From Lachnospiraceae bacterium (GTDB lineage: Bacteria > Bacillota > Clostridia > Lachnospirales > Lachnospiraceae), in NCBI GenBank assembly GCA_017617545.1, contig JAFZVZ010000006.1, forward strand, positions 122,568 to 186,567: 64,000 nucleotides of DNA, read 5' to 3'. Each line of letters starts with the position of its first letter. Within the stretch, counting starts at the first letter, position 1. The notes under the pieces are model-generated. The model did no database searches. It was not told the origin of the DNA and worked only from the letters and a program-made list of their open reading frames with translations. Shown here piece after piece: positions 1 to 64,000 of the stretch. Position numbers and translations under genes: made by a program.

Positions 1-1108
1 CGGTCACGCGCATCGCCTGATATACATAGCCGCGGCCCGAGAGCGGATCGCGGATCGCACCGCCGAGGCAGGTAGCAGCGCCACCGAACGGCTCGATCTC
101 GGTCGGATGGTTGTGCGTCTCATTCTTAAAGAAGACGAGCCACTCCTCGGTCTCGGTCTTGCCGTTTCTCTCAACGTCAACCGGAACGACCACGGAGCAG
201 GCGTTGATCTCGTCGGACACCTCCATGTCCTCGAGCTTGCCCTCGGCGCGCAGCTTCTTCATCGCGAGAAGAGCTACGTCCATGAGGCAGATGAACTTGT
301 CGTCGCGACCCTTGTACAGGATCTCGCGCTCTGCCTTGTATGCGTCAAATGCGGCCTTGATCGGCTCGCTGTAATCACCGTCATCGATCTTCACGCTCGT
401 GAGCTCGGTCTGGAACGTCGTGTGGCGGCAGTGATCCGACCAGTACGTATCCAGCACGCGGATCTCCGTCACGGACGGATCGCGCTTCTCCTCGCCGCTG
501 AAGTACTCCTGGATAAACAGGAAATCGCGGAACGTCATCGCGAGGTTGAGGGAATCATAAAGCTCCTTGAGCTCGACCTCGGGCATCGTCGTGAACCCGT
601 CGAAGATCTTGACATCCTCGGGAACGGCGAACTCGGTAACGAGCGTCTCGGGCTTCGTCTCGTCGGTCTCTCTCGAGTCGACGGGGTTGATGCAGTATGC
701 GCGGATGCCGGCGAACTCCTCGTCGGTGATCTCGCCCGTCAGCACGTACGTCGTCGCGCTGCGGATGATCGGCTCCTCCGCGTCATTCAGAAGCTTCACG
801 CACTGCTCCGCGGAGTCGGCACGCTGATCGAACTGTCCGGGCAGGTACTCTACGGAGAACACGCGGTCCCCTGCTGCTGCCGGCAGCACTTCCTCGTATA
901 CATCGTCGATCGGAGGCTCGGAAAATACGGTCCCGAGAGCCTTCTTATACGTATCCTCGCTGATATTTTCCACATCATAGCGAACGAACACGCGCACATT
1001 CGTGATCGTCTTCAAACCGAGATACTCACGGATCTCCCCCGCAAGTTCCTTCGCGCGCACCGCAAAGGGTGCCTTCTTCTCCACATAAATCCGTCTGACA
1101 AGACCCAT
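1..1108 (-). CDS. purL: Phosphoribosylformylglycinamidine synthase, N-terminal part (runs off the window)
   Basis: FGAM synthase performs the fourth step of purine synthesis, the ATP- and glutamine-dependent amidation of FGAR in the cytosol. The first 369 codons are present; the 3' end lies beyond position 1. The reverse-strand translation begins MGLVRRIYVEKK and reaches the diagnostic stretch NETHNHPTEIEPFGGAATC near the window edge, a conserved signature of the PurL synthetase domain. The long N-terminal region before it matches the large single-chain PurL type, usually around 1,250 residues. The ATG at 1108 is chosen because GGAGGCGG lies just upstream. The gene has its own promoter and is divergent from the MraY-type gene. 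Identification is firm; completeness cannot be judged. Confidence 0.93.
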   Translation of the reverse strand, partial: MGLVRRIYVEKKAPFAVRAKELAGEIREYLGLKTITNVRVFVRYDVENISEDTYKKALGTVFSEPPIDDVYEEVLPAAAGDRVFSVEYLPGQFDQRADSAEQCVKLLNDAEEPIIRSATTYVLTGEITDEEFAGIRAYCINPVDSRETDETKPETLVTEFAVPEDVKIFDGFTTMPEVELKELYDSLNLAMTFRDFLFIQEYFSGEEKRDPSVTEIRVLDTYWSDHCRHTTFQTELTSVKIDDGDYSEPIKAAFDAYKAEREILYKGRDDKFICLMDVALLAMKKLRAEGKLEDMEVSDEINACSVVVPVDVERNGKTETEEWLVFFKNETHNHPTEIEPFGGAATCLGGAIRDPLSGRGYVYQAMRVT

Positions 1109-1185
1109 AATCCGCCTCCGTTCGGGGCCTCAAAGCCCTTATTTTTCTAAGAAATGCCGTGTTTCACGGCGTTTTTGTTGAAATA

Positions 1186-1213
1186 ATTATAGCACCCGGG
1201 CAATCATAATCAA
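1186..1213 (-). promoter_or_regulatory. Promoter of purL
   Basis: On the minus strand TTGATT (1208-1213) and TATAAT (1186-1191) are separated by 16 nt, and TGC directly before the -10 makes it an extended -10. The leader to the ATG is about 70 nt and contains a small hairpin with arms GCCGTG/CACGGC at 1156-1170. No purine riboswitch core is visible. Confidence 0.65.
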
Positions 1214-1250
1214 AATGAATATCCATCATTGACTTTATAAGTAACACTTA

Positions 1251-1279
1251 TTGTTTTTTTACTACAGTTGTGGTATACT
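1251..1279 (+). promoter_or_regulatory. Promoter of the MraY-type gene
   Basis: TTGTTT at 1251-1256 and TATACT at 1274-1279 are spaced by 17 nt, with TGG before the -10 (extended -10). The 16-bp palindrome described next fills the spacer, so a bound repressor would exclude RNA polymerase. Confidence 0.7.
1260..1275. promoter_or_regulatory. BlaI/MecI-like operator
   Basis: TACTACAGTTGTGGTA is an inverted repeat of TACTACA and TGTGGTA around a 2-nt centre, with one mismatch from perfect symmetry. It closely resembles the established BlaI/MecI operator consensus TACTACATATGTAGTA that controls beta-lactamase and mecA. It lies exactly between the -35 and -10 of the MraY-type gene. A further TACTACAG half-site follows at 1276. 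No blaI or blaR gene is visible in the window. Confidence 0.6.
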
Positions 1280-1340
1280 ACAGAGTGCGAAGTTATCAGC
1301 ATTCCGCGGGCCTCCCGAAGACCATGCGGCAGGAGGAATC

Positions 1341-2345
1341 ATGATCACAGAGATCTTTTCCCCGGATACGGTCCGGGGAGTTGCAACTATCCAACTGTTC
1401 TACTATATTGCCTGTCTCGGATGCACGCTCTCGCTGCTTCTTCTGCTGCGCAACTCCATGCCCTGTGACCAGGGGCGGGCATTCGCGGTCAACGGAGAGC
1501 TCTCGAAGGGCAAGACTCGCGGCGTGGGGCTGTTGTTTATCTTAGGCTTCACCATTCCCACCTTCCTGTTTTTGAAGATCACGTGGGAGCTGGCGATCCT
1601 GCTCGTACTGCTGATCGCATGCATGCTGACCGGCTATCTCGATGACGCGGGATCCGTGCCGTGGAGCGGATTGAAGAAGGGTATCCTCGATCTCGCGATC
1701 GCGCTCGGCGCCGGTATCGCCACATGGCAGTTCTACGGGACGAAGGTGTCGTTCCACCTGTTCTCGGTTGAGTCGGAGTACGGATACCTTGTTCCCGCCT
1801 CCATCAAGCTGCCTGCGCCGATCTACATCATCATCGCAGCGGCGCTCGTGTGGGGATCCATCAACGTGGTCAACTGCACCGACGGCGTGGACGGCCTGTG
1901 TACCTCTCTCGCCATCCTCGCGCTGATCACGTTCGGAAGAATGGGCAGCCTGTCATCCCTCGGCGTTGGCAACGGCGTTCTGGCCACCGGTATGATCCTG
2001 TGCCTGATCCCGTACCTGTGGTTCAACGCATCCCCGAGCTCGATGCTGATGGGCGACGCGGGTTCACGCGCCCTCGGCTTTCTGTTCGCGATGCTCGCGC
2101 TGCGCTCGGGATACATACTCGAGTTCATCCCGATCTGTATCGTGTTCATCCTTGACGGCGGTCTCGGACTTCTGAAGCTTGCGCTTCTCCGCTCCGTCAA
2201 GGTCCACATTTTGAAAAATGTCCGTCTGCCGCTTCACGACCACGCCCGCAAGAACCTGAAGTGGGACGATGCGCAGACCGTATTCCGGTTCGTGCTCGTA
2301 CAGCTCGCGGTCATCCTGCTGTACTGGGCGCTGATCGCCTTATAA
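1341..2345 (+). CDS. MraY/WecA-family phosphoglycosyl transferase (MraY paralogue)
   Basis: A polytopic membrane enzyme of 334 residues of the family that moves a phospho-sugar from a UDP precursor to undecaprenyl phosphate; MraY makes lipid I for peptidoglycan. Visible family motifs are TGYLDDAG (Asp-Asp pair), NCTDGVDGL and MGDAGSRALG. The C-terminal histidine motif reads PLHDH (about residues 297-301) rather than the usual PxHHH of classical MraY, so this may be a divergent or specialised paralogue. The ATG at 1341 follows AGGAGG by four bases; in-frame sequence upstream overlaps the promoter and is discounted. It is not in a dcw cluster but stands alone, 25 bp before a LysR gene. The operator over its promoter suggests induction by cell-wall damage, which is inference. 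Confidence 0.8.
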   Translation: MITEIFSPDTVRGVATIQLFYYIACLGCTLSLLLLLRNSMPCDQGRAFAVNGELSKGKTRGVGLLFILGFTIPTFLFLKITWELAILLVLLIACMLTGYLDDAGSVPWSGLKKGILDLAIALGAGIATWQFYGTKVSFHLFSVESEYGYLVPASIKLPAPIYIIIAAALVWGSINVVNCTDGVDGLCTSLAILALITFGRMGSLSSLGVGNGVLATGMILCLIPYLWFNASPSSMLMGDAGSRALGFLFAMLALRSGYILEFIPICIVFILDGGLGLLKLALLRSVKVHILKNVRLPLHDHARKNLKWDDAQTVFRFVLVQLAVILLYWALIAL

Positions 2346-2370
2346 ACCATTGCTTGATTAACGAAACCAT

Positions 2371-3273
2371 ATGGATATCAGCTACGAATTATACAAAGTA
2401 TTTTACTATGTCGCGACTTCCCGGAGTTTCTCCGAGGCCGGCACGAAACTGTTCATCTCGCAGTCCGCGGTGAGCCAGTCGATCCGGTCCTTGGAGCGAA
2501 GGCTCGGGCAGACGCTCTTCGTGCGCAAGACAAAAAGGGTCACGCTCACGAAGGAGGGGGAAATGCTCTTCAAGCACATCGAGCCGGCCGTACAGCTGAT
2601 CCTGCGCGGCGAGGCGCAGGTGCTCAACTCGGGGAGCCACTCCTCACAGCTGCGCGTAGGCGCCAGCGACACGATCTGCCGCTACGTGCTCGTCCCGTAC
2701 TTTAAGAAGCTGCACGAACAGCTGCCGGACGTGCACATCAACATTTTAAACGGCACCTCCCCGCAGTGCGCGCGCATGCTCGACGCCGGGGATGTCGACC
2801 TGATCATCACGAACTCGCCGAACGCCGCATTGAGCGGTGATCGCAACGTGATCCCCGTCAAGACATTTCACGATGTCTTCGTCGGAAACCCGACCGCGTT
2901 TCCGTCCTGCTTCCGCGAAGTTGCAGGCCACCGGAAGCCGCTGTCACTGTCGGAGCTTCTGCACTACCCTCTGATGATGCTCAGCAAGCGCTCCGCCACA
3001 AGCGAGTTCTTGCACGAACAGTTCCAGCGGCAGTCGCTCGACCTCGCTCCGGCGATCGAGCTGAACAGTAACGACCTTTTGATGGATCTCGCCCGCATCG
3101 GTCTCGGCATCGCCTGCGTTCCGGACTACTGCCTGAGTGAGGATCCCGAGCTGCGGGAGCTTCTCCTCGCGGAGCCGCTTCCGAACCGCCAGCTGCTTCT
3201 CGCGTACGATGAGACACGACCTCTCACACCCGCCGCGGAAGCACTGAAGACAATGTTGACAGAACAGAACTGA
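2371..3273 (+). CDS. LysR-family transcriptional regulator
   Basis: A 300-residue LysR-type regulator. The N-terminal winged helix-turn-helix is plain (VATSRSFSEAGTKLF followed by SQSAVSQSIRSLERRLG, about residues 13-48), followed by the two-lobed inducer-binding domain. It starts 25 bp after the MraY-type gene on the same strand without an evident Shine-Dalgarno sequence, so read-through from that gene is likely. The regulated target and the effector cannot be told from the sequence; LysR proteins usually act on neighbouring genes, here the MraY-type gene or the MoxR ATPase. Confidence 0.88.
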   Translation: MDISYELYKVFYYVATSRSFSEAGTKLFISQSAVSQSIRSLERRLGQTLFVRKTKRVTLTKEGEMLFKHIEPAVQLILRGEAQVLNSGSHSSQLRVGASDTICRYVLVPYFKKLHEQLPDVHINILNGTSPQCARMLDAGDVDLIITNSPNAALSGDRNVIPVKTFHDVFVGNPTAFPSCFREVAGHRKPLSLSELLHYPLMMLSKRSATSEFLHEQFQRQSLDLAPAIELNSNDLLMDLARIGLGIACVPDYCLSEDPELRELLLAEPLPNRQLLLAYDETRPLTPAAEALKTMLTEQN

Positions 3274-3335
3274 AGCCGGCCAGGAAACCCGGCATAGCAT
3301 ACAGAAGATATTACACGACCAGGAGGTATCCCTTC

Positions 3336-4274
3336 ATGAGTAAACCGTTAACCGCTCTCAAAACCAACATTCAGAAGGTCATCATCGGCAAGGACGATGT
3401 GATTGACGAGTTGTTCGCTGCGCTGCTTGTCGGCGGACATGTCCTCATCGAGGATGTCCCCGGAACCGGCAAGACGACGCTCGCGAAGGCACTCGCTGCT
3501 TCGATTTCCGGCGCTTTCGCCCGTATTCAGTTCACGCCCGACCTGTTGCCGTCGGACATCACCGGCATCAACTATTTCAACCGCAAGAAGGATGACTTTG
3601 TGCTGCGTTACGGTCCGGTCTTCACCAACATTCTGCTCGCGGACGAGCTGAACCGTGCGACGCCTCGTACGCAGTCGGCTCTTCTGGAGTGTATGGAGGA
3701 GAAGCAGGTCACCATCGACGGTGTCACCTACTCGCTCGCCGCTCCGTTCTTCGTAATCGCTACGGAAAATCCGATCGAGACCGCAGGTACGTTCCCGCTG
3801 CCCGAGGCGCAGCTCGACCGTTTCCTGATGCGTCTGCCGATGGGATATCCGACGCAGGAGGAGGAGATGAGCATCCTCAACCGCTTCAAGACCGACAACC
3901 CGCTTGATTCCCTCCAGCCCGTGTACACGCAGGAGGATATCGTTGCGATGCAGCAGGCGTACATCAAGGTGACGATCCATCCGATCCTTCAGAAGTACAT
4001 CCTCGACATCGTTGCGGCAACCCGCAGCAACCCGAAGGTTCCGATCGGCGCTTCGCCGCGTGCTTCGCTTGCTCTGCAGAACGTTGCCAAAGCTTACGCG
4101 TTCATCCAGGGCCGCAGTTACGTGACGCCTGAGGACATCGTCCACCTGGCATGCCCGGTGCTTGCGCACCGTCTCTGCATCGGCCGTGGCGCGTCCCACA
4201 GCGCTTCCCAGACGCTGCCGATCATGAAGGACATCCTCTCGAAGGTTCCGGTCCCGACGGAGAGCTGGAGCTGA
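3336..4274 (+). CDS. MoxR-family AAA+ ATPase
   Basis: A 312-residue cytosolic AAA+ ATPase of the MoxR group, whose members act as chaperones that activate or mature other protein complexes. Walker A GTGKTT is at residues 43-48, Walker B ILLADEL near 99-105, and sensor 1 ATENPIE follows; length is typical. AGGAGG at 3321 sets the start. MoxR genes normally sit next to DUF58 and von Willebrand-type genes. Here the next gene is convergent and no DUF58 gene follows, so this is an orphan and its client is unknown. A shared terminator lies 60 bp downstream. Confidence 0.9.
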   Translation: MSKPLTALKTNIQKVIIGKDDVIDELFAALLVGGHVLIEDVPGTGKTTLAKALAASISGAFARIQFTPDLLPSDITGINYFNRKKDDFVLRYGPVFTNILLADELNRATPRTQSALLECMEEKQVTIDGVTYSLAAPFFVIATENPIETAGTFPLPEAQLDRFLMRLPMGYPTQEEEMSILNRFKTDNPLDSLQPVYTQEDIVAMQQAYIKVTIHPILQKYILDIVAATRSNPKVPIGASPRASLALQNVAKAYAFIQGRSYVTPEDIVHLACPVLAHRLCIGRGASHSASQTLPIMKDILSKVPVPTESWS

Positions 4275-4336
4275 TCCGGTGCCCCGCGACCGCGGGGAGC
4301 TCTCGAATGCTTGGAATTGAATTTTCCGAAGACACA

Positions 4337-4372
4337 AAAAAGGCTGCCGCAGCAACTGCGACAGCCTTTCTC
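4337..4372. terminator. Bidirectional terminator between moxR-type gene and foldase gene
   Basis: Stem AGGCTG-CGCAG with CTGCG-CAGCCT around a short CAA loop, with an A-run on the left and a T-rich run on the right. It can serve both converging genes. Confidence 0.8.
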
Positions 4373-4387
4373 ATTATCTTTTTGTGA

Positions 4388-5503
4388 TCACTTCTTCGGC
4401 GCGGCGAGAATGGTTCCCATCGTGATGTTGTCCCACTCCTCGGTCTTCGTGATCGTGTACTGCTGCTCGATCGTCTTGTAAATACTGTTGATGCCCTTAT
4501 TTTGCGCTTCCGAAACAGCCTCGGTGACGGCGTCCTCGTATCCGTAGTAGGTTGTATCGTCCGTCAGCTGGATGATGTAGATACCGTAGTTTGTCTCCAG
4601 AAGGCGGATGTCACCGACCTTCATGTTCAGCACGACGTTGACGTACTGCTCGTCAAGGCTCGCGCTGTCGGCGATGCTGAAATCGCGCTGGCCGTAGTTG
4701 AGGATGTCCGACTTCTTCGCGTAAACATCCGCAAGCGTTGTTCCCGAGAGCGCGTCCTGATAGCACTCATTCATCGTTGCCACGCGCTTTGCGGTATCGC
4801 CGGCCTTCATCGTCAGCTCCGCGTTCTCATCGCTCTTGGTCAGATATACGTAATATGTCTTGTACGTTCTGTAATTCTCCTTGTCGATCGTAGCGGCGAT
4901 CGCATCGCGGTCAATCACCACGTTGGATGCCATAATAGAACTGAACTGATCCGCAAGGAAGATACGCTCATAGTTGTCGCGGATCACTTCCGTCGTCATA
5001 CCGCAGCGGGCGCGCTGCTCCGGCGTGAACTTGGCAAGGAACTGCTGCGTCGTCGTATCCAGCATCTTCACGCGGCCGTCCGTCATCGTGACATTGGACT
5101 CCTTCGCCTCGTAGTACATCAGAAGGGTGTAGAGCATGCTGGAGTACACAGCCTCCTTGTAGATCGCTCCCATCGTCTGTCCGTTCGTTCCCGGCATATC
5201 CCAGAAGCTTGTCTCTTCTCCGTAAATGCTCTGATAATAGTCAAGGTTCGTGTTGTAGTTGTCATTGCCGTCGGCTTCGTTGTACGCCAGGTAGTACGTG
5301 AACATGTCGAGTGTCACATCGTACTTCTTGTCGCCCTTCTCGATGGTAAGCACAACCTTCTTGGCGTTGGCTGCCGCATTGGTCTTCGCGAGCTCCGCGT
5401 ACTCCTCTTCCGTCAGCTTTGTTTCGCCGCATCCGGTAAGCACTCCCGCACACGATGCGACAAGACAGAGTGCGCAGATCACGGCAAGTATCCTTCTTTT
5501 CAT
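4388..5503 (-). CDS. PrsA/SurA-like foldase lipoprotein
   Basis: A 371-residue exported lipoprotein. The signal peptide ends in lipobox LTGC with the lipidated Cys at residue 25. The body has the layout of SurA_N/PrsA proteins: a helical N-terminal chaperone region (Tyr-rich, with FTPEQRARCGM near its middle) and a parvulin-like segment (NYGQRDFSIADSASL, then VGDIRLLETNYGIYIIQL). Such proteins help fold secreted proteins on the outer side of the membrane and may have peptidyl-prolyl isomerase activity; the parvulin part is weakly conserved so catalysis is uncertain. GAGGT precedes the ATG. It has its own promoter and ends in the shared terminator. Confidence 0.75.
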   Translation of the reverse strand: MKRRILAVICALCLVASCAGVLTGCGETKLTEEEYAELAKTNAAANAKKVVLTIEKGDKKYDVTLDMFTYYLAYNEADGNDNYNTNLDYYQSIYGEETSFWDMPGTNGQTMGAIYKEAVYSSMLYTLLMYYEAKESNVTMTDGRVKMLDTTTQQFLAKFTPEQRARCGMTTEVIRDNYERIFLADQFSSIMASNVVIDRDAIAATIDKENYRTYKTYYVYLTKSDENAELTMKAGDTAKRVATMNECYQDALSGTTLADVYAKKSDILNYGQRDFSIADSASLDEQYVNVVLNMKVGDIRLLETNYGIYIIQLTDDTTYYGYEDAVTEAVSEAQNKGINSIYKTIEQQYTITKTEEWDNITMGTILAAPKK

Positions 5504-5561
5504 CTTTTACCTCACTTCATAACCGCCCCGAAAAACGGCGGGATTCCCACAATCGGACTTT

Positions 5562-5590
5562 ATCATACCATAGAAAGCCGCGACGGTCAA
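5562..5590 (-). promoter_or_regulatory. Promoter of the foldase lipoprotein gene
   Basis: Minus strand TTGACC (5585-5590), 17-nt spacer, TATGAT (5562-5567) with a TGG extension before the -10. The leader is about 55 nt. Confidence 0.7.
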
Positions 5591-5633
5591 AAGAATTTTC
5601 TGTGTCATGGCTTTCGCATCAAGGGTCTCCGCG

Positions 5634-6635
5634 TCACAGCACCGACAGCACGATACCGGTGATGACCACCGCCGCGCACAGCAGCTTCTGCACGATCTTC
5701 TTCTCACGGAACACAAGCCAGCCGCCGAGGATCGTCACGATCGTGCACGCCTGCTTGAGGACCGTCATCACGATGACGCGACTCTCCGCGTACCCGTTGG
5801 CGATGAACAGTGCCCGATCCGCGATCACAAACAGAATGCTCAGGCCCCAGATCCACGGGTTCTTCAGCATTCCTCGCACGTTCAGACGGATTTTGCGCAC
5901 AAGCACATACAACACGTAAAATGCGACCATGAACACCATGTACCACAGCTGCAGCTGTCCGCTCGTAAGGTCGCCGTCGCTCATCAGCACCTTGTCCATG
6001 TTGCCGCTGACCGCGTTTAAGAAGCACGACACCATCGCGAGGAAGACATAGAAGCCTCTGCTGTGGCCGCTCTGCGGGGTCTCCGCCTCCTCGGCGGACG
6101 GAACGGTAGTCTCGGGCGCCGGGGTCTCATTTTCCGTAATCTCCGCGCGGTCCGCGTTCCCGGAATCGTCCGTTTTCTCCTCATCCGCGGCGTCGTCCTT
6201 CACAAACCGCAGAAGGAACAATCCGAGGCACACAACCACGATACCCGCGCACTGCCACACCGACGGGCGCTCCCCGAGCACGAGAATTCCCAGCATCGCG
6301 GAAAATACAACCCGCGCCATGTCGAGGATCCCGTAGACGCTCACGGGCATGCGCCGAAGCGCGCGAAAGCCGCAGATCCACGCCACGAAGATGACGAAGG
6401 ATTTGACGGCGATGGCCGCGTACTGCTCTGCCCGAAGGCCGAACAGATACTGCTTCGCGCCCATGTCGCCGACCGCGATCTCCGCTGCCGTCGTGCCGAT
6501 CACTATAACGAGGGAAAGCACGGTGTAGAGGACCAGTACCTCGATAACCGTGCTTTTGACCATTGCTTTTTTCTTGAAAATCTCCCGTGCCCCTTTCAGA
6601 ACACCGTATAGGAGCACACACGAAATCCAAACCAT
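5634..6635 (-). CDS. EamA-type (DMT superfamily) transporter
   Basis: A 333-residue membrane protein with two EamA repeats of about five helices each, the architecture of drug/metabolite exporters. The first repeat ends with MARVVFSAMLGILVLGERPS and the second with GGWLVFREKKIVQKLL, the typical helix-4/5 hairpin of the family. Between the repeats lies an acidic, Glu/Thr/Pro-rich cytoplasmic linker (about residues 147-195) that is longer than usual. The substrate cannot be predicted. The start lacks a strong ribosome binding site; it lies 88 bp downstream of the preceding lipoprotein gene on the same strand and may depend on its transcript. Confidence 0.82.
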   Translation of the reverse strand: MVWISCVLLYGVLKGAREIFKKKAMVKSTVIEVLVLYTVLSLVIVIGTTAAEIAVGDMGAKQYLFGLRAEQYAAIAVKSFVIFVAWICGFRALRRMPVSVYGILDMARVVFSAMLGILVLGERPSVWQCAGIVVVCLGLFLLRFVKDDAADEEKTDDSGNADRAEITENETPAPETTVPSAEEAETPQSGHSRGFYVFLAMVSCFLNAVSGNMDKVLMSDGDLTSGQLQLWYMVFMVAFYVLYVLVRKIRLNVRGMLKNPWIWGLSILFVIADRALFIANGYAESRVIVMTVLKQACTIVTILGGWLVFREKKIVQKLLCAAVVITGIVLSVL

Positions 6636-6723
6636 ACTGTCTGCGCCGCCGCGATCACCCCATCACCGCAGCCTGCTCTCCTGTAGTATCTCTGAATTCC
6701 CCCAATATTGTCTCACCGCTGTC

Positions 6724-8112
6724 TCAATCCTCGGCACTGTCGTCGAAAATGCAGTAGCCGAGTTCGAGCTTATCGATGGTGAGCGTGGTCTCGCCGTTCT
6801 CCACAGCGTAACCGATCGTCGCCACAACCTCGACCACATCCAGCCCGTCGCCGAAGTGCACCAGGTACGCACCGTCCTTCTTGCGGACATCAAACGTGTA
6901 TCCCGAAAGCGCCACGGTGCTCTGCACGAGCTCCTTCGCTGCCTTTTTGATCTCGTCCTCCGAAGTCCCGGCGATCGTCTTCGTCACGCCGACCGCAAGC
7001 GAACCCTTGGCAAGACTTACAACCGGTTCACCGTTCCAGTAGTGCTCCTCGTCGTAGATCTCAAAGTCCGCCGAGACGGTGCTTTTTGAGTCATCCTCCG
7101 CATTATCGCACTCTTTCACCACCGTGTCAACATAATACTCGACATCGCGCACTTCGCTGTCGATACTGATCACCGAGACGTGCTTGCTGACGCGGTAGGT
7201 GCTTCCGTCCTCGGATGCCGGCGCGATGTGGGACAGTTCAAACACGAGATCATTCACACGGTCCGTAAACTCGCGGTAGTACAGATCCGCATCGGTCGTC
7301 TCACCGGTCGGCTCAACCTCCTCGCCGAGGCCTGCCTTGCAGAGCGTGTAATCATACGTATCGACGTAGCCGCTGTTGCGGAAGTACATCCAGTATCCGC
7401 TGCGCTCCCTGATGTCACTGCCGGGCGTAGCGCCGTAAGCCGCTGCCTCGCGAACCTCGATCTCGAGAACGCCCGCCGCATATTCCTCATCGGTGAAGAA
7501 AATGCCCTTGAAGAGACTGTATTCCTCGTCGTCTCCGTTCCACCAGTACCAGCCTTCCCAGACGTCAACCTCCTCAAAGCCTGCCTCGGGAAGCGTCGCG
7601 AGATCCAGATACACGACATAGATCATGTTGTCCTCAAGGATCGTGCGGCCGTCAAACCGGCCTTTCAGCTCCGCAACGCGCGTCACAGAACGCTCCTTGC
7701 CGAGCTCCGTGAAAAACGTTATAAATTCCTTCGCGCTGATGGCGTCATTCTCGCAAACCGGCGTCGGTGTTGCGGTAGGCTCGACAACCGTCGTCGGTGT
7801 CGGCAGCGCGATCGTATTCGTAATCTCAGGCTCCTCCGTGGGAACCGCCGTAGGCTCCGGTGCCTCTCCCGTGATCGTCGGCTCTGCGGTAGGCTCCGCA
7901 GTCGGCTCAGCGGTAGGCTCTGCGGTCGGCTTCGCCGCTGTGGTGGTCGTCGCCGCGTTCGGGTCAACCGGCTCGGTCACCTCCTGCACCTGATTGGATC
8001 CGGTCGCGGTCGGTGTCGCTTCTGTCATGTTGTCGGTCTTCGGGTTGTTTCCCCCACAAGCTGCAAGAAAGATCATCATGCACCCACACAAAACTGCTAA
8101 AATCTTTTTCAT
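6724..8112 (-). CDS. Lipoprotein of unknown function with Pro/Thr/Glu stalk
   Basis: A predicted 462-residue surface lipoprotein that I cannot assign to a family. The signal peptide MKKILAVLCGCMMIFLAAC ends at a lipidated Cys19. Residues 25 to about 120 form a low-complexity stalk with PTAEPTAEPTAEPT repeats, visible in DNA at 7870-7930. The rest is a soluble, acidic, Tyr-rich domain with two halves that could be ligand binding. GGAAAGGG eight bases before 8112 fixes the start, although the frame is open further upstream. The gene follows the opp operon but has its own promoter with four direct repeats typical of an OmpR-family regulator. Confidence 0.8.
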   Translation of the reverse strand: MKKILAVLCGCMMIFLAACGGNNPKTDNMTEATPTATGSNQVQEVTEPVDPNAATTTTAAKPTAEPTAEPTAEPTAEPTITGEAPEPTAVPTEEPEITNTIALPTPTTVVEPTATPTPVCENDAISAKEFITFFTELGKERSVTRVAELKGRFDGRTILEDNMIYVVYLDLATLPEAGFEEVDVWEGWYWWNGDDEEYSLFKGIFFTDEEYAAGVLEIEVREAAAYGATPGSDIRERSGYWMYFRNSGYVDTYDYTLCKAGLGEEVEPTGETTDADLYYREFTDRVNDLVFELSHIAPASEDGSTYRVSKHVSVISIDSEVRDVEYYVDTVVKECDNAEDDSKSTVSADFEIYDEEHYWNGEPVVSLAKGSLAVGVTKTIAGTSEDEIKKAAKELVQSTVALSGYTFDVRKKDGAYLVHFGDGLDVVEVVATIGYAVENGETTLTIDKLELGYCIFDDSAED

Positions 8113-8185
8113 CGTATCAACCCTTTCCGATACCATTTTCCGACAGTCGCTTCCCGACCGCAATCGTTTTTCTGTCTACAGTCAG

Positions 8186-8240
8186 AGCATACCACGAAAA
8201 TGTTACATGTGGGTTACAACCCGATTACACTTTTGTTACA
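8186..8240 (-). promoter_or_regulatory. Pho-box-like direct repeats and -10 of the stalked lipoprotein gene
   Basis: TTACA occurs at 8203, 8214, 8225 and 8236, exactly every 11 bp, and a weaker TAACA follows at 8246. On the minus strand the -10 TATGCT (with TGG extension) is at 8186-8191 and there is no good -35; the nearest repeat ends 11 bp before the -10. This is the geometry of promoters activated by PhoB/PhoP and other OmpR-family response regulators. The regulator encoded at 19535-20218 is a candidate binder. Confidence 0.6.
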
Positions 8241-8274
8241 AGTTCTAACAAAAATATTACGGAAAATGTCACAC

Positions 8275-8300
8275 AAAAAAGCAGCGGGATGACCCGCTGC
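8275..8300 (-). terminator. Terminator of the opp operon
   Basis: A perfect GCAGCGGG/CCCGCTGC stem with a 4-nt loop, followed on the minus strand by seven T residues. It lies 43 bp after the DUF3899 stop codon. Confidence 0.88.
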
Positions 8301-8342
8301 CTGCAGTTGTTTTTGTTGTGTATTTTCCTTATAATCGCCGTA

Positions 8343-8756
8343 TTACACTTCCGCCACGCCGTTGAACAGCACCAGAAACAGCACCGCGATCAGCAGGAAC
8401 AGCCCGCCGATGACGAACATGCACGCGTGCGGCCGTGTCTTGTTGGCACTCCGCTCTTTCAGGTACTCCGAGTAGGAGACCCGGTCGAGCGCCTTGCCGG
8501 GGATGAGCAGGTAAATTGCGTTCCGCAGAAGCCATTTGACGCCGGTGAACGCGCCCTCCGAGGATGCCCAGAACAGTATCCCGAACGCGATCAGCAGGAT
8601 GCCCGGCACGGTGAACGCGTCGCACAGCGCGCGGTACCGGTCAGCCTTCCCGGAATCGGCGGTCAGGCCGCGGCTTAGGTAGACGCCGACGGTCATCGCT
8701 CCCGCGATGAGCGCGGTGACCAGATACGGCAGTAGTCTTTTCCAAAACGGTTTCAA
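8343..8756 (-). CDS. DUF3899-type small membrane protein
   Basis: A 137-residue protein with three predicted membrane helices (about residues 8-28, 48-68 and 110-133). The central segment VPGILLIAFGILFWASSEGAF followed by a basic stretch and YSEYLKERSANK matches my recollection of the DUF3899 family of Firmicutes; function unknown. Its start overlaps the end of oppF by four bases (ATGA arrangement), so the two are translationally coupled. The last position in the opp operon suggests an accessory role in peptide transport, which is inference only. Confidence 0.65.
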   Translation of the reverse strand: MKPFWKRLLPYLVTALIAGAMTVGVYLSRGLTADSGKADRYRALCDAFTVPGILLIAFGILFWASSEGAFTGVKWLLRNAIYLLIPGKALDRVSYSEYLKERSANKTRPHACMFVIGGLFLLIAVLFLVLFNGVAEV

Positions 8757-9955
8757 ACGCCCAGCTCCTTCTTGTACTTCTCTTCCTCTGCGTCGTTGCA
8801 GTGCACGAAATGTCCCGGAACGATCTCACGCAGAGACGGCTTGTCCGTCGAGTAATCGTGCTCCGCGAGCGCGTTGTACACGATACGCGTGCGCTTCTTC
8901 TCCGAGCGCGGATCCGGAAGCGGAATGGCCGAGAGAAGGGACTTCGTGTACGGATGAAGCGGATGCGCAAAGAGCTCGTCCGACGTCGTCAACTCCACCA
9001 TTTTACCGAAATACATAACGCCGATGCGGTCGGAGAAGTATTTTACGACCGAAAGATCATGCGCGATGAACATGATGGTGAGGTCAAACTGCTCCCGAAG
9101 CTCATTCAGAAGGTTGATGACCTGTGCCTGGATCGACACGTCCAGAGCGGACACCGGCTCGTCGGCAATGATCATCTCGGGACGCATCACGACGCTTCTG
9201 GCGATACCGATTCTCTGTCTCTGTCCGCCGGAAAATTCGTGCGGATACCGGCCCGCGTGCTCACGCACGAGACCTACCAGCTCGAGGATCTCGTACACGC
9301 GCTCATCGATGTATTCCTTGTCCTTGATACCGTTGATGATCAGACCTTCCGAGATGATCTCGCGGACCGTCATACGAGGGTCAAGCGACGCGATCGGGTC
9401 CTGGAAGATCATCTGGATCTTCGTGATCAGGCGCGTCTTCGACGCGATGCTGCGCTCCTTGCGGTACTCCTTGCGAAGCTTCGAAGCCTCCTCGGGCGAC
9501 TTGGCTTCCGCGATCAGCTTCTTGTATTTCTCGTCCGTCTCGGCGACCAGCTTCCTGGCGTATTCCTTGTCGCACATCTTGTGGTCATACCGCGCCTTGG
9601 TGATCTCCTTGCGGCTGTCCTCGATCTCTTTCTCAAGCTCCGCACGGCGCGATTCGTCCGTGCAGGTCTTCAGCTCCTTGCGCGCTGCCTTGATGGCATC
9701 CTTGTACGTACGGACGCCTGCGCAGATGCGCTGCCCCTTGAAATAGATGCTGCCGCCCGTGATGTCGTAGATCTTCAGGATGGATCGTCCGGTGGTCGTC
9801 TTGCCGCAGCCCGACTCGCCGACAAGGCCGAACACTTCGCCCTTGCGGATCTCAAAGCTGACATCGTCCACAGCCTTGAACTCGCTTCTGCCCATCTTGA
9901 AGCTCTGTGTCAGGTGATCGACCTTCAGCAGGACTTCCCTTTTATCGTCTTCCAT
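8753..9955 (-). CDS. oppF: Oligopeptide ABC transporter ATP-binding protein OppF, with insertion
   Basis: One of the two ATPases energising oligopeptide import. Walker A GESGCGKT is at residues 46-53, the Q-loop QMIFQDP at 181-187, the signature FSGGQRQR at 241-248 and Walker B MIIADEP near 261-267. Between Walker A and the Q-loop there is a charged, probably coiled-coil insertion of about 90 residues (82-172) that usual OppF proteins of about 320 residues lack. The protein is 400 residues if translation starts at 9955, where GGAGG precedes the ATG; the upstream in-frame codons are discounted. It follows oppD by 99 bp and is coupled to the DUF3899 gene. Confidence 0.9.
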
Positions 9956-10054
9956 ACAAACCTCCGAAATCGGTCCGGCGCTCATGCGCCTCGCCGTGGT
10001 TTCGTATTATCCGAAGCACACGCAAGATCGCGTGCTCCTCTCATGCGGCAGGCT

Positions 10055-12277
10055 TTACGCCTCCGCCTCCGCTGCCTCGTTCTTCTTTCTCATCCGCTCG
10101 ATACGGTCGGAGATCGTCTTCGGGATCTCCACCTTCGGAGCATCCGGATGCAGCAGCCAGGTTGCCGCCCAATGCGTATCGGAAACCGCGAACTGCGGCG
10201 GCTGCTCCTCGTAGTCGATCTGCATCGCGTATTTGTTACGCGCGGCAAATGCATCCCCCTCCGGAGGGTAGATCATGTTCGGAGGAGTGCCGGGGATGGC
10301 ATCCAGTTTTTCCTTGGTATCCAGGTCCGGCATGGACGACAGGAGCGCCCATGTGTACGGATGGCGGGGATCGTAGAACACATCGTCCGCCGTGCCATAC
10401 TCAACGATCTTGCCGGCATACATGACCGCGATATCGTCCGCCATGTTGGCGACGACGCCGAGGTCGTGCGTGATGAACACAACGGAGAGATTACGCTCCG
10501 CCTTCAGCTTGTTGATCAGCTCCAGGATCTGCGCCTGAATGGTAACGTCCAGAGCCGTCGTAGGCTCGTCGCAGATCAGGATGTCCGGGTCAGCCGCAAG
10601 CGCGATCGCGATAACGATACGCTGGCGCATACCGCCGGAAAATTCAAACGGATACTGGTTGTAGCGGATACGCGGCTCGGAGATACCTACTTCCTTCATC
10701 AGACGGATGGCCTTCTCCTTCGCGATACGCTTGTTGATCTTGTAAACCGCCTGTGATGCCTGATGGCGGAACCACTCGATCATCTCGGTAGCGCGGGCAG
10801 CCGTGTTGCCGTTCGTATCGTTCTCGATATAGTCGCGGTAGCGCTCATCCTGCGTCGCCACAACCTTCGAAACCTCCTCCCGGAGTTCCGCGAGATCGCG
10901 GACACGCTTCGGAACAACCTTCCAGTCGACCTTCTTGCCGCGGGCGATCAGCGCCTCACGCTTCTTCGACTGACGGGCGAACCGTGCCTCCTCCTTGGGA
11001 TTATGCTTCGTAAAATAGAAATACTGCTCGATCGCGTGCAGCAGGCTGCTGCGGAATGTATACGCATAGCTGTCCTTGACGATCTCGAGCTCATCGATGG
11101 AGTTCTCCACGCCGCTCGCCAGCTTCTTGGCGTACGACTTCGCCGCGGACTTCGTGTAAGCGCCTTCGTAATATGTCTTCGCGCTGTCGAGCTCCGCGAG
11201 GATCTCCTTCTTCTTCCCGATCGACTGCTCGTGGGAATAGCGAATCGCCTGATCAACGTACTCCGTGAACTCGTTGAGGAATTCATCGCGCAGGCACGCG
11301 CTCGTCTTCTTGTTGATCGCCGCCGTATCCAGGCTCTCAATATCCTGGGCGGAATGCTTGTACTCATAGTAACCGATGCTCAGGAAATCCGGTGTCTCTC
11401 TCTCGACCAGACCTCCTACCAGCTCGCGGACACGCTCCAGGATGTCGCGTACGGTATCGATGGCGGAGGATTTGTCCTTACCCGCGAGACGGTACACGGT
11501 TCTGGCGGAGCGAAGCTCATCCACGAACTTGTCAATGCACGAATCGATGCTGCCCGCCGGCAGTTTCGCGCCTTCCTCAAGCTTGAGGTCACTGATGTTA
11601 CCCTTCGTCAGGAAGCGGTTCTTCGTGCGGCGCAGCTTGGCTGCGCAATCCTTGAGCTCGAACTTGACATTGACCTTCTGGCCCTTCTCCTGAAGGAACA
11701 GGAAGTCTCCGATACTTTCATGCAACTCATCCGCGTAGGAGTACGCCGTATTGTACGCGGTCTCCTCCTTGAGGGCAGACATATTGTAGCTGTCGAACGC
11801 CTTGATCATCTCCGCGATCTTCGCTTCCTCGCCGGGCTTTGCCAGCATCATGTTTTTGCGAAGCTTCGAAAGAGTCCGGTTGAACTCCTTGCGCGCGCGG
11901 CGGCGGTTGCCTTTATTTTTCAAAAGCATCGCCTCAGTGATCTGGCGGCCGATCTTGACGATCGGATTCAGGGACGAGAGCGGATCCTGGAAGACCATGG
12001 AGATCTTGTCACCGCGGATCTTGCACATTTCATCCTCGGGGATCTTCAGAAGGTCCTTGCCGTCGTAGAGGATCTCGCCTCCGTCGACGATCGCGTTACC
12101 CGCGAGAATGCCGAGGATGGAGCGGGACGTGACGGATTTGCCGGAACCGGACTCGCCGACGATCGCGAGTGTCTTGCCGCGCTCGAGGTTAAAGGAGATA
12201 TCCCGGACCGCCTTGAGCGTTCCACCCTGAGTGCGGAATGAAATTTTGAGGTTTTTCACTTCCAGAATATTAGCCAT
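10055..12277 (-). CDS. oppD: Oligopeptide ABC transporter ATP-binding protein OppD, with large insertion
   Basis: The partner ATPase of OppF, but 740 residues instead of about 330-350. Walker A GESGSGKS is at about residues 40-47 and the Q-loop SMVFQDPLSSLNP near 93-105; the signature FSGGMRQR only begins at residue 546 and Walker B DILICDEP near 565. About 400 residues (roughly 119-520), rich in Lys, Glu and Ala and probably helical, are inserted in the helical subdomain. The C-terminal oligo/HPY region keeps its shape (GDAFAARNKYAM...TWLLHP) but lacks the four Cys that bind a 4Fe-4S cluster in some relatives. GGAGGAG precedes the ATG; oppC ends three bases upstream. Confidence 0.9.
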   Translation of the reverse strand: MANILEVKNLKISFRTQGGTLKAVRDISFNLERGKTLAIVGESGSGKSVTSRSILGILAGNAIVDGGEILYDGKDLLKIPEDEMCKIRGDKISMVFQDPLSSLNPIVKIGRQITEAMLLKNKGNRRRARKEFNRTLSKLRKNMMLAKPGEEAKIAEMIKAFDSYNMSALKEETAYNTAYSYADELHESIGDFLFLQEKGQKVNVKFELKDCAAKLRRTKNRFLTKGNISDLKLEEGAKLPAGSIDSCIDKFVDELRSARTVYRLAGKDKSSAIDTVRDILERVRELVGGLVERETPDFLSIGYYEYKHSAQDIESLDTAAINKKTSACLRDEFLNEFTEYVDQAIRYSHEQSIGKKKEILAELDSAKTYYEGAYTKSAAKSYAKKLASGVENSIDELEIVKDSYAYTFRSSLLHAIEQYFYFTKHNPKEEARFARQSKKREALIARGKKVDWKVVPKRVRDLAELREEVSKVVATQDERYRDYIENDTNGNTAARATEMIEWFRHQASQAVYKINKRIAKEKAIRLMKEVGISEPRIRYNQYPFEFSGGMRQRIVIAIALAADPDILICDEPTTALDVTIQAQILELINKLKAERNLSVVFITHDLGVVANMADDIAVMYAGKIVEYGTADDVFYDPRHPYTWALLSSMPDLDTKEKLDAIPGTPPNMIYPPEGDAFAARNKYAMQIDYEEQPPQFAVSDTHWAATWLLHPDAPKVEIPKTISDRIERMRKKNEAAEAEA

Positions 12278-12280
12278 GAA

Positions 12281-13867
12281 TTACTCCTCCACGCCTCTCA
12301 GGGACGGATTAAATGCATCACGCAAACCATTGCCGAACAGGTTGAAGCAGATTTCCAGAAGGGAAATGACCAGCGCCGGGAAGATCATCAGATGAGGATA
12401 ATCCATCCAGATGGAGCTTGCGTCGGACAACAGCGTTCCGAGAGATGTCGTCGTCTCGTTGCCGAGCTTGACGATACCAAGGAAGCTCAGCATACTCTCG
12501 CTGAAGATAACGCCCGGGATCACAAGCACGCAGCTGGTGATGATCGTACCGAGGGAGTTCGGGAAAATGTGCTTCCAGATAATGCGGCTGTCGCGTGCAC
12601 CGAGCGTGCGCGCAGCCATGACATACTCCTGGTTCTTAAAGCGGTAGAACTGCGTACGTACGCGGTACGCCATACCGATCCATCCGGTTGTCACGTACGC
12701 GAACAACAGACATGGTATCGGCCCCAGCTTACCGGACAGGTGGAGCTGGAACAGCGTAGCTACGACGATGAACGGAACGTTCATGAGGATATCCGTGATA
12801 CGCTCCATCACAAGGTCGGTCGTGCCGCCGTAGTAACCCTCGATGGCACCGTAGACGGCACCGATGGTCAGGTTGATCGCGGAAACCGCAAGAGCAACCA
12901 GAAAACTCAGCTTGATACCGCTCGCCAGACGAAGCATCAGGTCGTAACCCTGGCTGTCGGTACCGAACATATACTCAGGCTCAAAGCCGTTGAGATAACG
13001 ATAATAGTTGTAATACAGCACGCGGACCTTGTAGTGTGCCGTGTCAAGGTCGCCGCCGCCGGTGAAGGTGTAGTACACCGCGTTGCCTTCCGCGTCGCGG
13101 ACGTAGTTGTCCTCGAGCACCATGCCGGGCTCGTACGGGATCTCCTTCGCCTTGCCGTTCTTATTCAGCTTGACCGGGGTACCCTTCTTCGTCTTGTACC
13201 AGTAGTTGGCATCCGTCGGATCAAGGCACCATTCATTTTCCTCAACGAGAGGATAGAGAACCTGGATACCGGTCTTCTCCTCCCAGTCACGGATCTTCTT
13301 ATATTCGTCCTGCTCGATGCTTCGGTACTGGAAACCGAACTCGAGATACGAGTCGAGCGTACATGTGTAGATCGTCTTGTCCTTGGCACCGATCAGGCCG
13401 GTGATCTCGACGCCCTCGCCGATCTCCTTCATCGGCTGGTAGTAGCTTGCCATACCTTCCTCGAGGGTGACCGTGCCGGTTCCGTCGTGGTCCTCGGCAC
13501 CGATGCCGATACCGATCTTCGTGATCAGCGAGCGCTCGTTGAAATCACGCGTCGTCGTTCCCGTGGCAATTCCGAAATGCTCACTCAGCCACAGGTTGCG
13601 GGACGGCTTCTTGGCGTAATACACGTCCATGAAGGTCTGGTCGTATCTCGTGAAGAACACGGGCGTCAGGAACGCAAACAACAGGATGAACATGATGATG
13701 ACAGCCGCAACGATCGAGCCCTTGTTCTTGCAGAAGCGGATCCATGCATCCTTGAAATAACCCACGGGCTTGTCAACAAACTTCGTATCGGTGAGCTTTT
13801 CACCGCGGTTGACAAAGGCAAATTTTTCAGCGGGGATCTTGTTGAAGTCATTCGTAATCTTTTCCAT
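12281..13867 (-). CDS. oppC: Oligopeptide ABC transporter permease OppC, with extracytoplasmic insertion
   Basis: A transmembrane subunit of the peptide importer, 528 residues against about 300 for the family. The first helix is at about residues 50-72. The family motif FGTDSQGYD, normally soon after it, appears only at residue 301. Thus about 210 extra residues (74-300), rich in Tyr, Asp and Gly, face the outside. The remaining five helices and the EAA loop (EYVMAARTLGARDSRIIWKH) that docks on the ATPase are normal. Its ATG lies one base after the oppB stop. The insertion could contact the enlarged binding protein OppA. Confidence 0.9.
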   Translation of the reverse strand: MEKITNDFNKIPAEKFAFVNRGEKLTDTKFVDKPVGYFKDAWIRFCKNKGSIVAAVIIMFILLFAFLTPVFFTRYDQTFMDVYYAKKPSRNLWLSEHFGIATGTTTRDFNERSLITKIGIGIGAEDHDGTGTVTLEEGMASYYQPMKEIGEGVEITGLIGAKDKTIYTCTLDSYLEFGFQYRSIEQDEYKKIRDWEEKTGIQVLYPLVEENEWCLDPTDANYWYKTKKGTPVKLNKNGKAKEIPYEPGMVLEDNYVRDAEGNAVYYTFTGGGDLDTAHYKVRVLYYNYYRYLNGFEPEYMFGTDSQGYDLMLRLASGIKLSFLVALAVSAINLTIGAVYGAIEGYYGGTTDLVMERITDILMNVPFIVVATLFQLHLSGKLGPIPCLLFAYVTTGWIGMAYRVRTQFYRFKNQEYVMAARTLGARDSRIIWKHIFPNSLGTIITSCVLVIPGVIFSESMLSFLGIVKLGNETTTSLGTLLSDASSIWMDYPHLMIFPALVISLLEICFNLFGNGLRDAFNPSLRGVEE

Positions 13868-13868
13868 A

Positions 13869-14828
13869 TCACTTCTCCCCCATTCGAATTCTCGGATCGA
13901 TAAATCCGTAGCTCAGGTCGGTTACAATTCCGCCCAGCAGACCGATGAAGACATAGAATACCGTATCCATCATGAACACGTCATAGTCCAGAAGGGTGAT
14001 GGACTGAATGTACAGCTGACCGACACCGGGAACGGAGAAAATCTTCTCAATGATAAAGGAACCGGACATGATATCGATGAAACCACCGAGGATCATGGGA
14101 AGGATCGGCACCATGGCGTTCTTCATGGCATGGCGCGAAGTCGCCTGCGCGCGGGTCAGACCCTTGGTGCGGGCGAGAAGCATGTAGTCCGAGGTAAGCG
14201 TCTCCGTAAGCTCCGCACGCGTGAAACGGCACAGAGAAGCGATCGAGCCGAACGAGAGCGCGATGACCGGAGGAAGCATACTGATGAACATTTTCCACGT
14301 GAACCACGACCCGCCGGCATCCGCGAGGGAGTATACCGTCGGCGGCAGCCAGCCCAGCTTGAAATACAGAAAATACTGGACAAGGAACGCGTAGACGTAG
14401 CTCGGCACGGAAACGAAGATCATGACCGACGTACTGATAAGCTGATCCTGCCACTTGTTCTTCTTGATCGCCGCGTAGATACCGAACATGATACCGATCG
14501 GGATCGAGACAAGGAGAGAGTACAGGTTGATCAGGACGGTCGGCGCGAAACGCTTCTTAAAGACGCTCCAGACAGGCTGCGTCTTCTCAATCTTCCATGA
14601 TGTACCGAAATCATGATGCAGGATGACATTCTTGAGATACCGTCCATACTGCACCAGGATCGGCTTGTTATATCCCTGCGCCTCGAGACGCCGCATCATC
14701 GACTCTTTCTGTGCTGCTTCCTGCGGCAATTCCCACGGCAGCAGTTTGATCAGCACAAAGCATATCGTCGTGATGATAAACAGCGTGACGAAGAGCAATA
14801 CGACTCGTTTGATTACATATTTCAGCAT
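13869..14828 (-). CDS. oppB: Oligopeptide ABC transporter permease OppB
   Basis: The second permease, 319 residues, the normal family length. It shows the N-terminal helix of MLKYVIKRVVLLFVTLFIIT type, the segment LPWELPQEA with the YGRYLKNVILHHDFGTSW region, and the EAA loop (SDYMLLARTKGLTRAQATSRHAMKN, given here only as landmarks). Unlike OppA, OppC, OppD and OppF it carries no insertion. GGAG lies eight bases before the ATG. A terminator-like hairpin lies between oppA and this gene, so oppB-F are probably expressed at a lower level than oppA. Confidence 0.9.
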   Translation of the reverse strand: MLKYVIKRVVLLFVTLFIITTICFVLIKLLPWELPQEAAQKESMMRRLEAQGYNKPILVQYGRYLKNVILHHDFGTSWKIEKTQPVWSVFKKRFAPTVLINLYSLLVSIPIGIMFGIYAAIKKNKWQDQLISTSVMIFVSVPSYVYAFLVQYFLYFKLGWLPPTVYSLADAGGSWFTWKMFISMLPPVIALSFGSIASLCRFTRAELTETLTSDYMLLARTKGLTRAQATSRHAMKNAMVPILPMILGGFIDIMSGSFIIEKIFSVPGVGQLYIQSITLLDYDVFMMDTVFYVFIGLLGGIVTDLSYGFIDPRIRMGEK

Positions 14829-14984
14829 ACCGACGACTCCTTACCTTCGAATACGGAACATACATGTTGTATTATACCATACCGTGAAGGCGATTTCATT
14901 ATTTTTCTCATTATTTTTCTTTCGGAAAATGTCGATTCTGACCGTTTTTTTGACTCTTTCCGGCTGGGGATCGGCATTTTCCGA

Positions 14985-15017
14985 AAAAACAGGGGCGAAA
15001 GCCAATGCTCTCGCCCC
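14985..15017 (-). terminator. Partial terminator between oppA and oppB
   Basis: GGGGCGA and TCGCCCC arms around a 12-nt loop, followed by a T-run on the minus strand. It is a typical device for making more binding protein than permease. Confidence 0.7.
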
Positions 15018-15099
15018 CGCAACATACTATGGAACTCTTGCAAGTCCGGTGTCACGGTACCCCGTGAACCGATTCCCGCGTGTCGTTATGAACCGAGGA

Positions 15100-17643
15100 T
15101 TACTCGTAGCTCAGAACGCCGCCCTGATCTGCAACAGCCTTCTCCCATGCAGCATCGTCATAGTTGAAATCCATCAGACGAAGACCGCCGAAGCCGTACA
15201 TGATGTTGTAGTCTTCCGTGTAGTACTTCACCTGGAAGGAAAGCATCTCGCAGATGGTCGTTCCGCAGAGAGGGATGCAGTAGTACTGCTCAAGATAGTT
15301 CTTCTCAAGAGCAGACAGGATCGCAAGCTTGGTCTTGAAATCAGCGTCAGCGAACTTCTCGGAACCGCTCATGCAGTTTGCCCACTGCTGCCACGTCATC
15401 GTCTCATCCGTGCCGTTAACATTAATGGTCAGGGTCTCCTGCTTAGGATCCCAGCAAGCCGACTCATGGATAGCCATGTAGTCCGGATCGCAGTATACGC
15501 GGAACATCGTGAACGGATAGAATGCAGCACCGCCCCAAGCGCCGTAACCGATAGCGAACTCGCCGTTCGGAACTGCCTTGTAACGATCCTCAAGGTTACC
15601 GATGCCTTCGAACGTGATCTTGCCGAAGCCGGTTCCCTCAAGTGCAGCGTTCATCTGCTTGGTGATCAAAGCAACCTGTGCCTGATCGGCGGAGTCGATA
15701 GCACCCTTCTTCCAAGCGATGCGGATCTTGATCTCATCGCCTGCGGTGTACAGACCTGCGTCTACCAGCTCCTTGCAAGCCTTGGTCATGTATTCCTTCG
15801 CAAGCGTGAGGTTGTAACCGTTGATGGACTTGTATGCATCCTTCAGGGTTGCATACGCCTTGCCCTCGCCGTACTCAACACCGTAGAGGTCGCAGATCGC
15901 CTGCATAGCCTCGTCGGAATCGCGGTAGATCGAGGTAGGATCATCGTAAACATTGTAGTAGTACAGACCGTTAAGGATGAAGCATGCAGGCTTGTATCCC
16001 GGAGTTGCGGTAACGAACTCGGTACGGTCGATCGCAAGGGACATAGCCTTGCGGAAGTTGTAGTTGGAAAGAACCACGGAGTTCTTGTTGCCCGTCGTCG
16101 CATCCATCGACTTCAGAGCATCGAGGTTATCGTTGAAGAAGAACCGCATGGTGTAGGTCTCGTCCTCCTTGTACAGCTGATCGGAGGTAGCATAATTTAC
16201 AAGCTCCTCAGCCGTAGGAGTCCAGGTGCTGAGCTGACCCTTCAGGAACAACTGCTTAGCGGTCGTATCTTCCATAACGTCAATGACAACGGACGTTGCC
16301 TTGTACTGCTGAATATCCTTGCCGTCAACCTTGAAGTTCTCATAGCTCGTCATGGAGAGCAGCGTGCCGTCAGCCTGCTTCTTGTAGCCGTACCAGTTCT
16401 CATTCTGTACGAACACGATCTGCTTGCCGACCTGCAGCGAGGAGATCTTGTAAGGACCGTAGGACATCGTGGTCTCTTTCGACGTGCAGTAGGTCGTGGT
16501 TACAAGGCCGTCCTTCGTCTCCTTGAGAGACTCGTACAGCTTCTCGTTAACAAGCCAGTTGCTCGTCAGAGAGGTCAGGAAGTAGTTGCGATCGATCTTG
16601 TTCTCGTTGATATAACGAATGGTGTAATCGTCAACCTTGTACAGACCAACCGACTCATAGCCGACCTTATCGAAGGTCTTCTCATAATACCAGTAAGCCG
16701 GAACATCGTCCTCGGTCTCGCCCCAGTCAGCCACGGTGGTGGTGATCGGAACAAACAGAGCGTAGCTCTCATCGGTAAGCGGTACAAAACCCTTATCGTC
16801 AGCGAGCGCAAGAAGCTGCTCCCAGGTATCCATACCGAATGCAGCAGCGCCGTAGTAATCAACGTAGGTCTTCAGGGTATCGTCCTGCAGCCAGGTGAGG
16901 GCCACGTTAACTGCGATATAAACCTTGCCGCCTTCCGGAGTGGTGTACTGGCCGTCAGCGCCCTTGACAAGCTGATCAAGTCCCGCGTACGCGAAACCGG
17001 TGCCGTCGAAGTTATCAAGTTTCGAGGTCGTACCGCCGTAGTAGTACGCCTTGGCGCCGGCGATTGCCGACTCACCGGACCAGTAGCCGTTGGCACGCAT
17101 GTTCTGCATCTCGGGATCCAGCATAGCCTTCATCGAGTAGATGTAGGAATCCGCGTTGATCGGAGTTCCGTCTTCCCACTTCGCGTTCTTGTTGAGCGCG
17201 ATATCGAAGATGTAGCCTTCCGTCACAGCGTTAGCTGCGGTGCCTGCAGGAAGATTGACCGCGAACTTGGTCAGATCATCCTGATGGTCCTTCGTAACGT
17301 CGGTAACCGAGGTAGCCATCTCATAAATCCACTGATACAGAGCGTTCTCGGAATCGTCGATCTGAAGATCAACGAACGGAGTCGTTACGTAGCTCATGAT
17401 CGAGCTGTCACCGCTGGTCTCCCAGGTGTGGGGGTTCCAGTTGTTTCCAAGGGAATCCGAATACGTATGGAACGTATAGGTCTTAGGTTTCTCAGGCGTA
17501 GGTGTAGCTTCTCCGCCCGGGGTCGTCTCGCCCGCCGGCTGTGTAGGTGCCGGGGTCGAATTGTTCTTGCCGCCGCAGGCTGCGAGCGAAAGAACCATCG
17601 CTGCAACGAGCACGAGGGCAAGAATACTCTTAACCTTCTTCAT
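15100..17643 (-). CDS. oppA: Oligopeptide-binding lipoprotein OppA (SBP_bac_5 family), large form
   Basis: The extracytoplasmic substrate-binding lipoprotein of the peptide importer. Signal peptide with lipobox LAAC and lipidated Cys23, then a short Pro/Thr-rich stalk. The mature domain has SBP_bac_5 features: WNPHTWETSGDSS near the start, KWEDGTPINADSYIYSMK, and FRKAMSLAIDRTEF. At 847 residues it is roughly 250-300 longer than most OppA proteins. It is first in the operon with a strong promoter, a good AAAGGA site before the ATG, and a terminator after it. Substrate is most likely peptides, based on operon partners. Confidence 0.9.
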   Translation of the reverse strand: MKKVKSILALVLVAAMVLSLAACGGKNNSTPAPTQPAGETTPGGEATPTPEKPKTYTFHTYSDSLGNNWNPHTWETSGDSSIMSYVTTPFVDLQIDDSENALYQWIYEMATSVTDVTKDHQDDLTKFAVNLPAGTAANAVTEGYIFDIALNKNAKWEDGTPINADSYIYSMKAMLDPEMQNMRANGYWSGESAIAGAKAYYYGGTTSKLDNFDGTGFAYAGLDQLVKGADGQYTTPEGGKVYIAVNVALTWLQDDTLKTYVDYYGAAAFGMDTWEQLLALADDKGFVPLTDESYALFVPITTTVADWGETEDDVPAYWYYEKTFDKVGYESVGLYKVDDYTIRYINENKIDRNYFLTSLTSNWLVNEKLYESLKETKDGLVTTTYCTSKETTMSYGPYKISSLQVGKQIVFVQNENWYGYKKQADGTLLSMTSYENFKVDGKDIQQYKATSVVIDVMEDTTAKQLFLKGQLSTWTPTAEELVNYATSDQLYKEDETYTMRFFFNDNLDALKSMDATTGNKNSVVLSNYNFRKAMSLAIDRTEFVTATPGYKPACFILNGLYYYNVYDDPTSIYRDSDEAMQAICDLYGVEYGEGKAYATLKDAYKSINGYNLTLAKEYMTKACKELVDAGLYTAGDEIKIRIAWKKGAIDSADQAQVALITKQMNAALEGTGFGKITFEGIGNLEDRYKAVPNGEFAIGYGAWGGAAFYPFTMFRVYCDPDYMAIHESACWDPKQETLTINVNGTDETMTWQQWANCMSGSEKFADADFKTKLAILSALEKNYLEQYYCIPLCGTTICEMLSFQVKYYTEDYNIMYGFGGLRLMDFNYDDAAWEKAVADQGGVLSYE

Positions 17644-17770
17644 AACATCATCCTTTCTTTGCTAATGACTTTCGTTCCGCGCCCCGTTCTTCGGAAAATT
17701 CTCCGGCTCCCCGGGGGAGCCCCGCGCAAATCCCGAATCGGCGCGAACCGTCCATTATTACAACAGAGAC

Positions 17771-17799
17771 ATTATACCGCAGACAAAAAGGATTGTAAA
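17771..17799 (-). promoter_or_regulatory. Promoter of the opp operon
   Basis: Minus strand TTTACA (17794-17799), 17-nt spacer, perfect TATAAT (17771-17776); the leader to oppA is about 120 nt. The surrounding 325-bp gap holds only this promoter and the histidine kinase terminator. Confidence 0.85.
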
Positions 17800-17925
17800 G
17801 TTATCCCATCGTTCAAGGAAAATGTTTCGGGCATCTGACGGATTTTTTGTCGATTTTCAAAAGTTCTGGTCTATTTTGGGGCGAAAAATAACGGATTTTA
17901 CATCGCTGTAGCAGCGTGATAAAGC

Positions 17926-17955
17926 GAAAAAGGGACACCCCCGAAGGGATGTCCC
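17926..17955 (-). terminator. Terminator of the two-component operon
   Basis: On the minus strand GGGACATCCC and GGGGTGTCCC pair across a TTCG tetraloop, followed by five T residues. It lies 15 bp after the histidine kinase stop codon. Confidence 0.88.
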
Positions 17956-17969
17956 AAGGCTTGTCTTCG

Positions 17970-19496
17970 TCATGAATTGAGGATCACGGCTTCGTTGTAC
18001 GATGCCTCCTGCGTGTGCAGGAAGATCGTAAAGCGCGTTCCGATCTCCGGACGGCTCTGCACCATGATGGTGCCGTGATGGCGGTTGATGATCCATTTTG
18101 CGATCGCGAGGCCGAGGCCTGTGCCGCCGGTCTTTGAGTTGCGCGCCGTATCCGAGCGGTAGAAGCGCTCGAAAATGTGCTCCACGTCGTGCGAGCTCAT
18201 GCCGACGCCGTTGTCCTGCACCGAGTAGAACGGGCGGAACTCCGAATTGATCCCGACGCGAAGCGTGATCGTGTCGCCGACGGTCGTGTATTTGGCGGCG
18301 TTGTCGACAAGGATGCGGATGGACTGCTTGAGCATCGCCGCGTCCCCGTAGCAGAGGACCTCACCTCCGTTGTCCGTGACAAACTCGTACTTGTGGTTCT
18401 TGTCGATCATCTCGGACTCTTCGTACACTTCCTTCATGATGGACGAAAGCGACATTTGCTGCAGCGTCAGCTGCTGGCGTCCGGAATCACCGCGCGCTAA
18501 GAACAGCAGCTGTTCCACGAGCGTGTTCATATGGTCGGACTCGCTGCGGATCGCGGAGATCGCCTCCTCGAGGATGCTCTTGTCCTCCTTGCCCCAGCGG
18601 TCAAGCATGTCCGCGTAACCCTTGATGACGGCGATCGGCGTGCGAAGCTCGTGCGAAGCGTCGCTCACGAAGCGGGTCTGCTGGCGGGCCGCGTCACGCA
18701 TGCGGTCGATCAGGTCATTTAGCGCGTGTTCGATGCCGGTCAGCTCGCGGTCGTTCGTGCGGACGTGATCCGACGGGGATTCCGCGTCCACGTGGCTGAT
18801 CGCGTACGTCAGGTTCTGCAGCTTCTCCTCGTTCCACTGCGCGTCGCTGATGCTCTGTGCAGCCTCCGCCATCTGACGGAGCGGCTTCAGCCGTCTCCGG
18901 ATCGGGAACCGGTCAAAGCAGATGACACGCAACAGCGACAGAAGCTCAAACGCGCCGAGCACAACAAGCACCTGCACAGCCGCCGGAAAAGCGGACCCCG
19001 GCGTCATCACGAGCGTTCCGTTGCGCCCCTCGATCGTGACGATCAGGTTTTCGTACGTGCCCGCAAGATCAAAATCCTTTATCTGACTCAGCGAGATCCC
19101 CGCCTTCTTCGCCTCGAAGTGCACATAGGCCGCGCACGTCGTGACGATCAGGATCAGATTCAGCCAGAAATACCCGAAAAACATGCGGCGGATCACCATC
19201 CGGTGCAGCTTCCCCGCGATCGAACCGGCTCTCTTCTTCGGCTCTCTCTCCGCCTTTGACTTGTTCGAAGGGGGTACATTTTTCGGCGAATTTCCGCCGG
19301 AGTTCCCCGGTCCCGTGTACACAGGCGTCTGGCCCTGCCACCCGGCGAGTGCCGTGTTCACCTGCGTCGTCCTCTCCAGGACGGCGGGAACCGTCTCCGG
19401 GACGCCGCCCATCCAGGTGCCGGAAGGCGCATTTAACAGCATCTCACCCGTCACTCCCGCAGGCTCCGGTGAAATTGTTCTATTCCTTCTTCTCAT
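17970..19496 (-). CDS. Membrane sensor histidine kinase (HisKA type)
   Basis: A 508-residue sensor kinase paired with the response regulator upstream. Residues 1-95 are a long cytoplasmic Gly/Pro-rich extension not typical of the family. Two membrane helices (about 105-125 and 170-193) flank a small outer loop of about 45 residues, then a HAMP-like segment. The phosphorylated His is H282 in FVSDASHELRTPIAVIKGY. The ATPase domain shows N-box ILVDNAAKYT, G1 DNGVGM, F-box FERFYR and G2 GGTGLGLAIAK. GAGG precedes the ATG. The small sensory loop recalls kinases that sense membrane or envelope stress; the signal is unknown. Confidence 0.9.
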   Translation of the reverse strand: MRRRNRTISPEPAGVTGEMLLNAPSGTWMGGVPETVPAVLERTTQVNTALAGWQGQTPVYTGPGNSGGNSPKNVPPSNKSKAEREPKKRAGSIAGKLHRMVIRRMFFGYFWLNLILIVTTCAAYVHFEAKKAGISLSQIKDFDLAGTYENLIVTIEGRNGTLVMTPGSAFPAAVQVLVVLGAFELLSLLRVICFDRFPIRRRLKPLRQMAEAAQSISDAQWNEEKLQNLTYAISHVDAESPSDHVRTNDRELTGIEHALNDLIDRMRDAARQQTRFVSDASHELRTPIAVIKGYADMLDRWGKEDKSILEEAISAIRSESDHMNTLVEQLLFLARGDSGRQQLTLQQMSLSSIMKEVYEESEMIDKNHKYEFVTDNGGEVLCYGDAAMLKQSIRILVDNAAKYTTVGDTITLRVGINSEFRPFYSVQDNGVGMSSHDVEHIFERFYRSDTARNSKTGGTGLGLAIAKWIINRHHGTIMVQSRPEIGTRFTIFLHTQEASYNEAVILNS

Positions 19497-19534
19497 ATCC
19501 GTTCCTCAACTCCGGGCTTTTTGTCCGGAAACAG

Positions 19535-20218
19535 TCATTCATCCTTGATCACGTATCCGACACCGCGGACCGTCTGGATCATGTGGACGCCGAAGCGCTC
19601 ATCGATCTTCGACCGCAGGTAGCGGATGTATACGTCGATGACATTGGTTTCACCGACGTAGTCGTAGCCGCACACCTTCTGCAGGAGCGTGTCGCGCCCG
19701 AGCACGATGTTGCGGTTCGTAAGCAGAAGCACCAAAAGGTCAAACTCTCGCTTCGACAGTTCGATCGCGGTTCCTCCGTAGGTCGCGGAGTACGCCGCGG
19801 GGTCAACCGTGAGGTCGTGCCACACCAGCTTGCTGCTGTCATCCTTCTCCGTCGTTCCCTTCTTCTTGAGCGCGACACGGATGCGTGCCAGAAGCTCCTC
19901 TATGGCAAACGGTTTCGTCACGTAGTCGTCCGCCCCGAGATCCAGGCCGGACACCTTATCCATCACGGAATCTCTCGCCGTCAGCAGGATCACCGGCACT
20001 TCCGATGTCTTGCGCAGGCGACGCAGAACCTCAAGTCCGTTCAATTCCGGCAACATGATGTCGAGCAGCACGATATCGTACTCCCCGCTCTCCGCCTTCG
20101 TCAGACCGGTCCGGCCGTCCGCGGCCTTGTCGGTCACATACCCCTCGTGCCGGAGCTCCAGCTCGACGAATCTCGCGATCTGCTCCTCGTCCTCCACGAT
20201 CAGTACTCTTGTTGCCAT
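19535..20218 (-). CDS. OmpR-family response regulator
   Basis: A 227-residue DNA-binding response regulator. The receiver domain has the acidic pair near residues 10-12, phosphoacceptor D53 in VLLDIMLPELNG, and the K of YVTKPF. The C-terminal winged helix shows ELSKREFDLLVLLLTNR and RTVRGVGYVI-like ends. It lies 38 bp upstream of its histidine kinase and is the first gene of the operon. GGGAGG precedes the ATG. Its 240-bp leader contains the twin hairpin described separately. Candidate targets include the TTACA repeats at 8203-8240. Confidence 0.93.
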   Translation of the reverse strand: MATRVLIVEDEEQIARFVELELRHEGYVTDKAADGRTGLTKAESGEYDIVLLDIMLPELNGLEVLRRLRKTSEVPVILLTARDSVMDKVSGLDLGADDYVTKPFAIEELLARIRVALKKKGTTEKDDSSKLVWHDLTVDPAAYSATYGGTAIELSKREFDLLVLLLTNRNIVLGRDTLLQKVCGYDYVGETNVIDVYIRYLRSKIDERFGVHMIQTVRGVGYVIKDE

Positions 20219-20278
20219 GTTGCCTCCCTTTATCGGAAAATGCGCGTCCGCATCTCCGAAACTGTTTTATGTCAGTTT

Positions 20279-20362
20279 CAGGCGTCCTGTGCTCACCACC
20301 GTGGGACGCCTGTTGCTTTTGTATGATCCGGGTGCCCTGTGCTCACCACCGTGGGGCACCCG
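20279..20362. repeat. Twin hairpins with identical loops and covarying stems
   Basis: Two perfect 9-bp stems lie exactly 50 bp apart: CAGGCGTCC/GGACGCCTG (20279-20312) and CGGGTGCCC/GGGCACCCG (20329-20362). Both enclose the same 16-nt loop TGTGCTCACCACCGTG. The stems differ but stay paired while the loops are unchanged, so selection for structure is likely. The element sits between a DUF4342 gene and the response regulator, all on the minus strand, thus in the leader of the latter or the tail of the former. No known RNA family is recognised. Confidence 0.7.
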
Positions 20363-20461
20363 CATTTTCCTCTTTATATTGCCGCAGGGGTTCAAAACCT
20401 CAATCCTGCGTTACCGTATAACTTCAATTCCTCAACGCACCTGTAAATCTCTCGTTCCCGA

Positions 20462-21082
20462 TCAGAACTCGCCGCCTTCGCCGCCGTTGCCGCCGTTGCT
20501 GCCTGCGCCGGGAGCACCTGCTGCGCCGTTGCCTGCGTTCGCACCGTTCGCGCCGTCGTCGCCTGCGAGGTTCTTCTTGATGTCACGAGCTACATTGTAG
20601 CAGCCTTCCGCTGCAGCGTTGCCGATGTTGTTGTCCTTGAGATCCGGACCCGTAAAATGATAGTTGTAATCGAAGAAGAGGCCTACCACCAGGAGCGCTA
20701 CGATCACTGCAAGCGCCGGAGTGAAGAGTGCGATCACGAAGATCGTAAGCGGTACGCGGAAGCTCGTCTCACCGTTCTTGCGAACTTCCATGTAGTTGTT
20801 CATACCCTTCTTCAACACGCCTACGAACCAGCGTCCGAAGCGCTTCACAGCCTCGCCGAAGCTCTCGCTCGCGTGTCTGTTGTTCTCCGACTTCACCGTT
20901 CTCTCCGGTCCGGGGATCTCCGTGTAGAAACCGCCGCTCGGGGTTCTCACGCGCCCTAACGCCTCGAGGTAGAGCGCTGCGTCGAGGATGTCGTCGCCGC
21001 ATGCGCGGAGCGCGTCATCCGCTTCCTTCTCGCTCACATTCATTTTCAGGCAAAGCTTCTGAATTTTCTCTGTTCTTTCCAT
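20462..21082 (-). CDS. DUF4342-like membrane protein with UBA-like N-terminus
   Basis: A 206-residue protein. Residues 1-50 resemble a UBA-like domain (VSEKEADDALRACGDDILDAALYLE), as in bacterial DUF4342 proteins. Then follows YMEVRKNGETSFRVPLTIFV and a membrane helix of about 25 residues, the DUF4342 hallmark, and a Gly/Asn/Ala-rich tail (about 40 residues, GANGANAGNGAAG type). Function unknown; proteins of this kind occur widely in Clostridia. ATG at 21082 is chosen over a GTG nine bases upstream because GGAAAGG is spaced correctly for it. The gene is upstream of and co-directional with the two-component operon, about 240 bp away. Confidence 0.7.
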   Translation of the reverse strand: MERTEKIQKLCLKMNVSEKEADDALRACGDDILDAALYLEALGRVRTPSGGFYTEIPGPERTVKSENNRHASESFGEAVKRFGRWFVGVLKKGMNNYMEVRKNGETSFRVPLTIFVIALFTPALAVIVALLVVGLFFDYNYHFTGPDLKDNNIGNAAAEGCYNVARDIKKNLAGDDGANGANAGNGAAGAPGAGSNGGNGGEGGEF

Positions 21083-21120
21083 GTTGTACACCTTTCCGCC
21101 TTTTGGCTTTCGTTTTTATC

Positions 21121-21180
21121 CGGTATGATCTTCTCCGCGCCACACAAGCGCGTTCTCTTGTTTACGAGCTCATCATACCG
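21121..21180 (-). promoter_or_regulatory. Structured leader of the DUF4342-like gene
   Basis: CGGTATGAT (21121-21129) pairs with ATCATACCG (21172-21180), enclosing an inner hairpin CGCGC/GCGCG at 21136-21152. This 60-bp double hairpin begins about 40 bp before the start codon. It may be an RNA element or a protein-binding palindrome; no family recognised. Confidence 0.4.
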
Positions 21181-21317
21181 CCCGAAGCTTAAATAAAAAG
21201 GGGAGAAAGATTAAGGTTAGGTTAATTCATCGATGGATATTATACCACATCTGCCATTTTTCACCCACTATTTCTTTAAAATAGGGAAAATGAGGGGATT
21301 TTCCGTGTTTTTTACCT

Positions 21318-21511
21318 ATTTGTTTCCATATTGTTTACAAAATGTTCTTTTCCCGAAAATACTTTGCTCATATTTGTACGATATAATTCAGTCAGAAGCA
21401 AAGGGAAAGACAAAGCTTCAACCGAACAAGCCTATTCATATTTTTCATATAATATCAGCCCGGTAAGCCAAAACTTACTCGGGCTTCTCCTCTTTCTTGG
21501 GGAGTTTTTTT
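21318..21511 (+). repeat. Duplicated 194-bp segment, copy A (holds a small-RNA gene)
   Basis: Starts at ATTTGTTTCC and ends in a T-run. Copy B lies at 21929-22122 in the same orientation. The distal 118 bp differ at only about two positions; the proximal 65 bp (promoter region) are more diverged but keep identical spacing. The 1.1-kb gene-poor stretch 21083-22199 consists mainly of these copies, the fragment 21545-21790 and an inverted repeat (CCCGGCA/TGCCGGG arms, about 21837-21891). Confidence 0.8.
21394..21511 (+). ncRNA. Putative small RNA, copy A
   Basis: A -10 TATAAT at 21382-21387 precedes a transcript of about 118 nt without a start codon or ribosome binding site. It has an A-rich 5' half, a strong hairpin GCCCGGTAAG/CTTACTCGGGC (21458-21484, one bulged T), and a terminator CTCCTC-TTTCTT-GGGGAG followed by seven T (21487-21511). 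A second copy with the same layout follows 611 bp later. The anti-Shine-Dalgarno-like CUCCUC in the terminator arm could pair with mRNA ribosome binding sites; that is inference. Confidence 0.6.
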
Positions 21512-21544
21512 ATGCCCGGATTTGTGAACGCGATATCCGCTCCG

Positions 21545-21790
21545 TCACTCGAAGTACCACGGATCACACACGAACGGGATTTTCCCGCCGTACCTCTCCC
21601 GGTAGTATTCGACATCCTCCGCGCTGCTGAACACAACACTGTCGATCGCATCCGCCGGGATGGACGTCGCGCACATGATCTCGCACTGAATTTTGGATCT
21701 CCGGAGTTTCCGATCGGTGAAGCTGTAATCAAACATCCCCAGGAAATCAAGAACAGTGTATCCGGCGCGCTCTCTTTCGGGCCCGTTCAA
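21545..21790 (-). pseudogene. 81-codon open frame, probably a gene remnant
   Basis: An open frame of 81 codons that has normal G+C-rich codon use for this genome and a protein-like composition (ends CDPWYFE before TGA), but no ATG start (first usable codon TTG) and no clear ribosome binding site. It lies between the two small-RNA copies and opposite in direction. I do not recognise the family. It most resembles the C-terminal piece of a lost gene, but a real small protein cannot be excluded. Confidence 0.35.
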
Positions 21791-21928
21791 ATCCTAACAC
21801 GGCTTTCGAAAACGCCGTACATTTCACGGCAAAAGGCCCGGCAGCACCGCGAATGCCCTTATTTTATCGGGCTTTTGCAGCGTTGCCGGGTCCCCCGTCG
21901 ACACAGTCACTTATTTCAAAATCTTCTG

Positions 21929-22122
21929 ATTTGTTTCCAAATTATTTACAAATAGTTTTATTTTATGACAAACTCTGCTCATATATGTACGGTATACTTC
22001 AGTCAGAAGCAAAGGGAAAGACAAAGCTTCAACCTAACAAAGCCTATTCATATTTTTCATATAATATCAGCCCGGTAAGCCAAAACTTACTCGGGCTTCT
22101 CCTCTTTCTTGGGGAGTTTTTT
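21929..22122 (+). repeat. Duplicated 194-bp segment, copy B (holds a small-RNA gene)
   Basis: Partner of the segment at 21318-21511. The distance from ATTTGTTTCC to the -10 is 64 bp in both copies, so the promoter region was kept as a unit. Confidence 0.8.
22005..22122 (+). ncRNA. Putative small RNA, copy B
   Basis: -10 TATACT at 21993-21998, hairpin at 22070-22096 and terminator stem 22099-22116 with six T. The transcribed part is almost identical to copy A (CCTAACAAAG in place of CCGAACAAG). No open frame is shared by the two copies, which argues for RNA function. Confidence 0.6.
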
Positions 22123-22140
22123 CGTTTATAAGCAAAAAGA

Positions 22141-22174
22141 AACGCATCCGGCCGGGTTTACCGGTCAGATGCGT
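22141..22174. terminator. Terminator of the dehydratase-like gene
   Basis: ACGCATC/GATGCGT arms with an inner CCGG/CCGG pairing; T-rich on both sides, so it can act in both directions. It lies just after the stop codon at 22200. Confidence 0.75.
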
Positions 22175-22199
22175 TTTTGTTTTTGTTTCGATTGTTCCG

Positions 22200-23411
22200 T
22201 TATTTCGGCAGCTTCTGGTCGATCAGCATGCTGATGCGGTTGAAGTAGTTCAGCTTCAGTCCGGAGGAGTCTGTCTCCACGACCGTGATCGCCGCCTTCG
22301 GGAACGCGCGCCGCAGGTTCGGGTAGACGCCGCGGCCGGCGCAGACGTTGGCCATGCAGCCGAACGGGGCGATGCAGAGAATTTTCCGAATGCCGTGCTT
22401 GATGTAATCGATCGTCTCCGCGCCGAGGAGCCAGCCGTCGCCGACCGTGAGGTTGTGCGACACGAGCCCGCGGGAGTTTTTGTCCATCGTCTTGTAGCGG
22501 CTCAGGCAGTGGAAGCCGTTCCGGCGCAGCGCGAGGATCATCTCGTCCTGCACGTACATCATCAGCCGCTTCGCCGCCTCGAAGCCGACGCGCTCCGCGT
22601 TCCACTTCTTCGGCTTGTGCGAATCAATATAGTAGAGACCGTACCACGACGCTCCGTTCACATGCGCCTCGCAGCCCTGTTCCTCGATGTAATTGATGAC
22701 GTTCCAGTTGCCGAGCGCGCAGTATTTTACGTAAAATTCTGCCGCAAGCCCGATGATCTGCCTCTTCTCGTCCCTCTGCGGGATCTCGCGGAACGATTTC
22801 GCGATGCGCTCGAAGTTTTTCTTCATATGATGAAGCGTCAGGTGCTTTCCGAGCCGAAGGTCTGTCGACAGCTCCTTCATCCAGCGCTTGCACAGCGCGT
22901 CCGTGTCGCCCTTGTTCACCTCGTACGGGCGCGTCTGGTTTGTGCACAGCAGCAAAATGTCGCCGTAGAACAGTCCGAACAATCCGCGGATCGCCGTGTC
23001 AAGTGTGATCGGGAACGAGATCTCGTCGCAGACGTGGCGCACGTTGATCGTCATCACGCGCACGTCCTCGAAGTGCGAGTTGCGCAGCGACCGCTGCATC
23101 AGCCCGATGTAGCATGCACCGCGGCACGCGTCGCCGGCCGTCGGCATCAGGATGAACGTCTTCTTCGGATCGTACTTGCCGCTCCGAAGAGCGCGCACCA
23201 CCTGCCCCGTCATCAGCACGAACGGATAACAGATGTCATAGTTCACATATTTGAGGCCTTCCTCGCGCACCAAAAACTCATCGTCGTCCTCGAGCGGAAC
23301 GCACCGGTAGCCCTTCGTCCAGAACATGAACCGCAGAAGCGGAAAATGCATGTCCAGCGTCGCCGGGATCAGGATCGTATTTTCCTCCCGGTTGCTTTTG
23401 ATCTTATACAT
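22200..23411 (-). CDS. 2-hydroxyacyl-CoA dehydratase/activase D-component-like protein
   Basis: A 403-residue protein resembling the C-terminal component of the large BcrAD/HgdC-type CoA-dehydratase activase proteins. It has conserved Cys clusters CYPF near residue 62, CRGACY near 97 and GCMANVC near 350, plausible Fe-S ligands. In most Clostridia this region is fused to, or beside, an ASKHA-type ATPase activator. Here neither the ATPase part nor dehydratase subunits are adjacent: the neighbours are a small-RNA pair and divergent upp. The exact reaction is therefore unknown. It has its own promoter and terminator. Confidence 0.65.
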   Translation of the reverse strand: MYKIKSNREENTILIPATLDMHFPLLRFMFWTKGYRCVPLEDDDEFLVREEGLKYVNYDICYPFVLMTGQVVRALRSGKYDPKKTFILMPTAGDACRGACYIGLMQRSLRNSHFEDVRVMTINVRHVCDEISFPITLDTAIRGLFGLFYGDILLLCTNQTRPYEVNKGDTDALCKRWMKELSTDLRLGKHLTLHHMKKNFERIAKSFREIPQRDEKRQIIGLAAEFYVKYCALGNWNVINYIEEQGCEAHVNGASWYGLYYIDSHKPKKWNAERVGFEAAKRLMMYVQDEMILALRRNGFHCLSRYKTMDKNSRGLVSHNLTVGDGWLLGAETIDYIKHGIRKILCIAPFGCMANVCAGRGVYPNLRRAFPKAAITVVETDSSGLKLNYFNRISMLIDQKLPK

Positions 23412-23458
23412 GATTACCCCCCGTAACCCGCGCCTTCCCCTGCGCGGTCTGTTCTATT

Positions 23459-23487
23459 ATCATATTCTCTGCGGGCAAAAAAGTCAA
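23459..23487 (-). promoter_or_regulatory. Promoter of the dehydratase-like gene
   Basis: Minus strand TTGACT (23482-23487), 17-nt spacer, TATGAT (23459-23464). Confidence 0.75.
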
Positions 23488-23561
23488 TAAAAGGCGATCC
23501 TGCCGGAACAGCAGGACCATTTTCCGGGTACGAATTTCACATTTTCCGGGGCTCTTTGCTT

Positions 23562-23590
23562 TTGACTTTTCCGCCCGCGGGTAGTATAAT
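23562..23590 (+). promoter_or_regulatory. Promoter of upp
   Basis: TTGACT (23562-23567), 17-nt spacer, perfect TATAAT (23585-23590). The leader is about 45 nt with AGGAGGAAGG before the ATG. No PyrR- or uracil-type attenuator is apparent. Confidence 0.85.
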
Positions 23591-23642
23591 AAGCAAGGTG
23601 CGGACGACCGCGCCGATTCAACGATTCAGGAGGAAGGATACG

Positions 23643-24272
23643 ATGGGTAAAGTTGTGATCATGGACCATCCGCTGCTGCAGCACAAGATCGGCATCATGC
23701 GGATGAAAGAGACTTCTACGAAGGATTTTCGCGACCTGGTCAACGAGGTTGCGATGCTGATATACTACGAGGCGAGCCGCGATCTTCCGCTCGCGGACAA
23801 GGAGATTGAGACGCCGCTGTGCAAGACGACGGTGAAGGAGATCGCGGGCAAGAAGCTCTGCGTTGTTCCGATCCTGCGCGCCGGCATCGGCCTGTGCGAC
23901 GGTATTCTCCGCATGAACCCGAACGCCAAGGTAGGCCACATCGGTCTCTACCGCGACGAGCAGACGCTCGAGCCGCACGAATATTTCTGCAAGATGCCTC
24001 ACGACGCAGCGGAGCGCGACATCTTCGTCGTCGACCCGATGCTCGCAACCGGCGGTTCCGCGATCGCCGCGATCGACATGCTCAAGAAGCGCGGCATCAA
24101 CCGCATCCGCTTCCTGTGCCTGATCGCTGCTCCGGAAGGACTTGAGGCACTGCGCAAGGCTCATCCCGATGTCGACATCTACATCGGCGCGATGGACGAG
24201 CGCCTCAACGAAAACGGCTACATCCTGCCGGGCCTCGGCGACGCCGGAGACAGAATTTTCGGTACGAAATAA
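23643..24272 (+). CDS. upp: Uracil phosphoribosyltransferase
   Basis: Salvages uracil with PRPP to UMP in the cytosol. The 209-residue length is normal. Landmarks are the N-terminal [14 protein letters not shown], the segment [14 protein letters not shown], the PRPP-binding loop [12 protein letters not shown] (about residues 128-139) and the uracil-binding end [18 protein letters not shown]. The ATG at 23643 follows AGGAGG; the frame is open upstream only by chance, across the promoter. Monocistronic with its own promoter and terminator. Confidence 0.97.
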
Positions 24273-24287
24273 TCAAGTCAAACAAAG

Positions 24288-24320
24288 AACGGCATCCTTC
24301 CGCGGAAGGGTGCCGTTTTC
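24288..24320 (+). terminator. Terminator of upp
   Basis: AACGGCATCCTTC and GAAGGGTGCCGTT pair (one G-T wobble) around CGCG, followed by a T-rich tail. A CGGAAAAT octamer follows at 24328. Confidence 0.88.
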
Positions 24321-24351
24321 TTTTGTTCGGAAAATGTTGTTTATCGGCAGT

Positions 24352-25479
24352 TTAGTGTCCGACAATATCGATCACAACATATTCGGATTTGGTTCCCGTC
24401 TTGTAATCGATCTCCCAGTCCGAGATGCCCGAGGTCACGATAAATGTCGTGTTGTCGCGGATCTCCTTCCCGTAGACGGCGTCGTTGGCTCCCATCAGCC
24501 GTCCGACCGGTCCGAGCGGGATCAGCTGCCCGCCGTGGGTGTGCCCCGAGAGCACGAGGTCGACGCCCGACGCGGCCTCCGCCGCGTAATCGTTGGGCTG
24601 GTGATCGATCACGATCATGTAGCGGCTCTTGTCGAGTTCCTTCGTGATCTCCTCCATGGACATCCGCTTCTTCGAGGAATTCTTCCTCTCGCCCTCGTTG
24701 CGGTCCATGCGTCCGATGATGTACACCTCATCGAGGATCGAAACGACCTCATCCTCCAGCACCGTGACGCTGTTGTTCGTAAGCTCTGTCTCTAACTCTT
24801 CGGGCGTATACCCGCGCGAGTTGTAATACCCCTTGTCGTGGTTTCCGTAGGAATAAAACACGCCGTAGGTCGTCTGTAAGCTGCCAAGCGCCCGGCACGC
24901 CGCGATCATGTCCTCGCGCGTCGTGGAATCGTCCACAAAATCACCCGCAAAGATGACGATGTCCGGATGTTCCGCCTGGATCTTCTGCATATACTCCGCG
25001 AACCCGGCTCCGTCAAACGTCGTGCCCACATGCGAATCCGCGATCAGCACGACGCGCAGCTTTCCGTTCGGAAGCGACTTGTCCGTCGTCAGCTCGTACC
25101 CGGTGCGGTCCACATGGAACGCGTTGTACCGTCCGATCGCGAGATACACCGCGCAGACCAGAAGGACAATGATGCCCGTCCAATAGACGCGGGATTGTCC
25201 TTCGCCGCTCTTCTTCGTCACCTTGCGGACGATCATCGTCACAAGGTCGCCGATCAGCCAGAACGCCGCCAGGTGAAGCAAAATGATCACGGCGTTCACG
25301 GTCTCAAACAAGCCGTAGACCGCAAACCCCACAAGAGGTATGCACGCCAGCAGGCGCTGCAGCCACACGCGCTCGCCCGCGACGGCACGCACGATCCCGA
25401 AGCGCCGGAAACGGCTCACGAGATAGATGGCTCCGACGATCGCCATCACGACCGCCCCGCCAAGTATAAAAAACCACAT
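24352..25479 (-). CDS. Membrane-anchored metallophosphoesterase (YkuE/YaeI-like), paralogue 1
   Basis: A 375-residue protein with four N-terminal membrane helices (to about residue 117) and a calcineurin-like phosphoesterase domain. All metal-binding motifs are present: ADSHVG (about 147), GDFVDD, GNHDKG, DHQPND and SGHTHGGQ. Relatives act on lipid or nucleotide phosphodiesters at the membrane; the substrate here is unknown. It is paralogous to the gene at 31431-32561 with the same layout. It starts 12 bp after the large surface protein gene on the same strand and is probably cotranscribed with it. Confidence 0.88.
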   Translation of the reverse strand: MWFFILGGAVVMAIVGAIYLVSRFRRFGIVRAVAGERVWLQRLLACIPLVGFAVYGLFETVNAVIILLHLAAFWLIGDLVTMIVRKVTKKSGEGQSRVYWTGIIVLLVCAVYLAIGRYNAFHVDRTGYELTTDKSLPNGKLRVVLIADSHVGTTFDGAGFAEYMQKIQAEHPDIVIFAGDFVDDSTTREDMIAACRALGSLQTTYGVFYSYGNHDKGYYNSRGYTPEELETELTNNSVTVLEDEVVSILDEVYIIGRMDRNEGERKNSSKKRMSMEEITKELDKSRYMIVIDHQPNDYAAEAASGVDLVLSGHTHGGQLIPLGPVGRLMGANDAVYGKEIRDNTTFIVTSGISDWEIDYKTGTKSEYVVIDIVGH

Positions 25480-25491
25480 AACCGATACCTT

Positions 25492-27378
25492 TTACTGTCT
25501 TCTGCGTCTGGCGCGTCTGCGCTTTCTGTCCTCACTCTTTCTCGAGAAGAAGATGAGGAGAGCGAGGATGAGGATGATCCCGCCGACCCAGACAAACAGG
25601 CATATGCCTAACGGCTGCACCGGGCAGACGCCGCACAGCTTGCAGTGATCGTCCTTCTTCTTTTCAACCGTCTCCGAGAGGAGCGCCTTGAGATCCGCGG
25701 AAGATGTCGGCGTTGCTGCCGGCGTCACCGACGCATCCGGCTGCGACGGCTCATCGGACCCGCGGCCTACAACAGGCGCGAAGGTCACGGTTTCGGAAAA
25801 TTTCGAATCGTACTCTGAGCGGTCGGCACCGAAGACACAGTACAGCGTGCGGATCTCGATATCCTTCGCGTCCTCAGCCGCGTCCTCGCCCCAGCCGAGA
25901 GCCGAGAGTTCGACCTTGTTCTCACCGTTCTGGATCGCTTCATCACCGGTGAGCTCAACCCACTCGGTATCGCCGACGCGGCGCGCCTCCGCGAAGATCC
26001 TCGCGAACCCGCCTTCGGCCTCAATGCTGAGCGCCGCTTCCACCGTCTCGTCCGACGCTGTCAGCGTGTATACAAAGTACGGGCCGTACCCCGACACATC
26101 CTTGCCGATGAACATCACGTTGCTGATCTCCGGCGCGGCGAACAGCTCGTCGAGATGGAACATCGGGTTCGACGCAAGCGCGCCGTACGCCGTCGTTCTC
26201 GACCAGTCGGAAAATACATACACGATCTTCGAATCGGTATCGCCCGTATTTCCGTTGTCACCGTTGCCGTTATCGCCGTTACCGTTGTCACCGTTACCGT
26301 TGTCACCGTTGCCGTTGTCGGTGTTGTTGCCGTCGTTGTTGTTATTGTTATCGGTATTGTTACCGTCGTTACCGTCGTCAGTGCCGTTGCCCTGGTCGGC
26401 GTCCTTGTTCTCATCCGTGCCGTCACCGGTATTGCTGTCCGCCGGAGCGTCCTTCCTCGTGAGCTTCACGCCGTAGCGGACGCGAACATACACGGTATGG
26501 TTCTCGTAATCGATCACCGCGTAGTGCGGGCCCGGATCGCCGTCACCGTTATCGCCGTTACCGTTATCACCGTTTCCGTTGTCGGTGTCATTGCCCGCGT
26601 TGCCGTTGTCAGCGCCGTTGCCGTTATCCGCGTCATTGTCCGCGGTGTTGCCGTCATCCGTGCCGTTCCCGTTATCCGCGCCGGTGTTCGCATTGTTGCG
26701 GTTCGCGATCGCCGTCGCCGACATGACCGTGTACTGCGATTCCTTCAGCACGCTCACCCAGCCCTTGCTGTACTCGCCCCTCTTTCCGTCGTTCCAGTGG
26801 ACATCCTTCTCGTCGTCGACATTGCCCATCATCTGGAAGATCGTCATCATGTCCGAGGAGTTGGACGTGACCGCGCAGTTCACATACGCCCAGTCGCCGA
26901 GCACGAACTCGTCCGGATGCTCCGTATCGACGTTCGCGCGGCCGGTCTCGGTGTCCCACACGGTGTTGTAATGCCACTTCTCAGGGTCATCCAACGCCCA
27001 GTCGATCTGCGCGAAGAACACGCAGTCCTCGTACCCGAGCCCGTCGAGCAAAGTCTTCCGGGTCTCCTCGTCCTGAGCAAGCCATGCGGCCATGGTCTCG
27101 CTTTTCTCAAACGTCACAAGGATCGCGTTGGGGGATGATTCCCCGGGCACGAACTTGAGACGGACATTGACAGGTTCTCCGAAAAATGATCCCAGCACCG
27201 CCTCGATGTCCGCGCTGCCCTCACGAAGGGGCGCCGCTCCGGAGCCGTCACCGCGAATGCCCGTTGCCGCGGCGCAGTTGTCCGGATACAACCCGAACAG
27301 CCCCGACAGGATCAAAGCGGCGGAAAGCATCAGCGCTGCCGCTGCTCTCAACCATGCCTTGTATACGTTACTTCTCAT
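25492..27378 (-). CDS. Membrane-anchored surface protein with Asn/Asp/Gly repeats
   Basis: A 628-residue protein with an N-terminal signal sequence, two segments of NGDNGNGDNG-type low complexity (DNA 26240-26400 and 26540-26690), structured regions of unknown family between and after them, and a C-terminal anchor: a C-x-x-C-x-x-C cluster (HCKLCGVCP), one membrane helix and a very basic tail RRRARRRR. A sortase motif is not visible. The domain after the second repeat (VYVFSDWSRTT...) may be an adhesion-type fold; function unknown. The ATG at 27378 follows GAGGAGGG. It heads a two-gene operon with the phosphoesterase. Confidence 0.8.
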   Translation of the reverse strand: MRSNVYKAWLRAAAALMLSAALILSGLFGLYPDNCAAATGIRGDGSGAAPLREGSADIEAVLGSFFGEPVNVRLKFVPGESSPNAILVTFEKSETMAAWLAQDEETRKTLLDGLGYEDCVFFAQIDWALDDPEKWHYNTVWDTETGRANVDTEHPDEFVLGDWAYVNCAVTSNSSDMMTIFQMMGNVDDEKDVHWNDGKRGEYSKGWVSVLKESQYTVMSATAIANRNNANTGADNGNGTDDGNTADNDADNGNGADNGNAGNDTDNGNGDNGNGDNGDGDPGPHYAVIDYENHTVYVRVRYGVKLTRKDAPADSNTGDGTDENKDADQGNGTDDGNDGNNTDNNNNNDGNNTDNGNGDNGNGDNGNGDNGNGDNGNTGDTDSKIVYVFSDWSRTTAYGALASNPMFHLDELFAAPEISNVMFIGKDVSGYGPYFVYTLTASDETVEAALSIEAEGGFARIFAEARRVGDTEWVELTGDEAIQNGENKVELSALGWGEDAAEDAKDIEIRTLYCVFGADRSEYDSKFSETVTFAPVVGRGSDEPSQPDASVTPAATPTSSADLKALLSETVEKKKDDHCKLCGVCPVQPLGICLFVWVGGIILILALLIFFSRKSEDRKRRRARRRRQ

Positions 27379-27461
27379 GCTCTTCCCTCCTCGGCGCATC
27401 GACCGCCGCCGACCGCCCGTCTGATTCCGGCAGGCCCAAAATGCCCCCGGCTCTGCCTTAC

Positions 27462-27490
27462 ATTGTATTCGACCGCGGGTACAAAATCAA
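27462..27490 (-). promoter_or_regulatory. Promoter of the surface protein operon
   Basis: Minus strand TTGATT (27485-27490), 17-nt spacer, TACAAT (27462-27467). Confidence 0.75.
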
Positions 27491-27555
27491 CCGTTAATTG
27501 CTCTCGCGCGCGGTTTTCAAGGTGTATTTTCCGTGAACAAAAAGCCTCACGGATC

Positions 27556-27582
27556 AGAAAAACCCCGCGGTTTTGCGGGGTT
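27556..27582 (-). terminator. Terminator of pheST
   Basis: On the minus strand CCCCGC and GCGGGG form the stem, followed by five T residues; it lies 25 bp after the pheT stop codon. Confidence 0.88.
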
Positions 27583-27607
27583 CTTCGGAAAATATTGTTC
27601 TGTTTTA

Positions 27608-30046
27608 TTACTGCGTTCTCAGCTCCGCGCCAAGTCTCTTCGAAAGCTGCTTCATCACGCTGCCGGCAGCATTTTCGATCTCCTCGCTCGTCAGCGTCTT
27701 CTCGTTCGAGCCGATCGTCAGGCGGATCGTGACGGACTTCTTGCCCGCCGGGATCTGCTTTCCGCGGTACTCGTCGACGAAGTCGGCCTTCTTCACTGGG
27801 CCGTTCTCCTTGATGGCGATCACAGCCTTGATCTCCTCCCAGGTCGCCGCCGAATCGAACAGCATCGAGATGTCGTAGTCGGTCGTCGGGTACTCGGCAA
27901 GGTGCGTGAACTTGTTCGTGCGGGAGATCAGCGGCTTCAGAAGCGTCGTGTCAATCTCAAACACAAGCACGGTAAGGTTCTTGATGCCGCAGTCCATGGA
28001 CACCTTCTTGGCCACGAGGCCGATGTCGCCGATCTTCACATCGCCGCGGTAGATGTTCTGCCATACGACAGTGTCCGCCCACACCGGCTTGACGTCCTTG
28101 CGGAACGTGAAGCTCTCCATGTGCGTGTAGCGGGGCATGTACTCAAGCGCGCCCTTGACCTCGCGGAACAGCTCGTTCACGCTCTTCGTGGCACTTGCAA
28201 CCGCTGCCGCAATATTGCGGCGCTGCTTCGGCAGGCTCTCGGTCGCGTCGTACGGGGACGTGTAGTCAGCGTCGGTAAATACCTGCGCCTCCTCGAAGAT
28301 CGAGAACTCCGTAAAATACCGCTCATTTTTCACAACCGCCTCGCAGAGGTTCGGCAGAAGCGAGGAGCGAAGGTAGCTCAGATCCGGAGCCGGCGGCGTC
28401 GAGAGACGGAGCATGCCGTCCGTGCTCTGCATTACCGCGTTCACGAACACATCGTTCATCCACGGGTAGGTGTAGATCTCCTGCATACCGCAGCGGATTG
28501 CCAGGTACTCCTTGATGTTGCGCACGAGGTCGATCTCCTTCTGGTTGATCGCGCCCGTGAAACTCGTCTCAAACGGCGTAGCCTCAAAATGGTCGTAGCC
28601 GTACATTCTCGCAACTTCCTCCATCACGTCGTCCTTGATGGAGATATCGCCCGTGGAACGCCAGGTAGGCGCGATCACGTGCATGTTGTCGCCGTCGATC
28701 GCAACGTCGAAGCCGAGGATCTCAAGCTTCGCGCGGATGTCCTCGTTGGTCAGATGCTTGCCGAGGCGGCGGGCAAGCCAGTCGAGGTTGACATCGATCT
28801 CCGCGCGCTCCAGCTTCTTCTCATAGCGGTCGCAGTAACCGACGATCTGAAGCTCGGGATAGAACTCGCGGAAGTACTGAAGCGACAGCGCCAGAGCCTG
28901 GTCGCAGCGCTCGGGGTCGATCGCCTTCTCATAGCGGGACGAAGCCTCGGTACGGTTGTCGTAGCGAAGCGCGGTGCGGCGGATGCCGGTCGACTCGAAG
29001 TTCGCGACCTCGAGGATGACACGCGTCGTCTTCGGAAGGATGGAATCCTTCGCGCCGCCCATGACACCGGCAAGAGCCACAGGGCCCTCGGCGTCGGTGA
29101 TCACGAGGTCATCGTTGCACAGCGCAAGCTCCTTGCCGTTGAGCAGGAGAAGATTTTCCCCTTCCTCAGCGCGGCGTACCACGATATGGTCCTTGATATT
29201 GTCAGCGTCAAATGCGTGCGTCGGGTTGCCGGTCGCAAGCATGACATAGTTGGTGATGTCAACGAGAGCGTTGATCGGGCGCATGCCTACGCGCCAGATA
29301 CGGCTCTGCATCGCGAACGGAGACGGCTTAACGCACACACCGTTCATCTCCACGCCGATATAGCGCGGGCAGCGATCGATGTCCGCGATCTCCACCTTGA
29401 AGTCGGACTTCGCGTCGATCGCAACGGGCTCGATCTTCTTCATCGGAAGCTTGTAGAGAGCCGCGATCTCACGCGCGATGCCGTAGTGACCCCACAGGTC
29501 GGGACGGTTCGTCATCGATTTGTTGTCGATCTCAAGAAGGACGTCGTTGAGGTCAAGCGCATCCGCAATGGGCGTTCCCGCGGGAGCGTCAAATGCCGAG
29601 AGATCCACGATCTCCGCCTCCTCCTTCGCCGGGAGCAGGTCTCCGAGGCCGATCTCGTCGGAAGCACAGATCATACCGTAGGACTCCACGCCGCGGAGCT
29701 TCGACTTCTTGATCTCCACCGGCTCGCCCTCGCCGTGCCAGCGAACCATGGCGCCGGGAACGGCAACCGCAACCTTCATGCCGACGGCCAGGTTGATACC
29801 GCCGCAGACGATCTCCTTCGGCTCCTCCTCGCCGAGGTCAACCGTACAGACGCGCAGCTTGTCGGCGTTGGGATGAGGATTTACCGCGGTGATCACACCG
29901 ACAACCATGTTGTCGAAGCGGCGACCGATGTATTCCACGTCTTCCACCTCAACGGTGTCCATCGTCAGGTCGTAAGCGAGCTGCTTCAGGTCCGCGTCCT
30001 CGGGAAGCTCAACATAATCTTTAATCCAGGATAATGACAATTTCAT
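27608..30046 (-). CDS. pheT: Phenylalanine-tRNA ligase beta subunit
   Basis: The 812-residue beta subunit of the alpha2-beta2 phenylalanyl-tRNA synthetase. Domains in order: an OB-fold tRNA-binding domain (about 40-150, NPHPNADKLRVCTVD), B3/B4 editing domain, B5 domain, the inactive synthetase-like core, and a C-terminal anticodon-binding FDX-ACB domain ending KRLGAELR. Length is normal. It follows pheS by 12 bp and shares its T-box control. Confidence 0.97.
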   Translation of the reverse strand: MKLSLSWIKDYVELPEDADLKQLAYDLTMDTVEVEDVEYIGRRFDNMVVGVITAVNPHPNADKLRVCTVDLGEEEPKEIVCGGINLAVGMKVAVAVPGAMVRWHGEGEPVEIKKSKLRGVESYGMICASDEIGLGDLLPAKEEAEIVDLSAFDAPAGTPIADALDLNDVLLEIDNKSMTNRPDLWGHYGIAREIAALYKLPMKKIEPVAIDAKSDFKVEIADIDRCPRYIGVEMNGVCVKPSPFAMQSRIWRVGMRPINALVDITNYVMLATGNPTHAFDADNIKDHIVVRRAEEGENLLLLNGKELALCNDDLVITDAEGPVALAGVMGGAKDSILPKTTRVILEVANFESTGIRRTALRYDNRTEASSRYEKAIDPERCDQALALSLQYFREFYPELQIVGYCDRYEKKLERAEIDVNLDWLARRLGKHLTNEDIRAKLEILGFDVAIDGDNMHVIAPTWRSTGDISIKDDVMEEVARMYGYDHFEATPFETSFTGAINQKEIDLVRNIKEYLAIRCGMQEIYTYPWMNDVFVNAVMQSTDGMLRLSTPPAPDLSYLRSSLLPNLCEAVVKNERYFTEFSIFEEAQVFTDADYTSPYDATESLPKQRRNIAAAVASATKSVNELFREVKGALEYMPRYTHMESFTFRKDVKPVWADTVVWQNIYRGDVKIGDIGLVAKKVSMDCGIKNLTVLVFEIDTTLLKPLISRTNKFTHLAEYPTTDYDISMLFDSAATWEEIKAVIAIKENGPVKKADFVDEYRGKQIPAGKKSVTIRLTIGSNEKTLTSEEIENAAGSVMKQLSKRLGAELRTQ

Positions 30047-30058
30047 GTATACTACCTC

Positions 30059-31096
30059 CTATCGGAACTGGCTCAGGAAACGCAGGTCTCCGCTGTGGAA
30101 CAGACGAACATCATCCACGCCGTAGCGCATCATGACCAGACGGTCCAAACCGATGTTGACATAGAAGCCCGTGTACTCGTCCGGGTCAAGTCCCGCCGCG
30201 CGAAGTACGTTCGGATGCGGCGAACCGCCGGGCATAACCTCGATCCAGCCGACATGCTTGCACACGCTGCAGCCCTTGCCGCCGCACACCTGGCACTGCA
30301 TATCGATCTCAAAGCCGGGCTCGACGAACGGGAAGAAACCGGAGCGCATACGAACCGGAACATCCGTGCCGAACACCTTGCTCAAAATGCTCTTGATCAG
30401 AACCTTGCCCGAGGTGAAGGTGATGTCCTTGTCGACGATCAGAGCCTCGTACTGGAAGAACGCACGCTCATGATGAGCATCCGTCGTCTCGTTGCGGTAC
30501 ACACGGCCCGGATAAACGAAACGGTACGGAGGCTTGTGCGTCTGCATGTAGCGCACGCTGCCGCCGGTCAGATGCGGGCGAAGGCAAAGCTTCTCGTTGG
30601 TCGGACCGTTGTCATGACCTTCCAGCCAGTACGTATCCATGCTCTCTCTCGCAGGATGATTCTGCGGAAAATTCAACTTGTCAAACGCGTACATCTCGCT
30701 CGTGATGTCGTCCTCCTGGAACACCTCGAAGCCCATCGAGCGGAACGCGTCGTTAAGGTCATAGCACATCTGCGTGATCGGGTGAAGTCCGCCGTTGCGC
30801 GGCATCACACCGGGAACCGAGCAGTCGAAATCCGGCGAAACCTCGGACGCCTTCAGCTTCAGGTCCGTGCGCTTCTCATCGATCAACTCGGTAACCTGAT
30901 TCTTCGCAAGGTTAAGAAGCTTGCCCATCTCCGGTCTCTCGGCCGGATCCACCTTCGGAAGCTCCTTCAGAAGCATGGTAAGCGTTCCCTGCTTACCGAC
31001 GATCTCGCTTCTCACTTTCTGCAGTTCATTTTCATCGGGCGCCTGGGCAATGCGTTCCTTCGCAGCCGCCAAAATGCTCTCGATCTGTTCTTTCAT
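30059..31096 (-). CDS. pheS: Phenylalanine-tRNA ligase alpha subunit
   Basis: The 345-residue catalytic subunit. It shows the N-terminal coiled-coil tRNA arm and the class II synthetase motifs: HPARESMDTYWLEG (motif 1 region), FQYEALIVDKD with YRNETTDAHHERAFFQ (motif 2), and GLDRLVMMRYGVDDVR (motif 3). First gene of the pheST operon, preceded by a T-box leader. Confidence 0.97.
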   Translation of the reverse strand: MKEQIESILAAAKERIAQAPDENELQKVRSEIVGKQGTLTMLLKELPKVDPAERPEMGKLLNLAKNQVTELIDEKRTDLKLKASEVSPDFDCSVPGVMPRNGGLHPITQMCYDLNDAFRSMGFEVFQEDDITSEMYAFDKLNFPQNHPARESMDTYWLEGHDNGPTNEKLCLRPHLTGGSVRYMQTHKPPYRFVYPGRVYRNETTDAHHERAFFQYEALIVDKDITFTSGKVLIKSILSKVFGTDVPVRMRSGFFPFVEPGFEIDMQCQVCGGKGCSVCKHVGWIEVMPGGSPHPNVLRAAGLDPDEYTGFYVNIGLDRLVMMRYGVDDVRLFHSGDLRFLSQFR

Positions 31097-31104
31097 ACTG
31101 TTTA

Positions 31105-31371
31105 CTCCTTTCCGGACAACATAAAACGTCCCCTGTCATATGACAAGGGACGATAATATACCGCGGTACCACCCTATTTCGGAACAACCCTGTTCCGCAC
31201 TCAACGTGTACTGTGTTTGCTACACGGACATCCGGCTTACCGCTCGCGCTTTTCGCCGGAAAGCTCCCGCACTGAAGGTTCCGAAAGGCTCGTGCGGAAT
31301 GCTTTCAGCCGATGACATCCCGTCTCTGTCTCACTACCTCTTCCGTACTGACGTACGTTCAACGCTTAACA
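31105..31371 (-). promoter_or_regulatory. T-box leader of pheST (tRNA-Phe sensing)
   Basis: The minus strand carries the T-box core AGGGTGGTACCGCGG (31161-31175) and, downstream, a terminator stem GTCCC-TGTCA/TGACA-GGGAC (31127-31152) followed by TTTT. The 5' part has a stem I with a GGTAGTGAGACAGAGA stretch and a likely TTC specifier codon (complement of 31274-31276), matching phenylalanine. Uncharged tRNA-Phe would stabilise the antiterminator and raise pheST expression. The 334-bp gap before pheS is fully accounted for by this leader and its promoter. Confidence 0.93.
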
Positions 31372-31377
31372 CCGCAT

Positions 31378-31406
31378 ATTCTATTGCATCTGCTTTGTTT
31401 TGTCAA
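31378..31406 (-). promoter_or_regulatory. Promoter of pheST
   Basis: Minus strand TTGACA (31401-31406), 17-nt spacer, TAGAAT (31378-31383), upstream of the T-box. Confidence 0.85.
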
Positions 31407-31430
31407 CATTTTCCGAAGCACGGGCGCGCA

Positions 31431-32561
31431 TTACTTTGCTCTCACGCTCACGATGACGAATTCCGAGACCGTGCCGGTTTTGAATTTGATCTTCCAAGAG
31501 GACATTCCGGAGCTCACGATACAACCGGCGCCGTTGCGGATCGACAGGCCGTACATGTAATCGGCGTCCCCGAACAGCGACGGCAGCAGTTTCGACGCAA
31601 GACCGAGCGGGATCACCTGCCCGCCGTGTGTGTGGCCCGTGAGCACGAGGTCAACACCGGCCGCTTCCTCCGCCGCGAAATCACACGGCTGATGGTCGAG
31701 CACAAGGATGAATTTTGACGTATCAACACCCTTCATCAGCTCCGCCATTCTCATGCGGCTCTCGCTCGCGTCCCTGCGGCCGATCACCACGATGCGGTCC
31801 GCGATGGTCACTGTTTCGTCGCGCAGCACGACAACACCGTTGGTGCGCAGCTCCGCGTCAAGCTCCTCCGTCGTAAAATGCCCCTTACAGTCGCAGTCAT
31901 GGTTTCCGTACACAAAATACACCCCGAACGGCACCTTGTCCACGATCGCACCGAGCGCCCTGCACGCGCTCACCATATCCTCGCGCGTCGTATCCTCATC
32001 CGTAAAATCACCGATCACCGCGACGAGATCGGGCTTTGCCTCCAGCACGCGCGCAAGCTGCTCCGCAAGATCGTCCCCGTCGAGCGTCACACCGATGTGC
32101 GTGTCGGAGATCTGCGCGATCCGAAGCACTTCCTCGCCGTCCGCGGTATCTCCCGCGTCCGTCTGATGCAGTCCCGCCAGTGACTTCCCGGTTGTCAGTC
32201 TGTAGTCCGTGCGCCACACGTGATGCACGCTGAACCAGCCGATCCCGAGCCAGACCGCGCACGCGACCGCTGCCGCGATCCAGATTCTCGCCGTTCCGCG
32301 CGAATTTTCCTTATTGTGGGTGACCGCGACCAAAACCGCGTCCGCGACCATCGCAAAGAGCAGGTATACGCACAGGTGAAGCGCCACCATCATCGCGTTC
32401 ATCCGGTCGACAATGCCGTACACGACGATCGCACCGAGTATGATCGCCGGAACCGTCAGACGGCTCCACCGCACCCTGTCCGCGCTTTTGCGGGACGGGA
32501 TCGCCAGAAGACAAAGCTCGAGAATAAACGTCGCGATGAGCAAAAACACCCAGATCACCAT
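31431..32561 (-). CDS. Membrane-anchored metallophosphoesterase, paralogue 2
   Basis: A 376-residue paralogue of the gene at 24352-25479: N-terminal membrane helices, then the motifs SDTHIG, GDFTDED, GNHDCDC, DHQPCDF and TGHTHGGQ. The shared phrase TTREDM(I/V)(A/S)ACRALG shows recent common ancestry. The start is set at ATG 32561, just 20 bp after the end of the low-molecular-weight phosphatase gene; in-frame codons further upstream overlap that gene. Cotranscription with the phosphatase is likely. Substrate unknown. Confidence 0.87.
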   Translation of the reverse strand: MVIWVFLLIATFILELCLLAIPSRKSADRVRWSRLTVPAIILGAIVVYGIVDRMNAMMVALHLCVYLLFAMVADAVLVAVTHNKENSRGTARIWIAAAVACAVWLGIGWFSVHHVWRTDYRLTTGKSLAGLHQTDAGDTADGEEVLRIAQISDTHIGVTLDGDDLAEQLARVLEAKPDLVAVIGDFTDEDTTREDMVSACRALGAIVDKVPFGVYFVYGNHDCDCKGHFTTEELDAELRTNGVVVLRDETVTIADRIVVIGRRDASESRMRMAELMKGVDTSKFILVLDHQPCDFAAEEAAGVDLVLTGHTHGGQVIPLGLASKLLPSLFGDADYMYGLSIRNGAGCIVSSGMSSWKIKFKTGTVSEFVIVSVRAK

Positions 32562-32580
32562 GATACTCTCAATCCTCCCC

Positions 32581-33045
32581 TCACTGCTTCTTAAGCGCCT
32601 CCAAAAGTCCCCGGCAGCCTTCCTCAATCTGCGTCAGCACACCCTCGAAGTTTCTCGTGTACCAAGGGTCATCGATCTCCCTGCCGGGCTGTCCGGCCCA
32701 TGCGCGCAGCAGCGACAGTTTGCCCTGCGGATCGCCGCCGTAGATCCGGCGCATGTCATACATATTTTCCGAATCCATGCCGATAATGTAATCGAAGCGG
32801 TCGTAGTCCGCCCGCGTCGTCTGGTACGCCGCGTGGCGATGGCACACGTAGCCCCTCGCCTGCAGCGCCCGCTTCATCGGCGGGTAGATATCGTTGCCGA
32901 TCTCCTCGCGCGTCGCCGCCATCGACTCCACCGAGATCTCCGGCAAGGTCCCCGGCCGCGCCTCGTCGATCATCTGCCGAAGCACCATTTCCGCGGCTAC
33001 GCTGCGGCAGATATTGCCGTGACACACAAATAGAACTCTGATCAT
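32581..33045 (-). CDS. Low-molecular-weight protein tyrosine phosphatase
   Basis: A 154-residue cytosolic phosphatase. The catalytic P-loop CHGNICRS (C8-x5-R14) is at the N-terminus and the general acid Asp lies in IDDPWYTRN near residue 124; both match active enzymes. In Firmicutes such proteins reverse tyrosine or arginine phosphorylation. AGAGAGG precedes the ATG. It is followed closely by the second membrane phosphoesterase. Confidence 0.92.
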   Translation of the reverse strand: MIRVLFVCHGNICRSVAAEMVLRQMIDEARPGTLPEISVESMAATREEIGNDIYPPMKRALQARGYVCHRHAAYQTTRADYDRFDYIIGMDSENMYDMRRIYGGDPQGKLSLLRAWAGQPGREIDDPWYTRNFEGVLTQIEEGCRGLLEALKKQ

Positions 33046-33095
33046 ATAAAAAACCTCTCTTGGTTTATCTCGGTTTTTCCTTGGTTTCTCATTCT

Positions 33096-33560
33096 TTAAA
33101 GGCTTTTCCTGAACCAGTATGATGTTTTCTTATATCCCATATTCAGGTATTCTTCCGCTTCCGTCAGTTCTCGCATTGATTCTTCATACTGCAGGCTTTG
33201 CATCGCTTCATTGTAGTCCATAAGCACGACCTCAGAGACTTCTGATTCCTGAGTCTTGACTTCCTGATCACGGTATTCCGCCAAAAAATACACATTCGTC
33301 TTCTTGTCATTCGGACGGCCTTCTCTTGCCAGGAAATGCTCGTCCATCGTTCTAAAACCATCAAGAATACTAACATCCAATCCGGTTTCTTCTTTCACTT
33401 CTCTGAGAGCCGTTTCGGTTTCCGTTTCTCCAAGCTCCATATGTCCTTTCGGAAATCCGCAGAATTCCTTATAAATTCCCGTCCCCCGGATTATCACATA
33501 TTTCCTGACACCCTTTTCATATGTATATACGATCGCACCGCATGATTTTTCATCAGCCAT
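33096..33560 (-). CDS. NUDIX hydrolase (Ap4A hydrolase-like)
   Basis: A protein of about 154 residues with a complete Nudix box: GHMELGETETETALREVKEE followed by TG, and the start EKSCGAIVY typical of bis(5'-nucleosyl)-tetraphosphatases. It would hydrolyse Ap4A-type or related nucleotides. ATG 33560 gives the usual family N-terminus, with AAGGAG 13 bases upstream; an ATG eight codons earlier is possible. Codon use and base composition are much more A+T-rich than in flanking genes, as in the next gene, which suggests acquisition by transfer. Confidence 0.85.
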   Translation of the reverse strand: MADEKSCGAIVYTYEKGVRKYVIIRGTGIYKEFCGFPKGHMELGETETETALREVKEETGLDVSILDGFRTMDEHFLAREGRPNDKKTNVYFLAEYRDQEVKTQESEVSEVVLMDYNEAMQSLQYEESMRELTEAEEYLNMGYKKTSYWFRKSL

Positions 33561-33601
33561 AACTGTATTAATACTCCTTAACATCTATTTTTTCTTAAGA
33601 A

Positions 33602-34942
33602 TCACGATAGTTCTTCCAGCATAAAAGGAAGCAGATAAATGGGCTTAAGCTTCAACCTGCCGTCAATTGCAACATCCTTCTGAGAGAATAAAAAAGCGTT
33701 TTTTATTTCCCTGGAATACTTTTTGCAAAATACGTCTATGGATTCATGATTTCTGCGCGCTGAGGACTTTACTTCAATCGGTGATATCTTAACGCCGTCC
33801 TGAAGCAAAAAATCAACCTCATAATAATGGGTGCTGTCTGGCTTATCCCAGGTGTGATAATAAAGTTCCCGACCAGTGGCCGTAACCATCTGCGCCACTG
33901 CATTTTCGTATAGATAACCAAGATCCGCCGACAATTTGTCACTCAACAATTTTGCGTATATATTATCACCCGTTTTAGGAGATGCATTAAACAGCATGGT
34001 CGTAAACAGTCCTATGTCCGACAAGTAAAGCTTAAATGTATCATCGTCCCTTGTCTGGGATAGCGTTATGCTCGGGTTTGCAACGTTATAACAGGGGATG
34101 ACTGTCTTGGAATCTAATAAATCTGATAAACGTTCCAAATCCTTATTCGTTTTCCTTTTGGCCGTGGCTTTTGATATCAAAAACCGCTTTTTTTGTGTTG
34201 CCAATTGGCTGGGTATAGATTGATACATTCTTCCAACCAATCCCGAAGAATCTATTTTCTTAAAATCATCGATGTAAAGGTCGATAATTCCTCTTTTAAT
34301 TCTGTCTATCTGAGCAAAATCCTTTCCGTCAACATAGGCCTGAACCGCCTGTGGCATACCTCCGACCGCCATGTATATTCGAAAATCCCTCATCAGCTTG
34401 CGGTTAACACCATTTCCAGCTGGTTGATTTGATTGATACAACCCACGCAGCAAATCATAGGCATCATTACCCGTTGCCCACAAGAATTCTTCATAATCCA
34501 TGGGATAAACCGGAATCTTGTATTCTTCGGACGGAATGACTATATTTTTCACATTCTTCTTGATACTGATCAAAGAACCTGTCTCAATATAATCATATCT
34601 TCCATCCGCGACCAAGTATTTGATTGCCTGCCTTGTCAATGGACTCCTCTGGATTTCATCAAAAATGATTACTGATTCCCTTTTATGCAACGTAATCCCC
34701 GTAACCATTTGCAGGCGCAAAAAGAATACTTCAAGATTTGCAATGTCATCAAAAACCTCTAACACTTCAGCCTTGATATTTGCAAAATCAATTTTAATAT
34801 ATGATCTGTAGTTATCTTTTGCAAATTTCTCCGCTATGGTAGATTTGCCAACTCGTCTGGCTCCCTCAAGAAGTGCGGCATAATTTGGTGCCATGCCTTG
34901 CTTCCATTCCTTTAGGGATTTCATTACCTTTCTTTCAAACAT
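33602..34942 (-). CDS. AAA ATPase with DUF4143 domain (COG1373 type), copy 1
   Basis: A 446-residue AAA_14/DUF4143 protein. Walker A GARRVGKST is at residues 27-35 and Walker B SVIIFDEIQRSP near 90-101. The C-terminal part has the DUF4143 pattern FKLYLSDIGLF, then YENAVAQMV, and the nuclease-fold-like YEVDFLLQDGVKISPIEVKSS, which resembles a PD-(D/E)xK core (D-x-n-E-x-K). The biological role of the family is unknown. The gene is A+T-rich against its surroundings. Its promoter is overlapped by three direct repeats with 33-bp period. Confidence 0.85.
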   Translation of the reverse strand: MFERKVMKSLKEWKQGMAPNYAALLEGARRVGKSTIAEKFAKDNYRSYIKIDFANIKAEVLEVFDDIANLEVFFLRLQMVTGITLHKRESVIIFDEIQRSPLTRQAIKYLVADGRYDYIETGSLISIKKNVKNIVIPSEEYKIPVYPMDYEEFLWATGNDAYDLLRGLYQSNQPAGNGVNRKLMRDFRIYMAVGGMPQAVQAYVDGKDFAQIDRIKRGIIDLYIDDFKKIDSSGLVGRMYQSIPSQLATQKKRFLISKATAKRKTNKDLERLSDLLDSKTVIPCYNVANPSITLSQTRDDDTFKLYLSDIGLFTTMLFNASPKTGDNIYAKLLSDKLSADLGYLYENAVAQMVTATGRELYYHTWDKPDSTHYYEVDFLLQDGVKISPIEVKSSARRNHESIDVFCKKYSREIKNAFLFSQKDVAIDGRLKLKPIYLLPFMLEELS

Positions 34943-34974
34943 TTATTTGTCCCTCCGCGCTCCCCCAATTTTCT

Positions 34975-35055
34975 ATGTCATTTGTTCAAGGTTATTTTAA
35001 CCCAAAAATGTCATTTGTTCAATATTTTGTTTTTGATATTTTGTCATTTCTTCAT
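34975..35055. repeat. 33-bp-period direct repeats upstream of ATPase copy 1
   Basis: Core ATGTCATTTGTTCAA at 34975-34989 and 35008-35022, and the variant TTGTCATTTCTTCAT at 35041-35055: three copies, each exactly 33 bp apart. Copy 1 lies at the expected transcription start and copy 2 supplies the -35. The rest of the gap 34943-35234 shows no gene. Confidence 0.8.
34994..35022 (-). promoter_or_regulatory. Promoter of ATPase copy 1
   Basis: Minus strand TTGAAC (35017-35022, inside the second repeat), 17-nt spacer, TAAAAT (34994-34999). A protein bound to the repeats would block or adjust transcription. Confidence 0.6.
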
Positions 35056-35234
35056 AATTATGGGGACTCTACACCCCCTGTCGGGCATCTACCTTCAAAC
35101 GGTGTAAGCGAGGTGTAAATCATACATCCGGGACTTCTAAAACAGCTGTCTATTCCCGTCACAGCACAATCTCGTAGTACAAGTAATCCCCTGTGAACGC
35201 GCTCTCCGTCGCATTTTCCTGAATTCCGGCGTTT

Positions 35235-36155
35235 TCATAGCAGCTTCCTCTCTTCCATTTTCCGGAGCCAGTTCGTCAGCCAGTACAGCTGCCCGTCGAT
35301 GAAGGCTTCGTCGATGCAGTCCACACCGTAAACTTCGAGAATCGTGGCCTGCAGCTGATAGTGCCGGATCGCCACCCAGTACGGGAATGAGCGAATCTCC
35401 TCGCGGCTTAGAGCGTGATGCGCCGAGTAGCCGGTGAGAAACGCCTGGTACACTTCCAGCGTCTCCTCGATGTCTTCCGGCTTCAGCCGAAAATAATCCG
35501 TCATGTCGCACATGGTCATGACATCAAACATAAGCGGCGCCCGGCAGACGGTATCAAAATCCACGAGGAAAATATCGCCGCTCTCATTTTGCAAGAGGTT
35601 CCCTCTGTGAAGATCGCCGTGGCAAATGCCGCACGGGCAATCCTTAACCTTCTCCCACAGCCGCGCCCCCAGCGCTTCGTACTCGGCGATGCGGGGATAG
35701 TTCTTCTGACGGAGGAACCCAAGGTAGCGGTCTACGAAGAACTCCCTGCCGTGCGCGATCGGTTCCGCGGAATACTTCGCCATAAGCCCGTGAAATCTTC
35801 CGACCAGGTCCCCGACTTCCGTCGCGCATCGCGCGAGCTCCGGCTCGTCCCCGGCGATGAATTCCATGAGAACGATCAGTTTCTTCTCACCGTCATCTTC
35901 GACTTCGGAAAATGCCTCTCCGCTTTCGGTCAGGACGATCTTCGGGACGGGGAAGTCATTTGCCGCGAGATATCTCATGATGGAGAGCGACTGTTTTGCA
36001 GTATCAAAAAAAGCGGGACCGATAACCTTCAGCAGGTTCTTTTCCTTCCCGTTGACAACATATGTATGGCTGCCGCCCTCTCGCAGAAACTCCAGTGAAG
36101 CGGATTCAATTCCGTATTGCGTTGCGAGAATTTTCTGCAGTGTTCTCTCGTCCAT
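35235..36155 (-). CDS. APH/CotS-like phosphotransferase
   Basis: A 306-residue protein of the aminoglycoside phosphotransferase/choline kinase fold. The catalytic loop HGDLHRGNLL and the metal-binding IFLVDFDT are intact, and the N-terminal nucleotide-binding region (LREGGSHTYVV...LLKVIG) is present. Such enzymes phosphorylate small molecules (antibiotics, homoserine, sugars) or serve in spore coats; the substrate cannot be told. GGGGGAAG precedes the ATG. Confidence 0.83.
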   Translation of the reverse strand: MDERTLQKILATQYGIESASLEFLREGGSHTYVVNGKEKNLLKVIGPAFFDTAKQSLSIMRYLAANDFPVPKIVLTESGEAFSEVEDDGEKKLIVLMEFIAGDEPELARCATEVGDLVGRFHGLMAKYSAEPIAHGREFFVDRYLGFLRQKNYPRIAEYEALGARLWEKVKDCPCGICHGDLHRGNLLQNESGDIFLVDFDTVCRAPLMFDVMTMCDMTDYFRLKPEDIEETLEVYQAFLTGYSAHHALSREEIRSFPYWVAIRHYQLQATILEVYGVDCIDEAFIDGQLYWLTNWLRKMEERKLL

Positions 36156-36232
36156 TAATTACTTCCCCCATTTCACCGGCATTTATAACGAGTATTATAT
36201 CATAGCAACAGCCGTATGAAAACCTTATTACG

Positions 36233-36262
36233 AAAGAGAAGACCGCCTTTCGGCGGCCTTCC
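36233..36262 (-). terminator. Terminator of the XRE regulator gene
   Basis: CCGCC-TTTC-GGCGG hairpin (36243-36256 core) followed on the minus strand by a T/C-rich tail. Confidence 0.65.
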
Positions 36263-36293
36263 GATCGTTTCCATATCATTTCACGTTATATTT

Positions 36294-37379
36294 TCACTCC
36301 CCCCGAAGCGACTTCTCCACATTCCGGAACCGCTCCGTCTCACGGATAATGTCAAAACGCTTATGCATCATGAAGCTGAGGAGCGCTTCTCTCTCGGTGC
36401 CGGTGTAATTCTTGGCGTTGTCTGCCAATCGATACGTTTTACCGCGCATCAGTACGGATGTATAAGGAACCTCATCCGGTAAGGTATCAATCTTAACAGC
36501 AGCGTCCCGGGCTGCCTCAAGATGCGTAAGCGCAAGCTCCGTATCTCCTTCCGCGCATGCAAGTTTGGCGATATAATTATGGTTCCACATGATATTCCAG
36601 GAATGCATTGCCGGATTCCCGTCAAAAATCAGCTCAGTCAGTGCAATTCCCTTCCCGAGAATGGCAATCCGCTCCCGGTTGGTCAGTGTTTCATCCTCGC
36701 AGAATTTGTCTGAGTAGGATTCAATCGCCATATTCATTTCAAAATATAAATCTTCAAAATAATCGCGGCAGTAAGAACGGAACTTCTCCCCGGTATAGAT
36801 GTTCAGCAGATAACTCTCGCGGCAATCATCCATGCTCGGCAGCGTCTCCGCGATCGCGGCAGCCTCATCCCGCCTTTCAAGCCAAAGGCAGTTCCACATC
36901 TTGGCGATTGTGGCTTTCTTACACTGCTCGGGGTCGGTACATTCGTTCAAAACCCTGTCTATGAGGCCTTCCGCCTCCAGCAGATTCTTATGCCACGTTT
37001 CATCGCCTTCCGAATTGGCAAACTGCAGATCGCTGATTAGAGCAAGAATCAGCTCATAGTTGTTCGGATACCTCTTGACGGCTTCCCGTAGCATTTTATA
37101 GCTCTTGACCACTTCCCCGGAATTTCGTAATTCCTTCCGCCGGCTCAGAATATCCTCAATGTCGCTCTCATCTTTGATGGCTTCCATCCCCATCATCTCA
37201 TCCAGAGTGACGCCGAAATAAAGCGCAATGGTCGGCAACAGCTCGATGTCCGGATACGTGGAACCGTTCTCCCAGCGGCTCACCGCCTGGTCGGACACGC
37301 CCAGCACCTCGGCGAGCTGCTCCTGCGTGATTTTCCTCTGTTTTCTGTACTTTTTTATGTTACTTCCGATTGCTATCAT
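36294..37379 (-). CDS. XRE-family regulator with TPR-like C-terminal domain
   Basis: A 361-residue protein. Residues 5-60 are a helix-turn-helix of the XRE class (ITQEQLAEVLGVSDQAVSRW). The remaining 300 residues are helical and look like tetratricopeptide repeats (KMLREAVKRYPNNYELILAL, TELALTHLEAARDAA), a layout common in Firmicutes regulators that sense peptides or proteins. No small peptide gene is evident next to it. GGAGG precedes the ATG. It is the last gene before the M1-peptidase lipoprotein and has its own terminator. Confidence 0.85.
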   Translation of the reverse strand: MIAIGSNIKKYRKQRKITQEQLAEVLGVSDQAVSRWENGSTYPDIELLPTIALYFGVTLDEMMGMEAIKDESDIEDILSRRKELRNSGEVVKSYKMLREAVKRYPNNYELILALISDLQFANSEGDETWHKNLLEAEGLIDRVLNECTDPEQCKKATIAKMWNCLWLERRDEAAAIAETLPSMDDCRESYLLNIYTGEKFRSYCRDYFEDLYFEMNMAIESYSDKFCEDETLTNRERIAILGKGIALTELIFDGNPAMHSWNIMWNHNYIAKLACAEGDTELALTHLEAARDAAVKIDTLPDEVPYTSVLMRGKTYRLADNAKNYTGTEREALLSFMMHKRFDIIRETERFRNVEKSLRGE

Positions 37380-37488
37380 TTCAAAAACCTCCGTTATTTA
37401 TTCGAAGCTTCTGAACTGATTTTACATCATTTTTCGGAAAATGCCACACCTCATTAGTTGAGAATAAGTCAAACAGAGTGAGATTTTT

Positions 37489-37521
37489 CCAAAAAAGAAA
37501 AGCACCCTCCGAAGAGGGTGC
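37489..37521 (-). terminator. Terminator of M1-peptidase lipoprotein gene 1
   Basis: GCACCCTC/GAGGGTGC stem closed by a TTCG tetraloop (minus strand), followed by a T-run. Confidence 0.88.
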
Positions 37522-37533
37522 CTCATCAAATCC

Positions 37534-39309
37534 TTATTTTGCTCTGTCCAGGTCGAACATGTTGTTAATCAGCTTGTTCAGGTTCTCATTGTCATGGCCC
37601 GCATACTCGTAAAGGACCTCGAAGAACCGTGCGGTTGTGGAGTTCGTAAACGCGTTCCGTCTCACGTATTCTCGAAGCACCGACTGGAACTCATCGTGGC
37701 CGAGGATCTCCTCCATCTGGTAGAGGGTCGTCTGGCCTTCCTGATAGATCGCCGAGATGTAATCCGAGTCCTCCTTGAATTCGTAGTAGGACTGGTTCAA
37801 CGGGATCATTCCTCGCTGCATCATATATTTCAGCTGCGTGACATCACAGAGATCGGTGATCTGCCGGCTGTGTCTCATCAGGGAGATCGGCTTTTCGCCC
37901 TTGCCGCTCTTCGCCCAAAGATACTCCTCGTAGATCAGCTCGGTGTAGGATGTGATCGACTCATCGAGCCACGGCTCCATACCGGAATTGCTTCCGACGA
38001 TGCCCATGAACCACTGGTGTCCGATCTCATGTGCGACGCAGGTGGTGAGCTGCTCGAAGGAAGGCGTAAAATCCTTCGCATCCGGTTCCTTGTCAACCTG
38101 CATATCATCCGAATAATTGAAAACACCGATCGGATAGATCTCTTCGTCGGTAATGATGATCATGTTCGGGTACTCCATACCGCCGGCGTCGATCTTCGCG
38201 ATCACGATGTCAAGCTCGTCGTACGGATACCGGCCGAGTGCATCTCCGAACGCCGCCAGGGAATCCCTCGCAGCATCCATGGTTGCGGTAACGGCATCGG
38301 ACATGTCAACCTTGATCGGCGAATCCACCGACCAGATGGTCTCCGAATCCAGCTTCCTGTTGTACATCAATTTTACGTGAACGCCGTCATAGTCGGCCTC
38401 GTGCACGACGAACCGGTCCGATGCGGAAAATACAAAGTCTCTCACGCAGGGGGCCTTCAGCGTATAAACGATCGTGTTCCTCTCCTCCTTCTTCTCCGAT
38501 TCCGTTCCCGTCGTGGCAACGAGGTATCCCTTCGGTACCGTGAGGCGCACATCATAGTTTGAAACCTCGGAGTAGAAGCATTCGCCGCAGTTATAGAAGC
38601 TCTCGTGCGACCAGCCGTCCTTGTCGTACTCCGCAAGGATCGGATAGAAGTTTGTGACGTTGTAAACATTCTCATAAACGCCGTAGCGGTCCGCCACCGT
38701 CGGGATCTTCGCCGTAAAATCATACGTGAGCGTCATCGTCTCACCGGGTGCGAGCGGCGTCTTCAGCTTCAGCCAGACAACGGAAACATCCTTGTCCCGC
38801 TCTGCATCGAGTGTCCCTTCGTTGCGGCTGTCAGTCACATTCGTGATCTCGGTCAGCGCGCCGATCGGAGTGAATCTATCCGGGTCATAGCCGGCCGTCT
38901 TCGCGTCGATGAACAGGCTCGAGTAATCCCGCAGGCAGAGCTCGTTCCAGGCATCCTCCGAATCGTTATAGAACGTAAATACGACATGGCCTCCGACCGT
39001 TCTGTTCTCCGGATCCAGCTGAAGGTCCATATCGTAGTGGTACAGCTCTCTCTCCGGGAAGCGAATGTCGCAGCCCTTCTCCGGCCACGGCCCTACCGTC
39101 GGCGTAGGCGTCGGCGTGTTCGTCGGTGTCGGTGTCGGCTCCTCCGTCGGAGTTGCGGTAGCTGTCGGCTTCGCCTCCTCGGTCGGCGCGGACGTCGGTG
39201 TTGCCTTTGTTTCGTTCTTCTTCGTGTCTTTCTCTGTCCCGCACGCTGCCATTGTGACAACCATCGCAAGGATCAGAAGCAAAGACAGCAGTTTCTTTCC
39301 TCGTTTCAC
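37534..39309 (-). CDS. M1-family metallopeptidase lipoprotein, paralogue 1
   Basis: A predicted 591-residue extracellular aminopeptidase-like lipoprotein. Signal peptide with lipobox MAAC, a Thr/Pro/Glu-rich stalk (TPTEEPTPTPTNTPTPTPT), then the M1 N-terminal beta domain and the catalytic domain: GGMEYP in the exopeptidase-motif position and HEIGHQW with the second Glu in WLDESITSYTE (HExxH-18-E). All zinc ligands are kept. Translation probably starts at GTG 39309, which alone gives a proper signal peptide after GGGGG. The paralogue is at 54652-56481. It likely trims peptides outside the cell that feed transporters such as Opp. Confidence 0.85.
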   Translation of the reverse strand: MKRGKKLLSLLLILAMVVTMAACGTEKDTKKNETKATPTSAPTEEAKPTATATPTEEPTPTPTNTPTPTPTVGPWPEKGCDIRFPERELYHYDMDLQLDPENRTVGGHVVFTFYNDSEDAWNELCLRDYSSLFIDAKTAGYDPDRFTPIGALTEITNVTDSRNEGTLDAERDKDVSVVWLKLKTPLAPGETMTLTYDFTAKIPTVADRYGVYENVYNVTNFYPILAEYDKDGWSHESFYNCGECFYSEVSNYDVRLTVPKGYLVATTGTESEKKEERNTIVYTLKAPCVRDFVFSASDRFVVHEADYDGVHVKLMYNRKLDSETIWSVDSPIKVDMSDAVTATMDAARDSLAAFGDALGRYPYDELDIVIAKIDAGGMEYPNMIIITDEEIYPIGVFNYSDDMQVDKEPDAKDFTPSFEQLTTCVAHEIGHQWFMGIVGSNSGMEPWLDESITSYTELIYEEYLWAKSGKGEKPISLMRHSRQITDLCDVTQLKYMMQRGMIPLNQSYYEFKEDSDYISAIYQEGQTTLYQMEEILGHDEFQSVLREYVRRNAFTNSTTARFFEVLYEYAGHDNENLNKLINNMFDLDRAK

Positions 39310-39367
39310 AGTACTATGTCCCCCTTCATATAGCCCGTCACAGCGGGCATTTTTACGTACGGGCACT

Positions 39368-39376
39368 AGTATACCA
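39368..39376 (-). promoter_or_regulatory. Extended -10 promoter of M1-peptidase lipoprotein gene 1
   Basis: TGGTATACT on the minus strand with no clear -35; about 50 nt before the GTG start. Confidence 0.5.
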
Positions 39377-39459
39377 CGGGAAAGCCGCCAATCATTGACG
39401 AAACTATGAAAAAACAATGAATTCACCGCCCGACAGTAGTTACCTGCCATTTCGGCTCA

Positions 39460-40311
39460 TTATTCGAAAAATAACCGGCGGCACAGCTCCTCAGCGCTCT
39501 TTTTGTAAATGATATAGCTGTTGATCACGGGCGTGCGGAAATCCAGCAGCGGGATCTCGCGAAGCTCACCGCGCGCGATGTACGGCTCCGCCATATCCTT
39601 CGGCAGGAACGTGTATGTGTCCTGGTGCAGAAGGAACGGAACGATCTTCATACAGTCGTCGATCTCCAGCTCGAACTGATGAAAGCGCGGGAACAGCTTG
39701 CGGATGTACTGGCCGACCTCCTGCAGCGCGAAATTGCACATCAGATAGTTCACGCCCGTCAGCTGCTGCTCCGTGATGCCGTCCCGGTACGTCTCGTTGC
39801 CCGCGTCCGTCACGAGCACGAGCGCGTCCTGCTTGTACAGCTCCGAGTGGTACTTTGACTTGTTGAGCGGCAGGTAGGTGAACACGACGTCGAGCATGTC
39901 GGACTGCAGCTGCTCCAACAGATGGCTCGTGACACCGATCGAGATGCGCAGCGAATCACGCGGATGATCCTTGCGATACTGCAGGATCCGCGGCGCGAGA
40001 TGGCCCTCATAGATCGAGTCGGCGCTGCCGATGCGCAGGTAGTTGTCAAAGCGCTGAGCGGCGGTGATCTCCGCAAGCGACGACTCGGTCAGGGCGATGA
40101 CATTGTCCGCATAGACGCGGAACCGCTCGCCCTCGCGCGTCAGCTCGACCTTGCGGTTCGTCCGCTCAAACAGGTTCACCCCGAGCTCCCGTTCCAGCTC
40201 CGCGATGCGGTTCGTCACAGTCGACTGCGCGACGAAGAGCTGCCCCGCGGCGCGGGTGTAATTTTTCGTGTTCGCGAGAACGAGAAATGTTCTCAAACCT
40301 TCCATATCCAT
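39460..40311 (-). CDS. LysR-family regulator, divergent from the citrate/isopropylmalate synthase-like gene
   Basis: A 283-residue LysR-type regulator: N-terminal helix-turn-helix (NTKNYTRAAGQLF, then AQSTVTNRIAELERELG) and a substrate-binding domain. ATG 40311 follows GGGAGG. It is divergent from the Re-citrate synthase-like gene with an inverted repeat between them, the classical arrangement in which a LysR protein controls its neighbour and itself, in the manner of CitR or other LysR activators of acyl-transfer enzymes. Confidence 0.9.
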   Translation of the reverse strand: MDMEGLRTFLVLANTKNYTRAAGQLFVAQSTVTNRIAELERELGVNLFERTNRKVELTREGERFRVYADNVIALTESSLAEITAAQRFDNYLRIGSADSIYEGHLAPRILQYRKDHPRDSLRISIGVTSHLLEQLQSDMLDVVFTYLPLNKSKYHSELYKQDALVLVTDAGNETYRDGITEQQLTGVNYLMCNFALQEVGQYIRKLFPRFHQFELEIDDCMKIVPFLLHQDTYTFLPKDMAEPYIARGELREIPLLDFRTPVINSYIIYKKSAEELCRRLFFE

Positions 40312-40406
40312 GGCATTCCTCCCTTGCGGCCTCCCCTCGCGGACGGACAAAAACGCTGCCGTTGTATTCCGAATCCGGGCACGCCGCCTTTCATCAATTC
40401 ACATTT

Positions 40407-40463
40407 CGAATAATTGTTATCGGATTTATTCGCTTTACAAATAGTATAGCAGGTGCATATACT
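40407..40463 (+). promoter_or_regulatory. LysR operator and promoter of the synthase-like gene
   Basis: CGAATAA (40407-40413) and TTATTCG (40426-40432) form an inverted repeat with 12-bp spacing, with ATAATTGTTAT in its centre. TTTACA (40434-40439), 18-nt spacer and TATACT (40458-40463) follow directly, so the palindrome abuts the -35, fitting activation by the divergent LysR protein. Confidence 0.65.
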
Positions 40464-40500
40464 GTTGGCAATTCAAATTTTACGAAACGAGGTACCGACA

Positions 40501-41865
40501 ATGAGAGATATCTGCCTCAGCAACAAAACCTACAAACTCGAGCAGGATCCGTACATGTACCAGCTTCAGGACGTGGCGGAGCCCGAGCTCTTCCGGGAGA
40601 TCTACCCGTACACCGAGACGCCGAAGATCCCGTTCAACTATCGACGCGTCCCGGAAAATATGCCCAAGGACATCTACCTGACCGACACGTCGTTCCGCGA
40701 CGGCCAGCAGTCGCGCGCGCCGTACACGACCGACCAGATGGTGCATATCTACAAGCTGCTGCACAAGCTCGGCGGCCCGAACGGCATGATCCGCCAGACA
40801 GAATTTTTCGTGTACTCCGAGAAGGACCGCGAGGCCGTGCGCCGCTGCCTCGACTTAGGGTTTGATTTCCCGGAGATCACGACGTGGATCCGCGCGTCCA
40901 AACAGGACTTCGAACTCGCGAAGTCCCTGGGGATCAAGGAGACCGGCATCCTCGTCAGCTGTTCGGACTATCATATCTTTCGGAAAATGAACCTGACCCG
41001 ACGCGAGGCGATGGACCGCTACCTCGGCATCGTGTCCGACTGCATCGAGGCCGGACTGCGCCCGCGCTGTCATTTTGAGGATATCACGAGGGCCGATTTC
41101 TACGGCTTCGTCGTGCCGTTCGCGAACAAGCTCATGGAGCTGTCCCGTGAGAGCGGCATCCCTGTGAAGATCCGTGCCTGCGACACGATGGGCTACGGCG
41201 TTCCGTACCCCGGAGCGGCACTTCCCCGCAGCGTTTCCGGCATCATCTACGGCCTGCAGCACCACGCGGACGTTCCCTCGGAGATGCTCGAGTGGCACGG
41301 CCACAACGACTTCTACAAAGGTGTCGTCAACGCCGCGACCGCGTGGATGTACGGCGCCGGCGCGGTGAACTGCTCCCTGCTCGGGATCGGCGAGCGCACG
41401 GGCAACATCCCGCTCGAGGCGATGGTCTTCGAGTACGCGTCGCTGCGCGGCACGCTCAACGGCATGGACACGCGCGCGATCACCGAGATCGCCGAATACC
41501 TCGAGAAGGAGACCGGCTACGAGATCCCTCCGATGACACCGTTCGTGGGGCGCTGCTTCAACTTGACGCGCGCCGGGATCCACGCCGACGGCATGATGAA
41601 GGACCCCGAGATCTACAACATCTTCGACACCGAAGCGCTGCTCGGGCGCGCTCCGAAGGTCGCGATCTCCGCAACCTCGGGCGTTGCCGGCGTCGCCTAC
41701 CGCGTCAACGAGTACCGCTCCTCGATCGGCGAGGCGCCGCTGCCGAAGACGTCCCCGGTGATCCGTCAGATCTACGATTGGGTGTGCTCCGAGTACGACA
41801 ACGGCCGCATCACCGTGATCACCGACGAGGAACTGATGAGCAAATATCACGCCTGCGAGGGCTGA
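40501..41865 (+). CDS. HMGL/DRE-TIM family acyl transferase (Re-citrate synthase or isopropylmalate synthase-like)
   Basis: A 454-residue DRE-TIM metallolyase. The metal and catalytic signature TDTSFRDGQQSRAPYT is at about residues 61-76 and the second motif HGHNDFYKGVVNAA near 266, with GIGERTGN after it. The length, and lack of the LeuA C-terminal regulatory domain, fit the clostridial Re-citrate synthase or short isopropylmalate synthase-like group, condensing acetyl-CoA with oxaloacetate or a related 2-oxo acid. The two cannot be told apart with certainty here. No leuB, leuC or citrate-cycle gene is next to it. GAGGT precedes the ATG. Confidence 0.75.
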   Translation: MRDICLSNKTYKLEQDPYMYQLQDVAEPELFREIYPYTETPKIPFNYRRVPENMPKDIYLTDTSFRDGQQSRAPYTTDQMVHIYKLLHKLGGPNGMIRQTEFFVYSEKDREAVRRCLDLGFDFPEITTWIRASKQDFELAKSLGIKETGILVSCSDYHIFRKMNLTRREAMDRYLGIVSDCIEAGLRPRCHFEDITRADFYGFVVPFANKLMELSRESGIPVKIRACDTMGYGVPYPGAALPRSVSGIIYGLQHHADVPSEMLEWHGHNDFYKGVVNAATAWMYGAGAVNCSLLGIGERTGNIPLEAMVFEYASLRGTLNGMDTRAITEIAEYLEKETGYEIPPMTPFVGRCFNLTRAGIHADGMMKDPEIYNIFDTEALLGRAPKVAISATSGVAGVAYRVNEYRSSIGEAPLPKTSPVIRQIYDWVCSEYDNGRITVITDEELMSKYHACEG

Positions 41866-41985
41866 ATTCCATAACATAGTCAATGGAAGAATGCAACATT
41901 TTCCATTTATTCCCGCGGAAAATTCTCCTAAACTAAAGAAAAGCACCGGATCATCCGGCGCGATCTTACTGCGAGGAGAGCATTC

Positions 41986-43725
41986 ATGAAAACATTGTGG
42001 AAGCTGACCAGGGAAGCCGCCCGCTACAAAGGGCTGTATGTGATCGCAATTCTGTCCACCTTCGGACTGACGCTCGTCAACCTGACCGCGCCGAAGGTGC
42101 TGTCCTCCATGACAGGCATCGTGGAGAAGGGCGTCGACAAGCCTGCGCTCACGTCCATCCGGCATCTCGCCTTTCTGCTGCTGGGGCTGTATCTTCTGCG
42201 GGTGCTGTTCCGTTTCCTGAGCAACTACCTTGCGCACAGGGCCGCGTGGTACCTTGTCGGTGACCTGCGAAGCCGTCTGTACGACAAGCTGCAGTGCCTG
42301 GACCTGAGCTTCTTCCACGACAAGCAGACCGGTGATCTGATGAGCCGTGTCGTCAACGACACGAGAGATTTTGAGCTTCTCTACGCTCACATGATCCCCG
42401 ACATCATCACGAACCTCGTCACCTTCGTCGGCGTGCTCGTGATCCTTCTCACGATCAACTGGAAGCTGGCGCTGATCACCTGCTTCCCGATCCCGTTGAT
42501 CCTGATCTCCGGCGTGATCTTCGCCAAGATCGTGCGCCCGTTCTTCCGCGCTTCGCAGAAGGTCATGGGCGAGCTGAACGCGCAGCTGCAGGACAGCCTC
42601 TCAGGTCTCCATGAGATCCAGGCCTTCGGCCAGGAGGAGTACGAGGGCACGCGCGTCCGCAACAAGAGCATGGAGCAGGTTGTGGCCATGCTGCGGGCAC
42701 TCCGCGCGAGCGCGATCTTCCACCCCTGCGTGGAGCTTCTCTCCTCGCTCGGCACGGTTCTCGTCGTCTTCTTCGGAGGACTTCTCGCATACAAGCAGCA
42801 GCTCTCGGTGGCGGACATCGTCGCCTTCGTGCTGTATCTCGGCCTGTTCTACGCGCCGGTCTCCGGCCTCGCCAACCTTCTTGAGAGCCTGCAGCAGTCG
42901 CTCGCGGGCGCTGAGCGTGTGACGCTGATCCTCGAGACGCCGTCCGCCATTCAGAACGCGCCGGACGCGAAGCCCCTGACCGACGTCAAAGGCGCTCTGT
43001 GCTTCGACGACGTAACCTTCCACTATGACAACAAGGTGCCGGTTCTGAAGCACGTTTCATTTTCCTGCGATCCCGGCATGATGGTCGCTCTCGTCGGTCC
43101 CACCGGCGTCGGCAAGACGACCGCCACGCAGCTGATCTCGCGCTTCTACGACCCCATCGAGGGCCGGATCCTGATCGACGGACAGGACATCAAAAAGGTT
43201 ACTCTCGAGAGCCTGCGCCACAACATTTCCCCCGTACTTCAGGATACCTTCCTCTTCAATGGCACGATCGCGGAAAATATAGGCTACGCCCGTCCGGACG
43301 CGACCCTCGAGGAGATCGAGGCGGCCGCCAAGGCAGCCCACATCCACGAGGATATCCTACACATGCCCGACCAGTACGAGACGCAGGTCGGTGAACGCGG
43401 TCTCCGCCTCTCCGGAGGACAAAAACAGCGCGTCGCCATCGCGCGCGCTATTTTACGTAACAGTCCCATTATCGTGCTGGATGAAGCTACGGCTTCCGTG
43501 GACGTTGCCACGGAGAAGCAGATCCAGAAGGCCATCAACTCCCTCGCGGGCAGACGCACGATCATCGCGATCGCCCATCGCCTGTCCACCATCATGAACG
43601 CCGACCTGATCCTCGTCATCCACGACGGAGAGATCGCTGAGCGCGGAACGCACGCCGAGCTGATGGAGAAGAAGGGAATTTACTACAACATGCAGAAAGC
43701 CCAGCTGACGGACAGCGCCGACTGA
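41986..43725 (+). CDS. ABC exporter, half-transporter (MsbA/MdlB type)
   Basis: A 579-residue fusion of an exporter-type membrane domain (six helices, residues 1-310, ABC_membrane family) and an ATPase with Walker A GPTGVGKTT, Q-loop SPVLQDTFLF, signature LSGGQKQRVAIARA, Walker B IIVLDEATASVD and the H-loop AHRLST. It probably works as a homodimer exporting lipids or drugs; no partner gene is adjacent. GCGAGGAG precedes the ATG. A 13-bp GC-rich hairpin (CCGGATCATCCGG) lies at 41946-41958 just before the ribosome binding site. Confidence 0.9.
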   Translation: MKTLWKLTREAARYKGLYVIAILSTFGLTLVNLTAPKVLSSMTGIVEKGVDKPALTSIRHLAFLLLGLYLLRVLFRFLSNYLAHRAAWYLVGDLRSRLYDKLQCLDLSFFHDKQTGDLMSRVVNDTRDFELLYAHMIPDIITNLVTFVGVLVILLTINWKLALITCFPIPLILISGVIFAKIVRPFFRASQKVMGELNAQLQDSLSGLHEIQAFGQEEYEGTRVRNKSMEQVVAMLRALRASAIFHPCVELLSSLGTVLVVFFGGLLAYKQQLSVADIVAFVLYLGLFYAPVSGLANLLESLQQSLAGAERVTLILETPSAIQNAPDAKPLTDVKGALCFDDVTFHYDNKVPVLKHVSFSCDPGMMVALVGPTGVGKTTATQLISRFYDPIEGRILIDGQDIKKVTLESLRHNISPVLQDTFLFNGTIAENIGYARPDATLEEIEAAAKAAHIHEDILHMPDQYETQVGERGLRLSGGQKQRVAIARAILRNSPIIVLDEATASVDVATEKQIQKAINSLAGRRTIIAIAHRLSTIMNADLILVIHDGEIAERGTHAELMEKKGIYYNMQKAQLTDSAD

Positions 43726-43739
43726 CGCAATCGCGTCAA

Positions 43740-44393
43740 TCACTTCTTGCCCGTCAGATAGTACACCGCGAGCGCCGTCCTGTGGGACAGCCCCTCCTTG
43801 GCCAGAATTCCGGTAATGTAGTTCTTCACCGTGCCCTCGGAGATAAAGAGTTTCCCCGCGATCTCCTTGTTGGAGAGACCCTCGGCAACAGCCTTGATGA
43901 TCTCCATCTCGCGCGGCGAATACTCCGAGGCATCGAAGCCCGCTGCGGCGCCGCTCACGGTTGTATCGTTCGAATTGCCCGCGCTCCCCGCGAGCGAATT
44001 GAGCACGTTCTCGTCCATGACGCCGGTCCCGTAGTAGACCGACTTGATCATCTGTTTTAAGTGCTCGGGCGTGTGGTTTTTGATCAGGTATCCCTTCGCA
44101 CCGTTGCGAAGTGCCTGCCGCACAAGCTCGTCATCGTCAAATGTCGTCAGAATGAGCACCTTCCCAAGGTTCCGCTCCACTATGATCTTCGTCGCCTCAA
44201 TCCCGTCCATCACAGGCATTTGAATGTCCATGAGGAAAATGTCGGGCGCCTCTTTCTCGGCGAGTTCAATCGCCTCTTTGCCCGTTGCCGCCGTGCCGAG
44301 CACCTCAAAGTCATCATCCACATCGAGGATGATCCTCATACCGTCCCGCACAAAATCACTGTCGTCAGCAATGATGATCTTTATCTTGTCCAT
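43740..44393 (-). CDS. NarL/LuxR-type response regulator (LnrK/LiaR-like)
   Basis: A 217-residue response regulator: receiver domain with phosphoacceptor D56 in IFLMDIQMPVMDG, then a LuxR-type helix-turn-helix (YSPREMEIIKAVAEGLSNKEIA). It is the last gene of a minus-strand operon: ATPase, two permeases, kinase, regulator. Convergent with the ABC exporter gene, with only 14 bp between the stops. It probably activates its own operon in response to a membrane-active compound. Confidence 0.92.
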   Translation of the reverse strand: MDKIKIIIADDSDFVRDGMRIILDVDDDFEVLGTAATGKEAIELAEKEAPDIFLMDIQMPVMDGIEATKIIVERNLGKVLILTTFDDDELVRQALRNGAKGYLIKNHTPEHLKQMIKSVYYGTGVMDENVLNSLAGSAGNSNDTTVSGAAAGFDASEYSPREMEIIKAVAEGLSNKEIAGKLFISEGTVKNYITGILAKEGLSHRTALAVYYLTGKK

Positions 44394-44479
44394 AGCTCTG
44401 TCCTCATTCTATCCGGTTTATCTTATCAGCGGGTTCTCCGTCTTCGCCTTCTTATCTTCCGACATAACCCTGTCTGCGC

Positions 44480-45610
44480 TCACAGCGGCAGGATCATCGT
44501 GACCGTGAACCCGGCCTCCGTCTCAAACCCGAGCGTGCCGCCGACCGCGCGCACGCGCTGGCGCATGCCCGAGATACCCATGCCGTCCTTGATCTCCTTG
44601 CAGCCGACGCCGTCGTCGCGGATGCTGCACCGCACCATCTTGTTCATCACCACGATGCGGATGTCGATGTGGCTGCAGCGTGCGTATTTCATCGAGTTGG
44701 AGACCGCCTCGAACGCATTGTCGAGGATCACCTCCCACAGCTCGTCACCGATCAGCGTGAGCTCGCCCTCACTCTCAAACTCCGTCTCCACGCCCTTGCT
44801 GTTACAATCCTCGCAGAGCTTGTACAACTGCAACAGGGCGCGTTCTTTTTTCTCCGGGCGCTCCTTCCGAAGGATGCCGCGGATCTCGTCCATACCGGTC
44901 CGCAGCTGGTCGATCACGGCCTGAGTCATCGCGCGCGATTTTTCGGGGTCCTTCTCCATGAGGACCTTCACGCCCTCGAGCTGGTAGATCGAGCCGTTGA
45001 TGTTGTGCCCGAGCTTGTCGTGCAGCGTCTGCGAGAGGGTTGCCCTCTCCTCGAGGATCTGATTTTCCGCGATCAGCATACTCTTGCGGATCTCCTCGCG
45101 GGACGCGTGTTCGCGCTCGCGCATATCCTTCTTAAGGTTCTGCTCCGTGACGACGTCCTCGCGCATGCGCTTGCGGTAGTCCGCGACGACGTAGTTGTGC
45201 TGGATGTACAGCACCATGATCATGAAGATCACGACGAGCTGCGGCAGAAAACCAAGCGGCGTCTCGATCCAGGCACCCAGGAGCGTCACGAAATACCACC
45301 GGTAGTCAAGCGACGAGAACAGCGACAGCACCTCGAACAGCGTGCAGTATCCAAGCAACAGGAACTCCCGCCCGCCGAAATACACCAAAAGCGCGTTGAG
45401 CACCACGCCGACAAGCGCCATCGCAAGCTTCAGCCACCCGTGGAACAGCTCCTTCGTCGCCATCACGCCGATGTAAAACGAAACAAGCAGGAGTATCCCT
45501 ACAGACACTCCTGTCGCTTCCGTTTCGCTCATCGCGCCGTAGCCGCACAGCACAACCATGAGTGCGAGCCGCACGAAGATGAAATAATTTTCCTTCAACC
45601 GATCATTCAT
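44480..45610 (-). CDS. NarL-type sensor histidine kinase (HisKA_3; LnrJ/LiaS-like)
   Basis: A 376-residue kinase with five or so N-terminal membrane helices (residues 10-140) and no outer sensory domain. It then has a coiled coil and the HisKA_3 dimerisation helix with phospho-His H197 in LSQTLHDKLGHNINGS, and an ATPase domain ending in RDDGVGCKEIKDGMGISGMRQRV. Such intramembrane-sensing kinases commonly detect antibiotics together with an ABC transporter. Its start overlaps the end of the preceding permease gene by 8 bp, so they are coupled. Confidence 0.9.
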   Translation of the reverse strand: MNDRLKENYFIFVRLALMVVLCGYGAMSETEATGVSVGILLLVSFYIGVMATKELFHGWLKLAMALVGVVLNALLVYFGGREFLLLGYCTLFEVLSLFSSLDYRWYFVTLLGAWIETPLGFLPQLVVIFMIMVLYIQHNYVVADYRKRMREDVVTEQNLKKDMREREHASREEIRKSMLIAENQILEERATLSQTLHDKLGHNINGSIYQLEGVKVLMEKDPEKSRAMTQAVIDQLRTGMDEIRGILRKERPEKKERALLQLYKLCEDCNSKGVETEFESEGELTLIGDELWEVILDNAFEAVSNSMKYARCSHIDIRIVVMNKMVRCSIRDDGVGCKEIKDGMGISGMRQRVRAVGGTLGFETEAGFTVTMILPL

Positions 45611-46853
45611 CGCTGTTCCTGAACCTGATCCCTACGCTTCCGAGACTAAAGGTGATTACCATATACGCTATTGTAACACAAATCAGCACAAAATACACCT
45701 TATTGTCGCGTACCATCAGCATTTCCGTCGCGTCCATGAACCACTTCTGCGGCATCATGTACGAGATGGTCTTGACCGCTTTCGCGGAGGAATCAAGCGG
45801 AAAATACAGTCCGCTCAGCAGGGAGGACATGCTCCACAGCGTGAACGCCGCAACGTTGGCGCTGAAGATATTGCCAAGCAAAATGCCGAACAACAGGCTC
45901 ATCGAGCAGAAGATCAACCCAAGCAGGAAGACCATCGTCAGGAGCGAAACCCGGTTGATCCCGAGCCGCCCGGTGTCGATCATGAGCGAGCACACGCCCA
46001 TCACGATCGTCAGAAGCAGCGATACCACCCCGCCGCACAGGAATTTGGCCGTGTAATACCCCTTCGGGGTGAGGTTTGTCAGGCGGATGCGGGTGAGCAC
46101 CATATCCTTCTGCTCGCTGATCACGGTGTGCGCCACGAAGATACCGCCGAACACGAAGCCGAGCGTCAGAATGGCAAGCGCGTAGCCCATCAGCGCCTTC
46201 TGGTCGAGCTGTTCGTTGGTCAGGTTACGCTGGTTCTTGCCCGCGAGCGAGACAACCTTCATCTCGGGAAGCTTGCCGCTCACTTCGCTCAGGTACGCAG
46301 CCGCATTCTCGCTGCCGACAGCGGCAGCCGCGGTCTTGATCTGACCGATGATCATGCGAAGTTCATTGTCGAACAAGGCCTTGCGCTCGTCCTCGGAGAG
46401 CGTGTAGACAACCATGCCGTCCTGCATGGTGCCGGACACTGCCTCGGCATCGAAGGATCGGCCGAGGTACAGAGCCGCGCCCATGCGGTCGTCGTAGCCG
46501 TCGATCTCCATACGGGCATCGGCGTCCGCCTTCGTCATCTGCGGCGCCTGCACACGGCACACGAGAAATGCTCCGCTCGCCGTCAGCTTGTCCAGCAGGT
46601 ACTCCGAAAGCTCCGTGCCGGCCGCGTCGTACACCTTGATGACGTATTTTCCTTTGCCTCCGTAATACGCGACCTTGTCGCTCTCGGACGTGAGTTCCAC
46701 CTTCTCATAATTGCTCGTCACCTCATAGGCTCCGAGGTTCGTCTGCTGCAGCCGGAGCACCACCGTGGACAGCACCGGCGTGATCAGCAGGAAGAACCAG
46801 AAGCCCGAGTTCCGGAACAGAATTTTACACGTTGTTTTTATGATCGCTTTCAT
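45603..46853 (-). CDS. ABC-2 type permease, second permease of the operon
   Basis: A 416-residue membrane protein: one N-terminal helix (FWFFLLITPVLSTVVL), a large outer domain of about 190 residues, then five helices (from about residue 220), the typical layout of ABC2_membrane_3 exporters. Translation overlaps the preceding permease (TAATG) and the following kinase gene. In the lnrLMN-like arrangement it pairs with the other permease and the ATPase at 47940-48725 to expel an amphiphilic compound. Confidence 0.88.
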   Translation of the reverse strand: MKAIIKTTCKILFRNSGFWFFLLITPVLSTVVLRLQQTNLGAYEVTSNYEKVELTSESDKVAYYGGKGKYVIKVYDAAGTELSEYLLDKLTASGAFLVCRVQAPQMTKADADARMEIDGYDDRMGAALYLGRSFDAEAVSGTMQDGMVVYTLSEDERKALFDNELRMIIGQIKTAAAAVGSENAAAYLSEVSGKLPEMKVVSLAGKNQRNLTNEQLDQKALMGYALAILTLGFVFGGIFVAHTVISEQKDMVLTRIRLTNLTPKGYYTAKFLCGGVVSLLLTIVMGVCSLMIDTGRLGINRVSLLTMVFLLGLIFCSMSLLFGILLGNIFSANVAAFTLWSMSSLLSGLYFPLDSSAKAVKTISYMMPQKWFMDATEMLMVRDNKVYFVLICVTIAYMVITFSLGSVGIRFRNSDE

Positions 46854-47914
46854 TACTGTACACTTCTCCTTATTCTTCCTACCGCCAGATTCAGCAGCGA
46901 AAATACCGCGAACATCCCCGCAAGGATCAGGGCCGCGCTCGCGACGTAGTCGCTGTGACCCATCGTGGACAGCTCGACGAGCGCCCGGTTCTCATGGTAG
47001 ATCGGGTCCAGGTGCTTGAGCCAGTCGGGGTTGGACGAGAACATGTACGTCTCGAAGCTGCCTCCGATATAGCCGAGAAACCACACGATGCCGAAGGAAA
47101 TGATGACCGACGCAAGCATGCTGTTGGTCAGCTCGTAGATGAACATCTCCATCGCCGTCGCCGCCATGACCGAGAGCACCACAAGCGCCGCGGACAGAGC
47201 GATATTGCCCCAGTGAACGCCCATGATCACGCCGCCGATCACCGCCGCGACACCGATGCCGCACGACACAACCGCCACGAGCGGGATAAACCGCGCCAGG
47301 TACAGTTGAAGCACCGAGAGGTTTGACACGCGAAGTCTCTCGTCGATCCGGTGCTTCTTCTCATTTGAGAACAGACCCGCCGCGCAGACGAGCGCGCACC
47401 AGCCGAAATAGACGATGTAGATGATGCCGTAGTAATCGGTCGAATTGACGGCGGGAACGAAGAACGGCTGCTCGGTCTTGAAACTGACAGCGCTGAAATC
47501 CCCGCTGATCACCCCGTTCACCATCGCGGAAAGCATGTACTGGAGCGTCCCGCTCTCCGTCTTCGTGTCCTGCGTCTCATAGATCGTGTAGCTGTCGCTT
47601 CCGAACACCGCGAAGCAGGCAAGCTTGTTGTCCTTGATCAGCGTCTCGGGATCGCCGTCCCGGTACTCCGCGAACGACACTCCATTTTCCCGACCGGTCT
47701 CGACGATCGCATTCATGTAGCCGTCGAACACACTGTTCTCCTCCACGCGGTAGCCGACCGTGAACTGCCCCGCGCCCTCGTAGCTCTCCATCATCGCGGA
47801 AAATGCGCTCACCAGCACGGCAGTGACCACGATCGGGCAGAGTACGTACAGAAGGATGTTCACCGGGCTGCGGAACATTATTTTCAGATTGTTTTTGATC
47901 AAATATCGAATCAT
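46853..47914 (-). CDS. ABC-2 type permease, first permease of the operon
   Basis: A 353-residue membrane protein with the same layout as the next gene: an N-terminal helix, an outer domain (about residues 45-180) and five or six C-terminal helices (GIIYIVYFGWCALVCAAGLF onward). The start is ATG 47914 after GGAG; the longer open frame upstream overlaps the ATPase gene and is discounted. Stop and next start overlap as TAATG. Confidence 0.88.
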   Translation of the reverse strand: MIRYLIKNNLKIMFRSPVNILLYVLCPIVVTAVLVSAFSAMMESYEGAGQFTVGYRVEENSVFDGYMNAIVETGRENGVSFAEYRDGDPETLIKDNKLACFAVFGSDSYTIYETQDTKTESGTLQYMLSAMVNGVISGDFSAVSFKTEQPFFVPAVNSTDYYGIIYIVYFGWCALVCAAGLFSNEKKHRIDERLRVSNLSVLQLYLARFIPLVAVVSCGIGVAAVIGGVIMGVHWGNIALSAALVVLSVMAATAMEMFIYELTNSMLASVIISFGIVWFLGYIGGSFETYMFSSNPDWLKHLDPIYHENRALVELSTMGHSDYVASAALILAGMFAVFSLLNLAVGRIRRSVQ

Positions 47915-47939
47915 TGGTTTACTCCGTTTTCTCCCCGTA

Positions 47940-48725
47940 TTACTGATCGCGCAGCTTCTTGCCCGTGAGGGTGAGGAACACTTCCTCGAGCGTGATGTGC
48001 TCGGTGTCGTCGACGACAAGCTTCTTCAGCTCCTCGCTCGTGCCGACCGCGATGACCTTGCCGTTGTCCATGATCGCGATGCGCGTGCAGATTGCCTCGA
48101 CCTCCTCCATGTAGTGGCTCGTATAGATGACGGTCGTGCCGTTCTTGTTCGATTCCTTGATCTTCTCAAGGATGAAATTTCTCGACTGCGGATCGATGCC
48201 GACCGTCGGCTCGTCGAAGATCAGCAGGTCCGGATGATGCCCGATCGCGCAGGCGATGTTGAGACGGCGCTTCATACCGCCGGAAAATTTCTTCGCGTAA
48301 TCGTTCTTCCGCTCGGAAAGCCCTACGTACGCAAGCGACTCGTCGATGCGCTTCCTAAGCTCCTCGCCCTTGATACCGTACAGCGACGTGAAGAGCTCCA
48401 CATTTTCCCACGCCTTAAGACTGCCGTGGATCGCGAGGTGCTGCGGAATGTAACCAAGGTGGCGGCCCAGCTTCTTCCGGTTCTTCCGAAAATCCTCACC
48501 CATGAACTCGATCCGCCCGAAATCCGGCTTCACGATGTTGCAGATCATGTTCATGGTCGTGCTCTTGCCCGCGCCGTTGGGGCCGAGCAGGCCGAAGATC
48601 TCACCCTTTCTGATCTCGATGTTCAGGCTGTCCACCACCGCCCGATTGTCATATTTCTTGGTCAGGTCCACCAGCTTCAGTATCGTCTCCGCCGCCTGAT
48701 CGCCATTGTTAAACAGTTCTTCCAT
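47940..48725 (-). CDS. ABC transporter ATP-binding protein (LnrL-like)
   Basis: A 261-residue ATPase: Walker A GPNGAGKST near residue 48, Q-loop YIPQHLAIHG, signature KFSGGMKRRL, Walker B LLIFDEPTVGIDP. It is the first gene of the operon ATPase-permease-permease-kinase-regulator, the same gene set as the lnrJKLMN (linearmycin resistance) locus of Bacillus subtilis in a different order. Two adjacent ATGs are possible (48728, 48725); the second has the better spacing to GGAGG. Confidence 0.9.
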   Translation of the reverse strand: MEELFNNGDQAAETILKLVDLTKKYDNRAVVDSLNIEIRKGEIFGLLGPNGAGKSTTMNMICNIVKPDFGRIEFMGEDFRKNRKKLGRHLGYIPQHLAIHGSLKAWENVELFTSLYGIKGEELRKRIDESLAYVGLSERKNDYAKKFSGGMKRRLNIACAIGHHPDLLIFDEPTVGIDPQSRNFILEKIKESNKNGTTVIYTSHYMEEVEAICTRIAIMDNGKVIAVGTSEELKKLVVDDTEHITLEEVFLTLTGKKLRDQ

Positions 48726-48896
48726 CATTTTCCTCCGTATCGATTGCGCCCGTTGTTGTTTCCCCTTTGTGCGTATCCTCCGCCGGGCGTCCGTTCTTGT
48801 TGAGCATAGAATAACAGTTCCCCGGAAAATGCGGTAGTGAGAAAAGAAACATTATCGACATGACTTTCGTCACTTTCCGACGGGCACACAAAAACA

Positions 48897-48939
48897 CCCC
48901 CAACCAAGTCTTCATGCTAGATGAAGCCCTGATTGGGGG
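48897..48939 (-). terminator. Terminator of the WYL regulator gene
   Basis: CCCCCAA/TTGGGGG outer arms with an inner TTCAT/ATGAA hairpin, followed on the minus strand by TGTTTTTGTG. Confidence 0.78.
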
Positions 48940-48975
48940 TAACTTTCTATTCGGTTCCTACGGCAGGGGTACCAC

Positions 48976-49971
48976 TCATCGGTACATCCCCTCCAGTTCC
49001 TTGATTTTCCGCTTGAAATCCGAGACGACCTCAGCGGGCCCGGTGATGCGGACGCCGTCGCCGAGGGCGAAGATCCAGCCGAAGAAATGAGTGCTCATCG
49101 AGACGTCCACGAAGGTCTCCGACCAGCCGTCCTCCGCGACGGGGTAGATGGGGATGTCGCTGCCGAAACGGTCGATCATCACGCCCACGAGCTCGTTGCG
49201 GAAGGTCAGGTGCACCTTGGTCTTCTCGCCGCCGAACATGCCGAAACTCATCTTGGAGTATTGGGCGAGGTTGAACTCGCGGAACCGGTCGCGGCCGATG
49301 CGCCGCTTCTCGAGCACTTCGATCTTCTTCATCTTGTCGACCCGAAAATGCTTGATACCCTCGGCTTCCTCGTCGTACGCGATCAGGTAGTAGTTCTCGT
49401 CGTCCCAGGTGAGTGCCCAGGGGCTGACGGTGTACGGCTCTTCGCGGTGCGGCACCATGCGCTTGTCCGTGTTCCACTGCATGTATTCGAAGCGGATCTG
49501 CCGGTTGTCGGCGATGGCGCGGTGAACATCGTCCACGAAGTAGTAGATGCTCTCGTTCATCGTCTTCACGCGGCCGTGTACGAACACCTGCCTCTTCAGC
49601 TGCTCAGCCTCGTATTGGCTCGCCATGCTCGTCAGCTTGCGGATCAGCTCGTTGGACTTCTTCTCGGTGATGAATTTGGACGACTGGATGGCGTCCACGA
49701 GAAGCTTGAGCTCCGCGATCTCGAACTGCTTGCAGCCGACATGGTAGTAGAAATTCCGGCCGACCTTCTCGCCGATCACGTCGATCCCAAGCACCTTAAG
49801 AGCCTCGATGTCATCGTAGATGCTCTTCCGGTCCGCGGTCACGCCGTACGCCTCGAGCGCCTGGAGGATCTCCGGCATGGTGATCATGTGCTCATCGTCG
49901 GTCTTCTCCGTCATGATGCGGCTCAGATAGTACAGTTTCAGTTTCTGGTTAGCTCCCTTCGGCATCTTCAT
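48976..49971 (-). CDS. WYL-domain transcriptional regulator
   Basis: A 331-residue regulator: an N-terminal helix-turn-helix (MITMPEILQALEAYGVTADRK region, about 30-60), then a WYL domain (PWALTWDDENYYLIAYDEEAEGIKHFRVDKM, of which WALTWDDENYYLIAYD is the landmark) and a WCX domain at the C-terminus. WYL proteins sense nucleotides or oligonucleotides and are frequent regulators of defence and DNA-repair loci. It lies 77 bp downstream of the HIRAN gene on the same strand but has an extended -10 of its own. Confidence 0.9.
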   Translation of the reverse strand: MKMPKGANQKLKLYYLSRIMTEKTDDEHMITMPEILQALEAYGVTADRKSIYDDIEALKVLGIDVIGEKVGRNFYYHVGCKQFEIAELKLLVDAIQSSKFITEKKSNELIRKLTSMASQYEAEQLKRQVFVHGRVKTMNESIYYFVDDVHRAIADNRQIRFEYMQWNTDKRMVPHREEPYTVSPWALTWDDENYYLIAYDEEAEGIKHFRVDKMKKIEVLEKRRIGRDRFREFNLAQYSKMSFGMFGGEKTKVHLTFRNELVGVMIDRFGSDIPIYPVAEDGWSETFVDVSMSTHFFGWIFALGDGVRITGPAEVVSDFKRKIKELEGMYR

Positions 49972-49994
49972 GCCCCCCTCGTTCGTGATACTTC

Positions 49995-50003
49995 AGTATA
50001 GCA
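49995..50003 (-). promoter_or_regulatory. Extended -10 promoter of the WYL regulator
   Basis: TGCTATACT on the minus strand; no convincing -35. About 25 nt before the ATG. Confidence 0.45.
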
Positions 50004-50048
50004 CATTTCGCGTCTTTTGAGGGAATTTTATCAGACATTTTCCTCTCC

Positions 50049-50444
50049 CTAAAAATCTACCAGGAAAATGCTGATATTGATCTGACGGAAGGAGCCCTTC
50101 GTCTCCATGTGGTTGATCTTCGCCGTGAGGTATTTGCCGGCGTCCATCAGGTTGGAAAATACGGTGTTGACGTTCTCGGGGATGTATCCGATCTTGCGCT
50201 TCTTGTCGTCCAGCACAAGGATCGCGCGCTCGTCGAAGCGGTTGCCCGGCTCGCGCTGCAGCCACAGCCCGTCACCGACCTTCAATTCATCCAGAATGGT
50301 CTTGTCATTGATGTACCCCGTCCCCGCCACGTACGTGTCATACAGCAGGATCTCCTGCTTCAGCGGCTTGAGCAGCGTCTCCAGGGAGGTCCCGGACACA
50401 AGCGCTACCGGATTCGTCGTTCCAATGATCAATTCGTCTGCCAT
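50049..50444 (-). CDS. Standalone HIRAN-domain protein
   Basis: A 131-residue protein that is essentially one HIRAN domain (about residues 33-125): YVAGTGYINDKTILDELKVG, then LQREPGNRFDERAILV and KIGYIPENVNTVFSNLMDAG. In eukaryotic HLTF the HIRAN domain binds single-stranded 3' DNA ends; bacterial standalone forms are uncharacterised. It is the last gene after the Sel1 and J-domain genes and before the WYL regulator. ATG 50444 gives a sensible N-terminus after GGGAGG. Confidence 0.8.
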   Translation of the reverse strand: MADELIIGTTNPVALVSGTSLETLLKPLKQEILLYDTYVAGTGYINDKTILDELKVGDGLWLQREPGNRFDERAILVLDDKKRKIGYIPENVNTVFSNLMDAGKYLTAKINHMETKGSFRQINISIFLVDF

Positions 50445-50574
50445 ATGCCCCGCGCCTCCCACGCATTATCCGTCCGACGGTCATTAGCACCCGCCGGTCA
50501 ACTCTTCGCATCAGTTCCGTCAACACCGGCAAAGCCGCATTCCTCAACATTTGCGGCCCTGCCGGCGATCCGGG

Positions 50575-51450
50575 TCAGTCCAGCCTCCACTGCAGCTTCG
50601 CTCCGCCGCCCTGCAACATTTCCTCCAACGATTTCCGCAGCAGCTCGAGGTAGCGCTCGTAGTCGTCGTGCTCCTCCTGCAGGCGGTTCTTGTACTCCTG
50701 AATTCTCGCCTCGTCGCTGAGCAGCTCGCGGTATGTGTACGGCTCGGTGGAGAGGATCTCGTTGATCTGCCGCTCCACGCGCTCGATCCGCTGTTCAAGG
50801 TCCTTGCAGACAACGACGAACGTCTCAACCCCGCGCTCCATCATCACCTTGCGCACCAGAAGCTCAAGGTCCTCGAGCTCGTCCACCTCGCTCATGCGGT
50901 ACGCCTGCGCGATGCGGTTCCACAGCTCCTTCAGCTCCGCGTCCTCCATCGTCCGCTCGTTGATGTCCGGATGCAAAAGCTTAGCCAGTCTTCGATAAAT
51001 CTTCTTCGCCCGGCTCAGGAGATACTCGCTGACGTGGCTCGCATTTTTCGCTTCCTCGGTCTCCTCGATCATGTCATTGAGTTGGAAAATGTACAGCTTC
51101 ATCTCCTTCTCGATCTCGCTGTCCATCTTCTCAACGTCGACCGCCAGCCCGCGGTTCATGCGCCGGCGGCAGTAGCTGATCCGCTTCTTCTCCTTGATGC
51201 ACTCGACCTTCAGCTCAAAATTGGCGACGAGCATCTCGCCGAACTCCTTCATGTACGCCACCAGGATCGAGCCCGATTCCTTGATCAGCTTGTCGCGCTG
51301 AAGAAGCAGCTCCTCGTAGTGCGCGAGCTGTTCCAACTCCGAACCCGGCGCGGGTCTCGCCTCATCGCTCCCGTCCTCGCGCATCGTCGCGGTGTCCATG
51401 GTCTCAAGCATATCGTCCTTCTCATTCGCCTTGTAAGTTCTGTTGTTCAT
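50575..51450 (-). CDS. Coiled-coil protein with J-domain-like motif
   Basis: A 291-residue, highly charged, mostly helical protein. Residues 145-195 resemble a J-domain core: basic helix AKKIYRRLAKLLHPDINER with HPD at 160-162. The flanking regions (40-135 and 210-285) are predicted coiled coils. A functional HPD motif would stimulate DnaK. The J domain sits in the middle of the chain rather than at the end, and there is no Gly/Phe or zinc region. ATG 51450 is eight bases after AGGAG; a nearer ATG is too close. It is 16 bp after the Sel1 gene, so they are cotranscribed. Confidence 0.7.
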   Translation of the reverse strand: MNNRTYKANEKDDMLETMDTATMREDGSDEARPAPGSELEQLAHYEELLLQRDKLIKESGSILVAYMKEFGEMLVANFELKVECIKEKKRISYCRRRMNRGLAVDVEKMDSEIEKEMKLYIFQLNDMIEETEEAKNASHVSEYLLSRAKKIYRRLAKLLHPDINERTMEDAELKELWNRIAQAYRMSEVDELEDLELLVRKVMMERGVETFVVVCKDLEQRIERVERQINEILSTEPYTYRELLSDEARIQEYKNRLQEEHDDYERYLELLRKSLEEMLQGGGAKLQWRLD

Positions 51451-51466
51451 CGTCATTTCTCCTCTC

Positions 51467-52375
51467 TCAGTCTCTCTTGTACGGCGCGAAAAATTCATCG
51501 TAAACCTCCGTGATCTTCCGCCCGCCCACGTTCATTTTCGAACAGAAATCCGCAAAATCTCGGTAGCAGCGGCCGTTACAACTGAGCGTCCGCTCCTCGC
51601 CCTCACCGGTCACCTCGATGGCGATCTCCTTGTCGTCCGGGCCGAACGGCACCAGCACGTACTCCCCGGGCACCTCCGTCAGGTAGAATAGATCGTAGAA
51701 ATCGGAGTCGGGCATCTCCTCCTGCGAAAGCCTGTGCTGGAGCCGCACGATCCGGCCCATCACCTCGAGGTGTCCCCAGAACGCGTCGTACGACAGGCGC
51801 TCCGCCATGAAAGCCCTCGCTCTTCGCAGAAGCTCGATCGCCTCGTCCGTCCTGCCCTGATCGGCGCGAATGCCCGCCAGGCGGTACAAAATCTCCGGGT
51901 ACGGCTCGTTCAGGTACTTCGGGTTCTTCACCTTCTCGTACGCGTCCTCGATCATCTCGCGGTATTTGTCCTCGTCCTTCTCCACGAAGCAGCCGAACCG
52001 GTACATGTCCGCGAGCTTGTGGTAGCACCACAGGCTCCCCTCGTTGCCGTAGCGGTCCTTCTCCGAACCCTTGGTGAAGCAGTAGTACGCCTTCTCGTAA
52101 TCCTTCTCCCCGTTCTGGCCGTGGAAGTACATGTACCCGAGCTCCTCGAACGCGGGGCCGTAGCCGCAGTCCGCAGCCATCTCCAGGTACTTCTGCTCCA
52201 GGTCGAACCGCTTCCGGTCACAGTAGAACCACGCCAGCTCCGCCATGTACTTCGGCTCCTGCGTCGCCTCGATCAGCATCGACAGCGCCTCGGTGAACAT
52301 GAACTCCTCGTCGGCCGTATGGTTTTGTTTGTCGTAAAATTCAGTCCTCGTCTTCATCGCGTCTGCGTAAGTCAT
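51467..52375 (-). CDS. Sel1/TPR-repeat protein
   Basis: A 302-residue soluble protein with Sel1-like repeats in its N-terminal two thirds (KYLEMAADCGYGPAFEELGYMY, of which ADCGYGPAFEELGYMYFHG is the clearest; then DYEKAYYCFTKGSE and DEAIELLRRARAF). The C-terminal 80 residues form a separate beta-rich part. Such repeats bring protein partners together. It is the first gene of the putative operon with the J-domain and HIRAN genes. ATG 52375 is seven bases after AGGAGG and is preferred over one six bases upstream. Confidence 0.78.
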   Translation of the reverse strand: MTYADAMKTRTEFYDKQNHTADEEFMFTEALSMLIEATQEPKYMAELAWFYCDRKRFDLEQKYLEMAADCGYGPAFEELGYMYFHGQNGEKDYEKAYYCFTKGSEKDRYGNEGSLWCYHKLADMYRFGCFVEKDEDKYREMIEDAYEKVKNPKYLNEPYPEILYRLAGIRADQGRTDEAIELLRRARAFMAERLSYDAFWGHLEVMGRIVRLQHRLSQEEMPDSDFYDLFYLTEVPGEYVLVPFGPDDKEIAIEVTGEGEERTLSCNGRCYRDFADFCSKMNVGGRKITEVYDEFFAPYKRD

Positions 52376-52537
52376 ATTCATTCCTCCTCTTCTATGCGCT
52401 TTTTCCTCTCTATTGCCCTCTCTGCTGACACAAAGATAACTCCCGGGGTGTACTATAAAAACACCTCAATTCGCGAGCCCCACCAAAACCTGAAAACGGA
52501 ATTTAGTCTTGCACTTGCCCTTTGCACCTGACCACGT

Positions 52538-52568
52538 AAAAAGAGCTGATCGATCGACCAGCTCTTTT
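52538..52568 (-). terminator. Terminator of ATPase copy 2
   Basis: AGAGCTGGTC and GATCAGCTCT-type arms form a strong stem followed by TTTTT on the minus strand, right after the stop codon. Confidence 0.85.
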
Positions 52569-52571
52569 GAA

Positions 52572-53867
52572 CTACTCACACTGCTCAACCCATTCTCCCG
52601 CGAAGGAAAGCGGCACATTGGTCAGCCACTCCTGCACGCGGTAATCAGCCATGGAGAGACGCAACGCCACTGCCTTCACATCAGCCTCATGCAGTGTCTT
52701 GAGGCTCTTGGAGCGGAGATTTTCCTCTGCCTTTACTTCGACCATGTAGAGACGGTCCTTTTGGAACACAAAATCGATTTCCAAAGTGGAATTCTCTCTG
52801 GAGTAGTAATACGGATGCAATCCGTGCACCAGCATTTCCTGGAACACATACTGCTCCGTGAACGCTCCCTTGTATTCCGTGAAAGCATCATTTTTCACAA
52901 GAACATCCTTCGCGGGCACGTCAACCATCGCCCCCAGGAGACCGAGATCAAGACAATATAGTTTGAACGCAGACGAATCTTCATAGAATTTCAGCGGTTT
53001 CTCAACCTTCGAGACGCGGTTCACTTTATGTACCAGTCCCGCGTTGGAGAGCCACTCGATGGCATCCTCAAAATCCTTAGCACGCGCGCCTTTTTTCAGC
53101 GCCCCATAGATGAATTTCTTATTTTCCTTTGCAAGCTGCACGCCCAGGGAATCCCAAACGAGCCTTACTTTAGGGAGAAGGTCAGCCGGAATGTGTTTTG
53201 AAAAATCTCTGCGGTAGTCTGCCAAAATCTGTTTTTGGATCTTGCGTGTCGCTGCCAGATCCTGATTGGCGACGTATTCCTTCACGACCTCCGGCATACC
53301 ACCGACATAGTAGTATTGTCGCAGTGCCTCCGTATAGACCCGCATTACCGCCTGCAACTGATCCCACCGATATTCCTTCAGCTGCTGCACCAAAACGTCT
53401 TTCTCCAATGCCATCAGAAACTCTTCGAACGAGAGCGGGTACATATCGATCTCGTCCACTTTGCCGACCGGGAACCCGCTCCCCGAATGGATCTCAATCC
53501 CGAGCAGACTTCCGGCTGCCGCGATATGATACTCCGACGCTTCCTCGCAGAAATATTTCAACGCTGTCAACGCTGCCGGCACCTCCTGGATCTCATCCAG
53601 GATAACCAGCGTTTCTCCGGCTTGAATGGATACTCCCGTCAATGCGGAAAATGCCCTGATCAACCGCGCAGTATCATAATCCGCAAACAAATTCTTTGCT
53701 TCCGGCGTCGAGTCAAAATTCAAATACGCGACATTTCGGTATTCATTAGCTCCGAATTCCTTCAAAAGCCATGTCTTTCCGACCTGTCTGGCCCCGTACA
53801 CAATCAACGGTTTTCGTTCATTTTTCTCTTTCCAACGAAGCAATTCTTTATAGACAATTCTTCTCAT
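52572..53867 (-). CDS. AAA ATPase with DUF4143 domain (COG1373 type), copy 2
   Basis: A 431-residue protein of the same family as 33602-34942 but only distantly similar. Walker A GARQVGKT is at residues 25-32, Walker B TLVILDEIQEVP near 86-97, AGSLLGIE near 117. The C-terminal DUF4143 part shows FKLYCLDLGLLGAM, EQYVFQEM and the nuclease-like LEIDFVFQ...MVEVKAEENL (D-x-n-E-x-K). Role of the family is unknown. Its promoter is overlapped by four 33-bp-spaced repeats, and an 84-bp palindromic array lies beyond them. Strong terminator at the end. Confidence 0.88.
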   Translation of the reverse strand: MRRIVYKELLRWKEKNERKPLIVYGARQVGKTWLLKEFGANEYRNVAYLNFDSTPEAKNLFADYDTARLIRAFSALTGVSIQAGETLVILDEIQEVPAALTALKYFCEEASEYHIAAAGSLLGIEIHSGSGFPVGKVDEIDMYPLSFEEFLMALEKDVLVQQLKEYRWDQLQAVMRVYTEALRQYYYVGGMPEVVKEYVANQDLAATRKIQKQILADYRRDFSKHIPADLLPKVRLVWDSLGVQLAKENKKFIYGALKKGARAKDFEDAIEWLSNAGLVHKVNRVSKVEKPLKFYEDSSAFKLYCLDLGLLGAMVDVPAKDVLVKNDAFTEYKGAFTEQYVFQEMLVHGLHPYYYSRENSTLEIDFVFQKDRLYMVEVKAEENLRSKSLKTLHEADVKAVALRLSMADYRVQEWLTNVPLSFAGEWVEQCE

Positions 53868-53916
53868 ATTTGTTTAACCTCCGCAAACCCGCTGTTTTAC
53901 CGGCTTTTCGAACATC

Positions 53917-53945
53917 ATTATACATTTTTATGAGGGATCTTTCAA
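53917..53945 (-). promoter_or_regulatory. Promoter of ATPase copy 2
   Basis: Minus strand TTGAAA (53940-53945), 17-nt spacer, TATAAT (53917-53922). The first 33-bp repeat copy (53926-53942) fills the spacer, as an autorepressor site would. Confidence 0.7.
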
Positions 53946-54041
53946 GTATTTCCAACACTTTTATGAGGGAACTTTTGCCCTTTCACCACACTTTTATGAG
54001 GGAACTTTTGCCCTTTCACTACACTTTTATGAGGGAACTTT
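53926..54041. repeat. 33-bp-period direct repeats upstream of ATPase copy 2
   Basis: Core TTTTATGAGGGAACTTTT begins at 53926 (variant GGATC), 53959, 53992 and 54025: four copies exactly 33 bp apart. The linker GCCCTTTCAC is conserved between the distal copies too. The repeats start inside the promoter spacer and run upstream. Confidence 0.88.
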
Positions 54042-54084
54042 GCGATTCCCGGACGCAAATTGTACCCGTCAAGAGAATGGAAAA

Positions 54085-54515
54085 GAATTACTGTGGGTTT
54101 CGCCGATTACGGTGATTTCCACAGTAATTCTTTCCAATCTTCCATCCAGGAAAAAGCCTCGATCAACGAAATTACTGTGGCTTTTGCAGATTTCAGGGAT
54201 TTCAACAGTAATTTCTTCAAATCTTCCATTCCTGGCACCGCCTCGGTCGACAAAATTACTGTGGGTTTTGACGATTTGGGGGATTTCAACAGTAATTTCT
54301 TTCCGATCCACCATTCCTGGCACCACCTCGGTCAACGAAATTACTGTGGGTTTTGACAATTTCAGTGATTTCAACAGTAATTTCTTCAAATCTTCCTTTT
54401 CGGACAGCGCCTCGGTCGACAAAATTACTGTGGGTTTCGCCGATTTTGGCGATTTCAACAGTAATTTCTGTAATTTCCGTGATTTCAGTAATTTCTTCCG
54501 ATCTTACATCCCGGA
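54085..54515. repeat. 84-bp tandem array of palindromic units
   Basis: ATTACTGT begins at 54087, 54171, 54255, 54340 and 54424, a period of 84 (once 85) bp. Each unit has arms GAAATTACTGT and ACAGTAATTTC some 26 nt apart, able to form a hairpin or cruciform, and a linker of about 37 nt with TCTTCCATTCCTGGCACC-like sequence. In the first unit both arms lack one A together (GAATTACTGTGG/CCACAGTAATTC), keeping perfect pairing. No gene is seen in 53868-54651 apart from the repeats and a terminator. Confidence 0.88.
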
Positions 54516-54594
54516 TGCACCGGCTTAGAAATGCTGAAGTGCAGCCAAGAAAACAGAAGAACCGTCCGAAAAAAGCAGATCTACCGGTCAGGAC

Positions 54595-54625
54595 GCAAAA
54601 AAGGGGAATGCCCGATGCATTCCCC
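54595..54625 (-). terminator. Terminator of M1-peptidase lipoprotein gene 2
   Basis: GGGGAATGC/GCATTCCCC stem with a 5-nt loop, followed on the minus strand by six T residues. Confidence 0.9.
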
Positions 54626-54651
54626 TTGATGGTTTACGCCTTAGTCAGTTG

Positions 54652-56481
54652 TTAGTTTCCCTTGTAGAACGGGTTGCCCTCCTCCAGGATGAACGCGGCG
54701 CGGACGATCGCGTTGATCTTCTCATTGTCCGGACCGGAGCACGCGTAGAGAACCTCGAAGAAGCTCTTCGGATCCGCGTTGGAAAATGCGTTGCGGCGCA
54801 CGTACTCGCGCAGAACCGCGTAGAAATCTTCCTGCCCGAGGACTTCCTCGAAGGCCTCCAGCACGATCTCGCCCATGCTGTAGATCGAGTAGGTGTAGCG
54901 GTAGTCCGTGCTGTAATCATGAACACCGCGGTTGATCGGAAGCATCTCCGATTCACGCTGGCGCTCCACGTAGTCTTCGTCCATGAACAACGGTGCTATC
55001 AGCGTGGGATCCTCGATCGTCACATAGGGCGGTGTCATGTCGCCGCCGTGCGCGTTGACGTAGTCCGCGAAAACCTTCTCGGTGTAGGAGGTGATGGATT
55101 CGTCCTGCCACGGCTGCAGGCCGGAATCGCTTCCGACGATGCCCATGAACCACTGGTGTCCGACCTCGTGCGCGACCGTGATCTGAAGATCGTAGTACTT
55201 CGCGCCGCCGTTCGGATTATCCTTGTGCCCGTAGATAAACATGTCCTCACCGATCTGGATCAGGTTCGGGTACTCCATACCGCCGCCCGCAGTCATCGGC
55301 GTGAGAACGATGTCGAGCTCCTCGTAAGGGTAGCGGCCGAACGCCTCGCCGAACGCAGCCAGGGCATTTTTCGCCGCGATATGCGTATACTGAACGACCT
55401 CCGTCATGTCGGCGCTGATATAGTCGTCCTTGTACCAGACGTTGACGCGAACGCCGTCGTCGGTCTCCGAGCCGACAGAGAACTTCGATGACGCGGAAAA
55501 TACGAAATCTCTCACGGCAGGCGCGGTCACTGTGTACGTCACGCTGTCACCGACGTCCGCGCTCCCCTTCTCCACGCCGGTCGCCGCGACCTCATAGCCT
55601 GTGGGAACCGTGAGGCGAACGTCGTAGTCCGCGGTCTCGGAGTAGAAGCACTCGCCGTGCAGGTAGTACGCAACGTGCGACCAGCCGTCCTTCGTGTACT
55701 CCGCGAGGATCGGGTAGAAATTGGTCACGTTGTAGATCTTCTTCGTGTAGCCGAAGCGGTCGTCAATACCGGGGATCTTCGCCGTAAAATCATACTCGAG
55801 CGTCATCGTCTCGCCCGGCTCCAGCGGCTGCGTGAGCTCGATCCACAGGACGGAAACGTCGGTGTCGCGCGTGTACGTGAGCTCCGAATTGTCGCGGCCG
55901 TCCTTGATATTTTCGATGACCGTCATCGCGCCGTTCTCATTCACGCTATACTCGTACCCAAGCTTCACCGGATCGGTGAACAGGCTCGGGTAATCGCGCA
56001 TGCAAAGGCGTCCCCAGGTGTCGATCGAATCGTTGTAAAAGCGGAAAATAACGTGTCCGCCGATGGTATTGTTCTCGGTATCCAGCGTGAGATCCATGTC
56101 ATAGTGGTAGAGATCCCGCGTCGGCATTTCAATGGCGCAGCCCTTCGCGGGAGCCGCAAGTCCCTGACCGTACGTACCCGGTGCCGGAGTAGGCGTTGCC
56201 TCGCCAGGAGTGGGTGTCGGCGTGGCCGTTGCCTCTGCAGGCGTCGGCGTTGCCTCGCTCGGAGTCGGTGTCGCCTCGTTAGGCGTGGGCGTCGGTTCCT
56301 CCGTAGGCTGTGCGTCCGTCGGCACAGGCTCGCTCGTCGGCGTCACCGCCTCCGTGGGCTTCTGCTCCGTCGTCGGAGTTGTGTCTCTGCGCTTTCTCTC
56401 ATCCTCACCGCCGTTATTGCCGCAGGCCGTGAGCGCCAGCAACAAAATGACGATCAAAAGTATCGATGTGATCCGTTTCAT
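54652..56481 (-). CDS. M1-family metallopeptidase lipoprotein, paralogue 2
   Basis: A 609-residue paralogue of 37534-39309. Signal peptide with lipobox LTAC, a longer stalk (repeats of EATPTPSEATPTPAE type, DNA 56180-56350), the M1 beta domain, GGGMEYP and HEVGHQW with DESITSYTE as zinc-site motifs. Both paralogues share the phrases YNVTNFYPILAEY and GHQWFMGIVGS. ATG 56481 follows GGAAGGGGAAG; the open frame upstream is discounted as it lacks a signal peptide. Own promoter and terminator. It probably digests peptides at the cell surface. Confidence 0.87.
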   Translation of the reverse strand: MKRITSILLIVILLLALTACGNNGGEDERKRRDTTPTTEQKPTEAVTPTSEPVPTDAQPTEEPTPTPNEATPTPSEATPTPAEATATPTPTPGEATPTPAPGTYGQGLAAPAKGCAIEMPTRDLYHYDMDLTLDTENNTIGGHVIFRFYNDSIDTWGRLCMRDYPSLFTDPVKLGYEYSVNENGAMTVIENIKDGRDNSELTYTRDTDVSVLWIELTQPLEPGETMTLEYDFTAKIPGIDDRFGYTKKIYNVTNFYPILAEYTKDGWSHVAYYLHGECFYSETADYDVRLTVPTGYEVAATGVEKGSADVGDSVTYTVTAPAVRDFVFSASSKFSVGSETDDGVRVNVWYKDDYISADMTEVVQYTHIAAKNALAAFGEAFGRYPYEELDIVLTPMTAGGGMEYPNLIQIGEDMFIYGHKDNPNGGAKYYDLQITVAHEVGHQWFMGIVGSDSGLQPWQDESITSYTEKVFADYVNAHGGDMTPPYVTIEDPTLIAPLFMDEDYVERQRESEMLPINRGVHDYSTDYRYTYSIYSMGEIVLEAFEEVLGQEDFYAVLREYVRRNAFSNADPKSFFEVLYACSGPDNEKINAIVRAAFILEEGNPFYKGN

Positions 56482-56583
56482 TCTTTCTTCCCCTTCCTCG
56501 TTTCGGAAATGCTGATACATCAGCGTTCCCTCGTGTCTTCGGCGTAATGCACGAATGCGCGCCGTTTCAATCACACGAGTGAC

Positions 56584-56592
56584 AGTATACCA
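56584..56592 (-). promoter_or_regulatory. Extended -10 promoter of M1-peptidase lipoprotein gene 2
   Basis: TGGTATACT on the minus strand. A CGGAAAAT octamer (56601-56608) lies where the spacer and -35 would be. The same TGGTATACT motif drives paralogue 1 (39368-39376). Confidence 0.5.
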
Positions 56593-56651
56593 CAAGAATA
56601 CGGAAAATGTATGAAAATTCCGCGGAAATGCGGAATTTCGCCCCACGCAAC

Positions 56652-56684
56652 AAAAAAGCAGCGAGGCCAAACCGACCCCGCTGC
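56652..56684 (-). terminator. Terminator of sbcDC
   Basis: GCAGCG-GG/CC-CGCTGC arms with a 9-nt loop and a run of six T on the minus strand. Confidence 0.82.
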
Positions 56685-56721
56685 CGTTCTATGTTGGTAT
56701 TGGGTTTGCTCTGCCGCGCGA

Positions 56722-59700
56722 TTACAGCCCGAGATCCACCTTGATGGAGCTGCCGTGCGAATCCTTTGTCACAAGGATCTTCTGAGGAATGTCCATGAGC
56801 TCCTCGCGGTGGCTGATGATGCCCACGAGCTTGTTGCTTCCCGTCAGGGAATTCAAGATCTCCAGCGCATTGTCAAGCGACTTGCGATCGAGCGTTCCGA
56901 AGCCCTCGTCCACGAAGAGCGCATCCATCTGAATGCCGCCGAGGTTGGACGAGATGGTGTCAGACAGGCCGAGCGCAAGGCTTAAGGAAGCCTTAAAGCT
57001 CTCGCCGCCGGACAGGTTACCGACCGGTCTTCTGCGGCCCGTGTCGCGCACGAGCACCTCCAGGTCGAGGAAGTTGTTGCTCTGCTTGCCGAGCTTGTCG
57101 CGACGGTACAGCTCATACTGTCCCTCGCTCATCGGAAGCAGACGACGGTTGGCCGCCGCGATGATCCCGTCAAAGCCGGCCGCCTGGATGTACTGCTCCA
57201 GCGTGAGCTTGCCGTTCCCGGTAAATCCTTTGACCAGGTTATAGAGCCGCTGGCAGATACCGGAAGCCTTCTGCGCCTTCGCAAGAGCCTCCTCCCGGTC
57301 CGCGATCGCCTTTCTCTTCTCCGCATTCGTTCTGATGCGGTTTCTGGTATCGCCGGAAATCTCCTGAAGCTTCTCAACGATCTCATCCTGCTTTGCGCAG
57401 TTCCCGGTCAGTTCCTCAATATCGATCAGAACTCTGCCCTCAGCATCCTTCGCCGCCTCAGCAAGCTGCTTCGCGTTGGTCGCAACAGACTGCTCATACT
57501 GAACTACTTTTTCATCCTTCGAGGCAATCACATCCTCATCGACAAGCCAGTCAAGGAAATCATCCTCGGAAGCAAACCCGTTAACCTGCAGCACTTTCGC
57601 AAACTCCGCGCTCAGGCGTCCCGCATCGGCCTGCTGCTGCTTCAGATCCTGATGCCGTATCTCGCATGCTTTCTTCGCCTCAGCAACCGTTTTCTCCGCA
57701 GCGTTCTTCGCTTCCTCCGCGTCCTTGATGCTCTTTCGGATCGCAGCCTCCTGCGTCGCGAAACTGTTCCTCTCCGTCTCGGCGGTCTCCCAATCCGGGT
57801 AGCTCAGTTCCTTAAGAGCCTTCAGGTTGGTATCGGTCTCGATAAGCGCCTTATCGTTCTTCTGCTTCGTCTCCGTGAGGAGGTTTCGCTCCTTGGTGAG
57901 GCTTTCCGTCTCGTCACCGCGGGCTTTTTCCAGATCGGTCTCCGCTTTCGTAAGCTTTGCGCAGGCCTCATCAAGGGCACGCTCGGCCTTTTGGTTCTCC
58001 TCCAGAAGTTCCGCTGCCTGCTTCGATGCCTCAGGCACCAGATCGCACAAACCTGCGAGATCAAGCCCCTCGTACTGCAAGCTGAGAAGTGGATTGCCGA
58101 AGCACCCGAGGATTGCTTTCCGAAGCGTCCCCTCGTACTCCTCCAGCGAGTTTTTGGCAATACCGGCTTTCCCATTGGCATCATTCTTGCTTTCCGAAAG
58201 CTCATTCACAGTTTCCTGAAGTCGCTTGTACTCCTCCTCCGTGATCGTTGCCTCGTGAAGCTGCGCCGGCTCGGGATGGTGCACGGAACCGCACACAGGG
58301 CACTTCTGTCCCTCGACAAGCTTGCTTGCCATGATGCCGGCACGGCTCTCCTCGAGGCTGCGCTCTGCCTGAGCGCGCTCCGCCTCCGCCTTGTCATACC
58401 GGTCACGCGCTTCCTTGTACGCTTCCTGCTTCCTCGCAAGCTCCGCAGACCTTCTGTCCCTCTCGGGGATCTGAGTTTCAATGATTTCCTGCAGACCCTC
58501 CGAAAGCATCGATATCTTCTCGCCCTTGGCCTGAACATCCTTCAGCACCGTGGGCTTGTTCTTCAATTCCTGTACCGTCTTGCCGAGATCGGTAATCTTA
58601 TCCTTGAGCGCCTTCTCACGCTTCTCAAGATCGATCTCCTGCGCTTCGAGACTATGGCGGATCCCCTCGTACTTCTTCAGGTCCGCAGCGAGCGTTTCGC
58701 GGCTATGGTACTTCGGCTCGTCCTCGTTGATCGCGTCGATCCGTTTTCTCAGATCGTCCGCCTTCTGTTCCGACTTCTTCGCCTCTGTCAGAGCGTTATC
58801 AGCAGCCTGAAAGGACTGCTCAGCGGTCTTGCGAGCTCCTTCCTTCACCACGATATCCGCTTCCGTCTTTTTGACATCCGCCTGCTTCGTGTTCCGCTCG
58901 TCATATTTTGCCTTTACGTTATGCGTCGCCTTACGGTTGCGCTCCAGCTCCTGCTTGATCTTGTCGATCTCCGCCTTCTGCTCCTCAAGGCTCGCCTTCT
59001 CCGCTTTGTAGTGCTCCAGCCGCGCAATGTACTTATTGTTCTCGTCGGCCTTGGAGCGCTGATCATGCAGCTTTCTCTGCTCCTCCTCGGCCTCCTTCTG
59101 CGCGGCCTCGGCGTTCTTCAAACGCGCCTCATCCGACTCGGCAAGGTTATCCAGGAACTTAAGGATCTCCTCAAGGTTGATCAGGCTCTTCGCGTGCTCC
59201 GTGCGATCCTTCAGATCCTTGAGGTCAGCATACAACTCGTCGTCTTCCTCAGCCTTGATATCGCCGAGATCATGGATGATCCGACGCTCGATATTGGTCC
59301 TGTTCTCCTCGCAGGCGTCCAAACGGGTCTTCAGCTTATCCCCGATGTTCTTGTATCCGTCCGTCATGAAGATCGTGCGGAGGATCTCCGTGCGCTTCTC
59401 AGTCTTCGCGTTGAGGAGTTCCCAGAACTCGCCCTGCGCGATCATGGCGATCTGCTTGAACTGCTTTTCATCGATGCGGAGCAGCTCCTTCACGGCGTTG
59501 TTGACCTGCGTCAGGCCCTCGATCGGCGGCTTGCCGTCCTCATACAGCACCGCTTTCTCTTTCTCCGTGATGACGCCGTCACCGCGCTGCTTCTTGCGCT
59601 CGAACGAGGGCTGTCGCCACACATGGTAATTCCTTCCCTGGTGCGAAAAATAAAAATCCACATAGCTTTCAGCGTCGTCCGACGCGTACTCACTGCGAAG

Positions 59701-59898
59701 GTTCTTCGCGTCGCGGTACGTGCCGCTCGTCGTTCCGTACAATGCAAAACAGATCGCGTCGAAGATCATGGTCTTGCCCGCTCCTGTATCGCCGGAGATC
59801 AAAAACAGACCTCTCTCCTCAAAGTCGCTGAAGTTAATGTCGTCAACCTTCCCTGCGTAGGGTCCGAAAGCGCTGATGATCAGTTTAATCGGTTTCAT
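56722..59898 (-). CDS. sbcC: Exonuclease subunit SbcC
   Basis: The 1,058-residue SMC-like ATPase of the SbcCD nuclease, which cleaves DNA hairpins and ends of stalled or broken DNA. N-terminal Walker A GDTGAGKT (about residue 36), long coiled-coil arms, the zinc hook CPVCGSVHHPEPAQL in the middle, and C-terminal NLSGGESFKASLSLALGLSD with Walker B ALFVDEGFGTLD. Its ATG 59898 lies inside the last codons of sbcD (14-bp overlap), so the two are coupled. SbcCD acts on palindromes such as those of the array at 54085-54515. Confidence 0.95.
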   Translation of the reverse strand: MKPIKLIISAFGPYAGKVDDINFSDFEERGLFLISGDTGAGKTMIFDAICFALYGTTSGTYRDAKNLRSEYASDDAESYVDFYFSHQGRNYHVWRQPSFERKKQRGDGVITEKEKAVLYEDGKPPIEGLTQVNNAVKELLRIDEKQFKQIAMIAQGEFWELLNAKTEKRTEILRTIFMTDGYKNIGDKLKTRLDACEENRTNIERRIIHDLGDIKAEEDDELYADLKDLKDRTEHAKSLINLEEILKFLDNLAESDEARLKNAEAAQKEAEEEQRKLHDQRSKADENNKYIARLEHYKAEKASLEEQKAEIDKIKQELERNRKATHNVKAKYDERNTKQADVKKTEADIVVKEGARKTAEQSFQAADNALTEAKKSEQKADDLRKRIDAINEDEPKYHSRETLAADLKKYEGIRHSLEAQEIDLEKREKALKDKITDLGKTVQELKNKPTVLKDVQAKGEKISMLSEGLQEIIETQIPERDRRSAELARKQEAYKEARDRYDKAEAERAQAERSLEESRAGIMASKLVEGQKCPVCGSVHHPEPAQLHEATITEEEYKRLQETVNELSESKNDANGKAGIAKNSLEEYEGTLRKAILGCFGNPLLSLQYEGLDLAGLCDLVPEASKQAAELLEENQKAERALDEACAKLTKAETDLEKARGDETESLTKERNLLTETKQKNDKALIETDTNLKALKELSYPDWETAETERNSFATQEAAIRKSIKDAEEAKNAAEKTVAEAKKACEIRHQDLKQQQADAGRLSAEFAKVLQVNGFASEDDFLDWLVDEDVIASKDEKVVQYEQSVATNAKQLAEAAKDAEGRVLIDIEELTGNCAKQDEIVEKLQEISGDTRNRIRTNAEKRKAIADREEALAKAQKASGICQRLYNLVKGFTGNGKLTLEQYIQAAGFDGIIAAANRRLLPMSEGQYELYRRDKLGKQSNNFLDLEVLVRDTGRRRPVGNLSGGESFKASLSLALGLSDTISSNLGGIQMDALFVDEGFGTLDRKSLDNALEILNSLTGSNKLVGIISHREELMDIPQKILVTKDSHGSSIKVDLGL

Positions 59899-61042
59899 CG
59901 ATAACACCCGCCTCTCCGGCCACCGCCTTCATCACGTCCATCTCCTCGTCGGAGATGTCGCAACCGTACATGAGCTTGTAGAAATCCCGGATCAGCTCCG
60001 AGAAGTCCTTCTTCTCCCCATTTTCCAAAATATCCACCTGCTCGACCGACTTCACATGGGAATTGTCGTAGTCGATCTTCACGGTATTGGGATAGGTCTG
60101 TCGGAAAATGCCCATCGCGTCGTTAACGATGTCCTCATCCGTCAACGTCGCGTAGATAAAATCCTCCGGGCGGGTCACGTTATCCCGCGCCAGGAGTTCC
60201 TTGATCGGGCCGCGGATGTGCCTTAAGTCCCGAAGCGGCTTCAGCGGAACAAGCTCGATCGTGATCGTCCCATCGGCCTCCACCGTGATCAGCGGGACAG
60301 ACTTCTCGTCATCGGCCTCCCGCAGGGAGTACTTCAGCGGCGAGCCCGAGTAGCGGACCTCATCTCTCCCGATCCGCTGCGGGCAATGGATATGCCCCAA
60401 AGCGACATAGTCGAACTCCTCAAAGCAGTCGCACCCGATCTTCTCCACAAGGCCGACGCTCTGCGTTCCGATGCTCTCCGAACCGCCGAGCACCGGGTCC
60501 TCGCCCGTTCCCGTGACAAACTGATGCGCAACCAGAATGTTCGTGTGCGTTTTGTCGAGCTGCGTGTTCTGCAGGATCACGCGCACGGCGTCATCGTAGG
60601 TGTTGATCTTCGCGTCCGGGAAGAAATGACGCACCTGCGAAGCTTTTACGAACGGAAGCATGTACACGTCAACCACGGTATCTCCGCTGACAAGGCTTTC
60701 CTTGTGCAGCGTACCGTCAAAAACCGACGAAATATACACCTGTTTCGATGCGAAAAATGTTCTTCCGAAGTTCAGGCGGTCATCCGAATCATGGTTGCCG
60801 CTCACGAGGAACACGCGGATGCCGCGCTTGGACAACTCCACCAGAAAATAATCCAGAAGCCGCGTGGCTGCCTCGCTCGGGATCGCCTTGTCATACACGT
60901 CGCCCGCGATCAGCACGCCGTCCACCGAATCCGTATCCGCAAGCTCGAGGATGCGATCAAGTATATATTTCTGATCCTCGATCAGATCAAATTCATGGAG
61001 AGTCTTCCCCAAATGCAAATCCCCAAGATGTATAAATTTCAT
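59885..61042 (-). CDS. sbcD: Exonuclease subunit SbcD
   Basis: The 385-residue Mre11-type nuclease subunit of SbcCD. Phosphoesterase motifs: GDLHLGKTL (residues 7-15), GDVYDKAIP, SGNHDSDDRL, and GHIHCPQRIG. The C-terminal part has the SbcD capping domain. GGAGGAGG precedes the ATG. It heads the sbcDC operon. Confidence 0.95.
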   Translation of the reverse strand: MKFIHLGDLHLGKTLHEFDLIEDQKYILDRILELADTDSVDGVLIAGDVYDKAIPSEAATRLLDYFLVELSKRGIRVFLVSGNHDSDDRLNFGRTFFASKQVYISSVFDGTLHKESLVSGDTVVDVYMLPFVKASQVRHFFPDAKINTYDDAVRVILQNTQLDKTHTNILVAHQFVTGTGEDPVLGGSESIGTQSVGLVEKIGCDCFEEFDYVALGHIHCPQRIGRDEVRYSGSPLKYSLREADDEKSVPLITVEADGTITIELVPLKPLRDLRHIRGPIKELLARDNVTRPEDFIYATLTDEDIVNDAMGIFRQTYPNTVKIDYDNSHVKSVEQVDILENGEKKDFSELIRDFYKLMYGCDISDEEMDVMKAVAGEAGVIDETD

Positions 61043-61197
61043 CTGAAACCTCCTCCGTTACAAAGGTTTTCTCAACTGCTACCGGTCTATGTCGTAATTC
61101 TATACCATGGGCTGTCCGATAAAACGGACCGTTATTTTACGACTAATTCGGGACCACGAGCATGCCCCGCAAGGTCCGAGGAAGGGCCTCTCTTCCG

Positions 61198-62844
61198 CTA
61201 GTTTGCAGCATTTTCCGTAAAATTCTGCTCCGTCTGAGCAGGCGCTGCGTCCTTCACGATCAGCTCCTTCTCCTTGAAGAACAGCTGCGTGACGAGATAG
61301 CCGCCGATGGCTGAGATCAGGAGCGATGCCATGTAGACGATCGCATTTTGCACGAAACCGTGAGGGCCGGCGGTCATGACGAAGACGCCGAGGACGCCGG
61401 ACGGGCCCCAGGTCGTGGAGGCGACCTCCATGGTCATGATAAATGCTCCGCCGAAGCCGGCGCCGATGCTCGCGGTAACGAACGGCCGCCCGAGGGGCAG
61501 CGTGACACCGTAGATCAGGGGCTCTCCGACGCCGAGGACGCCTGCCGGGAGTGCCGCGTTAGCAACACGGCACAGGGCTTTGTTGCCCACGCGCTTGGCC
61601 TTGCGGATGATTGCGATCGCGGCGCCGACCTGTCCCGCGCCGGCCATGGCCAGGGCAGGATAGAGGATGACGTAACCAATCTCCTGGAGCTGCACCGTGT
61701 AGAGCGCGACGAGGCCGTGGTGCATACCCGTCGCCACCAGCGGCAGGAACAACGCGGCTGATATGTAGCCGGTGATCACGCGGACGATCACGCTCTTGGA
61801 GAGGCAAAGCTTGCCGATCGCGGACGCGATCCCGCCGGAGATGAAGCCGAACACCGGCATGACGATGCCGATGTAGAGCACCGCGCAGGTCACGATCGCG
61901 AGGAACGGCGTGAGGATCATTTGCAGACTATCCGGTATCTTCCTGCGAAGTCTTTTCTCGATGATGGAGAGGATGTAAACGCCGAATATGACAGCAAGCA
62001 CGCCGCCCTTTCCCGCGCACAGCACGGACGAAAGCGGCATTTGCTCATCGTAGAGGCCGAGCGCCGACGAGATCTTGTTGATGCCGTCGAGTGAGGTGAT
62101 CATGCCGAGCATGCCGCCGAGGATCGGCGTCGCGCCGAAGCGCTCCGCCGCGCGGTAGCCTGCCCACGCGGTCATGTAGGTCATGAACGAGGCGCTGATC
62201 AGCGTCAGAAAATTGTAGAGCACGCTCAACGGTTTGCTGTCCGCGTACCCCGGGCACAGCTGCGTCAACATCGCGGCAAAGCCCGCGCACAATCCCGCGG
62301 TCATCACGCCCGGGATCAGCGGTATGAAAATGCCGCCGATGATCTTGAGGAATTCCTTGACGCGGAATTTTTTGGAAGATTCGGCTGCCTGAGATTTCGC
62401 GGGTTTTGAGGTCTGCGTCGCAGCGGTCTTTGCGGTTTTTTCGGTTGCTGCCTCAGCAGTCTTCTCAGCTTTCTTTACGGTCTCCGAAGCCGCTGTCTCA
62501 GCAGTCTTCTCGACTTTCTTTACGGTCTCAGCGGCCTTAGCCTCAGCAACCTCCGTCGCTGCCTCCGCAGTCTCCACCGCTTCCGCGCCCTTCGCGAGCT
62601 CGGCGCGAAGCATGTCGCCGTACTTCTTGCTCTTTCCGGGGCCGACGACGATCTGGTAGTACTGCTCTTTGTCATGCACGAGGCCGAGCACACCATCCAT
62701 CGTCTCTAAGGGAGTGATGTCCGTCAGGCTCTCGTCCTTCACTGTGATGCGGAGGCGTGTCATGCAATTTTCCGCGGAAACAATGTTGTCCGCGCCGCCC
62801 ATGCAGCGGATGATCAACGCGATCTTGTCTTCATATTCACTCAT
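61198..62844 (-). CDS. PTS EIIBC component of the glucose superfamily (MurP/SacP-like), with long linker
   Basis: A 548-residue PTS permease. The EIIB domain (1-85) has the phosphocysteine C27 in ENCMTRLR. The EIIC domain (from about 170) has about ten helices and GEPLIYGVTLPLGRPF with MHHGLV, as in transporters for N-acetylmuramic acid, sucrose or beta-glucosides. Between them lies an unusual Ala/Glu/Lys helix of about 80 residues with AETVKKVEKTAE repeats. The EIIA domain is absent, as in MurP and SacP types. No murQ or glycosidase gene is adjacent, so the sugar is uncertain. GAGAGGT precedes ATG 62844. Confidence 0.85.
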   Translation of the reverse strand: MSEYEDKIALIIRCMGGADNIVSAENCMTRLRITVKDESLTDITPLETMDGVLGLVHDKEQYYQIVVGPGKSKKYGDMLRAELAKGAEAVETAEAATEVAEAKAAETVKKVEKTAETAASETVKKAEKTAEAATEKTAKTAATQTSKPAKSQAAESSKKFRVKEFLKIIGGIFIPLIPGVMTAGLCAGFAAMLTQLCPGYADSKPLSVLYNFLTLISASFMTYMTAWAGYRAAERFGATPILGGMLGMITSLDGINKISSALGLYDEQMPLSSVLCAGKGGVLAVIFGVYILSIIEKRLRRKIPDSLQMILTPFLAIVTCAVLYIGIVMPVFGFISGGIASAIGKLCLSKSVIVRVITGYISAALFLPLVATGMHHGLVALYTVQLQEIGYVILYPALAMAGAGQVGAAIAIIRKAKRVGNKALCRVANAALPAGVLGVGEPLIYGVTLPLGRPFVTASIGAGFGGAFIMTMEVASTTWGPSGVLGVFVMTAGPHGFVQNAIVYMASLLISAIGGYLVTQLFFKEKELIVKDAAPAQTEQNFTENAAN

Positions 62845-62934
62845 GCTACACCTCTCTTTGGGGGCTCCGCGGCCCCGCTGACACAACACTTTCTCTACAC
62901 CTTACTGCTCAACACTTTCGTCCGGTTCATCACT

Positions 62935-62999
62935 CCCGGCTCACACTTTCTTACCTGTTCAACCCAGCTCACACTCTCTTACCTGTTCAACCCGGCTCA
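62935..62999. repeat. 28-bp direct repeat at the end of the SpoU gene
   Basis: CCCGGCTCACACTTTCTTAC plus CTGTTCAA occurs at 62935 and 62963 (with CCCAGC and TCTC variants), and a third start CCCGGCTCAC at 62991 includes the stop codon of the methyltransferase gene. The period is 28 bp; probably slippage of the gene's 3' end. Confidence 0.7.
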
Positions 63000-63854
63000 C
63001 CCTTTCACCGGCTTTGTCAGCTCCCAGAAGCTGATGGCTCCGGCGGCAGATACGTTCAGGGAATCCACGCCGTAGTGCATCGGGATCATGACGCGGTAGT
63101 CGCACGCGGCGATCACTTCCTTCGGCAGGCCCGAGCCCTCATTTCCAAGGAGGATGGCCAGCTTCTCGTTGGCGCGGATCTCATCGTTGTCGATGCCGAC
63201 CGAATCCTCGGTGAGCGCCATCGCGACGGTCTTAAAGCCGTAGCTGTTGAGGATCCTAAGCAGCTCCGTGCCCGCGGATTCCTCCTTGGTCGCCATCGTC
63301 CACGGGATCTGGAAGACGGTTCCCATGCTGACGCGCGAGGAGCGTCTTGCGAGCGGGTCCACGGACGCGGCGGTCAGAAGCACACCGTCCATGCCGAGCG
63401 CCGCTGCCGAGCGGGTCATGGCGCCCGCGTTGGTCGGGTTCACCACGTCGAACATGACGGCGATGCGCTTCTTGTCGCGGCAGAATTCCTCCACGGTCGC
63501 GAGCGGTCTGCGTCGTAAAATCATCCAAAGCCCGCGCACCAGCGCGTACCCGGTGACCTGCGCGATCAGTTCGCTGACCGCGGTGTAGATCGGGATGGTC
63601 TCCTTCTTCTCCGTGCCCCAGTAGCGCTCGATCGCGTCGATGATCGGGACCGCCTCATCCTCCAGGCGGCACGTCTCCACAAGCATCGAGAGCGGCTCGT
63701 ACCCGGCCTCCAGCGCGCGCATGATCACGCTCTCGCTCTCGGCTAAGAATACACCGATCTCCGGTTCAAAGAGCCGGAACAACTGCGGCTCCGAGAATCT
63801 CTCGAAGACGTCGAGCTCCGGCGCGTTCAGGTCTGTGATTTCGATCAGGTTCAT
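62997..63854 (-). CDS. SpoU/TrmH-family RNA methyltransferase
   Basis: A 285-residue SPOUT methyltransferase that would 2'-O-methylate rRNA or tRNA with S-adenosylmethionine. Motif 1 is NPTNAGAMTRSAAALG, motif 2 LLGNEGSGLP, motif 3 GVDSLNVSAAGAI; together they form the trefoil knot and catalytic Arg/Asn/Ser set. The N-terminal 110 residues are a substrate-binding domain. The RNA target cannot be given. The ribosome binding site is weak; a hairpin lies just upstream. Confidence 0.92.
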   Translation of the reverse strand: MNLIEITDLNAPELDVFERFSEPQLFRLFEPEIGVFLAESESVIMRALEAGYEPLSMLVETCRLEDEAVPIIDAIERYWGTEKKETIPIYTAVSELIAQVTGYALVRGLWMILRRRPLATVEEFCRDKKRIAVMFDVVNPTNAGAMTRSAAALGMDGVLLTAASVDPLARRSSRVSMGTVFQIPWTMATKEESAGTELLRILNSYGFKTVAMALTEDSVGIDNDEIRANEKLAILLGNEGSGLPKEVIAACDYRVMIPMHYGVDSLNVSAAGAISFWELTKPVKG

Positions 63855-63866
63855 ATATACTCGTAT

Positions 63867-63896
63867 AATCCAATCATCAGGGATGATGCTTGGATT
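63867..63896 (-). promoter_or_regulatory. Hairpin in the leader of the SpoU gene
   Basis: AATCCAA-CATCA and TGATG-TTGGATT arms pair around GGGA (30 bp in all). It starts 13 bp before the ATG and could be a leader structure or operator. Beyond it, to 64000, no gene can be supported. Confidence 0.4.
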
Positions 63897-64000
63897 ATTT
63901 CCCTTTCTACCGGTTCTCCGGTTTCTTCAACTCATTCTCTGATATAATCTATTCGGCGCTGTGGATCTGTTTCTATATTTCGACAGCTTTGACTGGTATG

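What the first reader, a model, noticed from the sequence alone, without database searches (positions are those of the whole stretch)
3763..62774. A genome-signature octamer, CGGAAAAT, is enormously over-represented
I count at least 45 copies (30 plus, 15 minus) in 64 kb, about one per 1.4 kb; roughly 1-2 are expected for a sequence of about 57% G+C. A further 20 or so copies of GGAAAAT have another first base. Copies lie in coding regions and in gaps, often next to terminators or promoters (4321, 14976, 24328, 27586, 41916, 56601). In genes they force A/T-ending codons such as AAT and TTT where AAC and TTC prevail: the ABC signature Phe-Ser-Gly-Gly is spelled with this octamer in oppF (9229), oppD (10636) and the LnrL-like ATPase (48291). 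Density and behaviour resemble DNA uptake sequences of Neisseria and Haemophilus, or Chi/KOPS-type sites, none of which is known with this sequence to me. The 2:1 strand bias may reflect replication direction.
Basis: partly seen in the sequence, partly recalled or inferred. Interest (0 to 1): 0.88.

Follow-up and report, generated by a model that had tools for sequence, protein, structure and literature searches.

The report
Genome-wide self-DNA label in gut bacteria
A rumen bacterium carries about 1,800 copies of one eight-letter DNA word scattered over its chromosome, in a pattern that looks like the 'take up my own kind's DNA' labels known so far only from two families of Gram-negative bacteria.

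Summary
CGGAAAAT occurs 47 times in the window (31+/16-; 2.9 expected) and 1,797 times in the 2.73-Mb genome (869/928; 17 for the reversed word). Amino acids and codon usage do not explain it: 179 copies in sampled genes against 16.2 +/- 3.6 after synonymous codon permutation. In genes it runs equally with and against transcription (80:80) in all six frames, and it has no leading-strand bias (262:282); the same test detects Chi polarity in E. coli (46:19). Extended consensus: TTYTTCGGAAAATGC. 38 of 56 aligned site pairs are intact (16.4 expected). Two prophages in a sister species have 3 copies in 74 kb; their flanks have 30 in 66 kb. Ten of 22 genomes of this rumen Lachnospiraceae genus carry it at 480-707/Mb; several sister genomes favour a one-base variant, CGGCAAAT, and two show little of either. 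T2SSE-type ATPases were found in 22 of 22, ComEC in 20 of 22. Best explanation: a DNA uptake sequence, which would be the third known family and the first Gram-positive one. Uptake itself is untested. Chi- and KOPS-type readings are rejected.

The parts
919..926 (+). CGGAAAAT site, coding (antisense, VFSE)
   Evidence: genes as called by my own script; starts approximate, here and below
3763..3770 (+). CGGAAAAT site, coding (sense, TEN)
4321..4328 (-). CGGAAAAT site, intergenic, 46 bases after a gene end
6129..6136 (-). CGGAAAAT site, coding (sense, TEN); not intact in G389
6299..6306 (+). CGGAAAAT site, coding (antisense, VFSA)
8135..8142 (-). CGGAAAAT site, intergenic by my gene calls
8260..8267 (+). 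CGGAAAAT site, intergenic
9229..9236 (+). CGGAAAAT site, coding, Phe-Ser-Gly of an Opp-type ABC ATPase
10636..10643 (+). CGGAAAAT site, coding, Phe-Ser-Gly of an Opp-type ABC ATPase; CGGAGAAC in G391
14923..14930 (+). CGGAAAAT site, intergenic, first arm of a +/- pair 53 bases apart
14976..14983 (-). CGGAAAAT site, intergenic, second arm of the +/- pair
17692..17699 (+). CGGAAAAT site, intergenic
20234..20241 (+). CGGAAAAT site, intergenic; CGGAAAAA in G404
21298..21305 (-). CGGAAAAT site, intergenic; changed in G389
22381..22388 (-). CGGAAAAT site, coding (sense, RKI); changed in G389, G391, G404
23340..23347 (+). CGGAAAAT site, coding (antisense, HFP); intact in G385, G392, G398, G401
23519..23526 (-). 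CGGAAAAT site, intergenic, direct pair; changed in G385
23541..23548 (-). CGGAAAAT site, intergenic, direct pair; changed in G385
24328..24335 (+). CGGAAAAT site, intergenic between convergent genes
25794..25801 (+). CGGAAAAT site, coding (antisense, KFSE)
26208..26215 (+). CGGAAAAT site, coding (antisense, VFSD)
27526..27533 (-). CGGAAAAT site, intergenic, -/+ pair
27586..27593 (+). CGGAAAAT site, intergenic, -/+ pair
30665..30672 (+). CGGAAAAT site, coding (antisense, NFP)
31408..31415 (-). CGGAAAAT site, intergenic
32764..32771 (-). CGGAAAAT site, coding (sense, SEN)
35257..35264 (-). CGGAAAAT site, coding (sense, RKM)
35906..35913 (+). CGGAAAAT site, coding (antisense, AFSE)
37435..37442 (+). 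CGGAAAAT site, intergenic, context tttttCGGAAAATgc
38424..38431 (+). CGGAAAAT site, coding (antisense, VFSA)
40652..40659 (+). CGGAAAAT site, coding (sense, PEN); intact in G399, changed in G390 and G397
40981..40988 (+). CGGAAAAT site, coding (sense, RKM); intact in G399, changed in G390 and G397
41916..41923 (+). CGGAAAAT site, intergenic; intact in G399
43271..43278 (+). CGGAAAAT site, coding (sense, AEN); intact in G394, G398, G399, G401, changed in G388 and G392
45062..45069 (-). CGGAAAAT site, coding (sense, AEN); intact in G385, G389, G391, G399, G404
45798..45805 (+). CGGAAAAT site, coding (antisense, YFP); intact in G385, G389, G391, G404
47797..47804 (+). CGGAAAAT site, coding (antisense, AFSA); intact in G385, G389, G391, G404
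48281..48288 (+). CGGAAAAT site, coding, Phe-Ser-Gly of an ABC ATPase; CGGAGAAC in G385, G389, G391, G404
48823..48830 (+). CGGAAAAT site, intergenic
49004..49011 (-). CGGAAAAT site, coding (sense, RKI)
53645..53652 (+). CGGAAAAT site at the called 5' end of a minus-strand gene
55494..55501 (+). CGGAAAAT site, coding (antisense, VFSA)
56042..56049 (+). CGGAAAAT site, coding (antisense, IFR)
56601..56608 (+). CGGAAAAT site, intergenic by my gene calls
60102..60109 (+). CGGAAAAT site, coding (antisense, IFR), in the gene next to an SbcC-like ATPase (SbcD-like by recall)
61210..61217 (-). CGGAAAAT site, coding (sense, TEN) in a PTS EIIB/EIIC gene
62767..62774 (-). CGGAAAAT site, coding (sense, AEN) in a PTS EIIB/EIIC gene

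Best explanation
CGGAAAAT, with consensus TTYTTCGGAAAATGC, is the core of a DNA uptake sequence: a self-label that lets these rumen Lachnospiraceae prefer DNA of their own kind during natural transformation. Proposed mechanism (inferred): minor pilins at the tip of the type IV pilus bind the roughly 18-base site on free double-stranded DNA in either orientation, the pilus retracts, ComEA and ComEC bring a strand in, and recombination replaces the homologous chromosomal stretch. Fragments with a better site enter more often, so the site accumulates by biased uptake wherever coding constraint allows. It spreads without strand preference, is denser between genes, is conserved between species, and is scarce in recently arrived prophages. 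Shown here: the site, its statistics, its conservation, its prophage gap, its one-base sister variant, and the presence of pilus, ComEA and ComEC genes. Inferred: that these bacteria are competent, that uptake is biased, and which pilin reads the site.
For: Density of 658/Mb lies in the range printed for the known systems: 1,471 copies in H. influenzae and 1,965 in N. gonorrhoeae (table passage of PMC1852404); Hin-USS 'saturation at ~750' per Mb (PMC6776037). 11.1-fold over synonymous codon permutation with 0 mismatches, 2.2-fold with 1, 1.08-fold with 2, the graded decline described as molecular drive in PMC1939737 (passages). Sense:antisense 80:80, all six frames. Leading:lagging 262:282. 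Denser between genes (1.29/kb) than in genes (0.53/kb). Flank signal from -8 to +9, T-rich upstream, GC downstream. Conservation 38 of 56 site pairs, 16.4 expected. Prophages 3 in 73.9 kb, flanks 30 in 66.1 kb; 10 of 10 proteins tested from those regions match phage families. Close pairs (40 bases or less) 12 inverted to 2 direct. One-base variant CGGCAAAT enriched in sister genomes. ComEC in 20 of 22 genomes, T2SSE in 22 of 22. Own genome has PilB/PilT-type ATPases, a PilC-like gene, a prepilin peptidase, PilM, six prepilins, ComEA and ComEC. One prepilin, aligned from 11 relatives, best matches GspH / PRK10506 / ComGD models in 11 of 11, the class of FimT and ComGD and close to the predicted H. 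influenzae USS receptor, which resembles FimT.
Against: No uptake or binding experiment exists. Genomes with at most weak enrichment (G396, G402) also have the pilus ATPase and ComEC, so machinery does not predict the motif. The GspH/ComGD matches are below curated cut-offs in the member shown and lie mainly in the N-terminal helix common to pilins; the C-terminal GKV[ST] only half matches the FimT G-[R/K]-X-[R/K] motif. In S. [quoted passage not shown] My pattern found this pilin in 12 of 16 pilus loci, not in G404, a motif-rich genome. Pili may serve adhesion or twitching. Between genes, density is not highest at convergent gene ends (0.92/kb, 13 sites) but at divergent starts (1.57/kb, 24 sites), unlike terminator use in Neisseria. 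The prophage test rests on two prophages of one genome, with ends that I set by eye from GC and gene calls. Gene typicality showed no trend. DprA and other competence genes were not searched.
Confidence: 0.64

Rival explanations
1. Binding site of an abundant chromosome-organising or nucleoid protein that works in either orientation and needs dense coverage of the resident chromosome.
For: Non-polar, in genes and gaps, near-exponential spacing (CV 0.93), compact 18-base footprint, conserved, sparse in two prophages.
Against: I know of no such protein with about 700 asymmetric sites per Mb (recalled). The shift to a one-base variant and the weakness in sister species within one genus would need the protein to change or vanish quickly. 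No candidate gene was identified or searched for.
Confidence: 0.16
2. Sequence-specific mutation or repair bias creates the word without any use for it.
For: Enrichment in all frames and both strands with no gene preference; single-base neighbours at positions 1, 3 and 4 also enriched.
Against: The word is asymmetric, eight bases plus flanks, and 11-fold enriched over codon permutation. 38 of 56 site pairs are intact between species at 80-90% identity. A pure mutation bias must create the word from many starting words and also protect the product.
Confidence: 0.08
3. A Chi-like recombination site or KOPS-like translocation guide.
For: Over-representation of a non-palindromic octamer.
Against: No leading-strand bias (262:282, 95% interval 0.44-0.52) with a test that finds Chi bias in E. 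coli (46:19). Enrichment is 11-fold against 2.7-fold for Chi by the same null.
Confidence: 0.04
4. Methylation self-mark of a restriction or BREX-type defence system.
For: Non-palindromic word; sparse in two prophages.
Against: Such sites are normally not over-represented (recalled). The prophages hold 3 where composition predicts 6.9, only mildly below chance. Defence genes were not searched.
Confidence: 0.05
5. Artefact of codon usage, protein motifs, dispersed repeats or assembly.
For: Some copies encode recurrent peptides such as FSG and EN.
Against: 179 against 16.2 +/- 3.6 under synonymous permutation; dense between genes; no flank similarity beyond -8..+9; seen in ten genomes of the genus at high density.
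Confidence: 0.01

Closest known systems
Pasteurellaceae uptake signal sequence (Hin-USS AAGTGCGGT, Apl-USS ACAAGCGGT)
   Same: Density, both orientations, short core with an AT-rich extension, graded mismatch over-representation, few-base dialects between sister clades, USS-poor prophages in some cases (passages seen).
   Different: Different word, different phylum, cell without an outer membrane; uptake not shown. Many Pasteurellaceae prophages are USS-rich, unlike the two here.
Neisseriaceae DNA uptake sequence (GCCGTCTGAA and dialects), read by minor pilin ComP
   Same: About 1,900-2,000 copies per genome, inverted pairs, dialects, type IV pilus machinery (passages seen).
   Different: Few close inverted pairs here and no excess at convergent gene ends; no ComP relative identified; Gram-positive lineage.
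Chi sites of RecBCD/AddAB
   Same: Over-represented non-palindromic octamer.
   Different: Chi is polar and 2.7-fold enriched in the E. coli sample; this word is non-polar and 11-fold enriched.
HIP1 of cyanobacteria (GCGATCGC)
   Same: Highly iterated octamer in genes and gaps, lineage-specific (recalled; the HIP1 paper was seen only as a reference).
   Different: HIP1 is a palindrome; this is not.

Membership tests
DNA uptake sequence (DUS/USS) | Strong genome-wide over-representation not explained by composition or coding | tested here: met
   1,797 against 17 for the reversed word; 179 against 16.2 under codon permutation
DNA uptake sequence (DUS/USS) | No preference for strand, replication direction or transcription | tested here: met
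   869:928, 80:80, 262:282
DNA uptake sequence (DUS/USS) | Extended consensus and graded enrichment of near-matches | tested here: met
DNA uptake sequence (DUS/USS) | Lower density in recently acquired DNA | tested here: met
   two prophages of G385: 3 in 73.9 kb against 30 in 66.1 kb of flank; one genome only. Codon-typicality fifths of genes gave no trend; the lowest-GC fifth was lower
DNA uptake sequence (DUS/USS) | Inverted pairs used as transcription terminators | tested here: inconclusive
   12 inverted to 2 direct pairs within 40 bases, but convergent gene ends are not enriched
DNA uptake sequence (DUS/USS) | Type IV pilus, ComEA and ComEC present | tested here: met
   own genome; also present where the motif is weak
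DNA uptake sequence (DUS/USS) | Sequence-specific receptor among the minor pilins | not testable with these tools
   candidate GspH/ComGD-like pilin only
DNA uptake sequence (DUS/USS) | Natural transformation with preferential uptake of DNA carrying the site | not testable with these tools
   needs a cultured strain
Chi / KOPS polar sites | Bias to the leading strand | tested here: not met
   262:282; positive control Chi in E. coli 46:19
HIP1 | Palindromic GCGATCGC | tested here: not met
   CGGAAAAT is not its own reverse complement (sequence itself)

The most novel reading that the evidence does not exclude
A third, independently evolved DNA uptake-sequence system and the first in a Gram-positive phylum. 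Its dialects (CGGAAAAT, mixed CGGAAAAT/CGGCAAAT, and possibly others) split one rumen genus into partly separate gene-exchange groups and are read by the pilus-tip minor pilins.
Probability: 0.5. Interest if true: 0.93.

Novelty: new variant of a known kind. Interest (0 to 1): 0.86.

Why it matters
Uptake sequences are stated to be known from two Gram-negative families only (PMC12616744, passages seen). A Gram-positive case would show that self-labelling has evolved at least three times, that it does not depend on an outer membrane, and that it can be found from raw sequence. It would also give a genus with strong, mixed and weak forms for testing how a label and its reader change together, and it predicts that unstudied rumen bacteria are naturally transformable.

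Tried and rejected
Codon or peptide artefact: rejected by synonymous permutation. Dispersed repeat family: rejected, flanks are unrelated beyond -8..+9. Replication-linked strand bias: rejected. Chi/KOPS: rejected with a positive control. The first single 50-kb E. coli stretch was uninformative (9:8), so four more were fetched; the pooled five give 46:19.

Led nowhere or negative: motif density by gene GC, GC3 and codon typicality showed only a lower value in the lowest-GC fifth (0.35 against 0.46-0.56 per kb; GC3 similar) and no trend with typicality. A conjugative-element test was not possible: relaxase PF03432 is in 4 of 22 genomes and in none of the ten high-motif ones. T2SSE and ComEC do not separate motif-rich from motif-poor genomes. 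Pfam found only the N-methyl motif convincingly in the candidate pilin; the solved-structure search found only general pilins. Searching papers for the octamer as a string gave 658 papers; the 15 listed looked irrelevant by title, the rest I did not see. I did not fold the candidate pilin, because the folding tool names window sequences and loci from other tools than the one that gave this protein. A Neisseria or Haemophilus positive control was not run: none of the collections left to me holds them as whole genomes.

A claim that I dropped on checking: an inverted pair forming a 13-pair stem is identical in G000 (L038) and G385 (L147), but it sits in a 1,499-base stretch that is 99.1% identical between the two, far above their 84% elsewhere. 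It therefore shows recent exchange of that piece or a mobile gene, not slow conservation. Pfam names no family for the gene there.

Rows dropped: in the pooled leading-strand count, stretches with GC skew below 0.03 or shorter than 8 kb were left out (544 of 576 sites kept). In the conservation count, alignments under 76% identity or 400 bases were left out; one search is an earlier, overlapping count (33 of 51, 13.5 expected, ten relatives including G398). G386 entered the pilus tree with a paralogous locus and is to be ignored there; G391, G392, G397 and G399 could not enter it.

Full report
WHAT IS THERE. CGGAAAAT occurs 47 times in the 64-kb window, 31 on + and 16 on -, against 2.9 (sd 1.6, maximum 7) in 100 dinucleotide shuffles. 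It and the overlapping GGAAAATG have the two highest z-scores of all octamers in the window against a second-order Markov model. The window is bases 122,568-186,567 of contig 41 of a 2.73-Mb, 45-contig genome that holds 1,797 copies (869 forward, 928 reverse); the same letters read backwards occur 17 times. A conserved window protein (SbcD-like by recall) finds mainly Lachnospiraceae MAGs, the nearest (90% identity) from water-buffalo rumen, so the organism is a Lachnospiraceae bacterium, probably of the rumen.

NOT CODON USAGE. I called genes with a simple codon-usage gene finder of my own on the window plus sampled stretches of the same genome. In 370 kb there are 249 copies: 160 in genes (0.53/kb), 86 between genes (1.29/kb), 3 straddling. 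In genes, 80 are in the sense and 80 in the antisense direction, and all six frames are used. Permuting synonymous codons within each gene, which keeps every protein and each gene's codon usage, leaves 16.2 +/- 3.6 copies (20 runs, maximum 27) where 179 are observed in the 449-kb sample. The genes prefer AAC over AAT (74%) and TTC over TTT (68%), yet 42 of 42 Asn codons and 81 of 95 Phe codons lying wholly inside a site are AAT and TTT.

ANATOMY. Between genes the flanks read T at -8, A-rich at -7/-6, T at -5 to -1 (T or C at -3), then CGGAAAAT, then G (0.63) and C (0.43); beyond -8 and +9 there is no clear signal, so these are not copies of a longer repeat. Over-representation in genes falls from 11.1-fold (exact) to 2.2-fold (one mismatch) and 1.08-fold (two). 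Single changes at positions 1 and 3, and to C or T at position 4, are still 4- to 9-fold enriched; changes at 2, 5, 6 and 7 at most 2.4-fold; changes at 8 are below expectation. Spacing is close to random (CV 0.93). Pooling six high-density genomes (46 stretches, 949 kb, 576 sites), pairs within 40 bases are inverted 12 times and direct twice; at 41-100 bases 12 and 7. Divergent intergenic spaces are densest (1.57/kb, 24 sites), co-directional 0.95 (119 sites) and convergent 0.92 (13 sites), so the sites are not specialised as terminators.

NO POLARITY. Using GC skew to name the leading strand, 262 sites are on it and 282 on the other (p = 0.42; 95% interval 0.44-0.52; 544 of 576 sites usable). 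As a positive control, five 50-kb E. coli K-12 stretches gave Chi 46:19 by the same test (p = 0.001), and Chi's enrichment under the codon null was 2.7-fold (56 against 20.5). The window's 31:16 is p = 0.04 by itself and is not seen genome-wide (p = 0.17).

CONSERVATION AND FOREIGN DNA. Aligning own stretches with nine motif-rich relatives, 38 of 56 site pairs (26 distinct own sites, 15 of them intact in every relative aligned and 6 in none) are intact; words of equal A+T count and codon layout would give 16.4. Relatives also have 21 sites that the own genome lacks, so there is turnover. In G385 two regions with HK97-type capsid genes, lower GC and atypical genes stand out; 10 of 10 proteins tested there match phage families, among them integrase, terminase, head protease, tape measure and helicase. 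With ends set by eye, they hold 3 sites in 49.3 kb and 0 in 24.6 kb, against 15 in 30.7 kb and 15 in 35.4 kb of their flanks. Composition alone predicts 6.9 in the two prophages and 3.7 in the flanks.

DISTRIBUTION. All 22 genus genomes held were counted. Ten have 480-707 copies per Mb (G000, G385, G389, G391, G392, G394, G397, G399, G401, G404); the other twelve have about 135-307. Among 535 other genomes drawn from the class, order and family, the densest that I read in the tables is G280, 777 copies in 2.9 Mb (about 268/Mb), so the weaker genus members overlap with the outside range. CGGCAAAT, one base different, is enriched genome-wide in several sister genomes (G398: 909 against 130 for the reversed word; G393: 748 against 141; G384: 712 against 107) and less so in the own genome (352 against 61). 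Against the codon null it is enriched in the genes of G398 (20 against 2.1), G388 (19/2.9), G393 (15/1.8) and G395 (23/3.5); in G398 CGGAAAAT is also enriched (12/1.6 in genes, 16/2.6 between). G402 is weak (CGGAAAAT 11/8.5, CGGCAAAT 18/7.9 in genes), as is G396 (11/4.2 and 5/1.9). In a tree of PilB, PilT and PilC, the six motif-rich genomes that could be placed group with G398 (support 91).

MACHINERY. ComEC (PF03772) is found in 20 of 22 genus genomes; the two misses are 82% and 79% complete. T2SSE (PF00437) is found in 22 of 22; 17 of these have a full-length match at E of 1e-134 or better (PilB scale), G392 and G397 pieces, and G384, G399 and G400 (79-82% complete) only weaker matches. The own genome has PilB- and PilT-type ATPases, a PilC-like gene (by position and look, not run against Pfam), a prepilin peptidase, PilM and six prepilins in one locus, and ComEA near ComEC. 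One prepilin, found by my pattern in 12 of 16 pilus loci and aligned from 11 relatives, matches GspH (best 3e-9), PRK10506 (5e-9) and ComGD (5e-8) models in 11 of 11; the member shown in full stays below the curated cut-offs. In streptococci ComGD and ComGF at the pilus tip serve DNA capture (PMC12153270, passages), though in S. pneumoniae ComGF dominates (PMC12040237, passages). The predicted USS receptor of Pasteurellaceae resembles FimT, whose monoderm homologue is ComGD (PMC12616744 and PMC12040237, passages). The pilus and ComEC are also present in genomes where the motif is weak, so they permit the uptake reading but do not prove it.

INTERPRETATION. Density, orientation neutrality, extended consensus, mismatch gradient, conservation with turnover, paucity in prophages, a one-base dialect and competence-type genes together match DNA uptake sequences and no other known kind that I could test. 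[quoted passage not shown] My literature searches (listings only, open-licence PMC papers, no preprints) listed no Gram-positive uptake sequence. Function is inferred. A non-polar nucleoid-protein site is the main rival. I put the uptake reading at 0.64.

Noticed in passing
window 53949-54500: Intergenic repeat array: a 33-base tandem repeat followed by about 4.6 copies of an 84-base unit with inverted ends (AATTACTGT...ACAGTAATT); unrelated to CGGAAAAT.
   Followed up: partly
L038:952-2450 and L147:11089-12585: A 1,499-base stretch is 99.1% identical between the own genome and G385, which are about 84% identical elsewhere; it carries an inverted pair of CGGAAAAT sites forming a 13-pair stem. 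Recent exchange between species, or a mobile gene without a Pfam match.
   Followed up: partly
G390, G395, G396, G402 samples (for example L090-L093, L138-L140): Other over-represented cores in motif-poor relatives: GCAAAAGC/CAAAAGCG in G402 (47/11.8 and 43/9.6 in genes), AAATGTGA in G390, CGGAAAGC in G395 and G396. Possibly further dialects, possibly codon-pair effects.
   Followed up: no
genus, PF03432 and PF05065 searches: Relaxase genes occur in 4 of 22 genomes and in none of the ten motif-rich ones; an HK97-type capsid was found in 1 of 11 motif-bearing genomes searched. Perhaps few mobile elements where the motif is dense, or MAG binning loss.
   Followed up: partly
G388 sample (L124-L127): CTGCTACC/GGTAGCAG is enriched mainly between genes (12 against 0.2; 3 against 0.8 in genes), suggesting an unrelated intergenic repeat.
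   Followed up: no
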